A stretch of 43,335 bases of DNA from a virus (IMGVR_UViG_3300044701_003718:1-43335), one strand, 5' to 3'; positions 1-43,335 are shown, numbered from the stretch's first letter. Translations and numbers: made by a program. Notes: generated by a model not told the origin, from the letters alone.

Positions 1-1
1 C

Positions 2-475
2 CTGCCCACAACCGGTGGCACACTGGATCGGATCAACCGGGCGGGAAACATTTTGCAGGTTGTGAGCGCAGAGTACGGAACAACTGCAACAATCGTTAGC
101 ACCACCCCTGTAGACACCGGAGCGACCGCGACCATTACTCCAAGCTCAGCAACAAGCAAGATACTTGTGCTTGTCTCGATGACTGCCGATGCTGCCATCA
201 AAAGCTCTGTTACCTTTCAAGCCACTATGGGCCTGGTGCGGAACTCAACGCTTATTGCAAATAAAGTTACAAGTATAGGTTCGGCTCCGGCTACCGATAC
301 TTTTAGCTACGGAGCAGTGTCGGCTGACTTTACGTATTTAGACTCCCCTGCTACTACTTCCGCCACAACTTATAAAGTAACAGGCAAAACGTCTACAACG
401 GGAAGCTCCTGCGAACTTCGCACGGCAGTTACTAATACTGGATCCCGCATCATCCTTCTGGAGGTAGCAGCATGA
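2..475 (+). CDS. Tail-fibre-like virion protein, 5' end cut by window
   Basis: The reading frame is open from base 2, so the gene continues upstream; about 157 residues are visible. The first visible residues (LPTTGG, then GNILQVVS) followed by a Thr/Ser-rich beta segment (TPSSATSKILVLVS) resemble the C-terminal modules of many phage tail-fibre and virion proteins. The TTG at 53 is an internal codon of the longer frame, not a convincing start. The stop overlaps the next gene's ATG (ATGA at 472), which suggests translational coupling. Exact role unknown; the tail assignment rests on composition and neighbours. Confidence 0.7.
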   Translation: MPTTGGTLDRINRAGNILQVVSAEYGTTATIVSTTPVDTGATATITPSSATSKILVLVSMTADAAIKSSVTFQATMGLVRNSTLIANKVTSIGSAPATDTFSYGAVSADFTYLDSPATTSATTYKVTGKTSTTGSSCELRTAVTNTGSRIILLEVAA

Positions 476-783
476 ACTGGACCGTAAAGGCTATCCAAAG
501 CCTCCGCCCTGACGCTGAGTTTGTCCTGCGTGGTGATGAGCTGGAATGGTTGGATCAGATCCAAACCGAGCCCACTGCTGAGGAAATCGCTACTGAGGCT
601 GCCCGCCTTGAGGCTGACGAACCCCGGCGCATCGCTCAGCAATCCCGCGCTGTTGCCTTCACCGCCGAAGCAGACCCGCTGTTCTTCCAGGTCCAACGCG
701 GCGAAGCTTTGCAGACTGACTACGACGCCAAGGTGGCCGAGATCCGCAGCCGCTACCCCTACCCCTCGGAGGCTGAATCATGA
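472..783 (+). CDS. Putative tail-fibre assembly/chaperone-like protein
   Basis: 103 residues, acidic and Glu/Ala-rich, starting at the ATGA overlap with the upstream gene and ending in an ATGA overlap with the next. The N-terminus (MNWTVKAIQSLRPDAEF) gives a short beta start, the middle is helical and charged, and the end (DPLFFQVQRGEA, then RYPYP) matches a pattern often seen in small proteins encoded beside phage tail-fibre genes. Such proteins are commonly annotated as tail-fibre assembly proteins. The function is inferred from length, motif and position only. Confidence 0.5.
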   Translation: MNWTVKAIQSLRPDAEFVLRGDELEWLDQIQTEPTAEEIATEAARLEADEPRRIAQQSRAVAFTAEADPLFFQVQRGEALQTDYDAKVAEIRSRYPYPSEAES

Positions 784-1208
784 GCACCTTACTGACAGCA
801 AACCTTAAGCACCCAAGTGCAGGGAGCAACAGCATCGTCCTCAATAGCGCTGGAACGTCCACTATCACAGATCCAGCAATTATTGGCACAATTCTAGAAG
901 AAGTGTTCACCATTACCGATGAAGCAGCGTTTGAGGTGGATCCTGGCAATGGCAGCGTCCAATTAGTTACGCTGGGCGCTAGCCGTACTCCTAAAGCTAC
1001 TAACTTTGCTGCGGGCGAGGCGGTTACGTTGATGGTAAATGACGGCACTGCTTACACGCTGACGTGGACCGACACCACATGGGGCAGTGGGGGTGTGGTG
1101 TGGACTGGTGGCATCGCACCAGCTTTGGCTATAAGCGGTTACACTGTAATCCAATTTTGGAAAGTCGGCACTCAGGTATATGGCGCTTATGTAGGAGACG
1201 TAGCATGA
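780..1208 (+). CDS. Putative virion protein of unknown function
   Basis: 142 residues, rich in Thr, Gly, Val and Ala, with a predicted all-beta pattern and several Trp residues towards the C-terminus (TLTWTDTTW, GGVVWTGG). There is no signal peptide, transmembrane helix or catalytic motif. It overlaps both neighbours by four bases (ATGA at 780 and 1205), so it is probably made in step with the fibre genes. A fibre or receptor-binding accessory subunit is plausible; no family was recognised. Confidence 0.55.
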   Translation: MSTLLTANLKHPSAGSNSIVLNSAGTSTITDPAIIGTILEEVFTITDEAAFEVDPGNGSVQLVTLGASRTPKATNFAAGEAVTLMVNDGTAYTLTWTDTTWGSGGVVWTGGIAPALAISGYTVIQFWKVGTQVYGAYVGDVA

Positions 1209-2806
1209 GACATCCACATGGCTTGAGGGCTGCTAGCGGGGCTGGGGATGCTGGATGGGATATAAGTGCGGCCCAGTACGATGGGACCCCGGTCAACTTT
1301 TTTTCGGTAGTGATACAGGATCTCACTTCACGGGATCTATTTTTCAAACCAGACGGTACCAAACTTTATGTAATCGGTTCCACCGGAGATAATATATACG
1401 AATATAACCTATCAACTGCATGGGACATTGGCACTGCTAGCTTTTTACAGTTGAAATCAGTAGCAGCGGAGGAGGACACTCCGAACGGTTTATTTTTCAA
1501 ACCAGACGGCACTAAGCTTTATGTAATCGGTTCCACCGGAGACGATATAAATGAATACGATTTATCAATTCCATGGGACATTAGCACTGCTAGTTACATG
1601 CAACTAAAATCAATATCATTACAAGAAAGTAACCCCCAGGGTTTATTTTTCAAACCAGACGGCACTAAGCTTTATGTAATAGGTACTGGTGGAATTGAAG
1701 TAAATGAATACGATTTATCAATTCCATGGGACATTAGCACTGCTACTTTCTTACAGTTTAAATCAGTATCGGCACAGGAACTTGCTCCTCAAGGTTTATT
1801 TTTCAAACCAGACGGCACTAAGCTTTATGTAATAGGTACTAGTGGAATTGAAGTAAATGAATACAATTTATCAACTCCATGGAATATTAGCACTGCTACT
1901 TTCTTACAGTTTAAATCAGTATTGGCACAGGATGTACTTCCCACCGGTTTATTTTTAAAACCAGACGGTACCAAGCTTTATGTATTAGGCGCCGCTAGAG
2001 ACGCCGTGCGCGAATATGACTTATCAACTGCGTGGAACATTAGTACCGCATCTTATATCAGCCCAACTAATAATTATTTCTCTGTAGAGACACAAGAAAC
2101 CCTTCCCCAGGGTTTATTTTTCAAACCAGACGGTACCAAACTTTATGTAATCGGTTCCATTGGAGACGATATAAATGAATATGACCTATCGACTCCATGG
2201 AACATTAATACTGCTAGTTTTTTACGGTTATTCTCAGTATCATCTCAAACTGGTAGTCCCAGTGATCTATTTTTCAAGCCAGACGGTACCAAGCTTTATG
2301 TAATGGGGAGTACCCCTAACAACAGCGTACTAGAGTACAACTTATCAACCGCATGGAATATTAGCACTGCTAGTTACATGCAACTAAAATCAATATCATT
2401 AGAAGAAAGTAACCCCCAGGGTTTATTTTTCAAACCAGACGGTACCAAGCTTTATATAACGGGGACCAGTGGAGACGATATAAATGAATACAATTTATCA
2501 ACTCCATGGGATATTAGCACTCTTAGCTTTTTGCAATTGTTTTCTGTAGCAGCACAGGAGACACTTCCTGGCGGTTTATTTTTTAAACCAGACGGCACCA
2601 AGGTTTATGTAATAGGTCAGACGGGGCGAGCCGTATACGAATACAATCTATCAACTCCATGGAATATTAGTACTGCTAGTTTTTTGCAGTCGTTTTCAGT
2701 AGCAGCACAGGAAGCTAATGCTACGGGTCTATTTTTCAAGTCGGACGGCACTAAACTTTATGTAATAGGTACTAATGAAAGCGCTATTTGGTCTTATGAC
2801 CTGTAA
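1205..2806 (+). CDS. Ten-repeat beta-propeller-like tail protein
   Basis: 533 residues. The start at 1205 was chosen because ATG overlaps the previous stop (ATGA); the same frame is open further upstream. From about residue 44 to the end there are ten repeats of about 51 residues. Each carries a core such as LFFKPDGTKLYVIG, then an EY(N/D)LST(P/A)W segment and an I(S/N)TAS(F/Y) segment. This is the strand pattern expected of WD/YVTN-like propeller blades. The fifth repeat is longer by a few residues and the tenth lacks the last strand. The DNA is A+T-rich and the repeats are near-identical at base level, which points to recent internal duplication. A receptor-binding or sugar-binding tail role is inferred from position. 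Confidence 0.7.
   Translation: MRHPHGLRAASGAGDAGWDISAAQYDGTPVNFFSVVIQDLTSRDLFFKPDGTKLYVIGSTGDNIYEYNLSTAWDIGTASFLQLKSVAAEEDTPNGLFFKPDGTKLYVIGSTGDDINEYDLSIPWDISTASYMQLKSISLQESNPQGLFFKPDGTKLYVIGTGGIEVNEYDLSIPWDISTATFLQFKSVSAQELAPQGLFFKPDGTKLYVIGTSGIEVNEYNLSTPWNISTATFLQFKSVLAQDVLPTGLFLKPDGTKLYVLGAARDAVREYDLSTAWNISTASYISPTNNYFSVETQETLPQGLFFKPDGTKLYVIGSIGDDINEYDLSTPWNINTASFLRLFSVSSQTGSPSDLFFKPDGTKLYVMGSTPNNSVLEYNLSTAWNISTASYMQLKSISLEESNPQGLFFKPDGTKLYITGTSGDDINEYNLSTPWDISTLSFLQLFSVAAQETLPGGLFFKPDGTKVYVIGQTGRAVYEYNLSTPWNISTASFLQSFSVAAQEANATGLFFKSDGTKLYVIGTNESAIWSYDL
1330..2806 (+). repeat. Tandem 153-bp coding repeats (ten units)
   Basis: Direct DNA repeats with a period near 153 bp underlie the ten protein repeats. 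The strongest shared block reads tttttcaaaccagacgg followed by taccaagctttatg with few changes between units. Such near-identity favours unequal recombination and change in blade number between relatives. Confidence 0.85.
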
Positions 2807-2826
2807 GTTTTCTTTTTTCTAGAATC

Positions 2827-3396
2827 ATGTACGTTCTCGCTCCCGACCAGATTGTCTCGATTTATCCCTATTCAATAGGCGACTTGAAACGCGACAATCC
2901 AAATACTAGCTTTCCCAGTGAGTTCACCGCAACTCTACTGGCAGAGTGGAATGTTTTTCCCGTGGAAAAGCAGCCAGCACCCTTTTATGATCCTGCCACT
3001 CAAAACTTAAATCAGGGTAACCCAGTATTTCAAAACGGAAAATGGCTGATGACGTGGCAGGTAACGCCTGCCACCGCAGCGCAAATCCAGGAACGTAAGA
3101 AAGGTAATGCGAATTACGTTTCTTTTTGGAACACCTTAATGACCAGTGCTGTCTATACTGCTATTCGCGAACAAGCGTTCGTTAGTCTGCCAATGAACAC
3201 ATTGATCACGGAATTCATCGCGCTCATGGGTGACGCCAAAGCAGGCCGCCCCAGTGAGCCCGCGATCCAGCAGAGCATCGACGCCATCCTGGCCACTGGT
3301 ACGTTCACCGCCGACCATCTCACCGAGCTGCAAACCGCCCTTGCGGCCGGGCACCTAGATGGTGTGTACACGCTGCCGGCGCCTACACTGCCTTAG
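2827..3396 (+). CDS. Putative tail/fibre accessory protein
   Basis: 189 residues, starting at ATG 2827 just after the propeller gene. The N-terminal half (VLAPDQIVSIYPYSIGDL, then PSEFTATLLAEWNVFPV) and a central helical, Trp-rich segment (KWLMTWQVTPATAAQ) are seen in small proteins near phage tail fibres. The C-terminal 60 residues are helical (AIQQSIDAILATGTF). It lacks catalytic motifs and membrane segments. A tail-fibre assembly or connector role is an inference from position. The final third is richer in G+C than the repeat gene before it. Confidence 0.55.
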   Translation: MYVLAPDQIVSIYPYSIGDLKRDNPNTSFPSEFTATLLAEWNVFPVEKQPAPFYDPATQNLNQGNPVFQNGKWLMTWQVTPATAAQIQERKKGNANYVSFWNTLMTSAVYTAIREQAFVSLPMNTLITEFIALMGDAKAGRPSEPAIQQSIDAILATGTFTADHLTELQTALAAGHLDGVYTLPAPTLP

Positions 3397-3430
3397 CGCT
3401 AGCCAAGCATGTCAGTCAATGTACAGAGCA

Positions 3431-3439
3431 TGTTATACT
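3431..3439 (+). promoter_or_regulatory. Extended -10 promoter-like site
   Basis: TG, T, TATACT lies 24 bases before the ATG at 3464 in the only gap of this region. No convincing -35 hexamer is seen 17 bases upstream, so it would rely on the TGn extension. It fits the recurrent spacing seen elsewhere in the window. Confidence 0.5.
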
Positions 3440-3463
3440 GTTAGCATCTAGATATCGGCATCG

Positions 3464-5065
3464 ATGAAGCCAACACTTCACTTGGTTGGTATATTCCACA
3501 CTCAGCATACTGCTGCCTATAGTCACTGCGCCTTCACGGGTAAGGCTTTGCGCTTCCCAAAGATGATGCAGCGACAGGGATACAAGGTAATTGAATACAG
3601 TAACGCGGGAAGTGAAGGCGGTGCGGATGAGCATGTGGAGATGATGAGTGCCGAGGAGTTCACTGATCTATTCACCAGGGCAGAAACTGATTTTCATGGC
3701 AATGATGCAACTGTTGGCTCGGTTGGCCACCAACTCTTTGAGCGTCGCTTGATTCCCGCTCTGCGCGAACGGTTGAAGCCGCAGGATATTATTTGCCACC
3801 CATTTGGCCATGCGCATTCGCAACTCATGTCCGAATTTCTCGGACATCAACATGTAGAAACTGGTATTGGCTATCCCACGTTGATGCCTGGCAGTTTTCG
3901 CATTTTTGAATCATATGCGTGGATGCACTACCACCAGGGCAAAGAAGGCCGTAACGGTAAGAATTATGAGTGGGTGGTTCCCAACTATTACGATCTGGAT
4001 GACTGGAAACCCAGTTACAAGCCTGGTCAATACCTCGCGTTCCTCGGGCGCATCACCCCGCTCAAGGGCATTGACACCATCAAGGCCATTGCGGACCACA
4101 GCCCGTGGCCCATCGTGCTCCACGGCCAAGGCGACCCGACACCCTGGTGCCACCCAAACATTGAATACCGTGGTCCCATCTCTGGCCGAGCCCGTAGTGA
4201 CTTCCTGCGCAATGCCCGTGCCTTGCTGGCTCCCACGGTCTTCACCGAACCCTTCTGTGGCATGGCTGTCGAGGCGATGCTTTGCGGTACGCCAGTAGTC
4301 TCTGTTGACTATGGCGCCATGACAGAAACGGTCACGGAAGGGGTAATGGGCTATAGGTGCCACACCCTACAGGATTGGATTGATGGTATCAACGCGGTTG
4401 GTGACTTGAACCGTCGCACCATCGCATCTATTGCTCGTGCCAAGTGGTCCTTAGATGCATGCGGCGCTCGCTACGATAAAATCTTCGGTCAGTTAAATGA
4501 CCTTTATCGTGGTGGATGGTATCAGTTAAACAATATCAGCTATAACCAAATCGAGCATGAGGAAGGGCCCTTTGCTCGCCGGTTGGCTGACTGGATCTCC
4601 AGAGAGTTAAAGCCAGGGTCTGTGCTGGACGTGGGATGCGGTCCGGGCACCTATGTGCGAGCACTGAGGGAGCTTAATGTGAACGCCATCGGGATTGATA
4701 CCGATGATCGCGTCATCGGACAGGATCACCTGGAGCAACGCAGCCTGTTTGACCTGGACAGCAAGGCAGAGGTTGTCATGTGCATCGAGGTTGCCGAACA
4801 CATAGAAACAGAGAAGTCTGAAGAGATTGCCAAGTGCGTCGCTAATACAGTTGCAGTCAATGGCTATTTAATATGGAGTGCTGCCCAGCCCGGCCAAGGA
4901 GGGGTTGGGCATATCAACTGCCAACCACCAGAATTCTGGCAGGAGAAGCTAGAAAAGCACGGACTGATCAGGGCTGTTGAACTTGAGAAGGAAATGAAGG
5001 ACTTTATAGGATCCGGCTACCATATGGGGTGGTTTATAAACAATGCGATGATTTTCGCGTTCTAG
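3464..5065 (+). CDS. Glycosyltransferase-methyltransferase fusion
   Basis: 533 residues. The N-terminal part resembles GT-B glycosyltransferases (GT4 type): YLAFLGRITPLKGI near residues 189-202, and an EX7E-type motif (EPFCGMAVE) near 262-270 followed by CGTPVVSVDYGAM. The C-terminal part from about residue 360 is a class I SAM-dependent methyltransferase with motif I (VLDVGCGPGTYV, about 387-398), an acidic strand-2 end (IGIDTDD) and CIEVAEH. It sits between tail genes. A role in modifying fibre glycans, host surface sugars or another virion component is inference. The fusion is intact, with no frameshift at the join. A new promoter-like site precedes it. Confidence 0.85.
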   Translation: MKPTLHLVGIFHTQHTAAYSHCAFTGKALRFPKMMQRQGYKVIEYSNAGSEGGADEHVEMMSAEEFTDLFTRAETDFHGNDATVGSVGHQLFERRLIPALRERLKPQDIICHPFGHAHSQLMSEFLGHQHVETGIGYPTLMPGSFRIFESYAWMHYHQGKEGRNGKNYEWVVPNYYDLDDWKPSYKPGQYLAFLGRITPLKGIDTIKAIADHSPWPIVLHGQGDPTPWCHPNIEYRGPISGRARSDFLRNARALLAPTVFTEPFCGMAVEAMLCGTPVVSVDYGAMTETVTEGVMGYRCHTLQDWIDGINAVGDLNRRTIASIARAKWSLDACGARYDKIFGQLNDLYRGGWYQLNNISYNQIEHEEGPFARRLADWISRELKPGSVLDVGCGPGTYVRALRELNVNAIGIDTDDRVIGQDHLEQRSLFDLDSKAEVVMCIEVAEHIETEKSEEIAKCVANTVAVNGYLIWSAAQPGQGGVGHINCQPPEFWQEKLEKHGLIRAVELEKEMKDFIGSGYHMGWFINNAMIFAF

Positions 5066-5092
5066 GAAAACTAACCAGACAAGTTTAACAGC

Positions 5093-6739
5093 GTGATTCT
5101 ATCAGCCTCTGATATTTATGGTCTTCTGACCCGGGATCCCATCCTAGGTACTTTGACGACTGTTTATATTGTAGAAACACGCCCGGTCTTTAGCAATCAA
5201 AACGGCGTACATATTTATATTAAGAAATACCCATTACTTTATGAATTTGAAGCCACTTGGAATATTTGGATAGTCGATTACGATGAAGAGCCATTAGATA
5301 TTGTCATAGAGCAAATAAAAAGCCTGCTTCCTCAATTTAAGATTGTAGAAAATGGTGCAATAATAAAAGCAGTAACTACTGAACTTCGTACTGATGGAAC
5401 AGAGGCGGAACCGCTGCCGCCGGGGCCGACTGTTGCAGAAGTGGTGAGTGATCAAGTTAATTTAAAATTTGAAGAGCTGAGGCAGTCCATCGAGGACAGG
5501 ATGCTGCTGGTGGGCCCTGGTCGCCCCGGCAGGAATGGAGAAGACGGCCTGGATGGCAAAGACGGCCGCGATGGAAAAGATGGTGTAGATGGTCGTGATT
5601 TGGATGCTACGGAGGTAGAGCTTGGCGACTTAGCTAACGTCTTAGTCGACGATGCTAAGCGCGGTCAGGTACTTGCCTACGACGGTCAAGACTGGGTGCC
5701 TGAATACGTTACCAAGCGTCATTCTTATGGCTCTGGTGGTCTGACAGACGCCGAAGTAACGATAATCGAAGGACTGTTGGAGACGGGAGAGCCGATGGGG
5801 CACTCCAACAGAAGCGAAAGCACGATGAGCTTCGATGATACCACTAGAACGTTCACCATTGCTCCGGTTGGAGATATGTTCAAAGTTTGGGTGAGAAGCA
5901 AGCGCTTTATAATTGATAGTCCAAGACAAGTACAAATTCCCGACATAACCGATTTATACTATATTTACTTTGACGAGAATGGTGATTTATTATACAAAAC
6001 TCAGTTTTTTACCTTTAGCTCTGATGGATTAACTTCTTATATTTACTGGGATGCCGACGAAAATAAAGCTTCGTACTTTGGAGAAGAGCGGCATGGAATA
6101 GTACTTGATTGGCAAACACATGAATATCTACATAGAACAAGGGGCGCCTCTATAGCTAATGGATTTGATATATCAAATTATACTCTTGCCGGTACCGGGA
6201 CGCTGGAATCCGATGTTCAATTTGATGTATCAAATGGCACATTTTTCGATGAAGATATCAAGATTGATATAACTCACTCGGCTACGCCAGTGACTAACTC
6301 TTTTCAGCAAATTCTGCAGGGACCCGCAGAGCTACCAGTGCTTTATCGCTTGGGCGATGTTTGGAAATTTGACGCGGCCACCGAGATACCGGTTAAGTCG
6401 GGCCTGAATCACACGTACTATAATCCGATTACCGCTGGTGCCGGAGCACTGGTAGAAGCCGACTCTGGTAAGCACTTAAATTACTACGTCATGGCTACAA
6501 ATAACCTCAAAGCTCCAGTGGTGTCCCTGATGGGCCAACAGCAATATGTAAACATTGCATCGGCGGAAGCGGAGAGCTTCTCCGATCTGCTACTGGAGGA
6601 CTTTCCATCTAAGGAATTTAGATTCCTGTATAAACTTGTACTCAGAACATCGAACTACACAAACTCTGCGAATGCGATTATCGAAAAAATTCAAGACATT
6701 AGATATTACTCGGATATTCCTTCTGCCTTGATAACTTAA
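5093..6739 (+). CDS. Tail fibre with collagen-like segment
   Basis: 548 residues from a GTG at 5093. Residues about 1-100 form a compact domain. Residues about 141-169 are Gly-X-Y triplets (GPGRPGRNGEDG, then GKDGRDGKDG) that would form a collagen-like triple helix, a common way for phage fibres to trimerise. Next comes a short conserved phage-fibre block (ELGDLANVLVDDAKRGQVL, then YDGQDWVPEY). The C-terminal 330 residues are beta-rich, with many Asp, Tyr and Ser, as expected for a receptor-binding tip. A+T content rises in the C-terminal half. Fibre identity is well supported; the receptor is unknown. Confidence 0.8.
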   Translation: MILSASDIYGLLTRDPILGTLTTVYIVETRPVFSNQNGVHIYIKKYPLLYEFEATWNIWIVDYDEEPLDIVIEQIKSLLPQFKIVENGAIIKAVTTELRTDGTEAEPLPPGPTVAEVVSDQVNLKFEELRQSIEDRMLLVGPGRPGRNGEDGLDGKDGRDGKDGVDGRDLDATEVELGDLANVLVDDAKRGQVLAYDGQDWVPEYVTKRHSYGSGGLTDAEVTIIEGLLETGEPMGHSNRSESTMSFDDTTRTFTIAPVGDMFKVWVRSKRFIIDSPRQVQIPDITDLYYIYFDENGDLLYKTQFFTFSSDGLTSYIYWDADENKASYFGEERHGIVLDWQTHEYLHRTRGASIANGFDISNYTLAGTGTLESDVQFDVSNGTFFDEDIKIDITHSATPVTNSFQQILQGPAELPVLYRLGDVWKFDAATEIPVKSGLNHTYYNPITAGAGALVEADSGKHLNYYVMATNNLKAPVVSLMGQQQYVNIASAEAESFSDLLLEDFPSKEFRFLYKLVLRTSNYTNSANAIIEKIQDIRYYSDIPSALIT

Positions 6740-6756
6740 AGTTGGTAAAATAGTAT
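6728..6756 (+). promoter_or_regulatory. Sigma-70-like promoter before small virion gene
   Basis: TTGATA (6728-6733), a 17-base spacer and TAGTAT (6751-6756) lie between the fibre gene and the gene at 6819. The -35 has one mismatch to TTGACA and the -10 two mismatches to TATAAT. The long leader to 6819 is unlike the other candidate promoters. Confidence 0.4.
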
Positions 6757-6818
6757 AGAATTGCGCCACTACTCTACGGGGCGGATTCTATTTCCCCATC
6801 TCTTAAGAGACTACTATC

Positions 6819-7169
6819 ATGGCCCAACGCTCTACTGGTGTATTCCCCCGCGAGAAGTTTGACCTCGACGCTGCCTTCGAGGTGACCGCTACCGCCGCCG
6901 CCATGCCCATCCCCCTGACCTCCATCGGTACCATCCGTATCGTGGTCCTGGGCGCTGCTGGTATCGACAACGCCGGCACCAATAAGATCACCGTTAACGT
7001 CGGCGGCAAGTCTGTGGTGTTCAACGCCGCTGACCTGGACGCCAACGGTGTGGGCATCGCCTACCTGCGTGGCGCACTGTGCGACGCCAACAACAACGCT
7101 GACTACGATCTGGGCGGCACCGGCACCGTCGATTCTGTCTACCTGGATGCTGTCGACAACGTCGGCTGA
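6819..7169 (+). CDS. Small beta-rich protein, possible decoration protein
   Basis: 116 residues, G+C-rich compared with the fibre genes before it, with its own upstream promoter-like site and a strong terminator after it, so it is probably a single-gene unit. It is rich in Ala, Gly, Val and Asp, with beta strands and an Asn/Asp-rich loop near the C-terminus (CDANNNADYDLGG). Strongly translated, single-gene units of this kind in phages often encode abundant virion proteins. Decoration or structural role is inference; no family was recognised. Confidence 0.6.
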   Translation: MAQRSTGVFPREKFDLDAAFEVTATAAAMPIPLTSIGTIRIVVLGAAGIDNAGTNKITVNVGGKSVVFNAADLDANGVGIAYLRGALCDANNNADYDLGGTGTVDSVYLDAVDNVG

Positions 7170-7195
7170 GCGCCTTAGTTAACATCGGAATAATA

Positions 7196-7221
7196 GGGGT
7201 GGCTTTGGTCGCCCCTTTTTT
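7196..7221 (+). terminator. Rho-independent terminator
   Basis: An 8-bp stem (GGGGTGGC with GTCGCCCC, two G-T pairs), a TTTG loop and six T follow the gene ending at 7169. The next gene begins at 7225, immediately after the T run. Confidence 0.85.
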
Positions 7222-7224
7222 ATC

Positions 7225-7521
7225 ATGCATCTTAAGAATTGTCCCGTATATTTCGTTAAGGATGGCCAACGTCAGGCCGTCTACTATAGTGTGGATGCCC
7301 GCCAACTGACAGAAGACGGTTGGACTGTCGAGCAAGAAGAAGAGCAAGCGCTCGAGCCTGTCGTGGCTAAAGCACCTGAGGCCGTGGCCGAAGAGGATCC
7401 GCTTGACGAAATGACCCGTGCTGAGTTGATCGATTTCGCCGAGTCCAACGGCATCGAATTCAAGTCATCTGCATCCAAGGCTGATATCCTTGAAGCATGT
7501 AAGGAGTTCGCCGATGGTTGA
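7225..7521 (+). CDS. Small acidic protein with HeH/SAP-like C-terminal domain
   Basis: 98 residues. The N-terminal 40 residues form a small beta domain, followed by an acidic Glu/Ala linker (residues about 37-60). The last 37 residues (LDEMTRAELIDFAE, then SKADILEACKEF) match the helix-extended-loop-helix/SAP-like fold used for nucleic-acid binding and often found in phage head-tail completion proteins. The ATG directly follows a terminator, so a promoter inside or before that terminator, or readthrough, is needed. Position between virion and lysis genes fits a minor virion role. Confidence 0.65.
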   Translation: MHLKNCPVYFVKDGQRQAVYYSVDARQLTEDGWTVEQEEEQALEPVVAKAPEAVAEEDPLDEMTRAELIDFAESNGIEFKSSASKADILEACKEFADG

Positions 7522-7699
7522 ATTTACCTACAGTGAAGGCCCCAGGATCCTGGAAGACGGCACAAATCTGGATCGGGATATTGTGGCTGTTCATCCGAGA
7601 ATTCAACGTCGTAGCATTGCTGATCCTGTTAGCGACGGCAGCCTGGGCGGCCCTGGGTATCAGCCAGGACAGAAGAACCTTGACGGATCTGACCTGTAG
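7514..7699 (+). CDS. Small hydrophilic ORF overlapping frame of 7518-7724
   Basis: 61 residues from ATG 7514, with a good Shine-Dalgarno AAGGAG at 7501-7506 inside the preceding gene. The product is Gly/Pro/Asp-rich and hydrophilic (VEFTYSEGPRILEDG at the start). The same DNA in the next frame encodes a membrane-type protein. They could be one gene joined by a frameshift, an overprinted pair, or only one may be real. The strong ribosome site supports translation starting here; the composition does not resemble a known fold. Confidence 0.4.
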   Translation: MVEFTYSEGPRILEDGTNLDRDIVAVHPRIQRRSIADPVSDGSLGGPGYQPGQKNLDGSDL

Positions 7700-7724
7700 C
7701 CTAGCGGCCACAAAGGAACACTAA
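7518..7724 (+). CDS. Small membrane protein, holin-like, start uncertain
   Basis: 68 residues if started at TTG 7518; there is no internal ATG. Residues about 17-26 are hydrophobic and Trp-rich (IWIGILWLF), and residues about 29-48 form a clear transmembrane helix (VVALLILLATAAWAALGI) followed by a short charged tail. Codon third positions are more G+C-rich than in the overlapping frame, which favours this frame as coding. The TTG sits 11 bases after AAGGAG, a long spacing. It may be the C-terminal part of a product begun at 7514. A membrane role near the lysis cassette is plausible. Confidence 0.5.
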   Translation: MNLPTVKAPGSWKTAQIWIGILWLFIREFNVVALLILLATAAWAALGISQDRRTLTDLTCSLAATKEH

Positions 7725-7742
7725 CACTAAAGGTCTAAGATC

Positions 7743-7838
7743 ATGTCGATGCCACTCGCCATTGCTAAGCAATTCGGCAAGAAGCGCCCGGTGAAGAAGG
7801 GTGGCAAAGCTCCTGCAAAGGGTTCTGGTAAGCGCTGA
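7743..7838 (+). CDS. 31-residue basic peptide
   Basis: The product is very rich in Lys, Gly and Pro (KKRPVKKGGKAPAKGSGKR). Its TGA overlaps the ATG of the next gene (TGATG at 7836-7840). It resembles a disordered nucleic-acid-binding tail. Short length keeps confidence moderate, but the coupling with the next, clearly coding gene supports it. Confidence 0.55.
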   Translation: MSMPLAIAKQFGKKRPVKKGGKAPAKGSGKR

Positions 7839-8134
7839 TGGCCGCCAAGAAACGCAGTAGTGCAGACTTCTACGCCAGTAACCCTGAGTCGTACAAGAAG
7901 AAGCTTGCGTACGATAAAAAGCGTAACGCACGTCCAGATCGCAAGGATTATCGGGCTGAACTTGCCCGTGAGCGCCGGGCTCGTGGAATCATGGGCAAGG
8001 GTGGCCCCGATGTCAGTCACACTGCTGATGGCAAGTTCAAGCTTGAGAACCCCAGCAAGAACCGTGCCAGGAACGGTCATGGTGACAATGGACGCCTTGC
8101 CGGTGGGAAAGGGACTAAAAGATCCAAAAGGTAA
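7838..8134 (+). CDS. Conserved small basic phage protein
   Basis: 98 residues, strongly basic, with a tyrosine and Lys/Arg-rich first half (YKKKLAYDKKRNARPD), then ARERRARGIMGKGGPDVSH and a final NRARNGHGDNGR block. The MGKGGPD-SHT and NRARN motifs recur in small proteins of environmental phages, especially cyanophages, as far as memory allows. There is no Cys or His cluster that would make it an HNH enzyme. Nucleic-acid binding or packaging into virions is an inference from charge. Confidence 0.65.
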   Translation: MAAKKRSSADFYASNPESYKKKLAYDKKRNARPDRKDYRAELARERRARGIMGKGGPDVSHTADGKFKLENPSKNRARNGHGDNGRLAGGKGTKRSKR

Positions 8135-8159
8135 ACTAATCCGTAAAGGATTTTAAGCC

Positions 8160-8357
8160 ATGGCCGCCAAGAAAAAGAATTGGATTCAGGACGCCATTAA
8201 AAAGCCTGGCGCCCTGCGTGAAGCCATGGGTGCAAAAGAGGGCAAGAACATTCCAAAAGGGAAGCTTGCTGAGGCTGCGAAGAAGAAAGGCGTTACCGGC
8301 CAGCGTGCTCGCCTCGCTCAGACCCTGGCCAGCTTCAACAAAAAGAAGAAAAAGTAA
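8160..8357 (+). CDS. Conserved small basic phage protein (IKKPGALR type)
   Basis: 65 residues, with 17 Lys. It begins MAAKKKNWIQDAIKKPGAL and continues with a helical Ala/Lys segment (KLAEAAKKKGVTGQRARLA) and a Lys tail. Small proteins with the same IKKPGALR start and QRARLAQTL end occur in many phages. The function is not established. The AAAGG before ATG 8160 is an adequate ribosome site. Likely co-transcribed with 7743-8134. Confidence 0.7.
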   Translation: MAAKKKNWIQDAIKKPGALREAMGAKEGKNIPKGKLAEAAKKKGVTGQRARLAQTLASFNKKKKK

Positions 8358-8387
8358 CTGGCAAACTATTGTAGTCAACTTAGTCCG

Positions 8388-8576
8388 ATGACTGCCGTAA
8401 TCGCCTATATCGCTGCTCATCTCCCTGAGATTGTGGCAACTCTTTTTGCCATCCACGCCGCAGCCGTGGCAATCGTCAATCTGACCCCGACTCCGAAGGA
8501 TGATGTCTGGGTCGCCAGGTATTACCGTGTTATCGAGATTCTCGCTGGCATCGTAACGAAAATGTCAAAGAGCTAG
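8388..8576 (+). CDS. Small membrane protein, candidate holin
   Basis: 62 residues with one long hydrophobic region (residues about 2-32, AAHLPEIVATLFAIHAAAVA) followed by the block NLTPTPKDD and a second amphipathic helix (YYRVIEILAGIVTK). Proteins with the NLTPTPKDD block beside lysins are common in phages and are often called holins. The lysis cassette context (XhlA-like protein and endolysin downstream) supports this. The TAG at 8574 is preceded by AAAG in a position that could allow a -1 shift into the next frame. Confidence 0.65.
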   Translation: MTAVIAYIAAHLPEIVATLFAIHAAAVAIVNLTPTPKDDVWVARYYRVIEILAGIVTKMSKS

Positions 8577-8854
8577 GGCCATACGACAAAAACTGGCTCA
8601 TTGGTTTTAGCACCAGGAGTCAACGTGAAGAAGTCGAACGGCTTGCTGCCAAGGCCCGATTCTATCGCACGTTAAACGCAAAACTGCAGGCCGAAATAGA
8701 GCGCGCTCGCGCAGAGATGGATCGACTTGATTCACCTGAACAGCCGGTATACACAGAAAAGCCCATCGATGAAACTCTTCAGACTGGAGAGAGCAGGCTT
8801 CTTGGTGGCGAAATGAGGCTAACGGCTCCCTGGGTCTCAAAATCGGAAACCTGA
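8570..8854 (+). CDS. Coiled-coil ORF lacking a start; likely -1 frameshift extension of 8388 gene
   Basis: The frame from 8570 to the TGA at 8852-8854 encodes about 94 residues: ELGPYDKNWLIGF, then a strongly helical charged stretch (REEVERLAAKARFYR, LQAEIERARAEMDRLD) and a Pro/Gly-rich tail. There is no ATG, GTG or TTG after the previous in-frame stop that would give the whole ORF. The zero frame reads TCA AAG AGC TAG (8565-8576). A -1 slip on A-AAG gives ...MSK then ELGPYD. Alternatives are a rare start codon or an upstream CTG. The composition is clearly coding. Confidence 0.55.
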   Translation, partial: ELGPYDKNWLIGFSTRSQREEVERLAAKARFYRTLNAKLQAEIERARAEMDRLDSPEQPVYTEKPIDETLQTGESRLLGGEMRLTAPWVSKSET

Positions 8855-8860
8855 TCTTAG

Positions 8861-9151
8861 GTGCCATCAAGGTCTGTGCCCGAACCCGTCGAAGTATCCC
8901 ACGCCGACATCTACCATAAGCTCGGGTCTCTTGAGGCAAAGCTTGATGCAGCAATTGGCTCGGTAGTTGATTACAAAACTACGCTAAACGAAGCCTTTGG
9001 CCGAATTCGTAGGCTTGAGGATAAGACCATTTGGATGGTAGGCCTTGTCGCCGGCCTCTCGGTAATAGTGCCACTGTTAGTTCATATACTAGGCAACAAT
9101 TTTCATCTTGAGTTGAAGCCAAAGACAACTATGACTTTGCTTTATAAATAA
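8861..9151 (+). CDS. XhlA-like coiled-coil membrane protein of lysis cassette
   Basis: 96 residues from GTG 8861 (GTG 8876 is an alternative giving 91 residues). The N-terminal half is a helical/coiled-coil region (HKLGSLEAKLDAAIG, LNEAFGRIRRLEDK), followed by one transmembrane helix (WMVGLVAGLSVIVPLLVHIL, about residues 64-83) and a short basic tail. This architecture matches haemolysin XhlA/holin-associated proteins that lie between holin and endolysin genes. A role in endolysin release is inferred. Confidence 0.6.
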   Translation: MPSRSVPEPVEVSHADIYHKLGSLEAKLDAAIGSVVDYKTTLNEAFGRIRRLEDKTIWMVGLVAGLSVIVPLLVHILGNNFHLELKPKTTMTLLYK

Positions 9152-9179
9152 GGTAAACTAGCTGGCATCTTGGCTGGCT

Positions 9180-10322
9180 ATGACCGTTACAAGTTGGTTT
9201 GATATTGCTAATGCCGCCAAACGTGCTGGCGCTAAGTACGGAGAGCTTGTTGCAGCACAGTGGGCGCTGGAGTCAGGGTGGGGTCATCATACAAGCGGGA
9301 AAAATAACTTCTTTGGTATCAAGGGAAAGGGGACGGTCAAACAGACTAAAGAATTTATCGATGGCAAAGAGGTTACCATCTCGGATGAGTTCAAAGATTT
9401 TAATTCCTTCGAGGAATGTGTACAACATTTAGTCGATCAGTGGTACAAAGATTACAAGGGATATAAGGGAGTAAACAATGCCGACAATCGAAACAACGCG
9501 GCAAAAATGCTTGTCTCCCAGGGCTACGCCACCGACCCAAAGTACGCAGAAAAGTTAATTGACATTATGAATAAAAATTCTGCAGTAGTTCCAACCCAAG
9601 AGCGAACTACCGCAACAAAAATATCTTTAAAGGATGCTGCCAGGTGGTATGGCAGCCACCCACACCAGATTGTCGCCTGGGACGCCCTGGAGGCGTCATT
9701 GACACAAGGACAGCTAGAAGCATTTGCCAAGGCGTACAGGACCTCTAACGCCGCTCCTGTCAAGCCTGCGGTCGCTAAGCCTATCTTCCCCTTGTCAGTG
9801 CCGTATTACTATCAGCGAGACAGCAAGACGGGACACGGAGAACGCTCCTGCCAGTCGTCTGCTATCGCGATGTGTATTGAGTATTTCAACCCGACCCTCA
9901 TTGAGGACGATGATGACTACCTGAAACTGGTGTTGCGTTATGGCGACACCGTTTCCCAGATTGCCCACAAGAAAGCCCTTGATTCGCTGGGGATTAAGAA
10001 TCAGTTCAGCACCAGTGGCACGGAAAGTGAGTTAATCCGAATCTTGAATTTAGGGTGTCCCGTACCAATTGGTATTCTCCATCGCGGTTCCCTTAAGAAT
10101 CCTACTGGTGGCGGACATTACGTCACTTTGATTGGATATGACGACAAAAACTTCCACGTACATGATCCATTTGGCGAGCTTGATCTTGTCAATGGTGGGT
10201 ATCCAAAGGCTGGTCCCACGGATGGAAAGAATCAGAGGTACTCCCGTTCCAATCTGATGAAGAGGTGGCTGATCAACAGCAGCTCCGATGGCTGGTACTG
10301 GAACCTCACGGGGAACAAGTAG
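9180..10322 (+). CDS. Endolysin: glucosaminidase plus C39-like peptidase
   Basis: 380 residues. Residues about 5-135 match the FlgJ/LYZ2 glucosaminidase fold: AQWALESGWGHHTSGKNNFFGIKG contains the catalytic Glu region, and the segment FNSFEECVQHLVDQWY is typical. A linker of about 45 residues (SLKDAARWYGSHPHQIVAW) follows. Residues about 200-370 look like a C39_2 papain-like peptidase: Cys in RSCQSSAIAM, His in GGGHYVTLIGYD and Asp in HDPFGE. No signal peptide, so a holin is needed for release. Two cutting activities on peptidoglycan are expected, one on glycan and one on peptide. There is no good Shine-Dalgarno before 9180. Confidence 0.85.
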   Translation: MTVTSWFDIANAAKRAGAKYGELVAAQWALESGWGHHTSGKNNFFGIKGKGTVKQTKEFIDGKEVTISDEFKDFNSFEECVQHLVDQWYKDYKGYKGVNNADNRNNAAKMLVSQGYATDPKYAEKLIDIMNKNSAVVPTQERTTATKISLKDAARWYGSHPHQIVAWDALEASLTQGQLEAFAKAYRTSNAAPVKPAVAKPIFPLSVPYYYQRDSKTGHGERSCQSSAIAMCIEYFNPTLIEDDDDYLKLVLRYGDTVSQIAHKKALDSLGIKNQFSTSGTESELIRILNLGCPVPIGILHRGSLKNPTGGGHYVTLIGYDDKNFHVHDPFGELDLVNGGYPKAGPTDGKNQRYSRSNLMKRWLINSSSDGWYWNLTGNK

Positions 10323-10326
10323 ACTC

Positions 10327-10545
10327 ATGCGTCAGTCCGTACTCCCCTTCCTGCCTGGCTATTTCTTCGATGGACACAAGGTCCTGTCGACCGGAGCTGC
10401 TCTGCCACCAACTCAGCACATACATCCGGATACTGGTGAAATTATTTATTACGTCAGACCGATGTTCGACTACGGCTCAAATGTTGGCCTGTTTGTGAGG
10501 CACAAGGGAATCGTTGACTGGATCAATGCTGAGGGAGAAGATTAG
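10327..10545 (+). CDS. Small protein of unknown function after endolysin
   Basis: 72 residues from ATG 10327, four bases after the endolysin stop, so probably co-translated. It has aromatic and Pro-rich beta segments (FLPGYFFDGHKVLS, IIYYVRPMFDYGS) and an acidic end. There is no membrane helix or Cys pair. It is the last gene before a convergent junction with the minus-strand replication genes. Confidence 0.55.
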   Translation: MRQSVLPFLPGYFFDGHKVLSTGAALPPTQHIHPDTGEIIYYVRPMFDYGSNVGLFVRHKGIVDWINAEGED

Positions 10546-10558
10546 ACCTCCTCCCAGC

Positions 10559-10572
10559 GGTTCCCCCGAACC
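10559..10572. other. Short hairpin at convergent junction
   Basis: GGTTC, CCCC, GAACC forms a 5-bp hairpin on either strand between the plus-strand lysis operon and the minus-strand replication operon. It lies next to repeat element 1 and may help end transcription from one or both sides. No T run follows it on the plus strand. Confidence 0.4.
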
Positions 10573-10588
10573 ATCCTCATTATAGGGG

Positions 10589-10650
10589 GTACCGCCCGAA
10601 AAGTCTGTGAATCAGCTCAGGACTGAATACAAAATGAATCGGGTCGGTAC
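10589..10650 (-). ncRNA. Structured repeat element, copy 1 (minus)
   Basis: On the minus strand: outer stem GTACCG/CGGTAC, bulged A, CCCGA/TCGGG, loop strands starting TTCA, and central hairpin TCAGTCCTGAGCTGA. It follows the minus-strand gene ending at 10663, in that gene's orientation. The outer stem pairs perfectly over 6 bp. Confidence 0.7.
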
Positions 10651-10662
10651 GATCCCAGTATA

Positions 10663-11121
10663 TCAACCCTCAATCGATATGCTGTCATCGTCGTCATCAT
10701 GAGAGCCGACGGCGTAACCCAACCCTGGAATGCTCTCAACCACGCGACGCATGTAGTCGTGGATACGGTCCTCGTCCCAATCGCATTCATTAAACAGTCG
10801 ATTGCCTAAAATATTAAGAGCGATCGAATGCCGATCTGTCCACTTCTTCTTCTCTAAGGCGTCTTCTTTTACGCTGCTGACGGCGCCAAGGATCTCCAAT
10901 TCCATCGCGAGTGGATATTGCTCGGCAACATGCTCGGCATGTTCGACTCTCTCAGCATCAATCCAGGAAAGCACAGTCGCGAAGATATTTCCAAACACCC
11001 AAACGAAGAAGTTAGATACCGCTTCGACACCATAAACCAAGAGTTCGCCCAGCTCATGTATGCCAACAAGAACCCACTTGCCGACTTGAGCTGTGATGTC
11101 GAAGATGGTTTCTTTCATCAT
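10663..11121 (-). CDS. Membrane-associated protein of replication operon
   Basis: 152 residues, starting in a 4-base overlap with the helicase stop. Residues about 14-52 are hydrophobic and amphipathic (WVLVGIHELGELLVYGV, NFFVWVFGNIFATVLSW), and the rest is helical, acidic and soluble, ending in an Asp run (DDDDDS). It is the last gene of the operon initiator-helicase-this gene. It could anchor the replication complex at the membrane, which is inference; no family was recognised. Confidence 0.6.
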   Translation of the reverse strand: MMKETIFDITAQVGKWVLVGIHELGELLVYGVEAVSNFFVWVFGNIFATVLSWIDAERVEHAEHVAEQYPLAMELEILGAVSSVKEDALEKKKWTDRHSIALNILGNRLFNECDWDEDRIHDYMRRVVESIPGLGYAVGSHDDDDDSISIEG

Positions 11122-12920
11122 TTGAATCGCGAGCTTTTTACGACTTCGTAATTCTGCATGGTATCGTCGTTACGGAGGCTGGATGTCTCGTAGTCTAGCT
11201 GTATTAGCGACATCGATACAAATCCCCGAACAGTGGTTACTTGCTCGTTTGGCGACACACCCTCCCAGAAGGCCTGCCTGCCGCGTACCTTAGAGTGCCA
11301 AAGTTCTAGCTTTCTCTCCGATACAGGGAGCTGCTGGCCAGGTGCTTCGTGCTTACGCATTAGCCATACGGCATGGGAAACATGGCTGAGAGCGTCGGTT
11401 CCGCGAATCTGGTCAAGCTCTGGCTCCTGTACTGGCTTGCTGTCTCTGGAGTCCTGTTTGGCGTTCTTGATGCCAACCGTGTTCATCTGAGCCATAACGA
11501 ACAGATCGATGTCCAGCTCCTTGGCAGCCGTCATCAACTTGTAGGCACGTTCTTCAAGCATTGAAGAGTTGTCCCGTGATGCATCCTTGTGACGAGACAG
11601 CGCATGGAAGTGATCCAAGACGACTGCGCGGAGCTGGGGATCTTTTGCCTTCATTGTCCGCATGGAGTTAACCACGGTATCCACGCTAGCCCCCCAAGGT
11701 GCCTCAATGACCAACTTGCCGCCAAGTTCTTCAAGCTTGAACGTAACAGCAGCCACCAGGTTCTGCAAGCCATCCTTGTCGGCCGGGGAGATGCTTTCAA
11801 GCTCTCCAACGGTAACATACCCCAACCGGCTACTAGTGGCCTTCCAGTGGTATCCAGAAGTCGCTAACAGTTTTCTGCTCAGAGAAGCCAGAATGCGCGC
11901 CTCGATATAGCGGTATTCGAGCTCAGCCGATATAAAACCAACAGTCAGGCCATTAGCGGCAAGTGAAGTTGCGATCTGGCAGCCGACAGCAGTCTTACCA
12001 GCACCTGTTCTTGCAGCGAGTGTCATCAGTCGACCCCCACAAGCCCTGTGGTTCTGTGGCCGGGCAACACCTCCCTCTATGTCGAGGTCAATGGCATCGA
12101 TCCCCGTAGAAGCCGGGGGATCCTCTTTCGTGATTGAACCAATACGATCAACCCAATTCTGGCGATTGGAGCCAGGGTTGCCAATAACTGCGTCGACGAG
12201 ACTGACTGATTGGCCCTGGTTGCCAATTGCGCCACGCATCATGCCGACGCCCTCCATGGCCCGTTTTTGCAGGTACTCAAGAGCCTCTTCGAGATTGGTG
12301 TCGGCCTTGATGTTCTGTTTCGCTTCGTGCAGGGTCTCCAAGTACAAAGCACGAACCCGGACCTGTTTCAGAACGTCAAGTGCGGTCTCCCATTCTGAAG
12401 TAACCTCGCCATAGCGAGTTATGGTATCTGGCTCGGCGAGCTCGCTGATCGTTTGAGTAAAGTCAAAAATCGAGACACTGCGTGAGCTATTGCTCAAGTT
12501 GGTGTAGCTTGAAATCAGCGACTCCCTGGAGATCAATTGGTTGGTTCTTTCGCCTATAAAGGTCAGGTCAATCTCTTTGGCAATAGCGCGAAGGCAATCT
12601 TCTGACCACAGAGTTGGTGGAATCAGTTGGCCGTGACCCATGCCAAACCCGGTCCTGAGTTGTGACCAAAGCTCACGCGCCAGGCCAGACGGAGAAGAGA
12701 GTACACGGCTCAGCACTATCGCCTCCTGGGCGAGGGTATCTTCACGCTCCTGAACGCTGGTGGGCTGAAGCTTATCAACCACGCGAGCTACGTCCATCGC
12801 CCGTTCAGCGGCCTGGACATTACAGCCGACTATACGTTCCCCATCGGACTGCAATAATCCAAGGTCAACTGCTTTTTGAATATAGAACGGGAATTCCATT
12901 AGTGCTTCAGAGCTCATCAT
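11118..12920 (-). CDS. DnaB-type replicative helicase
   Basis: 600 residues from ATG 12920; an ATG follows at once (12917) and ATG 12899 is a further option. The frame continues upstream into the initiator gene but the initiator stop is at 12907. The N-terminal 250 residues are helical. The RecA-like core has Walker A LAARTGAGKTAVG (about residue 300), LGFIS-type strand (GLTVGFISAELEYRYIEARI), Walker B-like AVVLDHFHALSR and a DnaB H4-like segment (DLFVMAQMN, then DQIRGTDALSHVSHAVWLMR). It unwinds the fork; the neighbouring initiator and iterons suggest it is loaded at the adjacent origin. Confidence 0.85.
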   Translation of the reverse strand: MMSSEALMEFPFYIQKAVDLGLLQSDGERIVGCNVQAAERAMDVARVVDKLQPTSVQEREDTLAQEAIVLSRVLSSPSGLARELWSQLRTGFGMGHGQLIPPTLWSEDCLRAIAKEIDLTFIGERTNQLISRESLISSYTNLSNSSRSVSIFDFTQTISELAEPDTITRYGEVTSEWETALDVLKQVRVRALYLETLHEAKQNIKADTNLEEALEYLQKRAMEGVGMMRGAIGNQGQSVSLVDAVIGNPGSNRQNWVDRIGSITKEDPPASTGIDAIDLDIEGGVARPQNHRACGGRLMTLAARTGAGKTAVGCQIATSLAANGLTVGFISAELEYRYIEARILASLSRKLLATSGYHWKATSSRLGYVTVGELESISPADKDGLQNLVAAVTFKLEELGGKLVIEAPWGASVDTVVNSMRTMKAKDPQLRAVVLDHFHALSRHKDASRDNSSMLEERAYKLMTAAKELDIDLFVMAQMNTVGIKNAKQDSRDSKPVQEPELDQIRGTDALSHVSHAVWLMRKHEAPGQQLPVSERKLELWHSKVRGRQAFWEGVSPNEQVTTVRGFVSMSLIQLDYETSSLRNDDTMQNYEVVKSSRFK

Positions 12921-13896
12921 CGTACCGCCAGAAACGCTCTCTAGAAACTTCTGGTGCCGGCACATCTGTCGGCCAGGAGTCAAATTGATACTTCATCCTG
13001 AACCTTGCCGGGTCAAGGCCCGACTTCCTGAACTCCTCCTCCGTTTCAATTATTCGATCTGTCAGTGAGTCTAGATTGCCAGAGGCGCGCCAGATCTTCG
13101 AATACGAGTAATGTAACTCGTCGTATGTATCGATAAGACTGCGAAGATTTGAAGACAGGATCAAGTCATCGCTTCTCTTTTCTTCGTCTGTTGGCACAGC
13201 GGCACCGTATTCGAGACCATCGTTGTACAGGGAATATACGTTTTGATATTTCTGACTGGTTGGCTGCCCAGTGCCAACAATGCTTTGCAAGCTTTTATTG
13301 TTATTAGCCTTAGCCCAAAAGTCCGACTTCTCGATGCCTGCTTTCAGGATCGAAAAGAAATTATCGTAATCATGCGACTTCACACCAAGCGCCCGAATGT
13401 GTGAGTCAATAGCTTTCAGGACGTGAGAACTCATCCTGTTGACCTTGCTGTAGTTGGCCGGACGATAGCTATTCCACGAAACCCGCGCAGCTTCGACGTA
13501 ATCAACCGTGTTTTTATTTTGCTTCTTGGCAACCTCGGGCGCTGAAGTCGTGTCGATGCCCAGCTCAGTCTTGGCGATTTCCCTTGAACGGATGTCTTCT
13601 TTTTCGAGACTCGCGAGAATCGGGATTGGATTATGGACGATGATGTGGCCTTCTGTGCCAGAAATCAGACCGGCCTCGCGCAGTTCGGTCATAGCCCGAA
13701 GGCGTGTCGAACGATGGATGCCAATGCGCCGATCCAGCACGGTGCGGTCGATCGGGCGGAAATTGGCCTGATTGGCCAGGACGATCCAGAGCAGCTTGGT
13801 GGTCGGCAGCAGATCGTCGCAGAGCAGCAGCTCCAACGGAGCCTTGGCGAAGGAGGCGATGTGCCACTCCTCGTCCTTGGAAATGGTGATCTTCAT
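12907..13896 (-). CDS. Winged-helix replication initiator-like protein
   Basis: 329 residues. Residues about 30-95 form a winged helix-turn-helix (TTKLLWIVLANQANF, TVLDRRIGIHRSTRL, TELREAGLI, GHIIVHNP). The C-terminal two thirds are helical, and the arrangement resembles phage O/DnaD-like replication proteins. The gene begins about 55 bases from six iterons and is followed by the DnaB-like helicase in overlapping frames (14 bases), so it probably binds the iterons and recruits the helicase. Binding to a dyad site would also allow autoregulation. Initiator role is inference from fold and context. Confidence 0.75.
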   Translation of the reverse strand: MKITISKDEEWHIASFAKAPLELLLCDDLLPTTKLLWIVLANQANFRPIDRTVLDRRIGIHRSTRLRAMTELREAGLISGTEGHIIVHNPIPILASLEKEDIRSREIAKTELGIDTTSAPEVAKKQNKNTVDYVEAARVSWNSYRPANYSKVNRMSSHVLKAIDSHIRALGVKSHDYDNFFSILKAGIEKSDFWAKANNNKSLQSIVGTGQPTSQKYQNVYSLYNDGLEYGAAVPTDEEKRSDDLILSSNLRSLIDTYDELHYSYSKIWRASGNLDSLTDRIIETEEEFRKSGLDPARFRMKYQFDSWPTDVPAPEVSRERFWRYDDEL

Positions 13897-14183
13897 GTTG
13901 GCTGGGGGAGCCTGCCCATGGTAGCCGCCGAATCTAGCCTGTCAAGCGATCTGTTGCAAAATGCGGCACCTGTTGCAAAATGCGACGAAATTCTGTTGCA
14001 AAATGCGACAAGCAATGCTGCAAAAAACGACACCGCAATGTTGCAAAAAACGACAAGGCCAAAAAATTTTGTTGCAAAATGCGACGCTACTCTAGATTAT
14101 ATATCTCTAGAACAAAACCAAAGAACTGAAAAAGACTGTGCGGGCGCGTGGCGCCCAGGTTGTCTTGGTGGTATGGTTTGGGC
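13897..14183. other. Origin and divergent regulatory region
   Basis: A 287-base stretch without a convincing gene. It holds the iterons, A+T-rich blocks (14061-14070, 14096-14110) and TATGGT at 14172-14177, just before ATG 14184. It is the divergent control region for the minus replication operon and the plus recombination operon. Confidence 0.6.
13952..14086. repeat. Six iterons forming a probable replication origin
   Basis: Six direct repeats of TGTTGCAAAATGCGACA or close variants begin at 13952, 13971, 13994, 14016, 14039 and 14070 (spacing 19, 23, 22, 23, 31). Each is an imperfect dyad: TGTTGCA, AAA, TGCGACA. Copies 4 and 5 have AAAC in place of ATGC. A+T-rich blocks lie at 14061-14070 and 14096-14110. 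The array separates the initiator gene (minus) from the next plus-strand genes. An origin bound by the winged-helix protein is the simplest reading. Confidence 0.8.
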
Positions 14184-14462
14184 ATGAAGCCAGCCAACGA
14201 AGACCGCCGAGCGATGGCGGACGAGCACTACGAGGAGATCGGCAAGTCCCTGGCAGCACTGGTCGTGGACGCCGGCATGACGACCGGAAAGGCATGGGCT
14301 CTGTTGGGCGGCATTGGGCTCTATCGCCGCTGGATGCTGAGCCTGTGGGTTGAGCGTTACAGGGAGGAAAACCCAGCCCGAGCACGGCCTGGCAGGCGCC
14401 GCAAAAACTCTCGAGCGGAGCGCAAGGGGCTGATAGACGACCTCCGGAATCAGCGGGGTTGA
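14184..14462 (+). CDS. Small basic protein of unknown function
   Basis: 92 residues from ATG 14184; ATG 14214 gives 82 residues. The N-terminal part is helical (HYEEIGKSLAALVVDAG), the centre hydrophobic and Trp/Gly-rich (KAWALLGGIGLYRRWM), and the C-terminus strongly basic (RARPGRRRKNSRAERKG), which would suit nucleic-acid binding. It is the first gene right of the origin and precedes the annealing protein. A candidate -10 (TATGGT) ends only 6 bases before 14184, so the second ATG may be the real start. No family recognised. Confidence 0.55.
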   Translation: MKPANEDRRAMADEHYEEIGKSLAALVVDAGMTTGKAWALLGGIGLYRRWMLSLWVERYREENPARARPGRRRKNSRAERKGLIDDLRNQRG

Positions 14463-14471
14463 CTTGTCGGC

Positions 14472-14477
14472 TATAGT
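14472..14477 (+). promoter_or_regulatory. -10 promoter-like site (GGCTATAGTG)
   Basis: TATAGT in GGCTATAGTG lies 23 bases before ATG 14501. The same extended block (GGCTATAATG, then GTGTG) occurs before the SSB gene. No convincing -35 at 17 bases. Confidence 0.5.
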
Positions 14478-14500
14478 GTGCTGATCGACCCCGAACGGAA

Positions 14501-15211
14501 ATGCCCGAATTAATCCCAAACCTTGCCGGCGTAGCAACCAAAGACCTGGTTGAAACCATTGGCGCTGGTAGCTTCAAAGCCTCGTACATCAACTGGGCGC
14601 GGACGTTCAACCTGCTGCATCAGCACGCTCCCGGCTGGTACCTCGACATGGTGCTTACCCCTGACGGCGGCCAGGTCTGGCCCGCCCCGGGTAATGGCGG
14701 TTCGCTGATGCTGCGTTTCTGTCACATCGACGGAACCCAGCTTGCGCCTGTCCCCCAGTCCATCATGGACAATCGGAACGCGCCCATTCCATTCGAGAAA
14801 ATCTCATCCCGTGACATCACCGATACGCACCGTCGTGGCGGGTGTATGTGTGCGGCAATGACATTTGGCCTGGCGCAAGAACTGTGGGCCAAGATGCCTA
14901 TGGAGAGCGGCTACAGCGACTCCGCGATGGCTGAGACCGCGCAAGTTGCCGCGCCGGCTGCCGCTCCTACTGCTGCGCAAGTCACCGAGCAGGACTTCCT
15001 TGAAGCGGCCTTGGCGAAGGGGCTTAGCACTCACTCTGCCGAAGCGCTGCTCAAGGTGATCAACGGCAACTACGCCAATGGCATCAAGACGCTGGGAATG
15101 AAGGACGAGGCTTGGGTGACCGAGCAAAACGCCAAAAACGAACCGGCCCCAAAGTCCCAACCCGCCGCCCGAGCGAAGAAGGCGACGAAACCGGACGCCA
15201 GCGAGTACTGA
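14501..15211 (+). CDS. Single-strand annealing protein, Sak/DUF1071-like
   Basis: 236 residues. Residues about 18-140 match the Sak/Rad52-like annealing core: helix-strand start (KASYINWARTFNLLHQHAP), strands around WYLDMVLTPDGGQVW and a closing segment (DITDTHRRGGCMCAAMTFGL) that parallels the conserved R-x-x-x-K-A-x-A-x-x-G end of this family. The last 90 residues are an Ala/Pro linker plus a small helical region (EQDFLEAALAKGLS) and a basic tail. It anneals complementary single strands in homologous recombination, with the RecE-like nuclease at 18180 and the SSB at 16247. Family assignment is moderate because the core is divergent. Confidence 0.65.
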   Translation: MPELIPNLAGVATKDLVETIGAGSFKASYINWARTFNLLHQHAPGWYLDMVLTPDGGQVWPAPGNGGSLMLRFCHIDGTQLAPVPQSIMDNRNAPIPFEKISSRDITDTHRRGGCMCAAMTFGLAQELWAKMPMESGYSDSAMAETAQVAAPAAAPTAAQVTEQDFLEAALAKGLSTHSAEALLKVINGNYANGIKTLGMKDEAWVTEQNAKNEPAPKSQPAARAKKATKPDASEY

Positions 15212-15264
15212 GTCCGGAGGAGTTCCCAAGGCTGGAGAATCATAAATCCGGCCTCCCGGAAAGC

Positions 15265-15342
15265 ATGATCGACTGGGCTGCCACAAAGATTGCCGACTAT
15301 TTTGGCGGCGAAATAGTAAAAGATTATGAAGGCCCCGTTTGA
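15265..15342 (+). CDS. Short ORF ending inside a terminator, start unclear
   Basis: The frame ending at the TGA 15340-15342 reads SPEEFPRLENHKSGLPES then MIDWAATKIADYFGGEIV. ATG 15265 gives 25 residues. The open frame continues upstream across the annealing gene, so a CTG at about 15205 or a -1 shift near C-AAA-AAC (15129-15135) are alternatives. The stop codon lies inside the terminator stem. The composition looks coding, but the start is not settled. Confidence 0.35.
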   Translation: MIDWAATKIADYFGGEIVKDYEGPV

Positions 15343-15353
15343 CGGGGCTTTTT
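15332..15353 (+). terminator. Rho-independent terminator
   Basis: Stem GCCCCGT/ACGGGGC (7 bp) with TTG loop, then TTTTTATT. It ends the recombination leader before the sigma-factor gene. Confidence 0.85.
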
Positions 15354-15374
15354 ATTGCCCCTCCCCTTCTGGCG

Positions 15375-15383
15375 TGTTATGGT
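15375..15383 (+). promoter_or_regulatory. Extended -10 promoter of sigma-factor gene
   Basis: TG, T, TATGGT ends 24 bases before ATG 15408, the same spacing as other candidate promoters here. It would place the transcript start near 15390, after the earlier ATG at 15384, and so favours 15408. Confidence 0.5.
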
Positions 15384-15407
15384 ATGCCTGTTACCCCCGC
15401 CACCATG

Positions 15408-16226
15408 CAGGACATTAAAGACGATCTGACCAACTGGATGGATCAAGCTGGCAAAAATCCTCTGCTGACCAATGAGCAGGTATTTGAAATCGCAAGAGAA
15501 ATACAGGCGCTTGACAAGGACTCGCCAAGGCGCAAGGAGTTGGTCAGCAAGCTAGTACTGCACAACATGCGGCTTGTTATTAGATTTGTTCACAATTTCA
15601 TGAGGTCGAAATCAGCGTACAAATGGGGCTCTGTTGAAACTACAGATTTTCTTCAGGTTGGCATCTTTGGCCTGTATCGAGCAGCCGAGAAATTTGATCC
15701 AGAGCGGGGTTACACCTTCTCTACCTACGCGAACCACTGGATCCGGTCATTTGTAAGTCGTTACAACATGAAGGCCTCCAGCCCCTTCAAGATGTCTGAG
15801 GAGATGTGCCGGAACGCCTACGCGTATCAGAAATACGGCAGGATATACGATTCCGCAAAAAGCGGCCCAGAGTGGCGTGAAAATCCAGAACGGATGGCCG
15901 GGCTAGTGCGAGCAGCCCAGTCTCCAGTCTCCCTCCATTGTGAATTTGAGCCCGGAAGGTCTTTTATCGATCTTTTGGCCGAGAGGGAAGATACGCGGAC
16001 CGAGTTTTATGAAAACAGCTTCTCCCCGGAAGTTGAGCAAGCCATCAAGGAGGCAGACCTGACGGAAGAGGAAGATAGGATCATTAGAATGACCTTCCTT
16101 CATGGCAAAAAATGGGCCGAAATCAACAAAATTCAGACCATCGGAAGTGGTCGGTATGCAGCGGTTGTCAAGTCAGCCCTGAAGAAATTAAGGGATGTTA
16201 CTGACCCGGCTATAATGAGTGTGTAA
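15408..16226 (+). CDS. Sigma-70-family factor 1
   Basis: 272 residues from ATG 15408, chosen from the promoter position; ATG 15384 would add eight residues. Region 2 is clear: LVLHNMRLVIRFVHNFM (2.1), TTDFLQVGIFGLYRAAEKFD (2.2-2.3) and GYTFSTYANHWIRSFVSRY (2.4). Residues further on are helical, and the end (LTEEEDRIIRMTFLHG, KKWAEINKI, AAVVKSALKKLRDVT) fits region 4, although its helix-turn-helix is weak. It should bind host core RNA polymerase and redirect it to phage promoters, probably for a middle or late class. It lies upstream of SSB with its own promoter and terminator behind it. Confidence 0.85.
   Translation, partial: QDIKDDLTNWMDQAGKNPLLTNEQVFEIAREIQALDKDSPRRKELVSKLVLHNMRLVIRFVHNFMRSKSAYKWGSVETTDFLQVGIFGLYRAAEKFDPERGYTFSTYANHWIRSFVSRYNMKASSPFKMSEEMCRNAYAYQKYGRIYDSAKSGPEWRENPERMAGLVRAAQSPVSLHCEFEPGRSFIDLLAEREDTRTEFYENSFSPEVEQAIKEADLTEEEDRIIRMTFLHGKKWAEINKIQTIGSGRYAAVVKSALKKLRDVTDPAIMSV
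16211..16216 (+). promoter_or_regulatory. -10 promoter-like site (GGCTATAATG) before ssb
   Basis: A perfect TATAAT in GGCTATAATG lies 30 bases before ATG 16247, inside the end of the sigma-factor gene. It shares GGCTATAnTG and GTGTG with the site at 14472. Confidence 0.55.
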
Positions 16227-16246
16227 TCTACCCTCATTAGGGAACG

Positions 16247-16594
16247 ATGGCTTTTGCTTCCATTGCCGGTACTGTTACCGGCCGCACTGGCGAATCTCCT
16301 GTTACCGTCAAAACTTTTGACAGTGGTGACAGCATCGCCAGTTTCTCCGTAGCCGACCTGGCCTACGTCTACGCTAAACCCGGTGAAGATCGTCAGGGCC
16401 AGTTCTACCGCTGCGAGGTGCGTGGTAAAGCGGCTGAAATTGTTGCTGAGCGCCTTCAGCGCGGCGACAAGATTAAAGTCGACGGCCAACTCGTGCAGCG
16501 CACCTACAACGAGAAGCTTTATCTGGACGTGAAGAACGCCCAGGTGACCTTCCTCGAAAAGCGCCAAGCTGAAGGAACGGAAGTTCCGTTCTGA
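16247..16594 (+). CDS. ssb: Single-stranded DNA-binding protein
   Basis: 115 residues with the OB-fold order of bacterial SSBs: GTVTGRTGESPVTVKTF, ASFSVADLAYVYAK, GQFYRCEVRGKAAEIVAERLQ, GDKIKVDGQLVQRTYNEKLYLDVKNAQVTF. It ends in an acidic-hydrophobic tip (EVPF) like the DDLPF-type tip that recruits repair proteins. The length is shorter than bacterial SSBs because the linker is minimal. It protects single strands during replication and recombination. Two copies of the structured repeat follow its stop codon. Confidence 0.85.
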   Translation: MAFASIAGTVTGRTGESPVTVKTFDSGDSIASFSVADLAYVYAKPGEDRQGQFYRCEVRGKAAEIVAERLQRGDKIKVDGQLVQRTYNEKLYLDVKNAQVTFLEKRQAEGTEVPF

Positions 16595-16604
16595 TCCTGG
16601 CCAT

Positions 16605-16668
16605 TGGACCGACCTGATTCAAATTGTCCTCAGCTTCTAGCTGATTCAAGAGCTCTTCAGGCGGTCCA
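16605..16668 (+). ncRNA. Structured repeat element, copy 2
   Basis: Outer stem GGACCG/CGGTCC, extended to 7 bp by a T-A pair, bulged A, CCTGA/TCAGG, central hairpin TCAGCT, TCT, AGCTGA. First of a tandem pair between ssb and the gene at 16754. Confidence 0.75.
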
Positions 16669-16677
16669 TTAACCTTT

Positions 16678-16737
16678 CGCTGACCTGATTCAGATTGTCT
16701 TCAGCTTCTAGTTGATTCACAAGCTCTTCGGGCGGCG
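16678..16737 (+). ncRNA. Structured repeat element, copy 3
   Basis: Outer stem CGCTG/CGGCG with a G-T wobble, bulged A, CCTGA/TCGGG with one wobble, central hairpin with AGTTGA. Second of the tandem pair, 9 bases after copy 2. Confidence 0.7.
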
Positions 16738-16753
16738 CTAAACCCCCTAAACC

Positions 16754-17194
16754 ATGTCCAACCGCTCTGAGATGCCGCCAGGATGCGTTGGAGCCCTGGT
16801 CGACGATGTACCCCTGCTGACGACTGCGCAGGTGCGTCCGTACGTCATCGCAACGCTTCTCCATCGAGGAGCAGCAAAGGACTCCGAAATCATTGCCAGC
16901 CTGGTGCCACACTGCTCCTCAGATGACTTGAGGGTTGGTGGCTGGGATCCATTCGATGAGGAATATTGCGAAGGAACCCGCCTGGAGAAGATGGTCGGCG
17001 AGGTTCTTGGTGAATTCGTCTCGGAAAAGTTGGTACGCTACAACGAAGAGCTCGATCTGTGGGTTTTAACCACTAACGACATTCCCAGGGTAATTTCCTG
17101 GGTAGCATCACTTGGCGGCAAAATGCCTAGTCACTTGTTAATGGAAATGAGCCGTGAGCAGGTCAGTCGTCTTCCTAATTACATAGAAATTTAA
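16754..17194 (+). CDS. Unknown protein, possibly winged-helix
   Basis: 146 residues. The opening (MSNRSEMPPGCVGALVDD) is followed by helical segments (AQVRPYVIATLLHRG, EIIASLVPHC, TRLEKMVGEVLGEFVSEKLV) and a wing-like strand (DLWVLTTNDIPRVI), a plausible winged-helix order. No catalytic motif. It lies just after the tandem structured repeats and before a run of four small overlapping genes. Function not recognised. Confidence 0.5.
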   Translation: MSNRSEMPPGCVGALVDDVPLLTTAQVRPYVIATLLHRGAAKDSEIIASLVPHCSSDDLRVGGWDPFDEEYCEGTRLEKMVGEVLGEFVSEKLVRYNEELDLWVLTTNDIPRVISWVASLGGKMPSHLLMEMSREQVSRLPNYIEI

Positions 17195-17196
17195 CA

Positions 17197-17448
17197 ATGC
17201 GAGTCCTGAAGAACGGCGACGTTAAGTACAAGGCAAGTGCCTACAAAGAAGCTGAGCGTCTGTCTGGTCCTTCGTTCCCGATGCCACGCTATCCAGAGGG
17301 AACAAAAGTTCAAGTTTATCTTGGCGCAGGCTTTGGTACCGGCTATGTTGTAAGCAGCTATCAAGACCGTTGCGTTGTAAGGTTGGTGACAGGCAACAGG
17401 CCAGTTACCGTCCATGATGCCAGGTCTATTCGCCTTCCCAAGAAATGA
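17197..17448 (+). CDS. Small SH3-like protein of unknown function
   Basis: 83 residues, starting two bases after the previous stop and overlapping the next gene by four. Basic first third, then a beta pattern (GTKVQVYLGAGFGTGYVV, RCVVRLVTGNRPVTV) that looks like a small barrel. No known family. Its position in an operon with DUF1599 and RusA genes suggests a DNA-metabolism link. Confidence 0.55.
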   Translation: MRVLKNGDVKYKASAYKEAERLSGPSFPMPRYPEGTKVQVYLGAGFGTGYVVSSYQDRCVVRLVTGNRPVTVHDARSIRLPKK

Positions 17449-17792
17449 CTCGAACCCAGCTAGAAATTGCAATGGTCTGCGATGATATCAAAGACCTGCT
17501 GCTCCGTAAAAACGCAAACTACGGAGACTCGGCAATCAACCCAAGTCGAATTTTTAGCAAGGCATCTGCTGTAGAGCAGATCTTGGTTCGTATTGACGAC
17601 AAACTCAGTCGAATTGGCCGTGGCGCAGGACTATTGGCCAGTGACGAGGACGTGATCAACGATCTGATCGGCTATCTCGTGCTACTCAAGATTGCTCAAA
17701 AACGCGAGAGCTGGGATGGCACAGATATTGAGCCACTTCCGGCAACCGATGAATTGCTGCGGCTACATGTAGCGGGTGACAAGTTTGCCTGA
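17445..17792 (+). CDS. DUF1599-like nucleotide-modification-associated protein
   Basis: 115 residues. Conserved features of DUF1599 (nucleotide modification associated domain 1) are visible: KNANYGDSAINPSRIFS (residues about 22-38), VRIDDKLSRI (about 48-57) and DEDVINDLIGYLVLL (about 67-81). The family is found with DNA-modification and thymidylate genes and resembles all-alpha NTP hydrolases in composition. The ATG overlaps the previous stop. The substrate is not known. Confidence 0.65.
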   Translation: MTRTQLEIAMVCDDIKDLLLRKNANYGDSAINPSRIFSKASAVEQILVRIDDKLSRIGRGAGLLASDEDVINDLIGYLVLLKIAQKRESWDGTDIEPLPATDELLRLHVAGDKFA

Positions 17793-18165
17793 TTACGTCC
17801 TGACGATTAAGCAGCCGCTTTTCTCGAAAGCTAGGCCACGTCTAACCAGGACCGGGCATGCTTATATGCCGCAACCATACAAGCTAGCACAGGCAGAAAT
17901 GCGACGCCAGTTGCTGAGCCAGTGGAAGCATGGTCCCCTGGAAGGTCCCATTTCCCTTGAGCTATTGGTCAAAGGCGAAGGTCGCGGCGATTCCGATAAC
18001 ATTGCCGGAGCGTTCATGGATGCCGCTCATGGAATTCTCTGGATCGATGACAGGGTGACAATTATTCCCGAGCTAAAGATCACCTGGAAGAAGGCTCCAA
18101 AAAGCGAGTCGCTGTGGGTGGTCTATATAACGAACCTTGAGGAGACACCGGGTACAATGGAGTAA
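17785..18165 (+). CDS. rusA: RusA-family Holliday junction resolvase
   Basis: 126 residues from TTG 17785; GTG 17776 is an alternative start. The RusA signature is clear: KARPRLTRTGHAYMP, then GDSDNIAGAFMDAAHGILWIDDRVT with the conserved Asp residues that bind metal, and a Lys in the terminal strand region (ITWKKAPKSE). RusA cuts Holliday junctions and branched DNA formed in recombination, replication and packaging. It overlaps the DUF1599 gene by eight bases and is followed by a promoter-like site before the RecE-like gene. Confidence 0.8.
   Translation: MPDYVLTIKQPLFSKARPRLTRTGHAYMPQPYKLAQAEMRRQLLSQWKHGPLEGPISLELLVKGEGRGDSDNIAGAFMDAAHGILWIDDRVTIIPELKITWKKAPKSESLWVVYITNLEETPGTME
18153..18158 (+). 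promoter_or_regulatory. -10-like site before RecE-like gene
   Basis: TACAAT lies inside the end of rusA, 21 bases before ATG 18180, at the recurrent spacing. It lacks the TGn extension, so the support is weak. Confidence 0.35.
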
Positions 18166-18179
18166 CGATAAATTTACCG

Positions 18180-19031
18180 ATGGCTTCGGTCGCGTACAAT
18201 CAACCAGATCCCGCTTACCGGCGCGAGATAGGCGAAAACCAAAGCTCGCTAAAAAGCATCCTTGTTAGCCCGGCCCACTACGAAGCGGCGAAAAGAAAGC
18301 GTTTCCCGGCTACCATTAACATGGAGATCGGCTCAGCGGTCCATTGTAAAGCACTGGAGGGAGATGAGGAGTTCGAGAAACGATATGTGATGAAGCCTGA
18401 CAATCTTTCCCTGGCCAGTAAGGAGGGCAAGGACTGGAAGGCTGAGCAGATCGGTAAGACGGTGCTTTCCAACTCAGACAGGGATCGCCCGTGGGATAGT
18501 GTCATCGGAATGACCGAATCACTGCGCAAGCTTTCGTGGTTCAACCCCGATCAGCCTGATTATCGCAAGTTCAACGAACTGTCAATTTACTGGGATGCAC
18601 TGGGAATTCCGTGCAAGGCTCGCCTTGACCGGTTGGTAGATGTTGGCGACTACTTGCTGGTATTGGACCTAAAAACAACCGACTCGGTCGAGCAATCGGC
18701 CTTCGAGAAAAAGGTGTACGGCGGAATGAATTATGTATTCCAGGCCGCATGGTACGCAGAAGCTGCAAGTGTCGCTTACAACAAGCCAGCAAAGTTTATC
18801 TTCATCGGCATTGAACGTGCCGAGCCGTGGCATACAGCCATCTTCGAGGTGTCCGACGAAACTATGGCGGAGGGCACGAACCAAATAAACGAGGCCAGGA
18901 GAATACTGAAAGAGTGCATGGACACGAAGACTTGGCCCAAACCGGAAGTGCCGTATAATGTGATGAACCTACCGCCCTGGTACCGGTCACCGGTCAAGGT
19001 GGCAATGCCAGGTTTTGAGGAGCTTTTCTGA
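18180..19031 (+). CDS. RecE-like PD-(D/E)XK exonuclease (DUF3799-like)
   Basis: 283 residues. The N-terminal part (SSLKSILVSPAHYEAAKR, INMEIGSAVHCKAL) with a conserved His matches RecE/Cas4-type nucleases. Catalytic residues: Asp in CKARLDRLVDVGDYL and DLKTT (about residues 162-166). A Gln/Tyr motif (YVFQAAWYAEA) follows. This enzyme would resect double-strand ends to give 3' tails for the annealing protein at 14501. The stop overlaps the next ATG by one base. Confidence 0.8.
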   Translation: MASVAYNQPDPAYRREIGENQSSLKSILVSPAHYEAAKRKRFPATINMEIGSAVHCKALEGDEEFEKRYVMKPDNLSLASKEGKDWKAEQIGKTVLSNSDRDRPWDSVIGMTESLRKLSWFNPDQPDYRKFNELSIYWDALGIPCKARLDRLVDVGDYLLVLDLKTTDSVEQSAFEKKVYGGMNYVFQAAWYAEAASVAYNKPAKFIFIGIERAEPWHTAIFEVSDETMAEGTNQINEARRILKECMDTKTWPKPEVPYNVMNLPPWYRSPVKVAMPGFEELF

Positions 19032-19258
19032 TGTCTTCATCCAATCAGGTACCCCAGTCCAATGGGGTTGGCGTATTTGGGTTGATGGGCGTAATGTTCA
19101 TCGGTCTAAAGCTAACCGGATATGTCACATGGCCATGGATCTGGGTCCTTGCGCCATTCTGGATTCCTGTCGCCATAGTGTTTGGCGTTTTGTGTGCCTG
19201 CTCCATCGTTATCGGAATTCAAAAAGGTATTGAGGATAGCAACAATGCACGACGTTAA
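19031..19258 (+). CDS. Small two-helix membrane protein
   Basis: 75 residues with two transmembrane segments (residues about 14-32 and about 38-60: GVFGLMGVMFIGLKLTG and WIWVLAPFWIPVAIVFGVL). It resembles the small phage/prophage proteins annotated as transmembrane Fragile-X-F-like. It overlaps the RecE-like stop by one base and the ThyX gene by 14. Function unknown. Confidence 0.65.
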   Translation: MSSSNQVPQSNGVGVFGLMGVMFIGLKLTGYVTWPWIWVLAPFWIPVAIVFGVLCACSIVIGIQKGIEDSNNARR

Positions 19259-19889
19259 ACTGGTTGCCATCACTCCGGATGCCGAAAAGAGCATTGTCTA
19301 CATGGCACGGGTGTCAAACCCTGCGAATCAGGCAAATACCGAGACATCTGCGAAGTTGATTCGGTATCTGATTAAGCACAAGCACTGGTCCCCATTCGAG
19401 ATGGCCAGCATGGCCGTTGAGATCAATACCAGTAGGGCAATTGCTGCTCAAATTCTGAGGCACCGTAGCTTCTCTTTCCAGGAGTTTTCTCAAAGATACA
19501 GCTCTGTCGAGGATCTGAAGCCACTGGAACTGCCGATGCTCCGCAGGCAGGATGTTAAAAACAAACAAGCCAGCCACGATGATCTAGACCCGGAGTTGGT
19601 CAAAGATCTACAGACCAAGATTGCCCTACATTACGATATCGCTCAATCGCTGTACCTGAGCTTGCTTGGCGCTGGTGTCGCGAAAGAGTGTGCCCGAGAG
19701 GTTCTGCCACTTGGAACGCCAACAAGGCTTTACATGGCTGGCACGATTCGTAGCTGGATCCACTACCTGGAAGTGCGCTCTGGAGTCGAAACACAACTGG
19801 AGCATCGCCTGGTTGCCAATGGAATAAAAGAAATCTTCCGAGAGAACCTGCCATCTATTTTCGAGGCAGCTTTTTCTTCGGAAGTATAA
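19245..19889 (+). CDS. thyX: Flavin-dependent thymidylate synthase
   Basis: 214 residues from ATG 19245, inside the end of the previous gene. The ThyX signature RHRSFSFQEFSQRY (residues about 67-80) is complete. Other conserved parts are KHKHWSPFEMA and LPLGTPTRLYMAGTIRSW. ThyX makes dTMP from dUMP with FAD and methylenetetrahydrofolate. Together with dCTP deaminase (28256) and RNR (25491) it supports dTTP supply for phage DNA. Confidence 0.92.
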   Translation: MHDVKLVAITPDAEKSIVYMARVSNPANQANTETSAKLIRYLIKHKHWSPFEMASMAVEINTSRAIAAQILRHRSFSFQEFSQRYSSVEDLKPLELPMLRRQDVKNKQASHDDLDPELVKDLQTKIALHYDIAQSLYLSLLGAGVAKECAREVLPLGTPTRLYMAGTIRSWIHYLEVRSGVETQLEHRLVANGIKEIFRENLPSIFEAAFSSEV

Positions 19890-20536
19890 TGCACGAAAAA
19901 GAAAGCAGAACTGCTGTGTCCGAATGGCATGAAGCGCAACCGCCCAGGGGTGAGCCCGGGCCGATCCATGGCTTTCGCCGTGGTTATAAGGTGCGAGAAG
20001 CGGGCAAGCATGAATCCGCCGACCAGTACGCCTGCTTTCAGAAATTCCTACTGCTTCAGGGCGAAAGAACGCTTGAAAATGTCAAGCAACTGACTGGCCA
20101 CAGTGTTCAGGCACTGTCAAGCTGGTCCGAAAACTTTAACTGGCATAAGCGAGCTGCTGCCTACGACAAGGAACAAATGGCGGTTGTCTGGAGGCAAGCA
20201 GAGAAGTTGCAACGCAATACTCACAAAGAAGCTATTGTCGAGTTCCGGGAGTCGTCCGAGCGTCAAGCCCGAATGATGGCCCGCGTGTCCGAGGATCTAC
20301 TGAGAGTACTCGGCAAGCGTATTGCACAGGCGGAAGAGGAGGGAGAAGAAGTCCCAATGGCGCTGGTGTCTGGGCTGCTACGTTCGGCCGCTAACATTAG
20401 CGAGCAGTCACGTCAGTCTTGGGCCAATGCTCTTGGCGTCAACGAAATGCTGGAGATGGTAGAATCGGAGATGAACAAGGTTGAAGTGGAAGATGTTACT
20501 GATATTGACGCCTACGACATCCCCTTGGATGAATGA
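19889..20536 (+). CDS. Putative terminase small subunit
   Basis: 215 residues, starting at the ThyX stop (1-base overlap) and ending 36 bases before the terminase large subunit. A helix-turn-helix is likely in FLLLQGERTLENVKQLTG followed by HSVQALSSWSENFNWHKR (residues about 52-91), the usual DNA-binding pattern of small terminase subunits. The rest is a long helical, charged region (AIVEFRESSERQARMM, LRVLGKRIAQAEEEGEE) suitable for oligomerisation. Identity rests on this and on gene order. A 14-residue ORF at 20539-20583 lies in the gap and is not called. Confidence 0.65.
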   Translation: MHEKESRTAVSEWHEAQPPRGEPGPIHGFRRGYKVREAGKHESADQYACFQKFLLLQGERTLENVKQLTGHSVQALSSWSENFNWHKRAAAYDKEQMAVVWRQAEKLQRNTHKEAIVEFRESSERQARMMARVSEDLLRVLGKRIAQAEEEGEEVPMALVSGLLRSAANISEQSRQSWANALGVNEMLEMVESEMNKVEVEDVTDIDAYDIPLDE

Positions 20537-20571
20537 TATGACCAAAGAATGCGCCCGCGCACTAGAGGAAC

Positions 20572-22092
20572 ATGGCAAGTAAAATTGGCAAGGAATTTCT
20601 GCAGCGTGCGGCATCTGATCGGGAGATGGTGCGTGACTTACGTCGCGCAAAAACAAAAGCACGTGAGGACGGCCAGAGAATTATTCTCCACCGATTCATT
20701 AAAGAGGTATGTCCTGGCTATAAATTCTACAGGGTCCATGCTGAGCTAACAAAGCAGCTCCAAAGAGTCATTGACGGCGACTGCCGCAGATTGATTATTC
20801 AAATCCCGCCACGAACGGGTAAAAGCTACCTGTCATCCAAGTTGTTTCCGGCGGCCTATCTGCTAGCACATCCAGATCGCTACATAGGTATTAGTTCTTA
20901 TAGCGCCGAACTGGCAGAGGGCTTCTCAAGGGCAGCACGGGACTACTACCGCGATGCCGGCGGCACATTCGACCCCTACAAACAGGCCGTCAATGACTGG
21001 GGGACACAGGGTGGCGGGGGATTGTGGGCAGCGGGCGTTGGAGGGGCCATCACGGGCCGCTCAGGCCACTGTCTGATCATCGATGACCCGGTCAAGAACA
21101 GGGAAGATGCAGACAGTCCACGCGTCATGGAGAAGTTATGGGATTGGTACACCTCCACGTTATATACTCGCCTTGAGCCTGGCGTTGGTTCAATCGTTGT
21201 TATTCAGACGCGTTGGTCGGAAAATGACCTGATTGGCAAGCTTTTAGAGTCCGAGATGAATGTCTCGGAGAAAGGTCGGGAGAATTGGACGATCCTAGAT
21301 CTGCCAGCTATTTCTGAAGATGCTGGCTCCAGGCCGATACTGCCGGAACATTGCAACGTACCGGAGGATTGGCGAGAGGAATCTGGACTGGCGCTCTGCC
21401 CGCAAAGGTACGACATCGAGGAATATGAGCGTATCAGGGAAGCAATTGGCACCCGAGACTTTGCTGCGCTCTATCAGCAACGTCCCGCACCAGAAGCGGG
21501 CAACATGTTCAATCCATCCTGGTGGCAATATTATGAGCACGATACCGTCATGCCGGAATTTCAGCGCATAATGTTAAGCGTTGACTGTACGTTCACTGAC
21601 GCCAACAATAGTGACTTTGTTGTCGGCACGGTCGTGGCTCAGGCTGGCAACAGGTACTACGTACTGGATATGGTACGCGAAAGGCTGGACATCATTGGAA
21701 CTATCGCGATGATTTCGCGAATGTACAACAAGCACAACCTTAGTGGGACCATCATTGAGCTTGCCGCATCCGGTTATGCCGCGTATCAGCTCTTGTCAAA
21801 GCGTGTGCCGGGGCTGATTGGATTCAAGCCCGAGCGATCCAAAACAGCCCGTGCGGCAGGCATCGTTCCAATTGTAGAAGCCGGGAATGTATTCCTGCCA
21901 GTAAGCTCGACGTGGCTGGATTCATTTGTCAACGAATTCTCTCTGTTTCCAGCATCGAAGAATGATGACATCGTCGACTCTGTCGGAATGGCTATTAATT
22001 ACATGTCACAACGAACGGCGCCAATGATGACAGAAGTCACCTGGGGGCGGGGAACACAACTACCTAACGTACCAGCTAATATGGTCATATAG
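20572..22092 (+). CDS. terL: Terminase large subunit
   Basis: 506 residues, start ATG 20572 with GAGGAAC ribosome site. ATPase half: Walker A-like IIQIPPRTGKSYLSSKLF (about residues 75-92), a helical adenine-binding region and Walker B HCLIIDDPVKN (about 164-174). The nuclease half starts near MLSVDCTFTDANNSDFVVG (about 332-350) with an Asp as the first metal ligand, and later YYVLDMVRERLD and DDIVDSVGMAINY. It packages DNA into the head. It is separated from the portal gene (28891) by primase and nucleotide genes, an unusual arrangement. Confidence 0.92.
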   Translation: MASKIGKEFLQRAASDREMVRDLRRAKTKAREDGQRIILHRFIKEVCPGYKFYRVHAELTKQLQRVIDGDCRRLIIQIPPRTGKSYLSSKLFPAAYLLAHPDRYIGISSYSAELAEGFSRAARDYYRDAGGTFDPYKQAVNDWGTQGGGGLWAAGVGGAITGRSGHCLIIDDPVKNREDADSPRVMEKLWDWYTSTLYTRLEPGVGSIVVIQTRWSENDLIGKLLESEMNVSEKGRENWTILDLPAISEDAGSRPILPEHCNVPEDWREESGLALCPQRYDIEEYERIREAIGTRDFAALYQQRPAPEAGNMFNPSWWQYYEHDTVMPEFQRIMLSVDCTFTDANNSDFVVGTVVAQAGNRYYVLDMVRERLDIIGTIAMISRMYNKHNLSGTIIELAASGYAAYQLLSKRVPGLIGFKPERSKTARAAGIVPIVEAGNVFLPVSSTWLDSFVNEFSLFPASKNDDIVDSVGMAINYMSQRTAPMMTEVTWGRGTQLPNVPANMVI

Positions 22093-22102
22093 ATTTAATG
22101 AA

Positions 22103-22732
22103 ATGGCCAGAAAATCACCAGATTTTAAGCTGAGCCCAGAACAGCAGCGCATGGCTGAGCAGAATCTTAATCTGGCTAGACGTGAAGCGTGGAGGATACA
22201 GAAGACTACGGGCATCGATTATGCTACACTTGAAGGCGTTGCTTTTCTTGGCCTGTGTAAAGCCTGTTACCGCTACGACCCAGAGTCTGGGTATAAATTC
22301 TCTAGCCTTGCCACTCCGACTATTCGAGGTGAGTTATTGCACTGGGTTCGTGACAGAACTTATGCGATGAGGCTGTCTCATAAAATGCGAGAGAACTGGG
22401 TGAAAGGCAGGAGGATGCTTTATCGTGGCCTCAGCGACATAGAGGTGGCCAAAGCCCTAGAGATTCCCCTGGAGGACTGGCAGGAAACTCGTTCGGCTTG
22501 CTCCGGTCCCCCTTTAGAGCTAAAGGACCAGGCGATGCCGACGGATGCGCTTGAGCCGGACGAAATTGATTTCAGTAACATTTACAGGGAACGGGCTGCG
22601 GAAATGATTTCCAGGCTGTCGGAGGAGGATCGAACTGCTGTTACCTCGTATTTCGAGAATACTCCCGGCAAGGCCTCGATACGCCATATCGGCAACCTCG
22701 TGACCCAATACTTGAAAAACTATAAAGATTAA
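22103..22732 (+). CDS. Sigma-70-family factor 2
   Basis: 209 residues. Region 2 is visible: ARREAWRIQKTTGIDYATLEG (2.1-2.2), GVAFLGLCKACYRYDPESG (2.2-2.3) and YKFSSLATPTIRGELLHWVR (2.4). Then a region-3-like helix-turn-helix (LSHKMRENWVKG, LSDIEVAKALEIPLED) follows; the end is short and acidic with a partial region 4. It is unlike factor 1 in sequence, so the pair is not a recent duplication. It lies directly after terL with an 11-base gap. It probably directs late or another class of promoters. Confidence 0.8.
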   Translation: MARKSPDFKLSPEQQRMAEQNLNLARREAWRIQKTTGIDYATLEGVAFLGLCKACYRYDPESGYKFSSLATPTIRGELLHWVRDRTYAMRLSHKMRENWVKGRRMLYRGLSDIEVAKALEIPLEDWQETRSACSGPPLELKDQAMPTDALEPDEIDFSNIYRERAAEMISRLSEEDRTAVTSYFENTPGKASIRHIGNLVTQYLKNYKD

Positions 22733-22734
22733 CC

Positions 22735-22775
22735 ACTACGGCCTGCGGCATGCTACCCTAGGGTCGCTTCGTAGT
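22735..22775 (+). promoter_or_regulatory. Inverted repeat with extended -10 before primase operon
   Basis: ACTACG (22735-22740) and CGTAGT (22770-22775) form a 6-bp stem enclosing the 10-base palindrome ACCCTAGGGT (22755-22764) and TG, C, TACCCT (22751-22759), which is 20 bases from ATG 22780. This could be a promoter with an operator-like dyad, or a leader stem-loop. Confidence 0.4.
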
Positions 22776-22779
22776 AACC

Positions 22780-22896
22780 ATGCTTCCGTCTCGTTGGATT
22801 TTTGAGCACGCTGGTGAGATGGCCTTCTGGGTCATGGCCCTTTTCCCGCTTGCTCTGGCGCTGGCAATCTTCTTTTTTGATGAAACCGAAAGCTGA
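22780..22896 (+). CDS. 38-residue membrane protein
   Basis: MLPSRWIFEHAGEMAF, then a single hydrophobic segment (VMALFPLALALAIFFF) and an acidic tail. The TGA overlaps the primase ATG (TGATG at 22894-22898), so translation is probably coupled. Its short length gives moderate confidence. Confidence 0.55.
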   Translation: MLPSRWIFEHAGEMAFWVMALFPLALALAIFFFDETES

Positions 22897-24476
22897 TGAG
22901 CATCTCAGAGAATACGCTCATTGCTGTTCGTGAAATCCCGATGACGGCTGTGCTCGAAGCCGAGCAGATACCGTACAAGAAGATTGGCCACGAAGCAGTA
23001 ACGGTCTGCCCCTGGCACAGTGACACGAATCCGTCGCTCACCGTAAACGATGACAAGAGTCTGTGTTTTTGCTTCGTTTGCCGTGGTGGAAGCGATTCGA
23101 TTGATTACATTCAGCAGAAATTTGGCCTGTCATTCTCTGAGGCGGTAGAAAGGATTGCGTTCAGGCATAACCTTGCCATTGAACATGACAACATCGATCC
23201 GGAAGTTGCTGCTGCGGAAGCTAAAAAGCGCCGCGCCGTATTCGAGAAGCTTGAAAGGACGCAGGAAGAATTCAGGGATTATCTCAGGGATTCGAGGGCC
23301 GAACGGATCAGAGATCTGTTGCACGACCGAAATATAGCACCAGCGACAAGTCGCCAGTTTGGCCTTGGCTATTGTCCTTCTGGTTTCTTTTCAGATCGGA
23401 TAACAATCCCAATCCATGATCATCGAGGGACGCTTGTTGGTTTCACGGGTAGATCGACCCGAGATGAGGTCAAACCAAAGTACAAGAACTCCGAGAACGA
23501 CGAAGTCTTTGATAAATCCAAGATTGTATTCAATGAACACCGAGCACTGGACGCCATCCGGGAGTCGGATTCTGTGATTTTCGTCGAGGGTCACTTCGAT
23601 GTGATTTCTCTGTGGCAGCACGGTGTCAGGAATGTAGTGGCGATGCAGGGAACAGCAGCGCCAAGCGAAGCTGTTATCCACCGGCTTGCACGAAGAACTA
23701 AGCGGTTCATTCTTTGCTATGACGGAGATGCCGGTGGCGTGAAAGCAACTGAGCAGTTCCTGAAGACCGCTGGCCCGATGGCCTGCCGTGGTGAATTAAC
23801 TATTTCCATCGTTACACTACCGCCAGGTCTGGACCCGGAACAGTGTATAAACGACGAGGAGATCGATTTCTATGGCATGATAGAAAATGCTCCGACCTGG
23901 TTGGATTGGCAGCTTGATCATTGGTTAATGAATATCGACAGATCGGACACAGCTCGCTTTTCGCAGATAGAAACCGTTATCCGTGCGTTTGTTGAGTCGA
24001 TTCAGTCGCCAGCGCTGAGACAATACTATATCGATAAAGCGTCGAAAAGTCTTGCTGCGGATAATAAGATGGCTGCCACGATGGCGAAGGAATGGGCCGG
24101 GAATATCAAGTCGCAGAAGTCCAGAAGGAAATGGTACAAACCAACACCGCAGGAGACACGCAACAGCGCAGAGCGTAGGCTGCTACGTCTCTATATTCAC
24201 TTTCCTGAGCTGCGCGACCACTGCCGTGCGATGATGGAAAACCTTCAATCGCCGGCCCATCGCTGGCTGTGGCAGAGGCTGATAGAACTGCAGAGTTATC
24301 AGCCAGATAACGTATCACCGCATTCGATAATGGCGATACTCGCTGTGTGCGAGCCACACTATACCAGACAGCTACGCTCTATCGCCGTTCCGACGATTCA
24401 ACTTAAGAACAACCCCGGTATACTGAGTCACATTGAGACAGTTCTTAATACAAAGTTAATTACTAATGACAAATAA
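22896..24476 (+). CDS. DnaG-type DNA primase
   Basis: 526 residues. CHC2-type zinc site: CPWHSDTNPSL (about residue 40) and CFCFVCRGG (about 59). A helical region follows, then Toprim: SVIFVEGHFDVISLWQHGV (about 227-245) with the catalytic Glu and FILCYDGDAGG (about 271-281) with the Asp pair. The C-terminal 200 residues would contact the helicase. It makes primers for lagging-strand synthesis with the helicase at 11118. The stop overlaps the glutaredoxin gene by 11 bases. Confidence 0.92.
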   Translation: MSISENTLIAVREIPMTAVLEAEQIPYKKIGHEAVTVCPWHSDTNPSLTVNDDKSLCFCFVCRGGSDSIDYIQQKFGLSFSEAVERIAFRHNLAIEHDNIDPEVAAAEAKKRRAVFEKLERTQEEFRDYLRDSRAERIRDLLHDRNIAPATSRQFGLGYCPSGFFSDRITIPIHDHRGTLVGFTGRSTRDEVKPKYKNSENDEVFDKSKIVFNEHRALDAIRESDSVIFVEGHFDVISLWQHGVRNVVAMQGTAAPSEAVIHRLARRTKRFILCYDGDAGGVKATEQFLKTAGPMACRGELTISIVTLPPGLDPEQCINDEEIDFYGMIENAPTWLDWQLDHWLMNIDRSDTARFSQIETVIRAFVESIQSPALRQYYIDKASKSLAADNKMAATMAKEWAGNIKSQKSRRKWYKPTPQETRNSAERRLLRLYIHFPELRDHCRAMMENLQSPAHRWLWQRLIELQSYQPDNVSPHSIMAILAVCEPHYTRQLRSIAVPTIQLKNNPGILSHIETVLNTKLITNDK

Positions 24477-24690
24477 AATCAGCTACATAATGCACACTAC
24501 TGAAAACTGCCAGTGGTGCGCGAAGGCGAAAGCTTTGTTTGAATATTACGGCGTGTCGTACCAGGCGAGATACGAAAAATCCCCAGATTGGGATACCTAC
24601 CCGGCAATATATAGAATTGACGAAGAATCCGTCGAATTAATTGGTGGATTCAACGAATTAGCTACTTACTCTTTCGACCATGGGCTCTGA
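24466..24690 (+). CDS. Glutaredoxin-like protein
   Basis: 74 residues with the redox motif CQWC (residues about 16-19: TTENCQWCAKAKALFEYYG), the cis-Pro segment TYPAIYRID and GGFNEL, all in glutaredoxin order. It could reduce the ribonucleotide reductase at 25491. It overlaps the primase end. Confidence 0.8.
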   Translation: MTNKISYIMHTTENCQWCAKAKALFEYYGVSYQARYEKSPDWDTYPAIYRIDEESVELIGGFNELATYSFDHGL

Positions 24691-24925
24691 GTCCGGAATT
24701 TATTCGCAGGCAATAGCTTACGCGGTGCTCATCGGACTCATAGCACTCTATCCGCAGGACTGTCTCAACCTGGTCTCATTGGTCCTATTGCGGATCAGGG
24801 TTGTACTGCTTAATTATTTCTTAATGTTTAGAGCTTGGCTGATGTATCGACAAATCTGCCAGGACCTTGCTAGCATCGGGTTGCCGAAACCGGCATTCAA
24901 ATTCACACCACTCTGGGAGAGATAG
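24680..24925 (+). CDS. Small membrane protein of unknown function
   Basis: 81 residues with two hydrophobic segments (residues about 8-23, IYSQAIAYAVLIGLIALY, and about 28-52, LVSLVLLRIRVVLLNYFLMF) and a polar end. It overlaps glutaredoxin by 11 bases and abuts the next ATG at 24926. The hydrophobic composition suggests it is real; no family recognised. Confidence 0.5.
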   Translation: MGSESGIYSQAIAYAVLIGLIALYPQDCLNLVSLVLLRIRVVLLNYFLMFRAWLMYRQICQDLASIGLPKPAFKFTPLWER

Positions 24926-25057
24926 ATGGGCACCAGAAAGACCATCAGCGGCAACAACAAGCCGATGGAGCGGATCGGTAAAAAGACTGCACAGGGCTCT
25001 GGCTTGCGCTCGAAGCCCAGGCGGGGCAAGAAACGCTATCGTGGCCAAGGTCGCTGA
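24926..25057 (+). CDS. Conserved 43-residue basic phage protein (YRGQGR)
   Basis: Lys/Arg/Gly-rich, with KKTAQGSGLRSKPRRGKKR and the end RYRGQGR. Small phage proteins ending in this motif occur in many cyanophages and related viruses, from memory. Its ATG directly follows the previous stop. Disordered nucleic-acid binding is likely; function unknown. Confidence 0.6.
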   Translation: MGTRKTISGNNKPMERIGKKTAQGSGLRSKPRRGKKRYRGQGR

Positions 25058-25058
25058 G

Positions 25059-25361
25059 ATGGGGGAGCCCGTCCCAGTCACTCAGGTTGAACGGTCTGCG
25101 AACATCGTGCTGCATATGATAGCAGAAGGGCGCTATGCCGAAGCCGCTTCTTTTCTCTTCGGTATGCACAAGATGCACATCGAGGAGTGGGTCGCCGTCA
25201 AGCGCGAGCTCCTTGGGGCAGCAGGCGATGCCAAGAGTCTTCAGACGATTGCACTGCTGTTCGAGGCGTCTAAGCGATCGACCTTACAGGAGTCTGCTCC
25301 GTTCATCCCTGGTCTTGGATCCTTAATCCAGACTGATTTTAACCCCGAGCTGACAGAATAA
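25059..25361 (+). CDS. Small helical protein of unknown function
   Basis: 100 residues from ATG 25059 (GTG 25041 would add six and overlap the previous gene). Mostly helical (SANIVLHMIAEGRYAEAASF, WVAVKRELLGAAG, LQTIALLFEASK). No motif. It is the last gene before structured repeat copy 4 and then the RNR gene. Confidence 0.5.
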   Translation: MGEPVPVTQVERSANIVLHMIAEGRYAEAASFLFGMHKMHIEEWVAVKRELLGAAGDAKSLQTIALLFEASKRSTLQESAPFIPGLGSLIQTDFNPELTE

Positions 25362-25364
25362 AAA

Positions 25365-25424
25365 GATTGACCCAATTCATTGTGTCTTCGGCTTCGTGCT
25401 GATTCAATCGTTCTTTGGGCAGTC
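25365..25424 (+). ncRNA. Structured repeat element, copy 4
   Basis: Outer stem GATTG/CAGTC with one wobble, bulged A, CCCAA/TTGGG (compensatory pairs), central TCGGC...GCTGA with a G-T pair. Single copy before nrdJ. An 11-base block GACTAAGCTGG follows at 25434 and occurs again at 27848, just after nrdJ. Confidence 0.7.
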
Positions 25425-25490
25425 CATCATTCTGACTAAGCTGGTTCTTCGTTTTGCTGCCCGGCAGCCTATCTTCGCATCTCTAAAATT

Positions 25491-27845
25491 ATGGCCGAAT
25501 TTCGCCAGACAGCACCGTCCGCACCAGCCGTCTTTTACCGTTCGTATTCTCGGCGGAAGGATGATGGGAATCGTGAAAACTTTGAAGAGGCCATCACCAG
25601 GACGGTCTCTGCTATTGCCGATATCGGAAAATTCACAGCCGCACAACGTGAAATGGCCCTGGAGATGGGGCTGGCACAATATTGCTTCCCGAGTGGCCGA
25701 GCACTGTGGGTAGCTGGTACCGAATGGTCCAAGAAGCCCGAAAACTTCCCCGGCTACTACAACTGCTGCTCCATGCACGTTGAGGATGTCTCAACGTTCG
25801 GACTGCTGATGGAGCTTGCCATGATGGGCACTGGCACTGGCGCCGTCCTGGAGCAGGACGTTATTGATCGCCTGCCCGCCGTGCGTCGTGGACTTGAGAT
25901 CGAAGTAATCAAGCACAACGAAGACACCAAAGGTGGTGCCGAAACCACCGAAATCAAGCTCGCTGGGGTGCAAGACGAAAATCCAGTGATCCTGGTCAGG
26001 GTCGGTGACTCCCGTCAGGGATGGGCTTCTGCCTACCAGGGATTGATTGAACTGGCAATGGGACAGCCTGCTGAAGGCGAGGAAGACTCGAGCACCTGCG
26101 TAGACGCCCTGATCATCCTTGACCTTAGCCAAGTGCGACAGGCTGGCGAACCTCTCAAGGGTTTCGGCGGCACTGCCAATCCCGTGCGACTCCAAGAGAC
26201 CCTCGAGCGGGCGTGTACGGTGCTCTCCGGCGCTGTTGGCCGCAAGTTGACCGCTGTCGAAGCCTGTCTACTTATCGACGAGGCCGCTAGCGCAGTTGTG
26301 GCTGGGAATATCCGCCGCAGCGCTGGCATGCGCCAATTCAGCGCCCACGATGATGAAGCCGCTGTCGCGAAGGAAGGCCTCTACAAACAGGACGAGGAGG
26401 GGAACTGGTCGGTTGATCCCGACAAGGAAGCCCTGCGGATGGCAAACCACACCCGTTGCTATCACACCAAGCCGTCACTGAAAGAGATCAAGGACGCTGT
26501 AACGAAACAATACTGGTCTGGCGAAGGTGCCATTCAGTATGTGCCGGAAATGGTCGCCCGAGCTAACGCAGACCTGCTGGACGATGCCGCGAAGAAAAAG
26601 TTTTTCCTGAACCTCTACTCTGCTGGCGGCAAGGATGAAGCGAAGGAGTATTTGAAGACTCTGGCGCTAAAGGTTGGCGAACCCGCCGACGACAAAATCC
26701 TGTCTCACCGGATGGAGCGGTATGGCTTGAACCCATGTGGAGAGATTGCCCTTCGTGACAACCTTTGCAACCTGTCAGAGGTTCACCTTAATACCATCCG
26801 CCCCGACGATGCAGAAACTCAAGAAAAGGCTTTTTACGCTGGCGGTCTCCAAGTTGCAGCCTTGCTCCAGCACAAATTCGTACCCGAGCGGCTTGATTAT
26901 AGCCGTACAAATGATCCTATTGTTGGAGTTAGCTTTACTGGTCTATTTGATTTCTTTGTCCACGCCTTTGGCTCTGAATGGCTGGCATGGATGATGGATG
27001 GCCGTCCGTGTGGACGCCTGATGAGGAAATTCTCCGAGCTGGAGCGCCAATTCCTCACGAAGTGGCGAATCGCCGCAGAACGTGGTGTCGTCGACTATTG
27101 CGAGCAAGCTGGCATCCGTATCCCTAACCGCTACACCACCGTGCAGCCGGCGGGGTCCAAGAGTCTGCTCACTGGTGCCTCCCCTGGCTGGCATCCCCCC
27201 AAGGCCCAGCGCTTTATCCGCCGAATCACGTTTGGGGTTAACGATCCGCTGGTCAGCGCCCTGCGGGATTATGGCTACTCGGTGATTCCTGCTCAGAGCG
27301 CCCGCGACGATGAGGGCAACCTGCTGGACGACATCAGCGATCCCCGGGTGCGCGAAGTGTTGGTTGAGATCCCGACCGAAGTAAGCTGGGCCAATCTCCC
27401 GGGTTGCGACGAGTTCGACCTGGCTCAACTCCCGGTCGAAGCGCAGTGGGGGCTGTACATGCAGGTACAGAACTTCTACACCACTCACAACACCAGTGCC
27501 ACTCTGGAGTTTCGTGAAGATGAAATCGACCTGATGTCGAATCTGATTTACGAAAACATCAAGATGGATGGTGGTTACATCTCGGCAGCCCTGCTGGCCC
27601 GTTTCGACGCGAACGAGACCTTCCCACGGCTGCCCTTCGAACCCATCGACAAGGCCACTTACGACCGGCGGATGGCTGCTGTCATGGCCGCTCGCAGCGT
27701 CCTAGCAGATGATGTCACCGTGCTTGACCTGCTCAAGCAGTATGACAATGACTCATACGAGTTGAAGGGTGCTGCTGGGTGTGACAGCGCAAAATGCCTA
27801 TTCGATTCGGGTAAGGACGCCGATCAGGTTGGTAAGATGGGGTAG
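25491..27845 (+). CDS. nrdJ: Class II ribonucleotide reductase, monomeric, B12-dependent
   Basis: 784 residues, close to the roughly 740 of the Lactobacillus-type triphosphate reductase. Hallmarks: YYNCCSMHVEDVSTFG with the first redox Cys region (about residue 90), NPCGEI (about 416-421) with the radical Cys and Glu, then DNLCNLSEVHLN with the second Cys, and a C-terminal CDSAKC (shuttle Cys pair, spacing five). There is no NrdB-like partner nearby and no ATP cone recognised. It converts ribonucleotides to deoxyribonucleotides with adenosylcobalamin. It is flanked by structured repeats on both sides. Confidence 0.88.
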   Translation: MAEFRQTAPSAPAVFYRSYSRRKDDGNRENFEEAITRTVSAIADIGKFTAAQREMALEMGLAQYCFPSGRALWVAGTEWSKKPENFPGYYNCCSMHVEDVSTFGLLMELAMMGTGTGAVLEQDVIDRLPAVRRGLEIEVIKHNEDTKGGAETTEIKLAGVQDENPVILVRVGDSRQGWASAYQGLIELAMGQPAEGEEDSSTCVDALIILDLSQVRQAGEPLKGFGGTANPVRLQETLERACTVLSGAVGRKLTAVEACLLIDEAASAVVAGNIRRSAGMRQFSAHDDEAAVAKEGLYKQDEEGNWSVDPDKEALRMANHTRCYHTKPSLKEIKDAVTKQYWSGEGAIQYVPEMVARANADLLDDAAKKKFFLNLYSAGGKDEAKEYLKTLALKVGEPADDKILSHRMERYGLNPCGEIALRDNLCNLSEVHLNTIRPDDAETQEKAFYAGGLQVAALLQHKFVPERLDYSRTNDPIVGVSFTGLFDFFVHAFGSEWLAWMMDGRPCGRLMRKFSELERQFLTKWRIAAERGVVDYCEQAGIRIPNRYTTVQPAGSKSLLTGASPGWHPPKAQRFIRRITFGVNDPLVSALRDYGYSVIPAQSARDDEGNLLDDISDPRVREVLVEIPTEVSWANLPGCDEFDLAQLPVEAQWGLYMQVQNFYTTHNTSATLEFREDEIDLMSNLIYENIKMDGGYISAALLARFDANETFPRLPFEPIDKATYDRRMAAVMAARSVLADDVTVLDLLKQYDNDSYELKGAAGCDSAKCLFDSGKDADQVGKMG

Positions 27846-27853
27846 CCGACTAA

Positions 27854-27919
27854 GCTGGCTGACCTGATTCAGATTGTCTTCAGCTTCTAGCTGATTCAGA
27901 ATCTCTTCAGGCAGCCAGC
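27854..27919 (+). ncRNA. Structured repeat element, copy 5
   Basis: Best-paired copy: GCTGGCTG/CAGCCAGC (8 bp), bulged A, CCTGA/TCAGG, central hairpin TCAGCT, TCT, AGCTGA. Begins 9 bases after the nrdJ stop. Confidence 0.8.
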
Positions 27920-27933
27920 AAAGTTTTCAATCA

Positions 27934-27991
27934 ATCGACCCGATTCACCTTGTCTTCAGCCCTGAGCTGATTCAGGATCTCTTCGGGCGAT
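27934..27991 (+). ncRNA. Structured repeat element, copy 6
   Basis: Outer stem ATCG/CGAT, bulged A, CCCGA/TCGGG, central TCAGC/GCTGA with loop CCTGA. Tandem partner of copy 5, 15 bases later. Confidence 0.75.
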
Positions 27992-28013
27992 CTACCTAAT
28001 TCGACTGCGAGCG

Positions 28014-28259
28014 ATGCCATCTAAACACGACCACGCCAAAGACCACTCCCACTACGGCGAAAGTGTGCAGATAGCGTTGCTCGCATTTCAAAATGCTTGG
28101 TCAAGCTACGAGGCCATGACTTGGCTTCAAATGCGAGAAAACCCAGCCAGAATTGATTCAATCCAAACCGCCTGGAACATCCTGGTACGGGCAAGAAAAG
28201 CGGAAACTGGAACTGGATTTTACCTGAACCGCCAACAGTACGAGGCACTTCAGCAATGA
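28014..28259 (+). CDS. Small helical protein of unknown function
   Basis: 81 residues, His-rich start (KHDHAKDHSHYG) then helical (SVQIALLAFQNAWSSYEA, RIDSIQTAWNILVRARK). It follows the tandem repeats and overlaps the dCTP deaminase ATG by four bases (ATGA). No motif recognised. Confidence 0.5.
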   Translation: MPSKHDHAKDHSHYGESVQIALLAFQNAWSSYEAMTWLQMRENPARIDSIQTAWNILVRARKAETGTGFYLNRQQYEALQQ

Positions 28260-28825
28260 GCACGATTGTCGATCATCAGATTCTTGAGCTGGTAGAAAAT
28301 CATCAACTGATCGAGGGTTTCAACCCAGAACAGCTCAATCCGGCGTCCTACGATGTCCGGCTTAGTGTCGGCATTCACATAGAGGGTCAAATCATTGGCC
28401 CTAAGGAGAAGCGCGAAAGGTGGCATCCATACTCGCTCGAGGATTCACCATATTTCATGGCCCCGGGTGAGTTCGTGCTTGGCGCGACAGAAGAGTATAT
28501 CCGTGTACCGAAAGACATGGAGGCCGTCTTTCAATTGAAGTCCTCGCGTGGAAGGGAAGGCTACGAACACGCGCTGGCGGGATACATCGACCCGGGCTTC
28601 CATGGACAAGTGACCCTGGAGTTGTCGAACCTGAATCGCCGCCATTATCTGCCCCTCGTCAAGGGCATGCTCATCGGCCAGCTTCGATTCATGAGGCTCG
28701 ACAGTACGCCAACTCGCTCCTACGCCGAAACCGGTCATTACCATGGTGACATTGGTGCTCAGCCATCCAAGGTTTCTGTGCTGGACGCCCTGCCCGACCT
28801 CGATTATGGCGATTTAGAAAAATGA
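28256..28825 (+). CDS. dcd: dCTP deaminase-like protein
   Basis: 189 residues, the usual size. The diagnostic segment QLKSSRGREGYEHALAG then YIDPGFHGQVTLELSN (about residues 92-125) holds the substrate Ser/Arg residues and the catalytic Glu. N-terminal LNPASYDVRLSVG is also typical of the dCTP deaminase/dUTPase superfamily. It turns dCTP into dUTP, the precursor for dTMP made by ThyX. A bifunctional deaminase-dUTPase or a plain dUTPase cannot be excluded from the sequence alone. Confidence 0.8.
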   Translation: MSTIVDHQILELVENHQLIEGFNPEQLNPASYDVRLSVGIHIEGQIIGPKEKRERWHPYSLEDSPYFMAPGEFVLGATEEYIRVPKDMEAVFQLKSSRGREGYEHALAGYIDPGFHGQVTLELSNLNRRHYLPLVKGMLIGQLRFMRLDSTPTRSYAETGHYHGDIGAQPSKVSVLDALPDLDYGDLEK

Positions 28826-28878
28826 TAATCTGGAAACCTAAAAACAGCCAATGGCGAGAGGCCTGGCGCAAATCTTAG
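28822..28878 (+). CDS. Possible 18-residue peptide
   Basis: MIIWKPKNSQWREAWRKS from an ATGA overlap with dcd. It may be a short coupled peptide or a chance reading frame in the leader of the portal gene. Very small, so low confidence. Confidence 0.2.
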   Translation: MIIWKPKNSQWREAWRKS

Positions 28879-28890
28879 GCGCGACGCCCC

Positions 28891-30414
28891 ATGCAGATTG
28901 TTCATCCGTCCAATGATCCTGCCCTGGTGAGCTACCACCGGCCGGAACTCGTAGATATGTTACCGGGCCTTGAACTGGCTCTTGACTGCTGGAGCTTGTT
29001 GGATACCGGCGGTCGTGGCGGGGCTAAAGCCAAGTATCTGCACAAGGAGCCGGCAGAGCCGAAGAACGCCTACATTGAGCGACTGCATCGTTCTACGTAT
29101 ACGCCCATTTATCGCGATTCGATTCGGGCGTATGCTGGCCTGCTGAACCGGTTTCAACTGGCCTATCCTCCGCCCAGTCTGGCCACCTACGAGCAGAACG
29201 TAGACCTGCAGGGTTCGAGTATTCAAAGTTTCTGGAATCGCTGCGACGAGTATGCCATCAGGGATGGTGGTGTCTTCATCATGGTCGACATGATGCCCGA
29301 TGGTCAGGCAGATAATTTTCTTGATCAGCAACGTGACGGTCGCCATCCGTACCTGATCACAATTGAGCGCAAGGATGTTATTAACTGGGCCGTAGAGTAC
29401 GTCAATGGTCGCGAATTCATCCACCATGCGACAATCCGACAGTTGCGGTCGATTCCCACGCCCAATGGTTACGGGACGGTAATTGAGCCGATTTACTACG
29501 TTCTCAAGCCTGGGCAGGTTGAGGCGTACAGGATGGAGAAGAAAGACGGCAAGTGGATCCAGATCAAGGTTGGTCAAACGGTACAGACCTCGCTGCCGAT
29601 TGTTCCCTTGGTTTGGTACGGATCTTCCACCGGCAAATTCGCCCTGGGCGACATGCCCATGAATGGCTTGGCAGAGCTCAGCATTCAGCATTACCAAATG
29701 CGGTCTGACCTGCAAGAGCTGCTCCACAAGTGCGCGATGCCTGTCCCCGTGCGGAAGGGAGCACCCGTTGGCCCCGACGGCCGACCCATGCCTCTGATCC
29801 TGGGCCCGAATACCGCCGTTGATCTGCCGGGAGAAGGTGGCGAATTTAACTTTGCCGAGCCTACTGGTAAGAGTCTGGAGCGCCACCAAGCGGAGATTCA
29901 GCACATCGAGATGTTGATGGACCGCTCTGGCCTGAACTTCCTCTATGGCGCAAATATCAAGACCGCGACCGAGGCGTCCCTGAGGGCGGCCCAGGTGGCC
30001 TCTCAAGTGGCTTCGCTGGTCCGCAACAAGGTAAGTGCTTTCAATACGGTGATGCGCCTCTGGGCGGCATACGCGGGCGAATTAGAGACGCTGAAGCCCG
30101 AGTCCGGGATTGTGCTAAACGATTCGCTGATCAACCGTCCTCTCGATCCGAGCGGGATGGCCCAGCTTGTTAACTTCTTCAACTCTGAAATCCTCAGTCA
30201 CGAGACGGTTCTTTCCGAACTGCAACGTGGAGGGGTGCTTGATCCCGATCTGAAGATCGCGGATGAAATGAAGCGCATCTCGAAAGAGAAAGATCAACGC
30301 ATGGCAGAAGCTGCTGCCAACATGCCCGCACCGCAGCCAGAGCAGCCACAAAAGCCCGCAGATGGCCCGAGCGGGAAAGCCGAACCGGCAACACAGAATC
30401 CTTTAGCAAAATAA
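28891..30414 (+). CDS. Portal protein, DUF4055-like
   Basis: 507 residues. Portal features include ERLHRSTYTPIYRDSIRAY with the wing-region helix, AYAGLLNRFQLAYPPP, the segment GGVFIMVDMMPDG, FALGDMPMNGLAELSI near the middle and the long C-terminal helix of DUF4055-type portals (SLRAAQVASQVASLVRNK). It ends in a Pro/Gln/Lys-rich tail. It forms the dodecameric gate at the head vertex. No capsid or scaffold gene follows it within the window; those are probably elsewhere in the genome. Confidence 0.75.
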   Translation: MQIVHPSNDPALVSYHRPELVDMLPGLELALDCWSLLDTGGRGGAKAKYLHKEPAEPKNAYIERLHRSTYTPIYRDSIRAYAGLLNRFQLAYPPPSLATYEQNVDLQGSSIQSFWNRCDEYAIRDGGVFIMVDMMPDGQADNFLDQQRDGRHPYLITIERKDVINWAVEYVNGREFIHHATIRQLRSIPTPNGYGTVIEPIYYVLKPGQVEAYRMEKKDGKWIQIKVGQTVQTSLPIVPLVWYGSSTGKFALGDMPMNGLAELSIQHYQMRSDLQELLHKCAMPVPVRKGAPVGPDGRPMPLILGPNTAVDLPGEGGEFNFAEPTGKSLERHQAEIQHIEMLMDRSGLNFLYGANIKTATEASLRAAQVASQVASLVRNKVSAFNTVMRLWAAYAGELETLKPESGIVLNDSLINRPLDPSGMAQLVNFFNSEILSHETVLSELQRGGVLDPDLKIADEMKRISKEKDQRMAEAAANMPAPQPEQPQKPADGPSGKAEPATQNPLAK

Positions 30415-30441
30415 GGTTAGGCCATTAACTTTATTTCAAGA

Positions 30442-30450
30442 TGCTATACT
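30442..30450 (+). promoter_or_regulatory. Extended -10 promoter-like site
   Basis: TG, C, TATACT ends 20 bases before ATG 30471. No good -35. Matches the recurrent motif and spacing. Confidence 0.5.
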
Positions 30451-30470
30451 GGAGTAGACCCGGTAGAAAA

Positions 30471-30674
30471 ATGATTGTTGCTCGTTTTGAATTCAAGCCA
30501 GAGCATGCGCATCAGTTCATTCACGAGGAAGGGCAAAACGTGATTGAGGTCATGTTTGAGTCCGTCTACGCCATGATTGCCGCAACTCAGGAATTCGAAG
30601 ATTACCTCGTCGACTGCACGGCCATCGTGGATGGCAAGGTGCTATCATTGAGCTCGCTGTCAAGCAAGGCTTAG
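30471..30674 (+). CDS. Small acidic protein of unknown function
   Basis: 67 residues, opening VARFEFKPEHAHQFIHEEG and continuing with a helix (IEVMFESVYAMIAATQEF). A plausible small soluble ferredoxin-like or strand-helix-strand protein, but no family. It starts a run of tightly packed small genes after the portal. Confidence 0.5.
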   Translation: MIVARFEFKPEHAHQFIHEEGQNVIEVMFESVYAMIAATQEFEDYLVDCTAIVDGKVLSLSSLSSKA

Positions 30675-31036
30675 TGAATCATCCACTGCAACCGGGTCGA
30701 TGGGTCAAGTCCCCTGGCCAGGGCTTCGCCTATCAAGTCGAGGGTGCCTGCTGCCGGCTGTACGACCGAGAGGAGCTTCCTTGGCCATCGTGCTCCCTCC
30801 AATGGAAGGGCAAGCAGCCAGCCTGGAATCGAGTTGGGCCTAGATTGGTGCCGGACATGGCCGCGTCACGCTGCCCGAGCTATGCTGTCAAAGCAGTTGA
30901 TCAATGGGGAAACTCATGGCAGCAGGTGCTGACGATCTACTACCAGCGTCTGACGAGCGAGGAGAAGCATTGGTGGATAACGAAAAAACCGGCAAGCAAG
31001 GATTACCCATCGCTCCCGGAAGGGCTTATGGCATGA
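30674..31036 (+). CDS. Unknown protein, Trp-rich
   Basis: 120 residues from a GTG overlapping the previous stop. Basic, Pro-rich and rich in Trp and Cys (PGRWVKSPGQGFAYQVEG, ELPWPSCSLQWKGKQP, WQQVLTIYYQRLTSEEKHWW). No known family. Overlaps the next short gene by four bases. Confidence 0.5.
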   Translation: MNHPLQPGRWVKSPGQGFAYQVEGACCRLYDREELPWPSCSLQWKGKQPAWNRVGPRLVPDMAASRCPSYAVKAVDQWGNSWQQVLTIYYQRLTSEEKHWWITKKPASKDYPSLPEGLMA

Positions 31037-31134
31037 ACTGGACGAAGATCTTGGCCGAACAGGGCCTAGAGTCTCCTGGCTACCAGGAAACCGTCCAGAG
31101 AATGCGCAAGGAAGGTCGGGTCAAGGGCTACTGA
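31033..31134 (+). CDS. 33-residue protein of unknown function
   Basis: MNWTKILAEQGLESPGYQE then TVQRMRKEGRVKGY, starting at an ATGA overlap with the previous stop. Helical and basic at the end. The frame is open further upstream, but the coupling supports this start. Confidence 0.45.
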   Translation: MNWTKILAEQGLESPGYQETVQRMRKEGRVKGY

Positions 31135-31135
31135 T

Positions 31136-31519
31136 ATGGGACTTTTTTCGACGGTCTACAATCAGTGCCCCCTGTTGGGCGAAGATTTCTTGGGCGAGCT
31201 TCAGACGAAGGATCTCGAAAACGTGATGGACCACTACTGGCTTTCGCCGGACGGTCACTTGTACTTGATCGACTGGGGTGGCTCGTTTGAGATGGTCGAA
31301 AACGCAGGCAGCAAGGCATGGTATGACCGTTTCAAGTGGGAACCAACTGGCAAGAATGGAAGGCTGAAGCCCTACCGGCGCAGCGTCATTGCCCGGATGT
31401 ATCCTGCCAGCACTTCTCGAGAGTGGAAGGAGGTCTACGTCTTCTTCAAGGCGGGCGAGTTCAATGCCGTGCTACCCATCCATGAAGCCAGCTACTCCGG
31501 TTCAGGCGGCTGGGCTTGA
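31136..31519 (+). CDS. Conserved phage protein of unknown function
   Basis: 127 residues starting one base after the previous stop. The opening MGLFSTVYNQCPLLGED then LQTKDLENVMDHYWLSPDGHLYLI has the pattern of a common phage family that starts MGMFD and carries FQTKDL near residue 25. Mixed alpha/beta with many aromatics. Function unknown. Overlaps the next frame by a few bases if that gene starts at 31516. Confidence 0.6.
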   Translation: MGLFSTVYNQCPLLGEDFLGELQTKDLENVMDHYWLSPDGHLYLIDWGGSFEMVENAGSKAWYDRFKWEPTGKNGRLKPYRRSVIARMYPASTSREWKEVYVFFKAGEFNAVLPIHEASYSGSGGWA

Positions 31520-31569
31520 CAGACCGTCACATTTGGTTTACGGTTCCTAGGTCAAAAGGACTTCGATCC

Positions 31570-32052
31570 ATGGAACTTCAACGCAAGACAAGGTCAAACC
31601 GTTTCCTCACCCAGTTCGCCTGCGGCAGCCTGGACCTGTTCCTGGCTCTGCCGAACTACACGACAGAGCGCAACAGGGGTGATACGACCATTAAATGCCA
31701 CAAGGATGGTAAGGCCAAAAAATATCAAGCCTTTGTCTACGGCGAGCAGATCATGGAGGTCGTGGCTTTCGAAGACGAGCCGGTAGCAGTCAACGTCTGC
31801 GTCGGTCAAAGTTTCGAAGGCGATGGCTGCCCCTCTGAAGCCATTGTCGAACGACTGAATGGCTTGCTGGACGCGTTGGGATCCTACAACGTGCTCCCCA
31901 AGGGGGTCCGAGTATTTCGTGACAAGGTAGAGGAAATCTTCTATTTTGGCATGGGTGAAGAAAAAGTTCCCGTCGGGCTTTTTTACGCGCACAATATCAA
32001 ACTCGAGCCGGATCCCGAGCGTCTCAAAATGACCGCTGACATTGATGACTAA
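31570..32052 (+). CDS. Unknown protein
   Basis: 160 residues from ATG 31570, chosen for an AAAGGA site about ten bases before it; TTG 31516 would give 178 residues and overlap the previous gene. Beta-rich first half (AFVYGEQIMEVVAFEDEPVA), then helical (PSEAIVERLNGLLDALG) and strands (VRVFRDKVEEIFYFGMG). No family. Overlaps the next gene by eight bases. Confidence 0.5.
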   Translation: MELQRKTRSNRFLTQFACGSLDLFLALPNYTTERNRGDTTIKCHKDGKAKKYQAFVYGEQIMEVVAFEDEPVAVNVCVGQSFEGDGCPSEAIVERLNGLLDALGSYNVLPKGVRVFRDKVEEIFYFGMGEEKVPVGLFYAHNIKLEPDPERLKMTADIDD

Positions 32053-32233
32053 CAGGGCCAAGACAATCCGTAACCCGACGCCACGGGAAAACATCGCCAG
32101 TTATACGGTTACCTTTTCTGATGGCACCTCAAAAGAAGTGAAAGGTATTGGCGGTACAAACGCATGGTTCATGTCCCGAGTCGTCTGGCCCGATAAGCAG
32201 ATTATCAGTGTCGAGGAATCTGTGGCCCAATGA
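32045..32233 (+). CDS. Small beta-rich protein of unknown function
   Basis: 62 residues from ATG 32045 in the end of the previous gene; its stop overlaps the next ATG (32230). A beta pattern (ENIASYTVTFSDGTSKEVKG, KQIISVEESV). No known family. Probably coupled to the oxygenase gene. Confidence 0.5.
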   Translation: MTNRAKTIRNPTPRENIASYTVTFSDGTSKEVKGIGGTNAWFMSRVVWPDKQIISVEESVAQ

Positions 32234-32847
32234 AGATCCTAGCTGACTCCAAGTACCTATTACCAGAAAGCAACCTCAAGATTTATTGCATCCCATCGGT
32301 GCTAGATTCTGCCTTGTGCAAGAAGCTCATTGAATGTATCGATGAACATTGCGTACCTTCAACCGTCACTGTTGGCGGTAAGATGGCGCAGAAAGATGTT
32401 CGGACTAGCTCGACGTGCCGCCTGGAAGAATGGCCCGAATACAAGTCCGAGGCCAAGCTACTGCAAAAGGCAGTACTTGAACAAATCGACATTGATGTTC
32501 GACATTCTGAACCGCTTCAGGGGCAGCGTTACAGGATCGGTGAGTTCTATGGTCGCCACACTGATTTCTTCACTCCGCGAACCTCTGCCTATGAAAGCTT
32601 CACCCAAAAGGGCGGCCAGCGGACATGGACGGCAATGTTCTATCTGAATGATGTTATCAATGGCGGAGCTACGTTATTCCCAACAATTGATTTGGCCATC
32701 ACGCCAACCCTCGGGACCATGTTACTGTGGGACAACATGAACCACCTGGGCAAAGAGAATTACTTCTCGATGCACGAGGCGCTCCCCCCGGTCTCAAACT
32801 CTAAATACGTGGTAACCCAATGGTTCCGTCAGAATTATTATCGCTAA
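32230..32847 (+). CDS. 2OG-Fe(II) oxygenase (prolyl-4-hydroxylase type)
   Basis: 205 residues. The facial triad is visible: His and Asp in GRHTDFF (about residue 112), then a distal His in SMHEALPPVSN (about 184). RTWTAMFYLNDVINGGATLFP (about 136-156) is the typical core strand segment and SKYVVTQWFRQ carries the 2-oxoglutarate-binding basic residue. Such enzymes are common in cyanophages; the target protein or base is unknown. It has no signal peptide. Confidence 0.85.
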   Translation: MKILADSKYLLPESNLKIYCIPSVLDSALCKKLIECIDEHCVPSTVTVGGKMAQKDVRTSSTCRLEEWPEYKSEAKLLQKAVLEQIDIDVRHSEPLQGQRYRIGEFYGRHTDFFTPRTSAYESFTQKGGQRTWTAMFYLNDVINGGATLFPTIDLAITPTLGTMLLWDNMNHLGKENYFSMHEALPPVSNSKYVVTQWFRQNYYR

Positions 32848-32954
32848 CCCACGACATTGTGGTTCCGATTACTGCTGGTCTGCTGGTTGCGTACCTCAGT
32901 TTTGCGGTCATTCACCGCGCAATCAAGAAAAAGGGCAGCTACAACGATCCTTAG
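32820..32954 (+). CDS. 44-residue membrane protein
   Basis: MVPSELLSLTHDIVVPITAG then LLVAYLSFAVIHRAIKKK: one transmembrane helix (about residues 13-32) and a basic tail. It overlaps the oxygenase end by 28 bases in another frame. It may be a membrane partner of the following secreted RlpA-like protein, which is only a guess. Confidence 0.45.
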   Translation: MVPSELLSLTHDIVVPITAGLLVAYLSFAVIHRAIKKKGSYNDP

Positions 32955-32981
32955 GGCCTTTGGACTCAAAAGTCAACAAAC

Positions 32982-33020
32982 GCTAACAATGGCACCCTAA
33001 ACCAATGGTCGTGTGTTAGC
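32982..33020 (+). other. Structured leader upstream of RlpA-like gene
   Basis: GCTAACA (32982-32988) and TGTTAGC (33014-33020) form a 7-bp stem around a 25-base loop. A second hairpin CCCCTT, GGTGG, AAGGGG lies at 33065-33081, 21 bases before the TTG start. Together they give a leader of about 148 bases without a gene. Function unknown; a regulatory leader or weak terminator are options. Confidence 0.45.
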
Positions 33021-33102
33021 ATGGCCTGACTCCCAGCTTAGCTGCCACTCATTTCTGGACCTGGCCCCTTGGTGGAAGGGGTGTTGAGTTCTGTACTTAC
33101 CA

Positions 33103-33471
33103 TTGCAAAAAACTGTAATCGCTTTCGGCGCCGCTGCATTGGCATTGTTTTCCGCTTTGCCCGCCAGCGCTACGTCGAAGGCCTGCACTGCTGCGTCCTA
33201 CTACGGGCACGGTGATGGATTCCATGGCCAACGAACCGCGAACGGTGAACGCTTCAATGGCTATGGCACTACCACCGCGCATCGAAACCTCCCTTTCGGG
33301 ACACGCCTGAAGGTCACCAACCAGCAAAACGGCAAAACGGTCATCGTCCGAGTCACGGACCGTGGTCCCTTCATTGCTGGTCGTGGTTTGGATTTGAGCT
33401 ATGGGGCCTTTAGCCAAATCGCGCACCCAGGGCAAGGTGTTGCAAAGGTCTGCTACGCAAGGCTGTCGTAG
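33103..33471 (+). CDS. Secreted RlpA-like double-psi-barrel protein
   Basis: 122 residues from TTG 33103 (CTG 33091 is possible). Signal peptide: KTVIAFGAAALALFSAL then PASA at about residues 20-23. The mature part matches RlpA: ASYYGHGDGFHGQRTANG, ERFNGYGTTTAHRNLPFGT, LKVTNQQNGKTVIVRVTDRGPF, GLDLSYGAFSQIA. RlpA-type proteins are lytic transglycosylases or cell-wall binding barrels, and the Asp of VTDRGPF is the conserved catalytic residue of the family. A secreted wall enzyme in a phage is unusual. It is isolated from the lysis cassette at 8-10 kb. Confidence 0.8.
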   Translation: MQKTVIAFGAAALALFSALPASATSKACTAASYYGHGDGFHGQRTANGERFNGYGTTTAHRNLPFGTRLKVTNQQNGKTVIVRVTDRGPFIAGRGLDLSYGAFSQIAHPGQGVAKVCYARLS

Positions 33472-33490
33472 CAATCTGTCACAACGAAAC

Positions 33491-33523
33491 AAAGAGCTGC
33501 TATCATTAAGTAGCTCTTTTTTT
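33491..33523 (+). terminator. Rho-independent terminator
   Basis: AAAGAGCTGCT (33491-33501) pairs with AGTAGCTCTTT (33509-33519), one G-T, loop of 7, then a T run. It lies directly before the start of the next gene. Confidence 0.85.
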
Positions 33524-33527
33524 GTTG

Positions 33528-34025
33528 GTGGTTGAATTTACCTTTACTGACGAGCAAAGGGCACGAGCCATGGCGGAAGGAGCACGTCGCCAGTCATTCA
33601 ACGAACAAAGGAACCTAAAGGGGCGCAACAGAGCCCCAGAGAAGGGCAGCGCAGCCCAGCAGATGCACCTATTGGGCGCGGCGGCCGAACTGGCGGTAGC
33701 GGCCTATCTGGGCGCCGAGGAGTATTTGTACTTAGACCAATCACCTGTACGCGGATCGTGCGACCTGCCGGGAATCGATGTAAAATGTCGCAGTCGCCAC
33801 AACTACGATCTACTGGTACAACTAGATGACGACTTGACTAAAACGTATGTACTAGTTACCATAGAGAATCAGAAGACCTACATTCATGGTTACATTACGG
33901 GTATTGAGGTGCCAGCAGCGGCCAAGGTACACGAATTCGTATCGAACAGACCCTGCTACGTGGTTCCTCGGTCCGCTCTTCGGCATATTGATACACTGAA
34001 GTCCTATTACCGTCCACAACAATGA
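33528..34025 (+). CDS. PD-(D/E)XK-like nuclease family protein
   Basis: 165 residues from GTG 33528; TTG 33522 and 33525 are inside the terminator T run. Order of motifs: Glu in helix LGAAAELAVAAYLG (about 45-58), then SPVRGSCDLPGIDVKCRS with Asp and the D-x-K pair (IDVK, about 85-88), then a strand KTYVLVTIENQ. This matches small endonuclease-like phage proteins. Catalysis is inferred. No promoter was recognised between the terminator and the start. Confidence 0.6.
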   Translation: MVEFTFTDEQRARAMAEGARRQSFNEQRNLKGRNRAPEKGSAAQQMHLLGAAAELAVAAYLGAEEYLYLDQSPVRGSCDLPGIDVKCRSRHNYDLLVQLDDDLTKTYVLVTIENQKTYIHGYITGIEVPAAAKVHEFVSNRPCYVVPRSALRHIDTLKSYYRPQQ

Positions 34026-34213
34026 AAAGCACCGGAATGTCATGGATTACAGCGGAGATAGACGAAGAGGGAGAGGAGGCCCTCGTACTCAACTTTTGCA
34101 AGCAATTCATCGAGGACCTTGGATGGGAAGAGGGTGACGAACTTCTTTGGACCGCCTGTGAAGATGGTCAGAGTTGGTTGATCAGTCGGGTAGACTATCT
34201 GGACCAAAGGTAA
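34022..34213 (+). CDS. Small acidic protein, AbrB-like pattern
   Basis: 63 residues starting in an ATGA overlap. Acidic, with FIEDLGWEEGDELLWTACEDG, a pattern reminiscent of swapped-hairpin AbrB-type proteins (GWEEGDEL), but the evidence is weak. Part of a run of small overlapping genes. Confidence 0.5.
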   Translation: MKSTGMSWITAEIDEEGEEALVLNFCKQFIEDLGWEEGDELLWTACEDGQSWLISRVDYLDQR

Positions 34214-34216
34214 GAT

Positions 34217-34429
34217 ATGGAAACCAGGCCATTAGAGTACAGCGAGCTGCGAAAGGTTATTGCTCACAAGGCATGGTCTATCTGGTGCCCGTCTCGTCCA
34301 ATACCCTCGGTCCCGCCCGAGTTCTACAACATCGCTGATGTGGCGATCAGGGAAGTGCAGTCAAACATAGACAAGATAATTACTGAAACTATCAAGAGTC
34401 GCCTCGAAGCACTGCTGCCACCTGACTGA
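34217..34429 (+). CDS. Small helical protein of unknown function
   Basis: 70 residues with a helical C-terminal half (IADVAIREVQSNIDKIITE). Its stop overlaps the ATG of the next gene. No family recognised. Confidence 0.5.
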   Translation: METRPLEYSELRKVIAHKAWSIWCPSRPIPSVPPEFYNIADVAIREVQSNIDKIITETIKSRLEALLPPD

Positions 34430-34578
34430 TGACTCCGGAAGAGGTCGAATCCTTAATAGATTCGAAAATTAGGTCACATGAGACGAGAGTGGCAGTTGTC
34501 TCTGGTATCGTAGGTGGCGCAATCATTGTCGGAATCTTTCATGCAATACGGATCAGCTACGTCGCAGCGGTTGGATGA
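34429..34578 (+). CDS. 49-residue membrane protein
   Basis: MTPEEVESLIDSKIRSHE (helical, polar), then one transmembrane helix (VAVVSGIVGGAIIVGIFHAI, about residues 21-40). Overlaps the previous gene by one base and the next by 38. Small polar-helix plus TM proteins of this kind are common in phages. Confidence 0.5.
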   Translation: MTPEEVESLIDSKIRSHETRVAVVSGIVGGAIIVGIFHAIRISYVAAVG

Positions 34579-34777
34579 TCTGACCGAAAGGGAGTGGCAC
34601 GAGCTCCAAGTATTGCGTCGCGCCATCTCCGACAGCCCCTCATCCGTCCATCCAATGAAAATGGAGAGGTTTTCTGAGCTTTTTGCTCGATCGCTGGCAG
34701 GCAAAGGCGACAGAATGGTGTATGATGGCTCTGAAGCATTCCCTTCCACCAGGACCAGCAATGGAAACCAATGTTAA
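34541..34777 (+). CDS. Small protein of unknown function
   Basis: 78 residues from ATG 34541 inside the previous gene (CGGAA upstream; GTG 34514 would add nine). Charged helical (TEREWHELQVLRRAIS, PMKMERFSELFARSL). Its end overlaps the next gene by 17 bases. No family. Confidence 0.45.
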   Translation: MQYGSATSQRLDDLTEREWHELQVLRRAISDSPSSVHPMKMERFSELFARSLAGKGDRMVYDGSEAFPSTRTSNGNQC

Positions 34778-35054
34778 TCACGGGATCAGCCCTAGCATCC
34801 AGCCGGGGTATACTCTGTCTTATCGCTGTGGCGATTATTGCACGGTTGTTTCATTCGATGACCGCGACTGCAGTTCAGTTATCTCAAGCGTTGCAAGTTT
34901 TCTCCTCGGTTGCGGATTCTCTCCCAGCAACGTTATCGAGTGCATGGCGGAAACGTCCGAGATCCTAGATTCCACCTGGAACACCCGGTCAACGAAGGTT
35001 GATCCTGAGATTGCAAGAAAGTGGGACCTATTTGAGAGCTCTGAAGTTGCCTGA
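34761..35054 (+). CDS. Small protein of unknown function
   Basis: 97 residues from ATG 34761. A beta start (GYTLSYRCGDYCTVVSFDD) and a helix with SVASFLLGCGFSPSNVIECM. The FLLGCGFSP pattern resembles small cyanophage hypotheticals (FLRGCGF), from memory. Four Cys residues do not form a clear metal site. Overlaps the next start by eight bases. Confidence 0.5.
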   Translation: METNVNHGISPSIQPGYTLSYRCGDYCTVVSFDDRDCSSVISSVASFLLGCGFSPSNVIECMAETSEILDSTWNTRSTKVDPEIARKWDLFESSEVA

Positions 35055-35244
35055 AGAAGTTAACCCGGTATCGTCCTTCCTGATCTCATACATCTGTGAT
35101 GAGTGTGGCGATGGTGCTCTGGTTAGCACCGGAATTCTGTTCCCATCGTGGCCAGCAAAATATGAACATATTTGCGACCGCTGTGGAATGCGCGCAGCTC
35201 TTAACGAGATTTACCCCAGGATCGAGTACGAGCTGAAAGAGTGA
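35047..35244 (+). CDS. Small zinc-ribbon-like protein
   Basis: 65 residues from TTG 35047, overlapping the previous stop. Two Cys pairs (CDEC and CDRC, about residues 18-21 and 43-46) with suitable spacing for one zinc ribbon. The start codon is uncertain. A terminator follows at 35321. Confidence 0.5.
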   Translation: MPEEVNPVSSFLISYICDECGDGALVSTGILFPSWPAKYEHICDRCGMRAALNEIYPRIEYELKE

Positions 35245-35320
35245 TCCTGGCAGGTGGCTGGTGCTGAGGCAGGCTTGGCGAATGCCAGTTACTTTAAGTC
35301 CAGGATTTTGTAGGCAAACG

Positions 35321-35345
35321 CCCCCTTCTCATCGAGGGGGTTTTT
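35321..35345 (+). terminator. Rho-independent terminator
   Basis: CCCCCT and AGGGGG form a 6-bp stem with an 8-base loop, followed by five T. Ends the operon of small genes. Confidence 0.8.
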
Positions 35346-35347
35346 AT

Positions 35348-35391
35348 TGCCTCAAGGCAACCTATAAATATCTTTTGTTGCCTACAAAGCA
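35348..35391. promoter_or_regulatory. Inverted repeats TTGCCT / AGGCAA
   Basis: A perfect inverted repeat TTGCCT, CA, AGGCAA (35348-35361) is followed by A+T-rich TATAAATA and then GTTGC...GCAAC (35375-35391). This gap lies just before the gene at 35401 and has the look of paired operator sites or stem-loops. Confidence 0.4.
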
Positions 35392-35400
35392 ACCCGGGTG

Positions 35401-35610
35401 ATGGACCCCAATCAATTCCGTAGAACCTGGAGTACGAGAATCAGGGACCCATGGAATGCGCCAATTCATCATATCCTGAAGGCCATCGACAATCACGTTA
35501 GCTCCTTCATGGAAACCGGCGACTCGTGGCATATGGATAAAGCCGAAGAACTTCGACTATATCTCCATGAGCTAAAAAGTTACATTCACAAGAATGAGGG
35601 CCGTCAGTAG
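35401..35610 (+). CDS. Small helical protein of unknown function
   Basis: 69 residues (ATG 35401, one codon after a GTG at 35398). DPWNAPIHHILKAIDNH, then TGDSWHMDKAEELRLYLHE: a helical hairpin. Similar small proteins with DPW and LRxYLxELKxYIH motifs are seen in phages, from memory. Its end overlaps a minus-strand gene by seven bases. Confidence 0.5.
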   Translation: MDPNQFRRTWSTRIRDPWNAPIHHILKAIDNHVSSFMETGDSWHMDKAEELRLYLHELKSYIHKNEGRQ

Positions 35611-35864
35611 TTTCGGTTGCCCAGTTGACGGAAATAGCGCAGGCCAGACGTTACGGTGTGACTTTGCGGCCTCTCGGTATTCTCCCCACTTTTTTTGATT
35701 AACATGTCGTGGCGGAATGGACCGCGCTCGAAAGATACTTTGTAGTTGTTCTCCCTTGCCATGTCAATGACTTCGCGAATCGTGCCGCTATGGCGCAGGC
35801 GATCATGAATCACTAACTCCGGGCGCTGGTCGTACAGTTCGCCATACGCGTTATAGTCTGACAC
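35604..35864 (-). CDS. Small minus-strand protein of unknown function
   Basis: 86 residues from a GTG start (complement at 35862-35864). Basic, Tyr-rich, helical in the middle (RHSGTIREVIDMAREN). Convergent and overlapping the plus-strand gene ending at 35610. Function unknown; it is divergent from 35965. Confidence 0.4.
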   Translation of the reverse strand: MSDYNAYGELYDQRPELVIHDRLRHSGTIREVIDMARENNYKVSFERGPFRHDMLIKKSGENTERPQSHTVTSGLRYFRQLGNRNY

Positions 35865-35915
35865 TTTGAATCCGTGGCTGGTTTATTCTGCCAACCATTC
35901 TAGGCGGTAATAAGT

Positions 35916-35924
35916 TGCTATAAT
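35916..35924 (+). promoter_or_regulatory. Extended -10 promoter with perfect TATAAT
   Basis: TG, C, TATAAT lies 40 bases before ATG 35965 in the divergent gap. It is the best -10 in the window; no good -35. Confidence 0.6.
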
Positions 35925-35964
35925 TAAATAGTGGAATTCTATCGAGATTGAGAGAGTTGTAGAA

Positions 35965-36267
35965 ATGGTTGATTTCGAAAAGGTTGCCCCCGTCTGGAAG
36001 TTCGTTCCCTATACGATGAGCTTCCCGTCAAGGAGAGACTTTTATAGCAAGGTAATCGAATGGTCAGATCCTGAATTTATATATGATGTAGAGTTTTACT
36101 ACGAGACAACCCTACCCGATCGCTTGCCAGCTTTTGTTTCTGAGACCGAAGACGAGTTTGTCATCGTCATGCACTGCTTCTTCAAGACTGGCGATATTCC
36201 ACCAGGCTTCGCGGAACATATGAAAGAGTTCCCGGGATTCAATTTCGATGGTGAAGATTGGGTCTAA
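35965..36267 (+). CDS. Small acidic protein of unknown function
   Basis: 100 residues, aromatic and acidic (VWKFVPYTMSFPSRRDF, FIYDVEFYYETTLPD, DEFVIVMHCFFKTG). A mixed alpha/beta fold with no known family. Single-gene unit with its own promoter-like site and a convergent minus-strand gene one base after its end. Confidence 0.5.
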   Translation: MVDFEKVAPVWKFVPYTMSFPSRRDFYSKVIEWSDPEFIYDVEFYYETTLPDRLPAFVSETEDEFVIVMHCFFKTGDIPPGFAEHMKEFPGFNFDGEDWV

Positions 36268-36268
36268 C

Positions 36269-36424
36269 CTATTTCTTCTTTGACCTGGCAGTCTTTGCGG
36301 CTTGCTTGAAATCTGCTGCTGTGGGAGCGCCCTTGCTACCAGGGCGACGCATTCTTTCTTCGGAGCCGGCAGCAATGCGGGCTTTCTTTTTGCGAATATT
36401 TTCGTAAAGTCCTGGCTTTTTCAT
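36269..36424 (-). CDS. Conserved 51-residue basic phage protein
   Basis: MKKPGLYENIRKKKARIAAG then SEERMRRPGSKGAPTAADF and a Lys tail. This MKKPGLYxNI and MRxPGSKGAPT pattern is a familiar small phage protein. It starts by a TGATG overlap with the previous minus gene (36422-36426). Basic; function unknown. Confidence 0.7.
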   Translation of the reverse strand: MKKPGLYENIRKKKARIAAGSEERMRRPGSKGAPTAADFKQAAKTARSKKK

Positions 36425-36711
36425 CACCACTTTACGCGGTCGGCCCAATAGGCTGCCGAGGTCTTGCCCTTGGCAATGTTCTTGGCGTGACGCGCCTTGA
36501 AAGATGCCCGCTTTGCCTTATCAGCAGCACTTTCACCCTTAGTCGGTGGTTTGGTATCCGCACCTTGCTGGCCAAAGCGAATAGTCTTAATGGTATCGCC
36601 ATCTTTGGCGACAACAATATGACTCTTGGTCGGATGGTTGGGCGTTCTCTTTGGCTTGTTGTAGCCATCAACGCCAGCTCGCTCAAGCCTTGGATCTTTT
36701 TTGGCGGCCAT
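36424..36711 (-). CDS. DUF5872-like basic phage protein
   Basis: 95 residues from ATG 36711. Recognisable DUF5872-like sequence: DPRLERAGVDGYNKPKRTPN, SHIVVAKDG, IRFGQQGADT, KRASFKARHAKNIAKGK and AAYWADRVKW. Basic and helical at the end. It is found with packaging and virion genes in many phages, but the function is not established. It overlaps the genes on both sides. Confidence 0.75.
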   Translation of the reverse strand: MAAKKDPRLERAGVDGYNKPKRTPNHPTKSHIVVAKDGDTIKTIRFGQQGADTKPPTKGESAADKAKRASFKARHAKNIAKGKTSAAYWADRVKW

Positions 36712-36835
36712 TTTTGTTTCTCGATACAATCAGTTTGCCACTTTTTTCAGTGACGGTCATCCCAGCCTGTTCCGTTTGCCGCTTCAAGGATTGATACTTC
36801 TCGGCAGAAGTCATCTTTGCAGGTTTCTTCTTCAT
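36683..36835 (-). CDS. 50-residue basic phage protein
   Basis: MKKKPAKMTSAEKYQSLKRQ then TEQAGMTVTEKSGKLIVSR and a basic end. Helix followed by a beta hairpin. First protein gene of the minus operon 36835 to 36269, and it overlaps the next gene by 29 bases. Function unknown. Confidence 0.6.
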   Translation of the reverse strand: MKKKPAKMTSAEKYQSLKRQTEQAGMTVTEKSGKLIVSRNKNGRQKRSKA

Positions 36836-36867
36836 TGGATCTATGGTTTTATTTATGATTCCCTCAA

Positions 36868-36942
36868 TAGCGGTGGTGGGACTCGAACCCACACTTTCGA
36901 AATTTTAAGTTTCGTGCCTGCTGCCAATTGGGCTACACCGCC
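36868..36942 (-). tRNA. tRNA-Leu-like (anticodon UAA), short variable arm
   Basis: On the minus strand: acceptor GGCGGTG/CACCGCT (one G-T), D arm GCCC...GGC, anticodon stem CGAAA/TTTCG with loop CTTAAAA (anticodon TAA), variable region of only five bases (AAAGT), T arm GTGGG, TTCGAGT, CCCAC. Discriminator A; CCA is not encoded. The anticodon predicts leucine, but bacterial tRNA-Leu normally has a long variable arm. Confidence 0.8.
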
Positions 36943-36950
36943 ATATTTAG

Positions 36951-37022
36951 TGCTTCCGCAGGGAATCGAACCCTGTTCGTACAGTTATAAGCTGTAGGCC
37001 TTAACCAATAGGCGACGGAAGC
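36951..37022 (-). tRNA. tRNA-Ile-like (anticodon UAU)
   Basis: Perfect acceptor GCTTCCG/CGGAAGC, D arm GCC...GGC, anticodon stem TACAG/CTGTA with loop CTTATAA (anticodon TAT, reading AUA), T arm CAGGG, TTCGATT, CCCTG. No CCA encoded. A UAU tRNA-Ile would help with AUA codons, which are frequent in the A+T-rich fibre genes. Confidence 0.85.
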
Positions 37023-37028
37023 GTGTTC

Positions 37029-37220
37029 TCAGTATAGCGTATCGAGCTCTGCTGTCTCTGTCTCAATCAGGCGCTTTGACTCACGGCGACGGGCCTTGCT
37101 GTACTGCCGACGCTCCCAACTCTTGATGTCCGCTCCCAGATGGATGTACTTGCCATTTACTCCATCGCTTGGCATGGACCACGGATCGACACCGCCTATA
37201 GTCTTGCTAAATGCTGACAT
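37029..37220 (-). CDS. Small basic protein of unknown function
   Basis: 63 residues from ATG 37220. A helical second half (KSWERRQYSKARRRESKRL), with a loop region (GVDPWSMPSDGVNGKYIHLG). It begins the minus-strand unit that continues into the two tRNA genes. Candidate minus-strand -10 TATAAT near 37263-37268 is upstream. Confidence 0.5.
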   Translation of the reverse strand: MSAFSKTIGGVDPWSMPSDGVNGKYIHLGADIKSWERRQYSKARRRESKRLIETETAELDTLY

Positions 37221-37272
37221 ACTGCCCTGGCATCGAAAACAGTTTACCAGGGTCATTACAATGTAATTATAT

Positions 37273-37304
37273 ACAACAAAACCCCGGGGTGAGAAGTCCC
37301 GAGG
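37273..37304 (-). terminator. Rho-independent terminator (minus)
   Basis: On the minus strand CCTCGGG pairs with CCCGGGG (one G-T), a 9-base loop, then TTTTGTTG. It ends the phosphoesterase gene. Confidence 0.75.
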
Positions 37305-37331
37305 TCTTGGTACGGAAAGGAATCCCCGCGA

Positions 37332-37883
37332 CTACATTCTACCAATATTTTTGAAATGCGTTTTTATTTCCTCAAGCGGAACAGGCGTGAAGCCGTTTAC
37401 CTCAACGCAAGCATTGAAATACTTGGGGTCTGGCGTCCCGTCAGCATTTTGTATTAAATTGCTATGGAGATGCCCATGTACGTTGCCGAGGTAGTGGCCC
37501 GACAAGCATGACGGATGAACCGGGACGTGGGTGAAGATCAGGCCACCACGCATCTCAGAGTCGCCTGGATGAAAGAACGCACCACGCACATCCTCGAAGT
37601 GCTTTGAGAAGTCCTTGAGTGGCCCCAGGTCATGGTTGCCCCTGATCAGGATCTTGCGCCCGTTCAGCCGCTCCAGGACCGCCAGGCTGGGTCGAGGTAT
37701 TACAACATCTCCCAGGTGATAAACCGTATCACCCTTATTCACGACACGATTCCAGTTGTCGATCATGTGCTCGTCCATCTCCTCGGCCGAATCAAAGGGC
37801 CTCAGGCGATTGCCATCCGGCTTGATAAAGGTCAGGCTTTTTGAATGGCCGAAATGCGTATCGGCAGTGACGAAGGCAGACAT
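37332..37883 (-). CDS. Calcineurin-like metallophosphoesterase
   Basis: 183 residues with all metal motifs: DTHFGH (residues about 8-13), GDTVYHLGDV (about 51-60), RGNHD (about 80-84), HVPVH (about 120-124) and VHGHLHSN (about 134-141). The size and motifs match small bacterial/phage MPEs. Substrate unknown (phosphodiester or nucleotide). Leader region 37884-38107 is structured. Confidence 0.85.
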   Translation of the reverse strand: MSAFVTADTHFGHSKSLTFIKPDGNRLRPFDSAEEMDEHMIDNWNRVVNKGDTVYHLGDVVIPRPSLAVLERLNGRKILIRGNHDLGPLKDFSKHFEDVRGAFFHPGDSEMRGGLIFTHVPVHPSCLSGHYLGNVHGHLHSNLIQNADGTPDPKYFNACVEVNGFTPVPLEEIKTHFKNIGRM

Positions 37884-38107
37884 GATGCGGTTTATGCCTG
37901 TGCCATCTTACCATTAAAATACCTCGGTTTCTCAGGCCGAGGTACTTTCTCCATACCCGATCCTCTGGTGAGGACAGGAAATTGCGCCCCACAGGGCTGC
38001 GCAAGCCGCTGCGGGACGTTGCGTTACTGGGGGTTGCAAGCCCTTCGTAACTGGTTGGCATTTGGGACTGCCGACGACGCGCCCTAGGAGCGCATCGGGT
38101 TCGAACC
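37884..38107. other. Structured gene-free region
   Basis: A 224-base region without a convincing gene. It holds an 8-bp hairpin at 37920-37944 (ACCTCGG, CCGAGGT) with a T-rich 3' side on the minus strand, a GGCT/AGCC hairpin near 37997-38009 and GTTAC/GTAAC arms near 38022-38050. A T-loop-like GGTTCGAACC at 38099-38108 does not complete a tRNA. Confidence 0.45.
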
Positions 38108-38123
38108 GTGTTAATTGTAACAC
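38108..38123. promoter_or_regulatory. Palindrome GTGTTA-ATTG-TAACAC
   Basis: A perfect 6-4-6 inverted repeat three bases before the -35 of the promoter at 38126. This position suits an operator. Confidence 0.5.
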
Positions 38124-38125
38124 AC

Positions 38126-38154
38126 TTGACGACCCGGGGCGGTGGCTGTATGGT
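38126..38154 (+). promoter_or_regulatory. Sigma-70-like promoter
   Basis: TTGACG (38126-38131), 17-base spacer, TATGGT (38149-38154). It ends 21 bases before ATG 38176 and is the only site with both a good -35 and a -10 at ideal spacing. Confidence 0.7.
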
Positions 38155-38175
38155 AGGTCTGTTCGGTCATACACC

Positions 38176-38349
38176 ATGGAAGCAACAACTCGACGCCTAC
38201 GGCGCTTTCGGGTCAACGCCATCAGCGACGACGCTTTGTTCGTGTACAAGCTCATATGTACTAGCGAAGAGCACGCCCGTGAGTTGACCCACCACATCCT
38301 TCCAAGCGTCAAAATCCTTTCTGTTTACCCAGAGAGGCAATGGCGATGA
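38176..38349 (+). CDS. Small protein, paralogue of next gene
   Basis: 57 residues: RRFRVNAISDDALFVYKLI, then helix (EEHARELTHHILPSVKI) and the end SVYPERQW. The FRVxA...D...F.Y.L...LLP.....SV.....W pattern is shared with the next gene, so the pair looks like a tandem duplication. Has its own promoter and operator-like palindrome. Confidence 0.55.
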   Translation: MEATTRRLRRFRVNAISDDALFVYKLICTSEEHARELTHHILPSVKILSVYPERQWR

Positions 38350-38585
38350 ATAAGCTTCGCTACGTCGAGATGAAGTCTCGACAGACCTATCCCCGGGTGC
38401 TTCTGCCGGAGCTGGCCAAACCACGCCCCCGCCTCGGCCTGACCTTTCGCGTGACGGCCCTTAACGACGGTGTACCCTTTCGGTACCACCTTGTTGCAAA
38501 ATCCTCAGCCGATGCTACGATCCTTGCCAAGGAGCTGCTTCCAGGCCTTGAGTTGGTCTCTGTCACCCAAGAAGGCGAATGGTAA
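38346..38585 (+). CDS. Small protein, paralogue of previous gene
   Basis: 79 residues from ATG 38346 (ATGA overlap with the previous stop; ATG 38340 is two codons earlier). Same strand-helix-strand pattern as 38176: FRVTALNDGVPFRYHL, ILAKELLPGLELVSV and a terminal Trp. Function unknown. Confidence 0.55.
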   Translation: MNKLRYVEMKSRQTYPRVLLPELAKPRPRLGLTFRVTALNDGVPFRYHLVAKSSADATILAKELLPGLELVSVTQEGEW

Positions 38586-39622
38586 GCTCCCGGCTCGATC
38601 AATCCAACCCAACCCCAGCAATGGAAACGAAGCTCAGCATCTACATCGACCAAGAGCCCGATGGCATGTGGCTACTGCACAGCGATGCCGACAAGGCCTA
38701 TAAGCTGTCGCATAGCACATTTATCGAGGGGGAATGGCTGGCGGAGCTGCCTACAGCGAGTAACGACGAGATCGAAATCATCGTCGAGCTCGCCCACACC
38801 ATTAGCGCACTCAAGAGCCCAGCACAGCGTTTTACCACCGAACAGTGGAAGAATTTTTACGCCATGTGCGACAGGGTCAGCGAGTGCAAGATTACGCCCC
38901 TAGCGTGGCCGGAAAGAATTACACCAAACGCTCGTCGATTCGCCTACGGCGATCCAGAAAAGGCGAAGAAAGATAGCGGTGTTCATGATATCGTCGCGAT
39001 ACGGGCATATCATCAGGCACGTCCTCACATGAGCCTGATGCGCCTAAATAAGGATGCTGGCACCATTCCCGAGGCCATCCGGCTGGCCGTTCAGGAGCAT
39101 CGCAAGGAAATGAATTATCACCTGCTGCGGTTGAAGAACCACGGCTATCCTGCGGATCGGGATCAGGTGATTCAGTCCTACCAGATCCTGACCGGATTAC
39201 TGCCAAGACTGACCGAAGTGCAGCGGGAAATCCTAGACATCAAGGAATCATCCCGAAAGCCGGGCACAATTAACAAAGGGGGTTGGAATCGCTATAAGAC
39301 CGTCACACTGCTAATGATGACCCACAACCTGGACGGGACTGTGCGTGTCGACAATGTTGGCCGGCCGATCGGTCATGCTTACCTGAGGGCACTCATTGAC
39401 AGCAGCCCTTACCGGTGCCGGAAAAGCGGCATTCACCGTGCCAATATGATGAACAACGCCCGTCCGACCTTCATCGCCAAGGCGTTGAACATTTCCAAGC
39501 CAAAAATGAACGATCTGATTACTCCGGAACTCATTAATGAGTTCGCTCGAGCCCGTAATGGCTTTGACCGCGAATGGCTGAAGCTCGCTAAGTTGTTCCG
39601 CGACTACGGCGACCTAACCTGA
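38579..39622 (+). CDS. Unknown protein, about 347 residues
   Basis: 347 residues if started at ATG 38579 overlapping the previous stop; ATG 38621 (METKLSIYIDQ) may be the real start. N-terminal half mixed alpha/beta, then basic (MSLMRLNKDAGTIPEA, NRYKTVTLLMMT) and a C-terminal helix-turn-helix-like segment (TFIAKALNISKPKMNDL, about residues 299-315). No recognised catalytic motif. Two structured repeats follow its stop. It is the longest unknown gene of the window and may be a regulator or DNA-binding protein. Confidence 0.5.
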   Translation: MVSSRLDQSNPTPAMETKLSIYIDQEPDGMWLLHSDADKAYKLSHSTFIEGEWLAELPTASNDEIEIIVELAHTISALKSPAQRFTTEQWKNFYAMCDRVSECKITPLAWPERITPNARRFAYGDPEKAKKDSGVHDIVAIRAYHQARPHMSLMRLNKDAGTIPEAIRLAVQEHRKEMNYHLLRLKNHGYPADRDQVIQSYQILTGLLPRLTEVQREILDIKESSRKPGTINKGGWNRYKTVTLLMMTHNLDGTVRVDNVGRPIGHAYLRALIDSSPYRCRKSGIHRANMMNNARPTFIAKALNISKPKMNDLITPELINEFARARNGFDREWLKLAKLFRDYGDLT

Positions 39623-39631
39623 TTGAGTGGC

Positions 39632-39693
39632 GGATCGACCTGATTCACATTGTTCTCAGCTTCTAGCTGATTCAGCCCCTCTTCAGGCGGCCC
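39632..39693 (+). ncRNA. Structured repeat element, copy 7
   Basis: Outer stem GGATCG/CGGCCC with one mismatch and one wobble, bulged A, CCTGA/TCAGG, central hairpin TCAGCT, TCT, AGCTGA. First of the last tandem pair. Confidence 0.7.
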
Positions 39694-39704
39694 ACGTTTT
39701 ACAA

Positions 39705-39760
39705 TCGACCCGATTCAAAATGTTTTCGGCTCTTAGCTAATTCATTCCCCCTTCGGGCGA
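39705..39760 (+). ncRNA. Structured repeat element, copy 8
   Basis: Outer stem TCG/CGA (3 bp), bulged A, CCCGA/TCGGG, central TCGGCT...AGCTAA with one mismatch. Weakest outer stem. A T run (eight T) follows 10 bases later, before ATG 39783. Confidence 0.65.
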
Positions 39761-39782
39761 CCAACTAACTATTTTTTTTACC

Positions 39783-39992
39783 ATGAACACCCCCGAACTG
39801 ACGGCGACCCAAAAGGAATTGCTCAATAAAATTCTAACCAAGGGATTCAACCAAGGGGTTGTCTCAATGGTGAGATGCATGAGATCCGTTGCAGCAGAAG
39901 CGAAGAAGGCCAATAGGCCAGAGCCAACTCTTGCCCAACTGGCAGAGATCATCGAAGCTAAGCTAGCCAAGAAGGTCAATGAAAAAGGCTGA
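39783..39992 (+). CDS. Small helical protein of unknown function
   Basis: 69 residues, basic, all-helical (ELTATQKELLNKILTKGFNQ, QLAEIIEAKLAKKV). It follows the tandem repeats and overlaps the next gene by 14 bases. Function unknown. Confidence 0.5.
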   Translation: MNTPELTATQKELLNKILTKGFNQGVVSMVRCMRSVAAEAKKANRPEPTLAQLAEIIEAKLAKKVNEKG

Positions 39993-40266
39993 AATTATAA
40001 AGATGATCAAACGACTGGAGCGGGCCTACGTCTGCTGCAAGAAGTGTGGCGATGAATACGGGGTTTACAGCGTTGGCTGCTCCTCTACCTGGAACGACGT
40101 TTGTGATGTCTGTGACAAACTCGGGCCAGTCACCGAAGCACGGGACTACGCGTACTTGGTTACAGGGCTCAGGAGATTGTATGCCGAGCTGGATGGTCGA
40201 GCCGGCTGGCCCAGCAATGGCCGAGTAATGGCCGACGAAACTCCTGGTTCGGGTAAGGCGCCATAA
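39979..40266 (+). CDS. Small zinc-ribbon-like protein
   Basis: 95 residues. Two Cys pairs CKKC and CDVC in VCCKKCGDEYG and WNDVCDVCDKLG with CSS between suggest a zinc site; the helix after them (RDYAYLVTGLRRLYAEL) is typical of small phage zinc proteins. The stop TAA overlaps the ATG of the next gene. Confidence 0.55.
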   Translation: MKKAEIIKMIKRLERAYVCCKKCGDEYGVYSVGCSSTWNDVCDVCDKLGPVTEARDYAYLVTGLRRLYAELDGRAGWPSNGRVMADETPGSGKAP

Positions 40267-40433
40267 TGCTCAAACACTGGTGGAGAATTGTTGCAAAGGC
40301 TCTTGGCGAGAAGGCTCATCATCGCGACGAGCTCGCCGATCAGGTAGCCTTTGTTCGATTTTTAATTTTACTGGCGTACATGTGCACTAATTTATGCATT
40401 ATCCTGAACACCTGGAGGCACTGGAATGACTGA
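40266..40433 (+). CDS. 55-residue membrane protein
   Basis: WRIVAKALGEKAHHRDEL, then a transmembrane segment (VAFVRFLILLAYMCTNLCIIL, about residues 27-47). TAATG overlap with the previous stop and eight-base overlap with the next gene. Function unknown. Confidence 0.5.
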   Translation: MLKHWWRIVAKALGEKAHHRDELADQVAFVRFLILLAYMCTNLCIILNTWRHWND

Positions 40434-40773
40434 GTACGAATTGACACCCGAGCAATGGAAAAAGCTGGAGTGGGAGGCTCAAAACTTTCCCTATTCGTTG
40501 GAGATTGCGTTGCTCGAGCTTCGTGAGAGAGTCCAACGACTTGAGGGACTGATTGACGAAAGAGGACCGGTTAAACACCTCGACCACGCCCGCAAGATGG
40601 CCGAGGGGTCATTATTGATGCGTGTAGCTACGGCTATTTCAGAAGGTGTCGAATCCTTTAATTGGGAGCCCGAGGCCTCCAGGGCCATCCAAGAGGTGGC
40701 ACAATGGATCCGGGAGCACTACCCGAGCTTCCAGGGTATCTCTGTCGCACTTGAAGAGGAGATTGAGCGATGA
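40426..40773 (+). CDS. Cyanophage-like small protein, first of two paralogues
   Basis: 115 residues. ELTPEQWKKLEWEAQNF, then EIALLELRERVQRLEGL, a coiled-coil pattern (QW...LELRxRVxxLE) that resembles many small cyanophage hypotheticals, from memory. C-terminal helical, acidic. The next gene has the same opening. Confidence 0.55.
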   Translation: MTEYELTPEQWKKLEWEAQNFPYSLEIALLELRERVQRLEGLIDERGPVKHLDHARKMAEGSLLMRVATAISEGVESFNWEPEASRAIQEVAQWIREHYPSFQGISVALEEEIER

Positions 40774-41141
40774 CTGATTACAGGGCACCATCCCAGCAAT
40801 GGGCCGAATGCGAGGAGTGGGCGAAAAGCCAAACCATAGGAGCTACTGATGCCTGCGTCCTTGAGCTCCGCTCTAGGGTTGAGGCGCTGGAGGCTAGGGA
40901 AAACTCGCGCCAACAAGACGAGGATGTCGAGTTTGCTTTTGCGTCAACCTACGAGCTAGGATCCTCCACTCAACGCTTGATCGACGAGTTTGAAGAGGGT
41001 GGAAACGTCCCTCAGGGCATCGCCAAGGTGCTCAGACACTTGGCATGCGTCTATGATGTCTACGATGAATGCCTGCATGGCGTTCGCGTATCAACGCTTG
41101 AGGATTTTGCCGATAAACTGGAGGCACTGCCCAATAACTGA
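40770..41141 (+). CDS. Cyanophage-like small protein, second of two paralogues
   Basis: 123 residues, starting in an ATGA overlap. APSQQWAECEEWAKSQ then ACVLELRSRVEALEAREN repeats the pattern of the previous gene. C-terminal helices (QRLIDEFEEGGN, IAKVLRHLACVYDVYDE). Function unknown. Confidence 0.55.
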   Translation: MTDYRAPSQQWAECEEWAKSQTIGATDACVLELRSRVEALEARENSRQQDEDVEFAFASTYELGSSTQRLIDEFEEGGNVPQGIAKVLRHLACVYDVYDECLHGVRVSTLEDFADKLEALPNN

Positions 41142-41241
41142 GCACAATCTCCCCGATAAAGACGACGCTCCTTGGCTTGACTGCATGGATGGATTCCAAA
41201 TCGAAGGTTTAACTCGCTGTAATTGTCGTGATCGGAACTCA

Positions 41242-41475
41242 ATGACTAAACCTCTCTCCCCCGTTGCGCAGGCGGTGCGTGATGCTGCTTTCTCTGCCTA
41301 TTGGTCTGTCGAACAGGAAGCACCCAACGACGCCCATGTGATTGCCGCCGCTACCCTGCGAGCTGTTGCTCAAACACTTGCCTACGAAATCCATTGCCCT
41401 GGCGAAGGGTGGTATGAGCTGGTCGTGGACGCAAATGACTTGTACGCCATTGCCGCCGAACTGGAGCAAGCCTGA
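41242..41475 (+). CDS. Small helical protein of unknown function
   Basis: 77 residues from ATG 41242: SPVAQAVRDAAFSAYWSVEQ, AHVIAAATLRAVAQTLAY, ANDLYAIAAELEQA. The frame is open upstream to about 41137 and encodes a plausible N-terminal extension (LDCMDGFQIEG, RCNCRDRNS), so the true start may be further upstream. Ends in a one-base overlap with the next gene. Resembles small cyanophage hypotheticals. Confidence 0.5.
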   Translation: MTKPLSPVAQAVRDAAFSAYWSVEQEAPNDAHVIAAATLRAVAQTLAYEIHCPGEGWYELVVDANDLYAIAAELEQA

Positions 41476-41714
41476 TGATGCCCAACGAATACAACCGCAC
41501 CGCAAGATTCGTCAAACTGAAAGAGCACGACTACTTCGCCGCCGAAGATGACTTCATGGAAGTCACCGAGTGGTACAATGGCGAGGGATTCGACGTGCAT
41601 ATCACCTCCAAGACGGGAATCCAGCAAACCTCGATGACTTGGGGTGAGTACAAGGCACTGCGAGCCGTGATTGGCGATTGGTACTCCGATGATGACGACT
41701 TTTCCGATGACTAG
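41475..41714 (+). CDS. Small acidic protein of unknown function
   Basis: 79 residues, ATGATG start. Acidic and aromatic (DDFMEVTEWYNGEGFDV, GEYKALRAVIGDWYSDDDD). Overlaps the next gene by eight bases. No family. Confidence 0.45.
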   Translation: MMPNEYNRTARFVKLKEHDYFAAEDDFMEVTEWYNGEGFDVHITSKTGIQQTSMTWGEYKALRAVIGDWYSDDDDFSDD

Positions 41715-41916
41715 AAATCCAAAACACACCAAGCTACAGATAATGGTTGGCGAAGCACTTGATTACGCTCCCGACTCACCCAAGGTGACGGCGGCAATCG
41801 ACGCGATGGCCGATTGGTTTGAGATCGTTATCTCCGAAATTGGTGTCATGCCTAGCGCAATCCCGACACTGCTTCGCTGGCAACATCTCCAGGGGCAATT
41901 CATGGAAGATGACTGA
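41707..41916 (+). CDS. Small helical protein of unknown function
   Basis: 69 residues from ATG 41707 inside the previous stop region. LQIMVGEALDYAPDSPKV, AAIDAMADWFEIVISEIG, SAIPTLLRWQHLQGQF. Helical bundle pattern. No known family. Confidence 0.45.
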   Translation: MTRNPKHTKLQIMVGEALDYAPDSPKVTAAIDAMADWFEIVISEIGVMPSAIPTLLRWQHLQGQFMEDD

Positions 41917-41977
41917 GGAGCTTAAAGGGAAACTAGAATACGTTCATTCGCTATGCTCAAATAGCGAACGGAAGTAG
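41909..41977 (+). CDS. Possible 22-residue peptide with internal hairpin
   Basis: MTEELKGKLEYVHSLCSNSE from an ATG overlapping the previous stop. A 7-bp hairpin (TTCGCTA/TAGCGAA, 41947-41968) lies inside it, so a regulatory leader is an equal option. Low confidence. Confidence 0.25.
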   Translation: MTEELKGKLEYVHSLCSNSERK

Positions 41978-42023
41978 GTAACAACCGAAGGAACGCCTTT
42001 TGGAATCTACCAAATGGTGAATC

Positions 42024-42212
42024 ATGGCCGACGCTATTTATCGCGGGGTCCCCTACGACACCGACCAGCCTAAGCAGCAGCACGAAGCGTGGTGGAAACG
42101 AATCCATCATGACGCATCCCGGAACCTGTGCTATCGCGGGAAGCGCTATCGCCCCTGCCGGACATCCGGTAATTACTCGCGGTCAAATCCCGACGAGCGC
42201 ACCATTTATTAG
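42024..42212 (+). CDS. DUF4278-like protein
   Basis: 62 residues with AIYRGVPYDTDQP at the start and CYRGKRYRPCR near residues 36-46, the paired YRGxxY motif of DUF4278. That domain is found almost only in cyanobacteria and their phages, which supports the host inference. Function unknown. Confidence 0.65.
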   Translation: MADAIYRGVPYDTDQPKQQHEAWWKRIHHDASRNLCYRGKRYRPCRTSGNYSRSNPDERTIY

Positions 42213-42225
42213 GTTTCCAAACACA

Positions 42226-42534
42226 ATGTCAAAGAATCAATTCCCAGATTCAGAAGAAGAAGTAATTGACCTGCTGGCCAAGACCAAGCAATTAAAGATT
42301 GAGAACGACATGGGTTCAGTGATGTTGGAATCACATAACTCGGTCAACATCCAACCGAGTGGTACGGCATTCGGAACCAAGGTGAAGATTGCGGAAGGAA
42401 GTAATTCAGCAGCATTAACATTTGATTCAAAGAAGATGAGGCCACCGAAGAAGAATATTGATTTTGATCAGCTACTTGACGAAGCAATTAGCCAATATGA
42501 TCAAGCAGTTGATGAGCTATCCAGCAATGAATGA
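42226..42534 (+). CDS. Small protein of unknown function
   Basis: 102 residues from ATG 42226. Acidic and helical (SEEEVIDLLAKTKQLKIEN), then beta (NSVNIQPSGTAFGTKVKIAE) and a helical end (DFDQLLDEAISQYDQAVDEL). More A+T-rich than its neighbours. No known family. Confidence 0.5.
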   Translation: MSKNQFPDSEEEVIDLLAKTKQLKIENDMGSVMLESHNSVNIQPSGTAFGTKVKIAEGSNSAALTFDSKKMRPPKKNIDFDQLLDEAISQYDQAVDELSSNE

Positions 42535-42848
42535 ATTGTATCCGCATGAACTCTTTATTAGGGTCAATTTTATTTCTTCCACCAAAGAAAGAAAGTGGAC
42601 AAAGAAAGAAAGGTAAGAATAGTCTATAGGTTACTATAGGTAAGAATAGTCTATAGAGTAATATATATAATATATAATATATAATATCTATAATCTAATA
42701 TTACCTTAAGGTAACTTCTCTTCTTTTACTCTAAGATATCTTACCTCCTACTACTACTACTCTTTGGGGAAGAGAGTCTGAGAGAAACCCCTTTCTGTGA
42801 TTTTTTTTGTTTGGCAGAATTGGTTGCAAGTTTTTTTTTCTTTTTTTT
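42535..42848. other. A+T-rich repeat region without gene
   Basis: 314 bases without a convincing gene. It has purine-rich AAAGAAAG runs (42590-42611), an 18-base direct repeat GGTAAGAATAGTCTATAG at 42612 and 42639, TATATAATAT runs (42661-42690), the perfect palindrome TTACCTTAAGGTAA at 42701-42714, CTACTACTACTACT near 42753, and homopolymer T runs before ATG 42849. This looks regulatory or replication-related. Confidence 0.55.
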
Positions 42849-43049
42849 ATGGACACCCAACCCAAGCCTGAATTTGATATTGACCGTGTACAGCAACTGC
42901 GTAACGAGTTACAGGACACCCTGCTGGCCAGCATCCGTGAATTCGAAGAGACCACTGGTTGCCATGTCGAAAAGATTGACCTGACCCAATCCCTCAGATT
43001 TGGATATCCGCAGAGGGTTCATTCGCTGTATTGTAAGGTTGTGCTGTGA
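42849..43049 (+). CDS. Small helical protein of unknown function
   Basis: 66 residues from ATG 42849 after a T run. FDIDRVQQLRNELQDTLL, ASIREFEETTGCHVEKID and a basic end. Coiled-coil-like. Last gene before the G-rich end of the window. Function unknown. Confidence 0.45.
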   Translation: MDTQPKPEFDIDRVQQLRNELQDTLLASIREFEETTGCHVEKIDLTQSLRFGYPQRVHSLYCKVVL

Positions 43050-43335
43050 TGTTGCGTGAGAGGTGCCTGGGAGGGGCTGGAAGGCCTGTGTTGGGTTGTT
43101 TAGCTGTCTGTGTACCTTAGGGGGTGTTGGGGGCCTGTTGTGGGGGCTTGTGGAGGTGAGTTGCTTTTGGGGTGTTGGGGGAACGCCGAATCTAGGTGTC
43201 TCATTTTTTTCGCAGGATGAGACTGCCTAAATTTGACTATCCTTGTGGGGACTGGGGTGGGTTGTGGAAAAGCTGTGGAAAAACTGTGGAAAAGTTCTGG
43301 GGGGATGGCCACCCCTTACCATATATCTCCCTTTT
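43050..43335. other. G/T-rich tail with tandem DnaA-like boxes
   Basis: 286 bases without a convincing gene, G- and T-rich on the plus strand (repeated GGGGG, TTGGG, TGTTG). Three direct TGTGGAAAA sites start at 43263, 43274 and 43285, exactly 11 bp apart. Their complement is TTTTCCACA. A short CAGGATGAG/CTCAT-type segment is near 43199-43221. Confidence 0.5.

Follow-up and report, generated by a model that had tools for sequence, protein, structure and literature searches.

Transcript-end formation has, to our knowledge, been little studied in cyanophages. Elsewhere, RNase III acts on early transcripts of phage T7 at sites such as R1.1, which is 60 nt long with a 4/5 internal loop (PMC6121014), and the REP, BIME and REPIN sequences are small, dispersed extragenic palindromes, also found in clusters, for which roles in termination and mRNA stability have been proposed (PMC3733652). 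PeSLs are characterized in PMC3950731, in a statement citing Arbiol 2010, as mobile regulatory cassettes of T4-type phages. The SAS and ESAS sequences of Cluster K mycobacteriophages are co-oriented intergenic repeats spread over the genome, half of them with inverted repeats (PMC3203893), and the stoperators of L5-type phages are 13-bp DNA sites in short intergenic spaces, with an orientation that correlates with transcription (PMC9283540). TIGR arrays encode units with a stem, two short loop strands and an inner part, arranged with pseudo two-fold symmetry (PMC12045711).

Here we describe a 63-nt element that occurs eight times, seven times on the plus strand and once on the minus strand and always between genes, in a 43,335-bp record of an uncultured virus (IMGVR_UViG_3300044701_003718:1-43335), referred to below as the window (Table 1). 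A covariance model trained on the window copies themselves and run on the window with filters off matched these eight at 69.9-85.4 bits, with the next best match at 12 bits; independently of the model, a blastn comparison of the window with itself matched the copies to each other at E values down to 7e-23. Both searches recovered, on the strand it had given, every copy named in an initial sequence-only reading of the window, although the pair at 39632-39764 lies outside the range 10546-28013 that this reading had assigned to the family.

Table 1. Element copies, the genes they trail and related sites; positions refer to the window unless a contig is named, and distances from a stop codon run to the first base of the element.
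Feature	Coordinates	Strand	Description
e1	16606..16668	+	first of tandem pair, 11 nt 3' of ssb stop; 85.0 bits; 16/16 pairs Watson-Crick
e2	16677..16739	+	second of ssb pair, 14 nt 5' of next gene (16754); 75.6 bits
e3	25364..25426	+	single copy in gap between gene ending 25361 and nrdJ (25491), 2 nt past stop; 73.3 bits
e4	27856..27918	+	opens the pair 10 nt past the nrdJ stop (27845); 85.4 bits; orthologue L001:44-106, 85% identical
e5	27932..27994	+	second of nrdJ pair; 76.6 bits; orthologue L001:119-181
e6	39632..39694	+	first of pair 3' of gene ending 39622, 9 nt past stop; 78.8 bits
e7	39702..39764	+	second of pair; 69.9 bits; T8 begins 8 nt past stem
e8	10588..10650 (reads 10650-10588)	-	convergent junction, 12 nt past the stop of the minus-strand gene 10663-11121; 76.5 bits
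ssb	16247..16594	+	phrog_44 E 2.7e-15, PF00436
nrdJ	25491..27845	+	class II ribonucleotide reductase; phrog_367 E 1.3e-154
Small protein	10663..11121	-	N-terminus hydrophobic; the S-CRES1/3 homologue carries the annotation 'RNase III', which is not supported
Small hairpin	10558..10571	+	separate hairpin GGTTCCCCCGAACC 3' of plus gene at convergent junction; identical sequence in relatives G002, L002
Site without element	32950..32975	+	L001 has a copy at the same place; from pairwise alignment with L001 and L013
L001 pair	L001:44-106, L001:119-181		after nrdJ, orthologous to 27856-27994; first copy (L001a) starts 10 nt past stop
L001c	L001:5139-5200		overlaps stop codon
L091 copy	L091:291-353		66.8 bits; 22 nt past stop of gene upstream of major capsid gene

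At each of the five window loci the element runs in the direction of the gene it trails, as the sequence-only reading had already recognized for four plus-strand loci (ssb, 25361, nrdJ and 39622) and one minus-strand locus (10663), and begins 2-12 nt past the stop codon. All five loci (5/5) are wholly intergenic, compared with about 11% of the window, which has a chance probability of roughly 1e-5. Tandem pairs are found at three loci, with 7-13 nt between the paired copies. The next start codon follows after 14, 64, 19 and 18 nt in the window and after about 130 nt at a single locus of L001 (L001c), and e8, at a convergent junction, is followed by no gene on its own strand. A leader function is disfavoured because the distance from the upstream stop is always short, that to the next start varies and e8 has no gene after it; translational control of the next gene, one of the roles suggested earlier, is a poor fit to the same spread of distances (14-64 nt in the window) and to the convergent copy. 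The minus-strand copy had also been presented as evidence from orientation. It does exist on that strand, and lies nearer the stop of the minus gene (12 nt) than that of the plus gene (42 nt), but at a convergent junction either orientation "follows" a gene, and e8 is therefore no test of orientation. Orientation alone is in any case a weak argument for a transcript-level role, because L5-type stoperators, which are DNA sites, also have an orientation correlated with transcription (PMC9283540).

Better evidence on the level of action comes from the predicted fold. An alignment of 12 copies, the eight in the window and four from two other contigs (L001 and L091), supports a fold in which a 12x12 internal loop separates an outer stem, carrying a bulged A, from a 5-bp hairpin, and RNAalifold recovered this fold from 10 copies with no structure supplied. 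Across the 12 copies, 91.7% of pair cells hold a pair and two-sided changes occur in 8 of the 16 pairs, a result that none of 500 shuffles matched; pairing falls to 32-45% when the alignment is slid by one column. In the L091 copy, CTTAA/TTGAG takes the place of CCTGA/TCAGG. The extended hairpin covaries, in contrast to the two local hairpins with 12-nt loops (CTGA-N12-TCAG) drawn initially, which we rejected since their outermost pair never forms and they show no covariation. Among core pairs, G.U outnumbers A.C by 15 to 3 (binomial p 0.008, in related copies that are not fully independent), and the folded strand is therefore the gene-sense RNA. This excess answers the question of RNA versus DNA better than orientation does, and, together with the covarying stems, it is what mainly sustains the transcript-level role that had been proposed.

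The two sides of the internal loop have the consensus sequences UUCA-NNN-WGU-NY and UUCA-NNNN-YYY-U. Identity is 1.00 in loop columns 13-16, 21-22 and 51 and 0.96 in columns 40-43, which correspond to UUCA, GU, the final U and the second UUCA, whereas neighbouring loop columns are close to random (0.25 in columns 44-47, 0.33 in columns 17-19). As particular unpaired bases have been kept while free sites are saturated, selection acts on the loop itself.

Among named phages the nearest are S-CRES1-3 and S-CBS2, siphoviruses of estuarine Synechococcus, with helicases 47-51% identical to that of the window. Pattern scans of IMG/VR located four further copies, three in L001, whose portal protein is 96% identical to the window's, and one in L091 (whole contig, G021), whose major capsid protein is 65-72% identical to its S-CRES and S-CBS2 counterparts. 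At the L001:5139 locus the element is missing from both the window and the relative L013. Searches of a further 20 relative contigs and of the complete genomes of S-CRES1, S-CRES3 and S-CBS2 detected no copy, and as far as can be seen from the sequences the family appears to be lineage-restricted among the relatives compared. Dispersed intergenic repeat families of the relatives' own were absent among the matches listed, which for repeat-rich genomes were the best 25 pairs. An origin in the host was considered and rejected: the exact pattern, strict enough that diverged copies could escape it, had one match in GTDB genomes, in Proteus, without the outer stem and read as chance. A loop-only pattern returned 30 stretches, all of which except L001 form base pairs at no more than 9 of 14 positions and are chance matches, and the matches of half-element patterns were likewise attributable to chance, L001 excepted.

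The same gene ends in relatives carry simpler structures. Behind ssb, all 11 relatives have a GC-rich hairpin, followed in 8 of the 11 by at least five T within 8 nt (a count in which G006, L006 and L008 are near-copies of one another), and S-CRES3 and S-CBS2 have T-run terminators there. In the slot before the capsid gene, an intrinsic terminator is present in six of six relatives (G002, G006, G009, G011, S-CRES3 and S-CBS2); L091 has the element instead, with an outer stem extended to 10 bp and followed by CTTTTTGG (TTTTT). The statement in the sequence-only reading that no T run directly follows the stems thus holds for all eight window copies, which have 1-4 T in the 8 nt just past the stem, but not for L091. 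After nrdJ, a hairpin is found with a T run in L021, L023 and L024 and without one in L013, L014 and G006, and no hairpin was found in G009 and G011; the slot of e3, before nrdJ, has no stable hairpin among the relatives compared. The elements therefore look like replacements for terminators or 3'-end hairpins at several slots, not at all of them. Sites resembling intrinsic terminators also occur elsewhere in the window, for example at 35320-35341 and 33491-33519, so a special element is not needed merely to terminate.

Separately, a conserved, apparently structured leader, GTACCCAGCCCTGA...GGGGAGGGTCTAGCGC, lies between terminator slot and capsid gene at L091:355-495 and at the corresponding position in G002, G006, G009 and G011, possibly preceded by a promoter-like GGTATCATAAG; in L091 this leader has no Rfam match.

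On balance, we favour an interpretation of the elements as structured RNA modules of 3' ends that form a dispersed family. The features behind it that sequence comparison establishes are the fold and the selection on it, the strand, the gene-end position, and the replacement of terminator hairpins at the ssb and pre-capsid slots. Each element would be transcribed as the tail of the mRNA of the upstream gene, would fold there into a long hairpin with the conserved 12x12 internal loop, and would take over the job of the plain terminator or 3'-end hairpins of relatives, so that the 3' end of the mRNA is made or protected and the following transcription unit is partly insulated. In doing so it would halt RNA polymerase or make it pause, leave behind a stable 3' end, or both. 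The near-invariant loop bases may be read by a specific factor of host or phage origin, since a hairpin acting as a plain terminator would have no need of conserved loop bases, which simple termination leaves unexplained. The tandem loci of the window are unlikely to terminate transcription completely, as the 14-19 nt before the next start could not accommodate a promoter; termination that is partial, or a point of cleavage or protection, is more likely at these loci. Evidence against 3'-end modules includes the lack of a T run directly after the stem in all eight window copies, the lack of hairpins in the e3 slot of relatives, the lack of one in the nrdJ slot of G009 and G011, and the terminator-like sites elsewhere in the window. 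A bolder version, which we regard as rather unlikely, is that these are regulatable terminators or 3'-end elements of a previously undescribed phage RNA class, in which a dedicated factor reads the pseudo-symmetric loop and resets transcript ends throughout the genome during infection.

The other readings overlap with the 3'-end module, sharing ground with it, so their probabilities are not expected to sum to one. A factor-controlled switch, in which a phage or host RNA-binding protein would recognize the pseudo-symmetric UUCA...U loops and toggle termination or decay during infection, is a stronger form of the 3'-end module and not exclusive of it. Invariant loop bases amid saturated neighbours agree with such a switch, as does the UUCA...U pattern common to both loop strands, which a two-fold symmetric binder might prefer; Pfam and PHROGs scans of the window ORFs, on the other hand, revealed no RNA-binding regulator and offered no candidate protein, and we put this forward tentatively. 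A little less probable, in our estimation, is intercistronic processing, whereby a read-through transcript would be cleaved by an RNase of the host, either RNase III-like or, in the loops, RNase E, so that the upstream mRNA keeps a hairpin protecting its 3' end and the downstream gene is released, as at the early RNase III sites of T7. The irregular intergenic hairpins of about 60 nt are close in size to T7 R1.1, a 60-nt site that also has an internal loop (PMC6121014), the window copies lack a T run, and the 14-19 nt between element and start at three loci seem to require read-through, but the 12x12 loop and an upper stem of just 5 bp contrast with the 4/5 loop of R1.1 (PMC6121014). The sequence-only reading had preferred RNase III-like processing to termination, a preference undercut by the T-run terminators and plain hairpins that relatives carry at the same slots and by the one copy with its own T run. 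Nor is a phage RNase III recognizable: Pfam searches with the protein encoded at 10663-11121 and its counterparts in six relatives gave no match to RNase III, and neither did a search of PDB sequences with the window protein. The S-CRES1/3 homologue, gp1 (L058:70-504 and L060:54-488), is annotated as RNase III without a match to that family and is likely a misannotated small membrane-type protein, and we rejected the idea of a phage RNase III adjoining e8. RNase III processing of the elements is possible, without being specially supported.

We consider it improbable that the copies are miniature mobile elements of REP/REPIN or PeSL type that landed after stop codons by chance and kept their structure for mobility as single-stranded DNA. 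The family is multi-copy and lineage-restricted, L001 has a copy at a site that is empty in the window and L013, and 20 other relative contigs, S-CRES1, S-CRES3 and S-CBS2 have zero copies, as mobility might predict; yet the scanned window ORFs include no transposase or RAYT, the copies contain no sigma-70-like promoter, unlike PeSLs, their stems stay compensated despite saturation of the free sites between copies, and an excess of G.U over A.C is the expectation for RNA and not for a DNA hairpin. Far less probable is an asymmetric regulatory site acting in DNA as a stoperator-like roadblock. Stoperators are likewise situated in short intergenic spaces and oriented with transcription, but they are 13-bp sites (PMC9283540), whereas here 8 of 16 pairs have compensatory changes and the outer stem is free to change in sequence. 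Least probable of all is a repeated peptide-coding sequence, either a micro-ORF or a protein repeat. In most copies the frame from column 6 reads [DN][LP]I[HQ]xV[FL][SG]..LI[HQ]x.F, and an in-frame ATG lies upstream in L001c and L091, but 5 of 12 copies contain an in-frame TAG, several window copies lack an in-frame ATG, GTG or TTG upstream, and pN/pS is 0.59 compared with 0.60-0.61 in another forward and two reverse frames (permutation p 0.14). There is also no phage protein match, and coding leaves the complementarity of the outer stem unexplained; this reading is not supported.

Several other features of the window were observed. A glutamine (glnA) riboswitch aptamer (56.4 bits) lies at 41939-41999 on the plus strand, 5' of small ORFs near the contig end, and the relative L040 has another glutamine riboswitch at 7882-7946. 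Adjoining genes for tRNA-Leu(taa) and tRNA-Ile(tat) occupy 36867-37022 on the minus strand. About six short direct repeats (TTGCAAAATGCGAC / TTGCAAAAAACGAC) at 13950-14086, near a junction of divergent minus and plus genes, resemble iterons or operators, and a 27-bp tandem direct repeat, AGGTAAGAATAGTCTATAG..., is present at 42611-42664. Long in-phase repeats of 153 nt were found within an ORF at 1247-2770, which is probably the window ORF with matches to beta-propellers (SGL/lactonase-like).

The elements constitute a sequence-defined, testable RNA family at cyanosiphovirus gene ends, absent from Rfam. Since ordinary terminators are naturally swapped for them at orthologous sites, what a conserved internal loop adds to a terminator can be compared directly, and, should a dedicated factor read the loop, the family is possibly a new RNA class.

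Rfam covariance models matched no family at the elements, the best scores in the e1-e2 region (14.4 and 12.5 bits) being at chance level; in the window they matched only tRNAs and the glutamine riboswitch, both away from the elements. Compared with riboswitches, the elements track upstream stops in position, and no gene lies downstream of e8 on the same strand. By the tests listed here they are not REP/RAYT, PeSL or TIGR elements, and they are unlike stoperators. Like REP, BIME and REPIN sequences they are small, dispersed, extragenic and also clustered (PMC3733652), but they are longer than 20-40 bp, have no RAYT, are direct in their tandem copies and are asymmetric with respect to the RNA strand; their alignment has no constant GTAG or CGTC end, and no transposase was detected among the ORFs scanned. 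PeSLs, as outlined in PMC3950731, are also dispersed intergenic stem-loops in a phage genome; the elements differ from that outline in being tied to the upstream 3' end and in having no promoter found in a scan of the copies for sigma-70-like sites. A stem, two loop strands, an inner part and pseudo two-fold symmetry are shared with TIGR units, but the loop bases are conserved where TIGR has variable spacers of 8-12 nt, and the copies are dispersed singles or pairs; TIGR-like guide arrays were rejected on the basis of the conserved loops, the absence of an array, and the absence of a Nop or Tas protein among the domain matches listed for window ORFs. With SAS and ESAS the elements have in common a genome-wide, co-oriented intergenic distribution (PMC3203893), but SAS sit at the start of the downstream gene and the elements track upstream stops. 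T7 early RNase III sites such as R1.1 are similar as irregular hairpins of about 60 nt between genes (PMC6121014); the elements do not consist of two helices around a small internal loop, have a conserved, pyrimidine-rich 12x12 loop above which the stem is 5 bp, and recur as related sequences. The resemblance to intrinsic terminators lies in a stable hairpin directly after stop codons, at a gene end, in the same slots as in relatives and, in the L091 copy, with a T run. A U tract directly after the stem is found in that copy, in 0 of 8 window copies and in 0 of 2 tandem copies of L001, and, unlike intrinsic terminators, the elements combine a conserved 12x12 internal loop with a conserved inner hairpin and are often in tandem. 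The 63-base fold with its eight copies is probably a new and more elaborate kind of gene-end signal.
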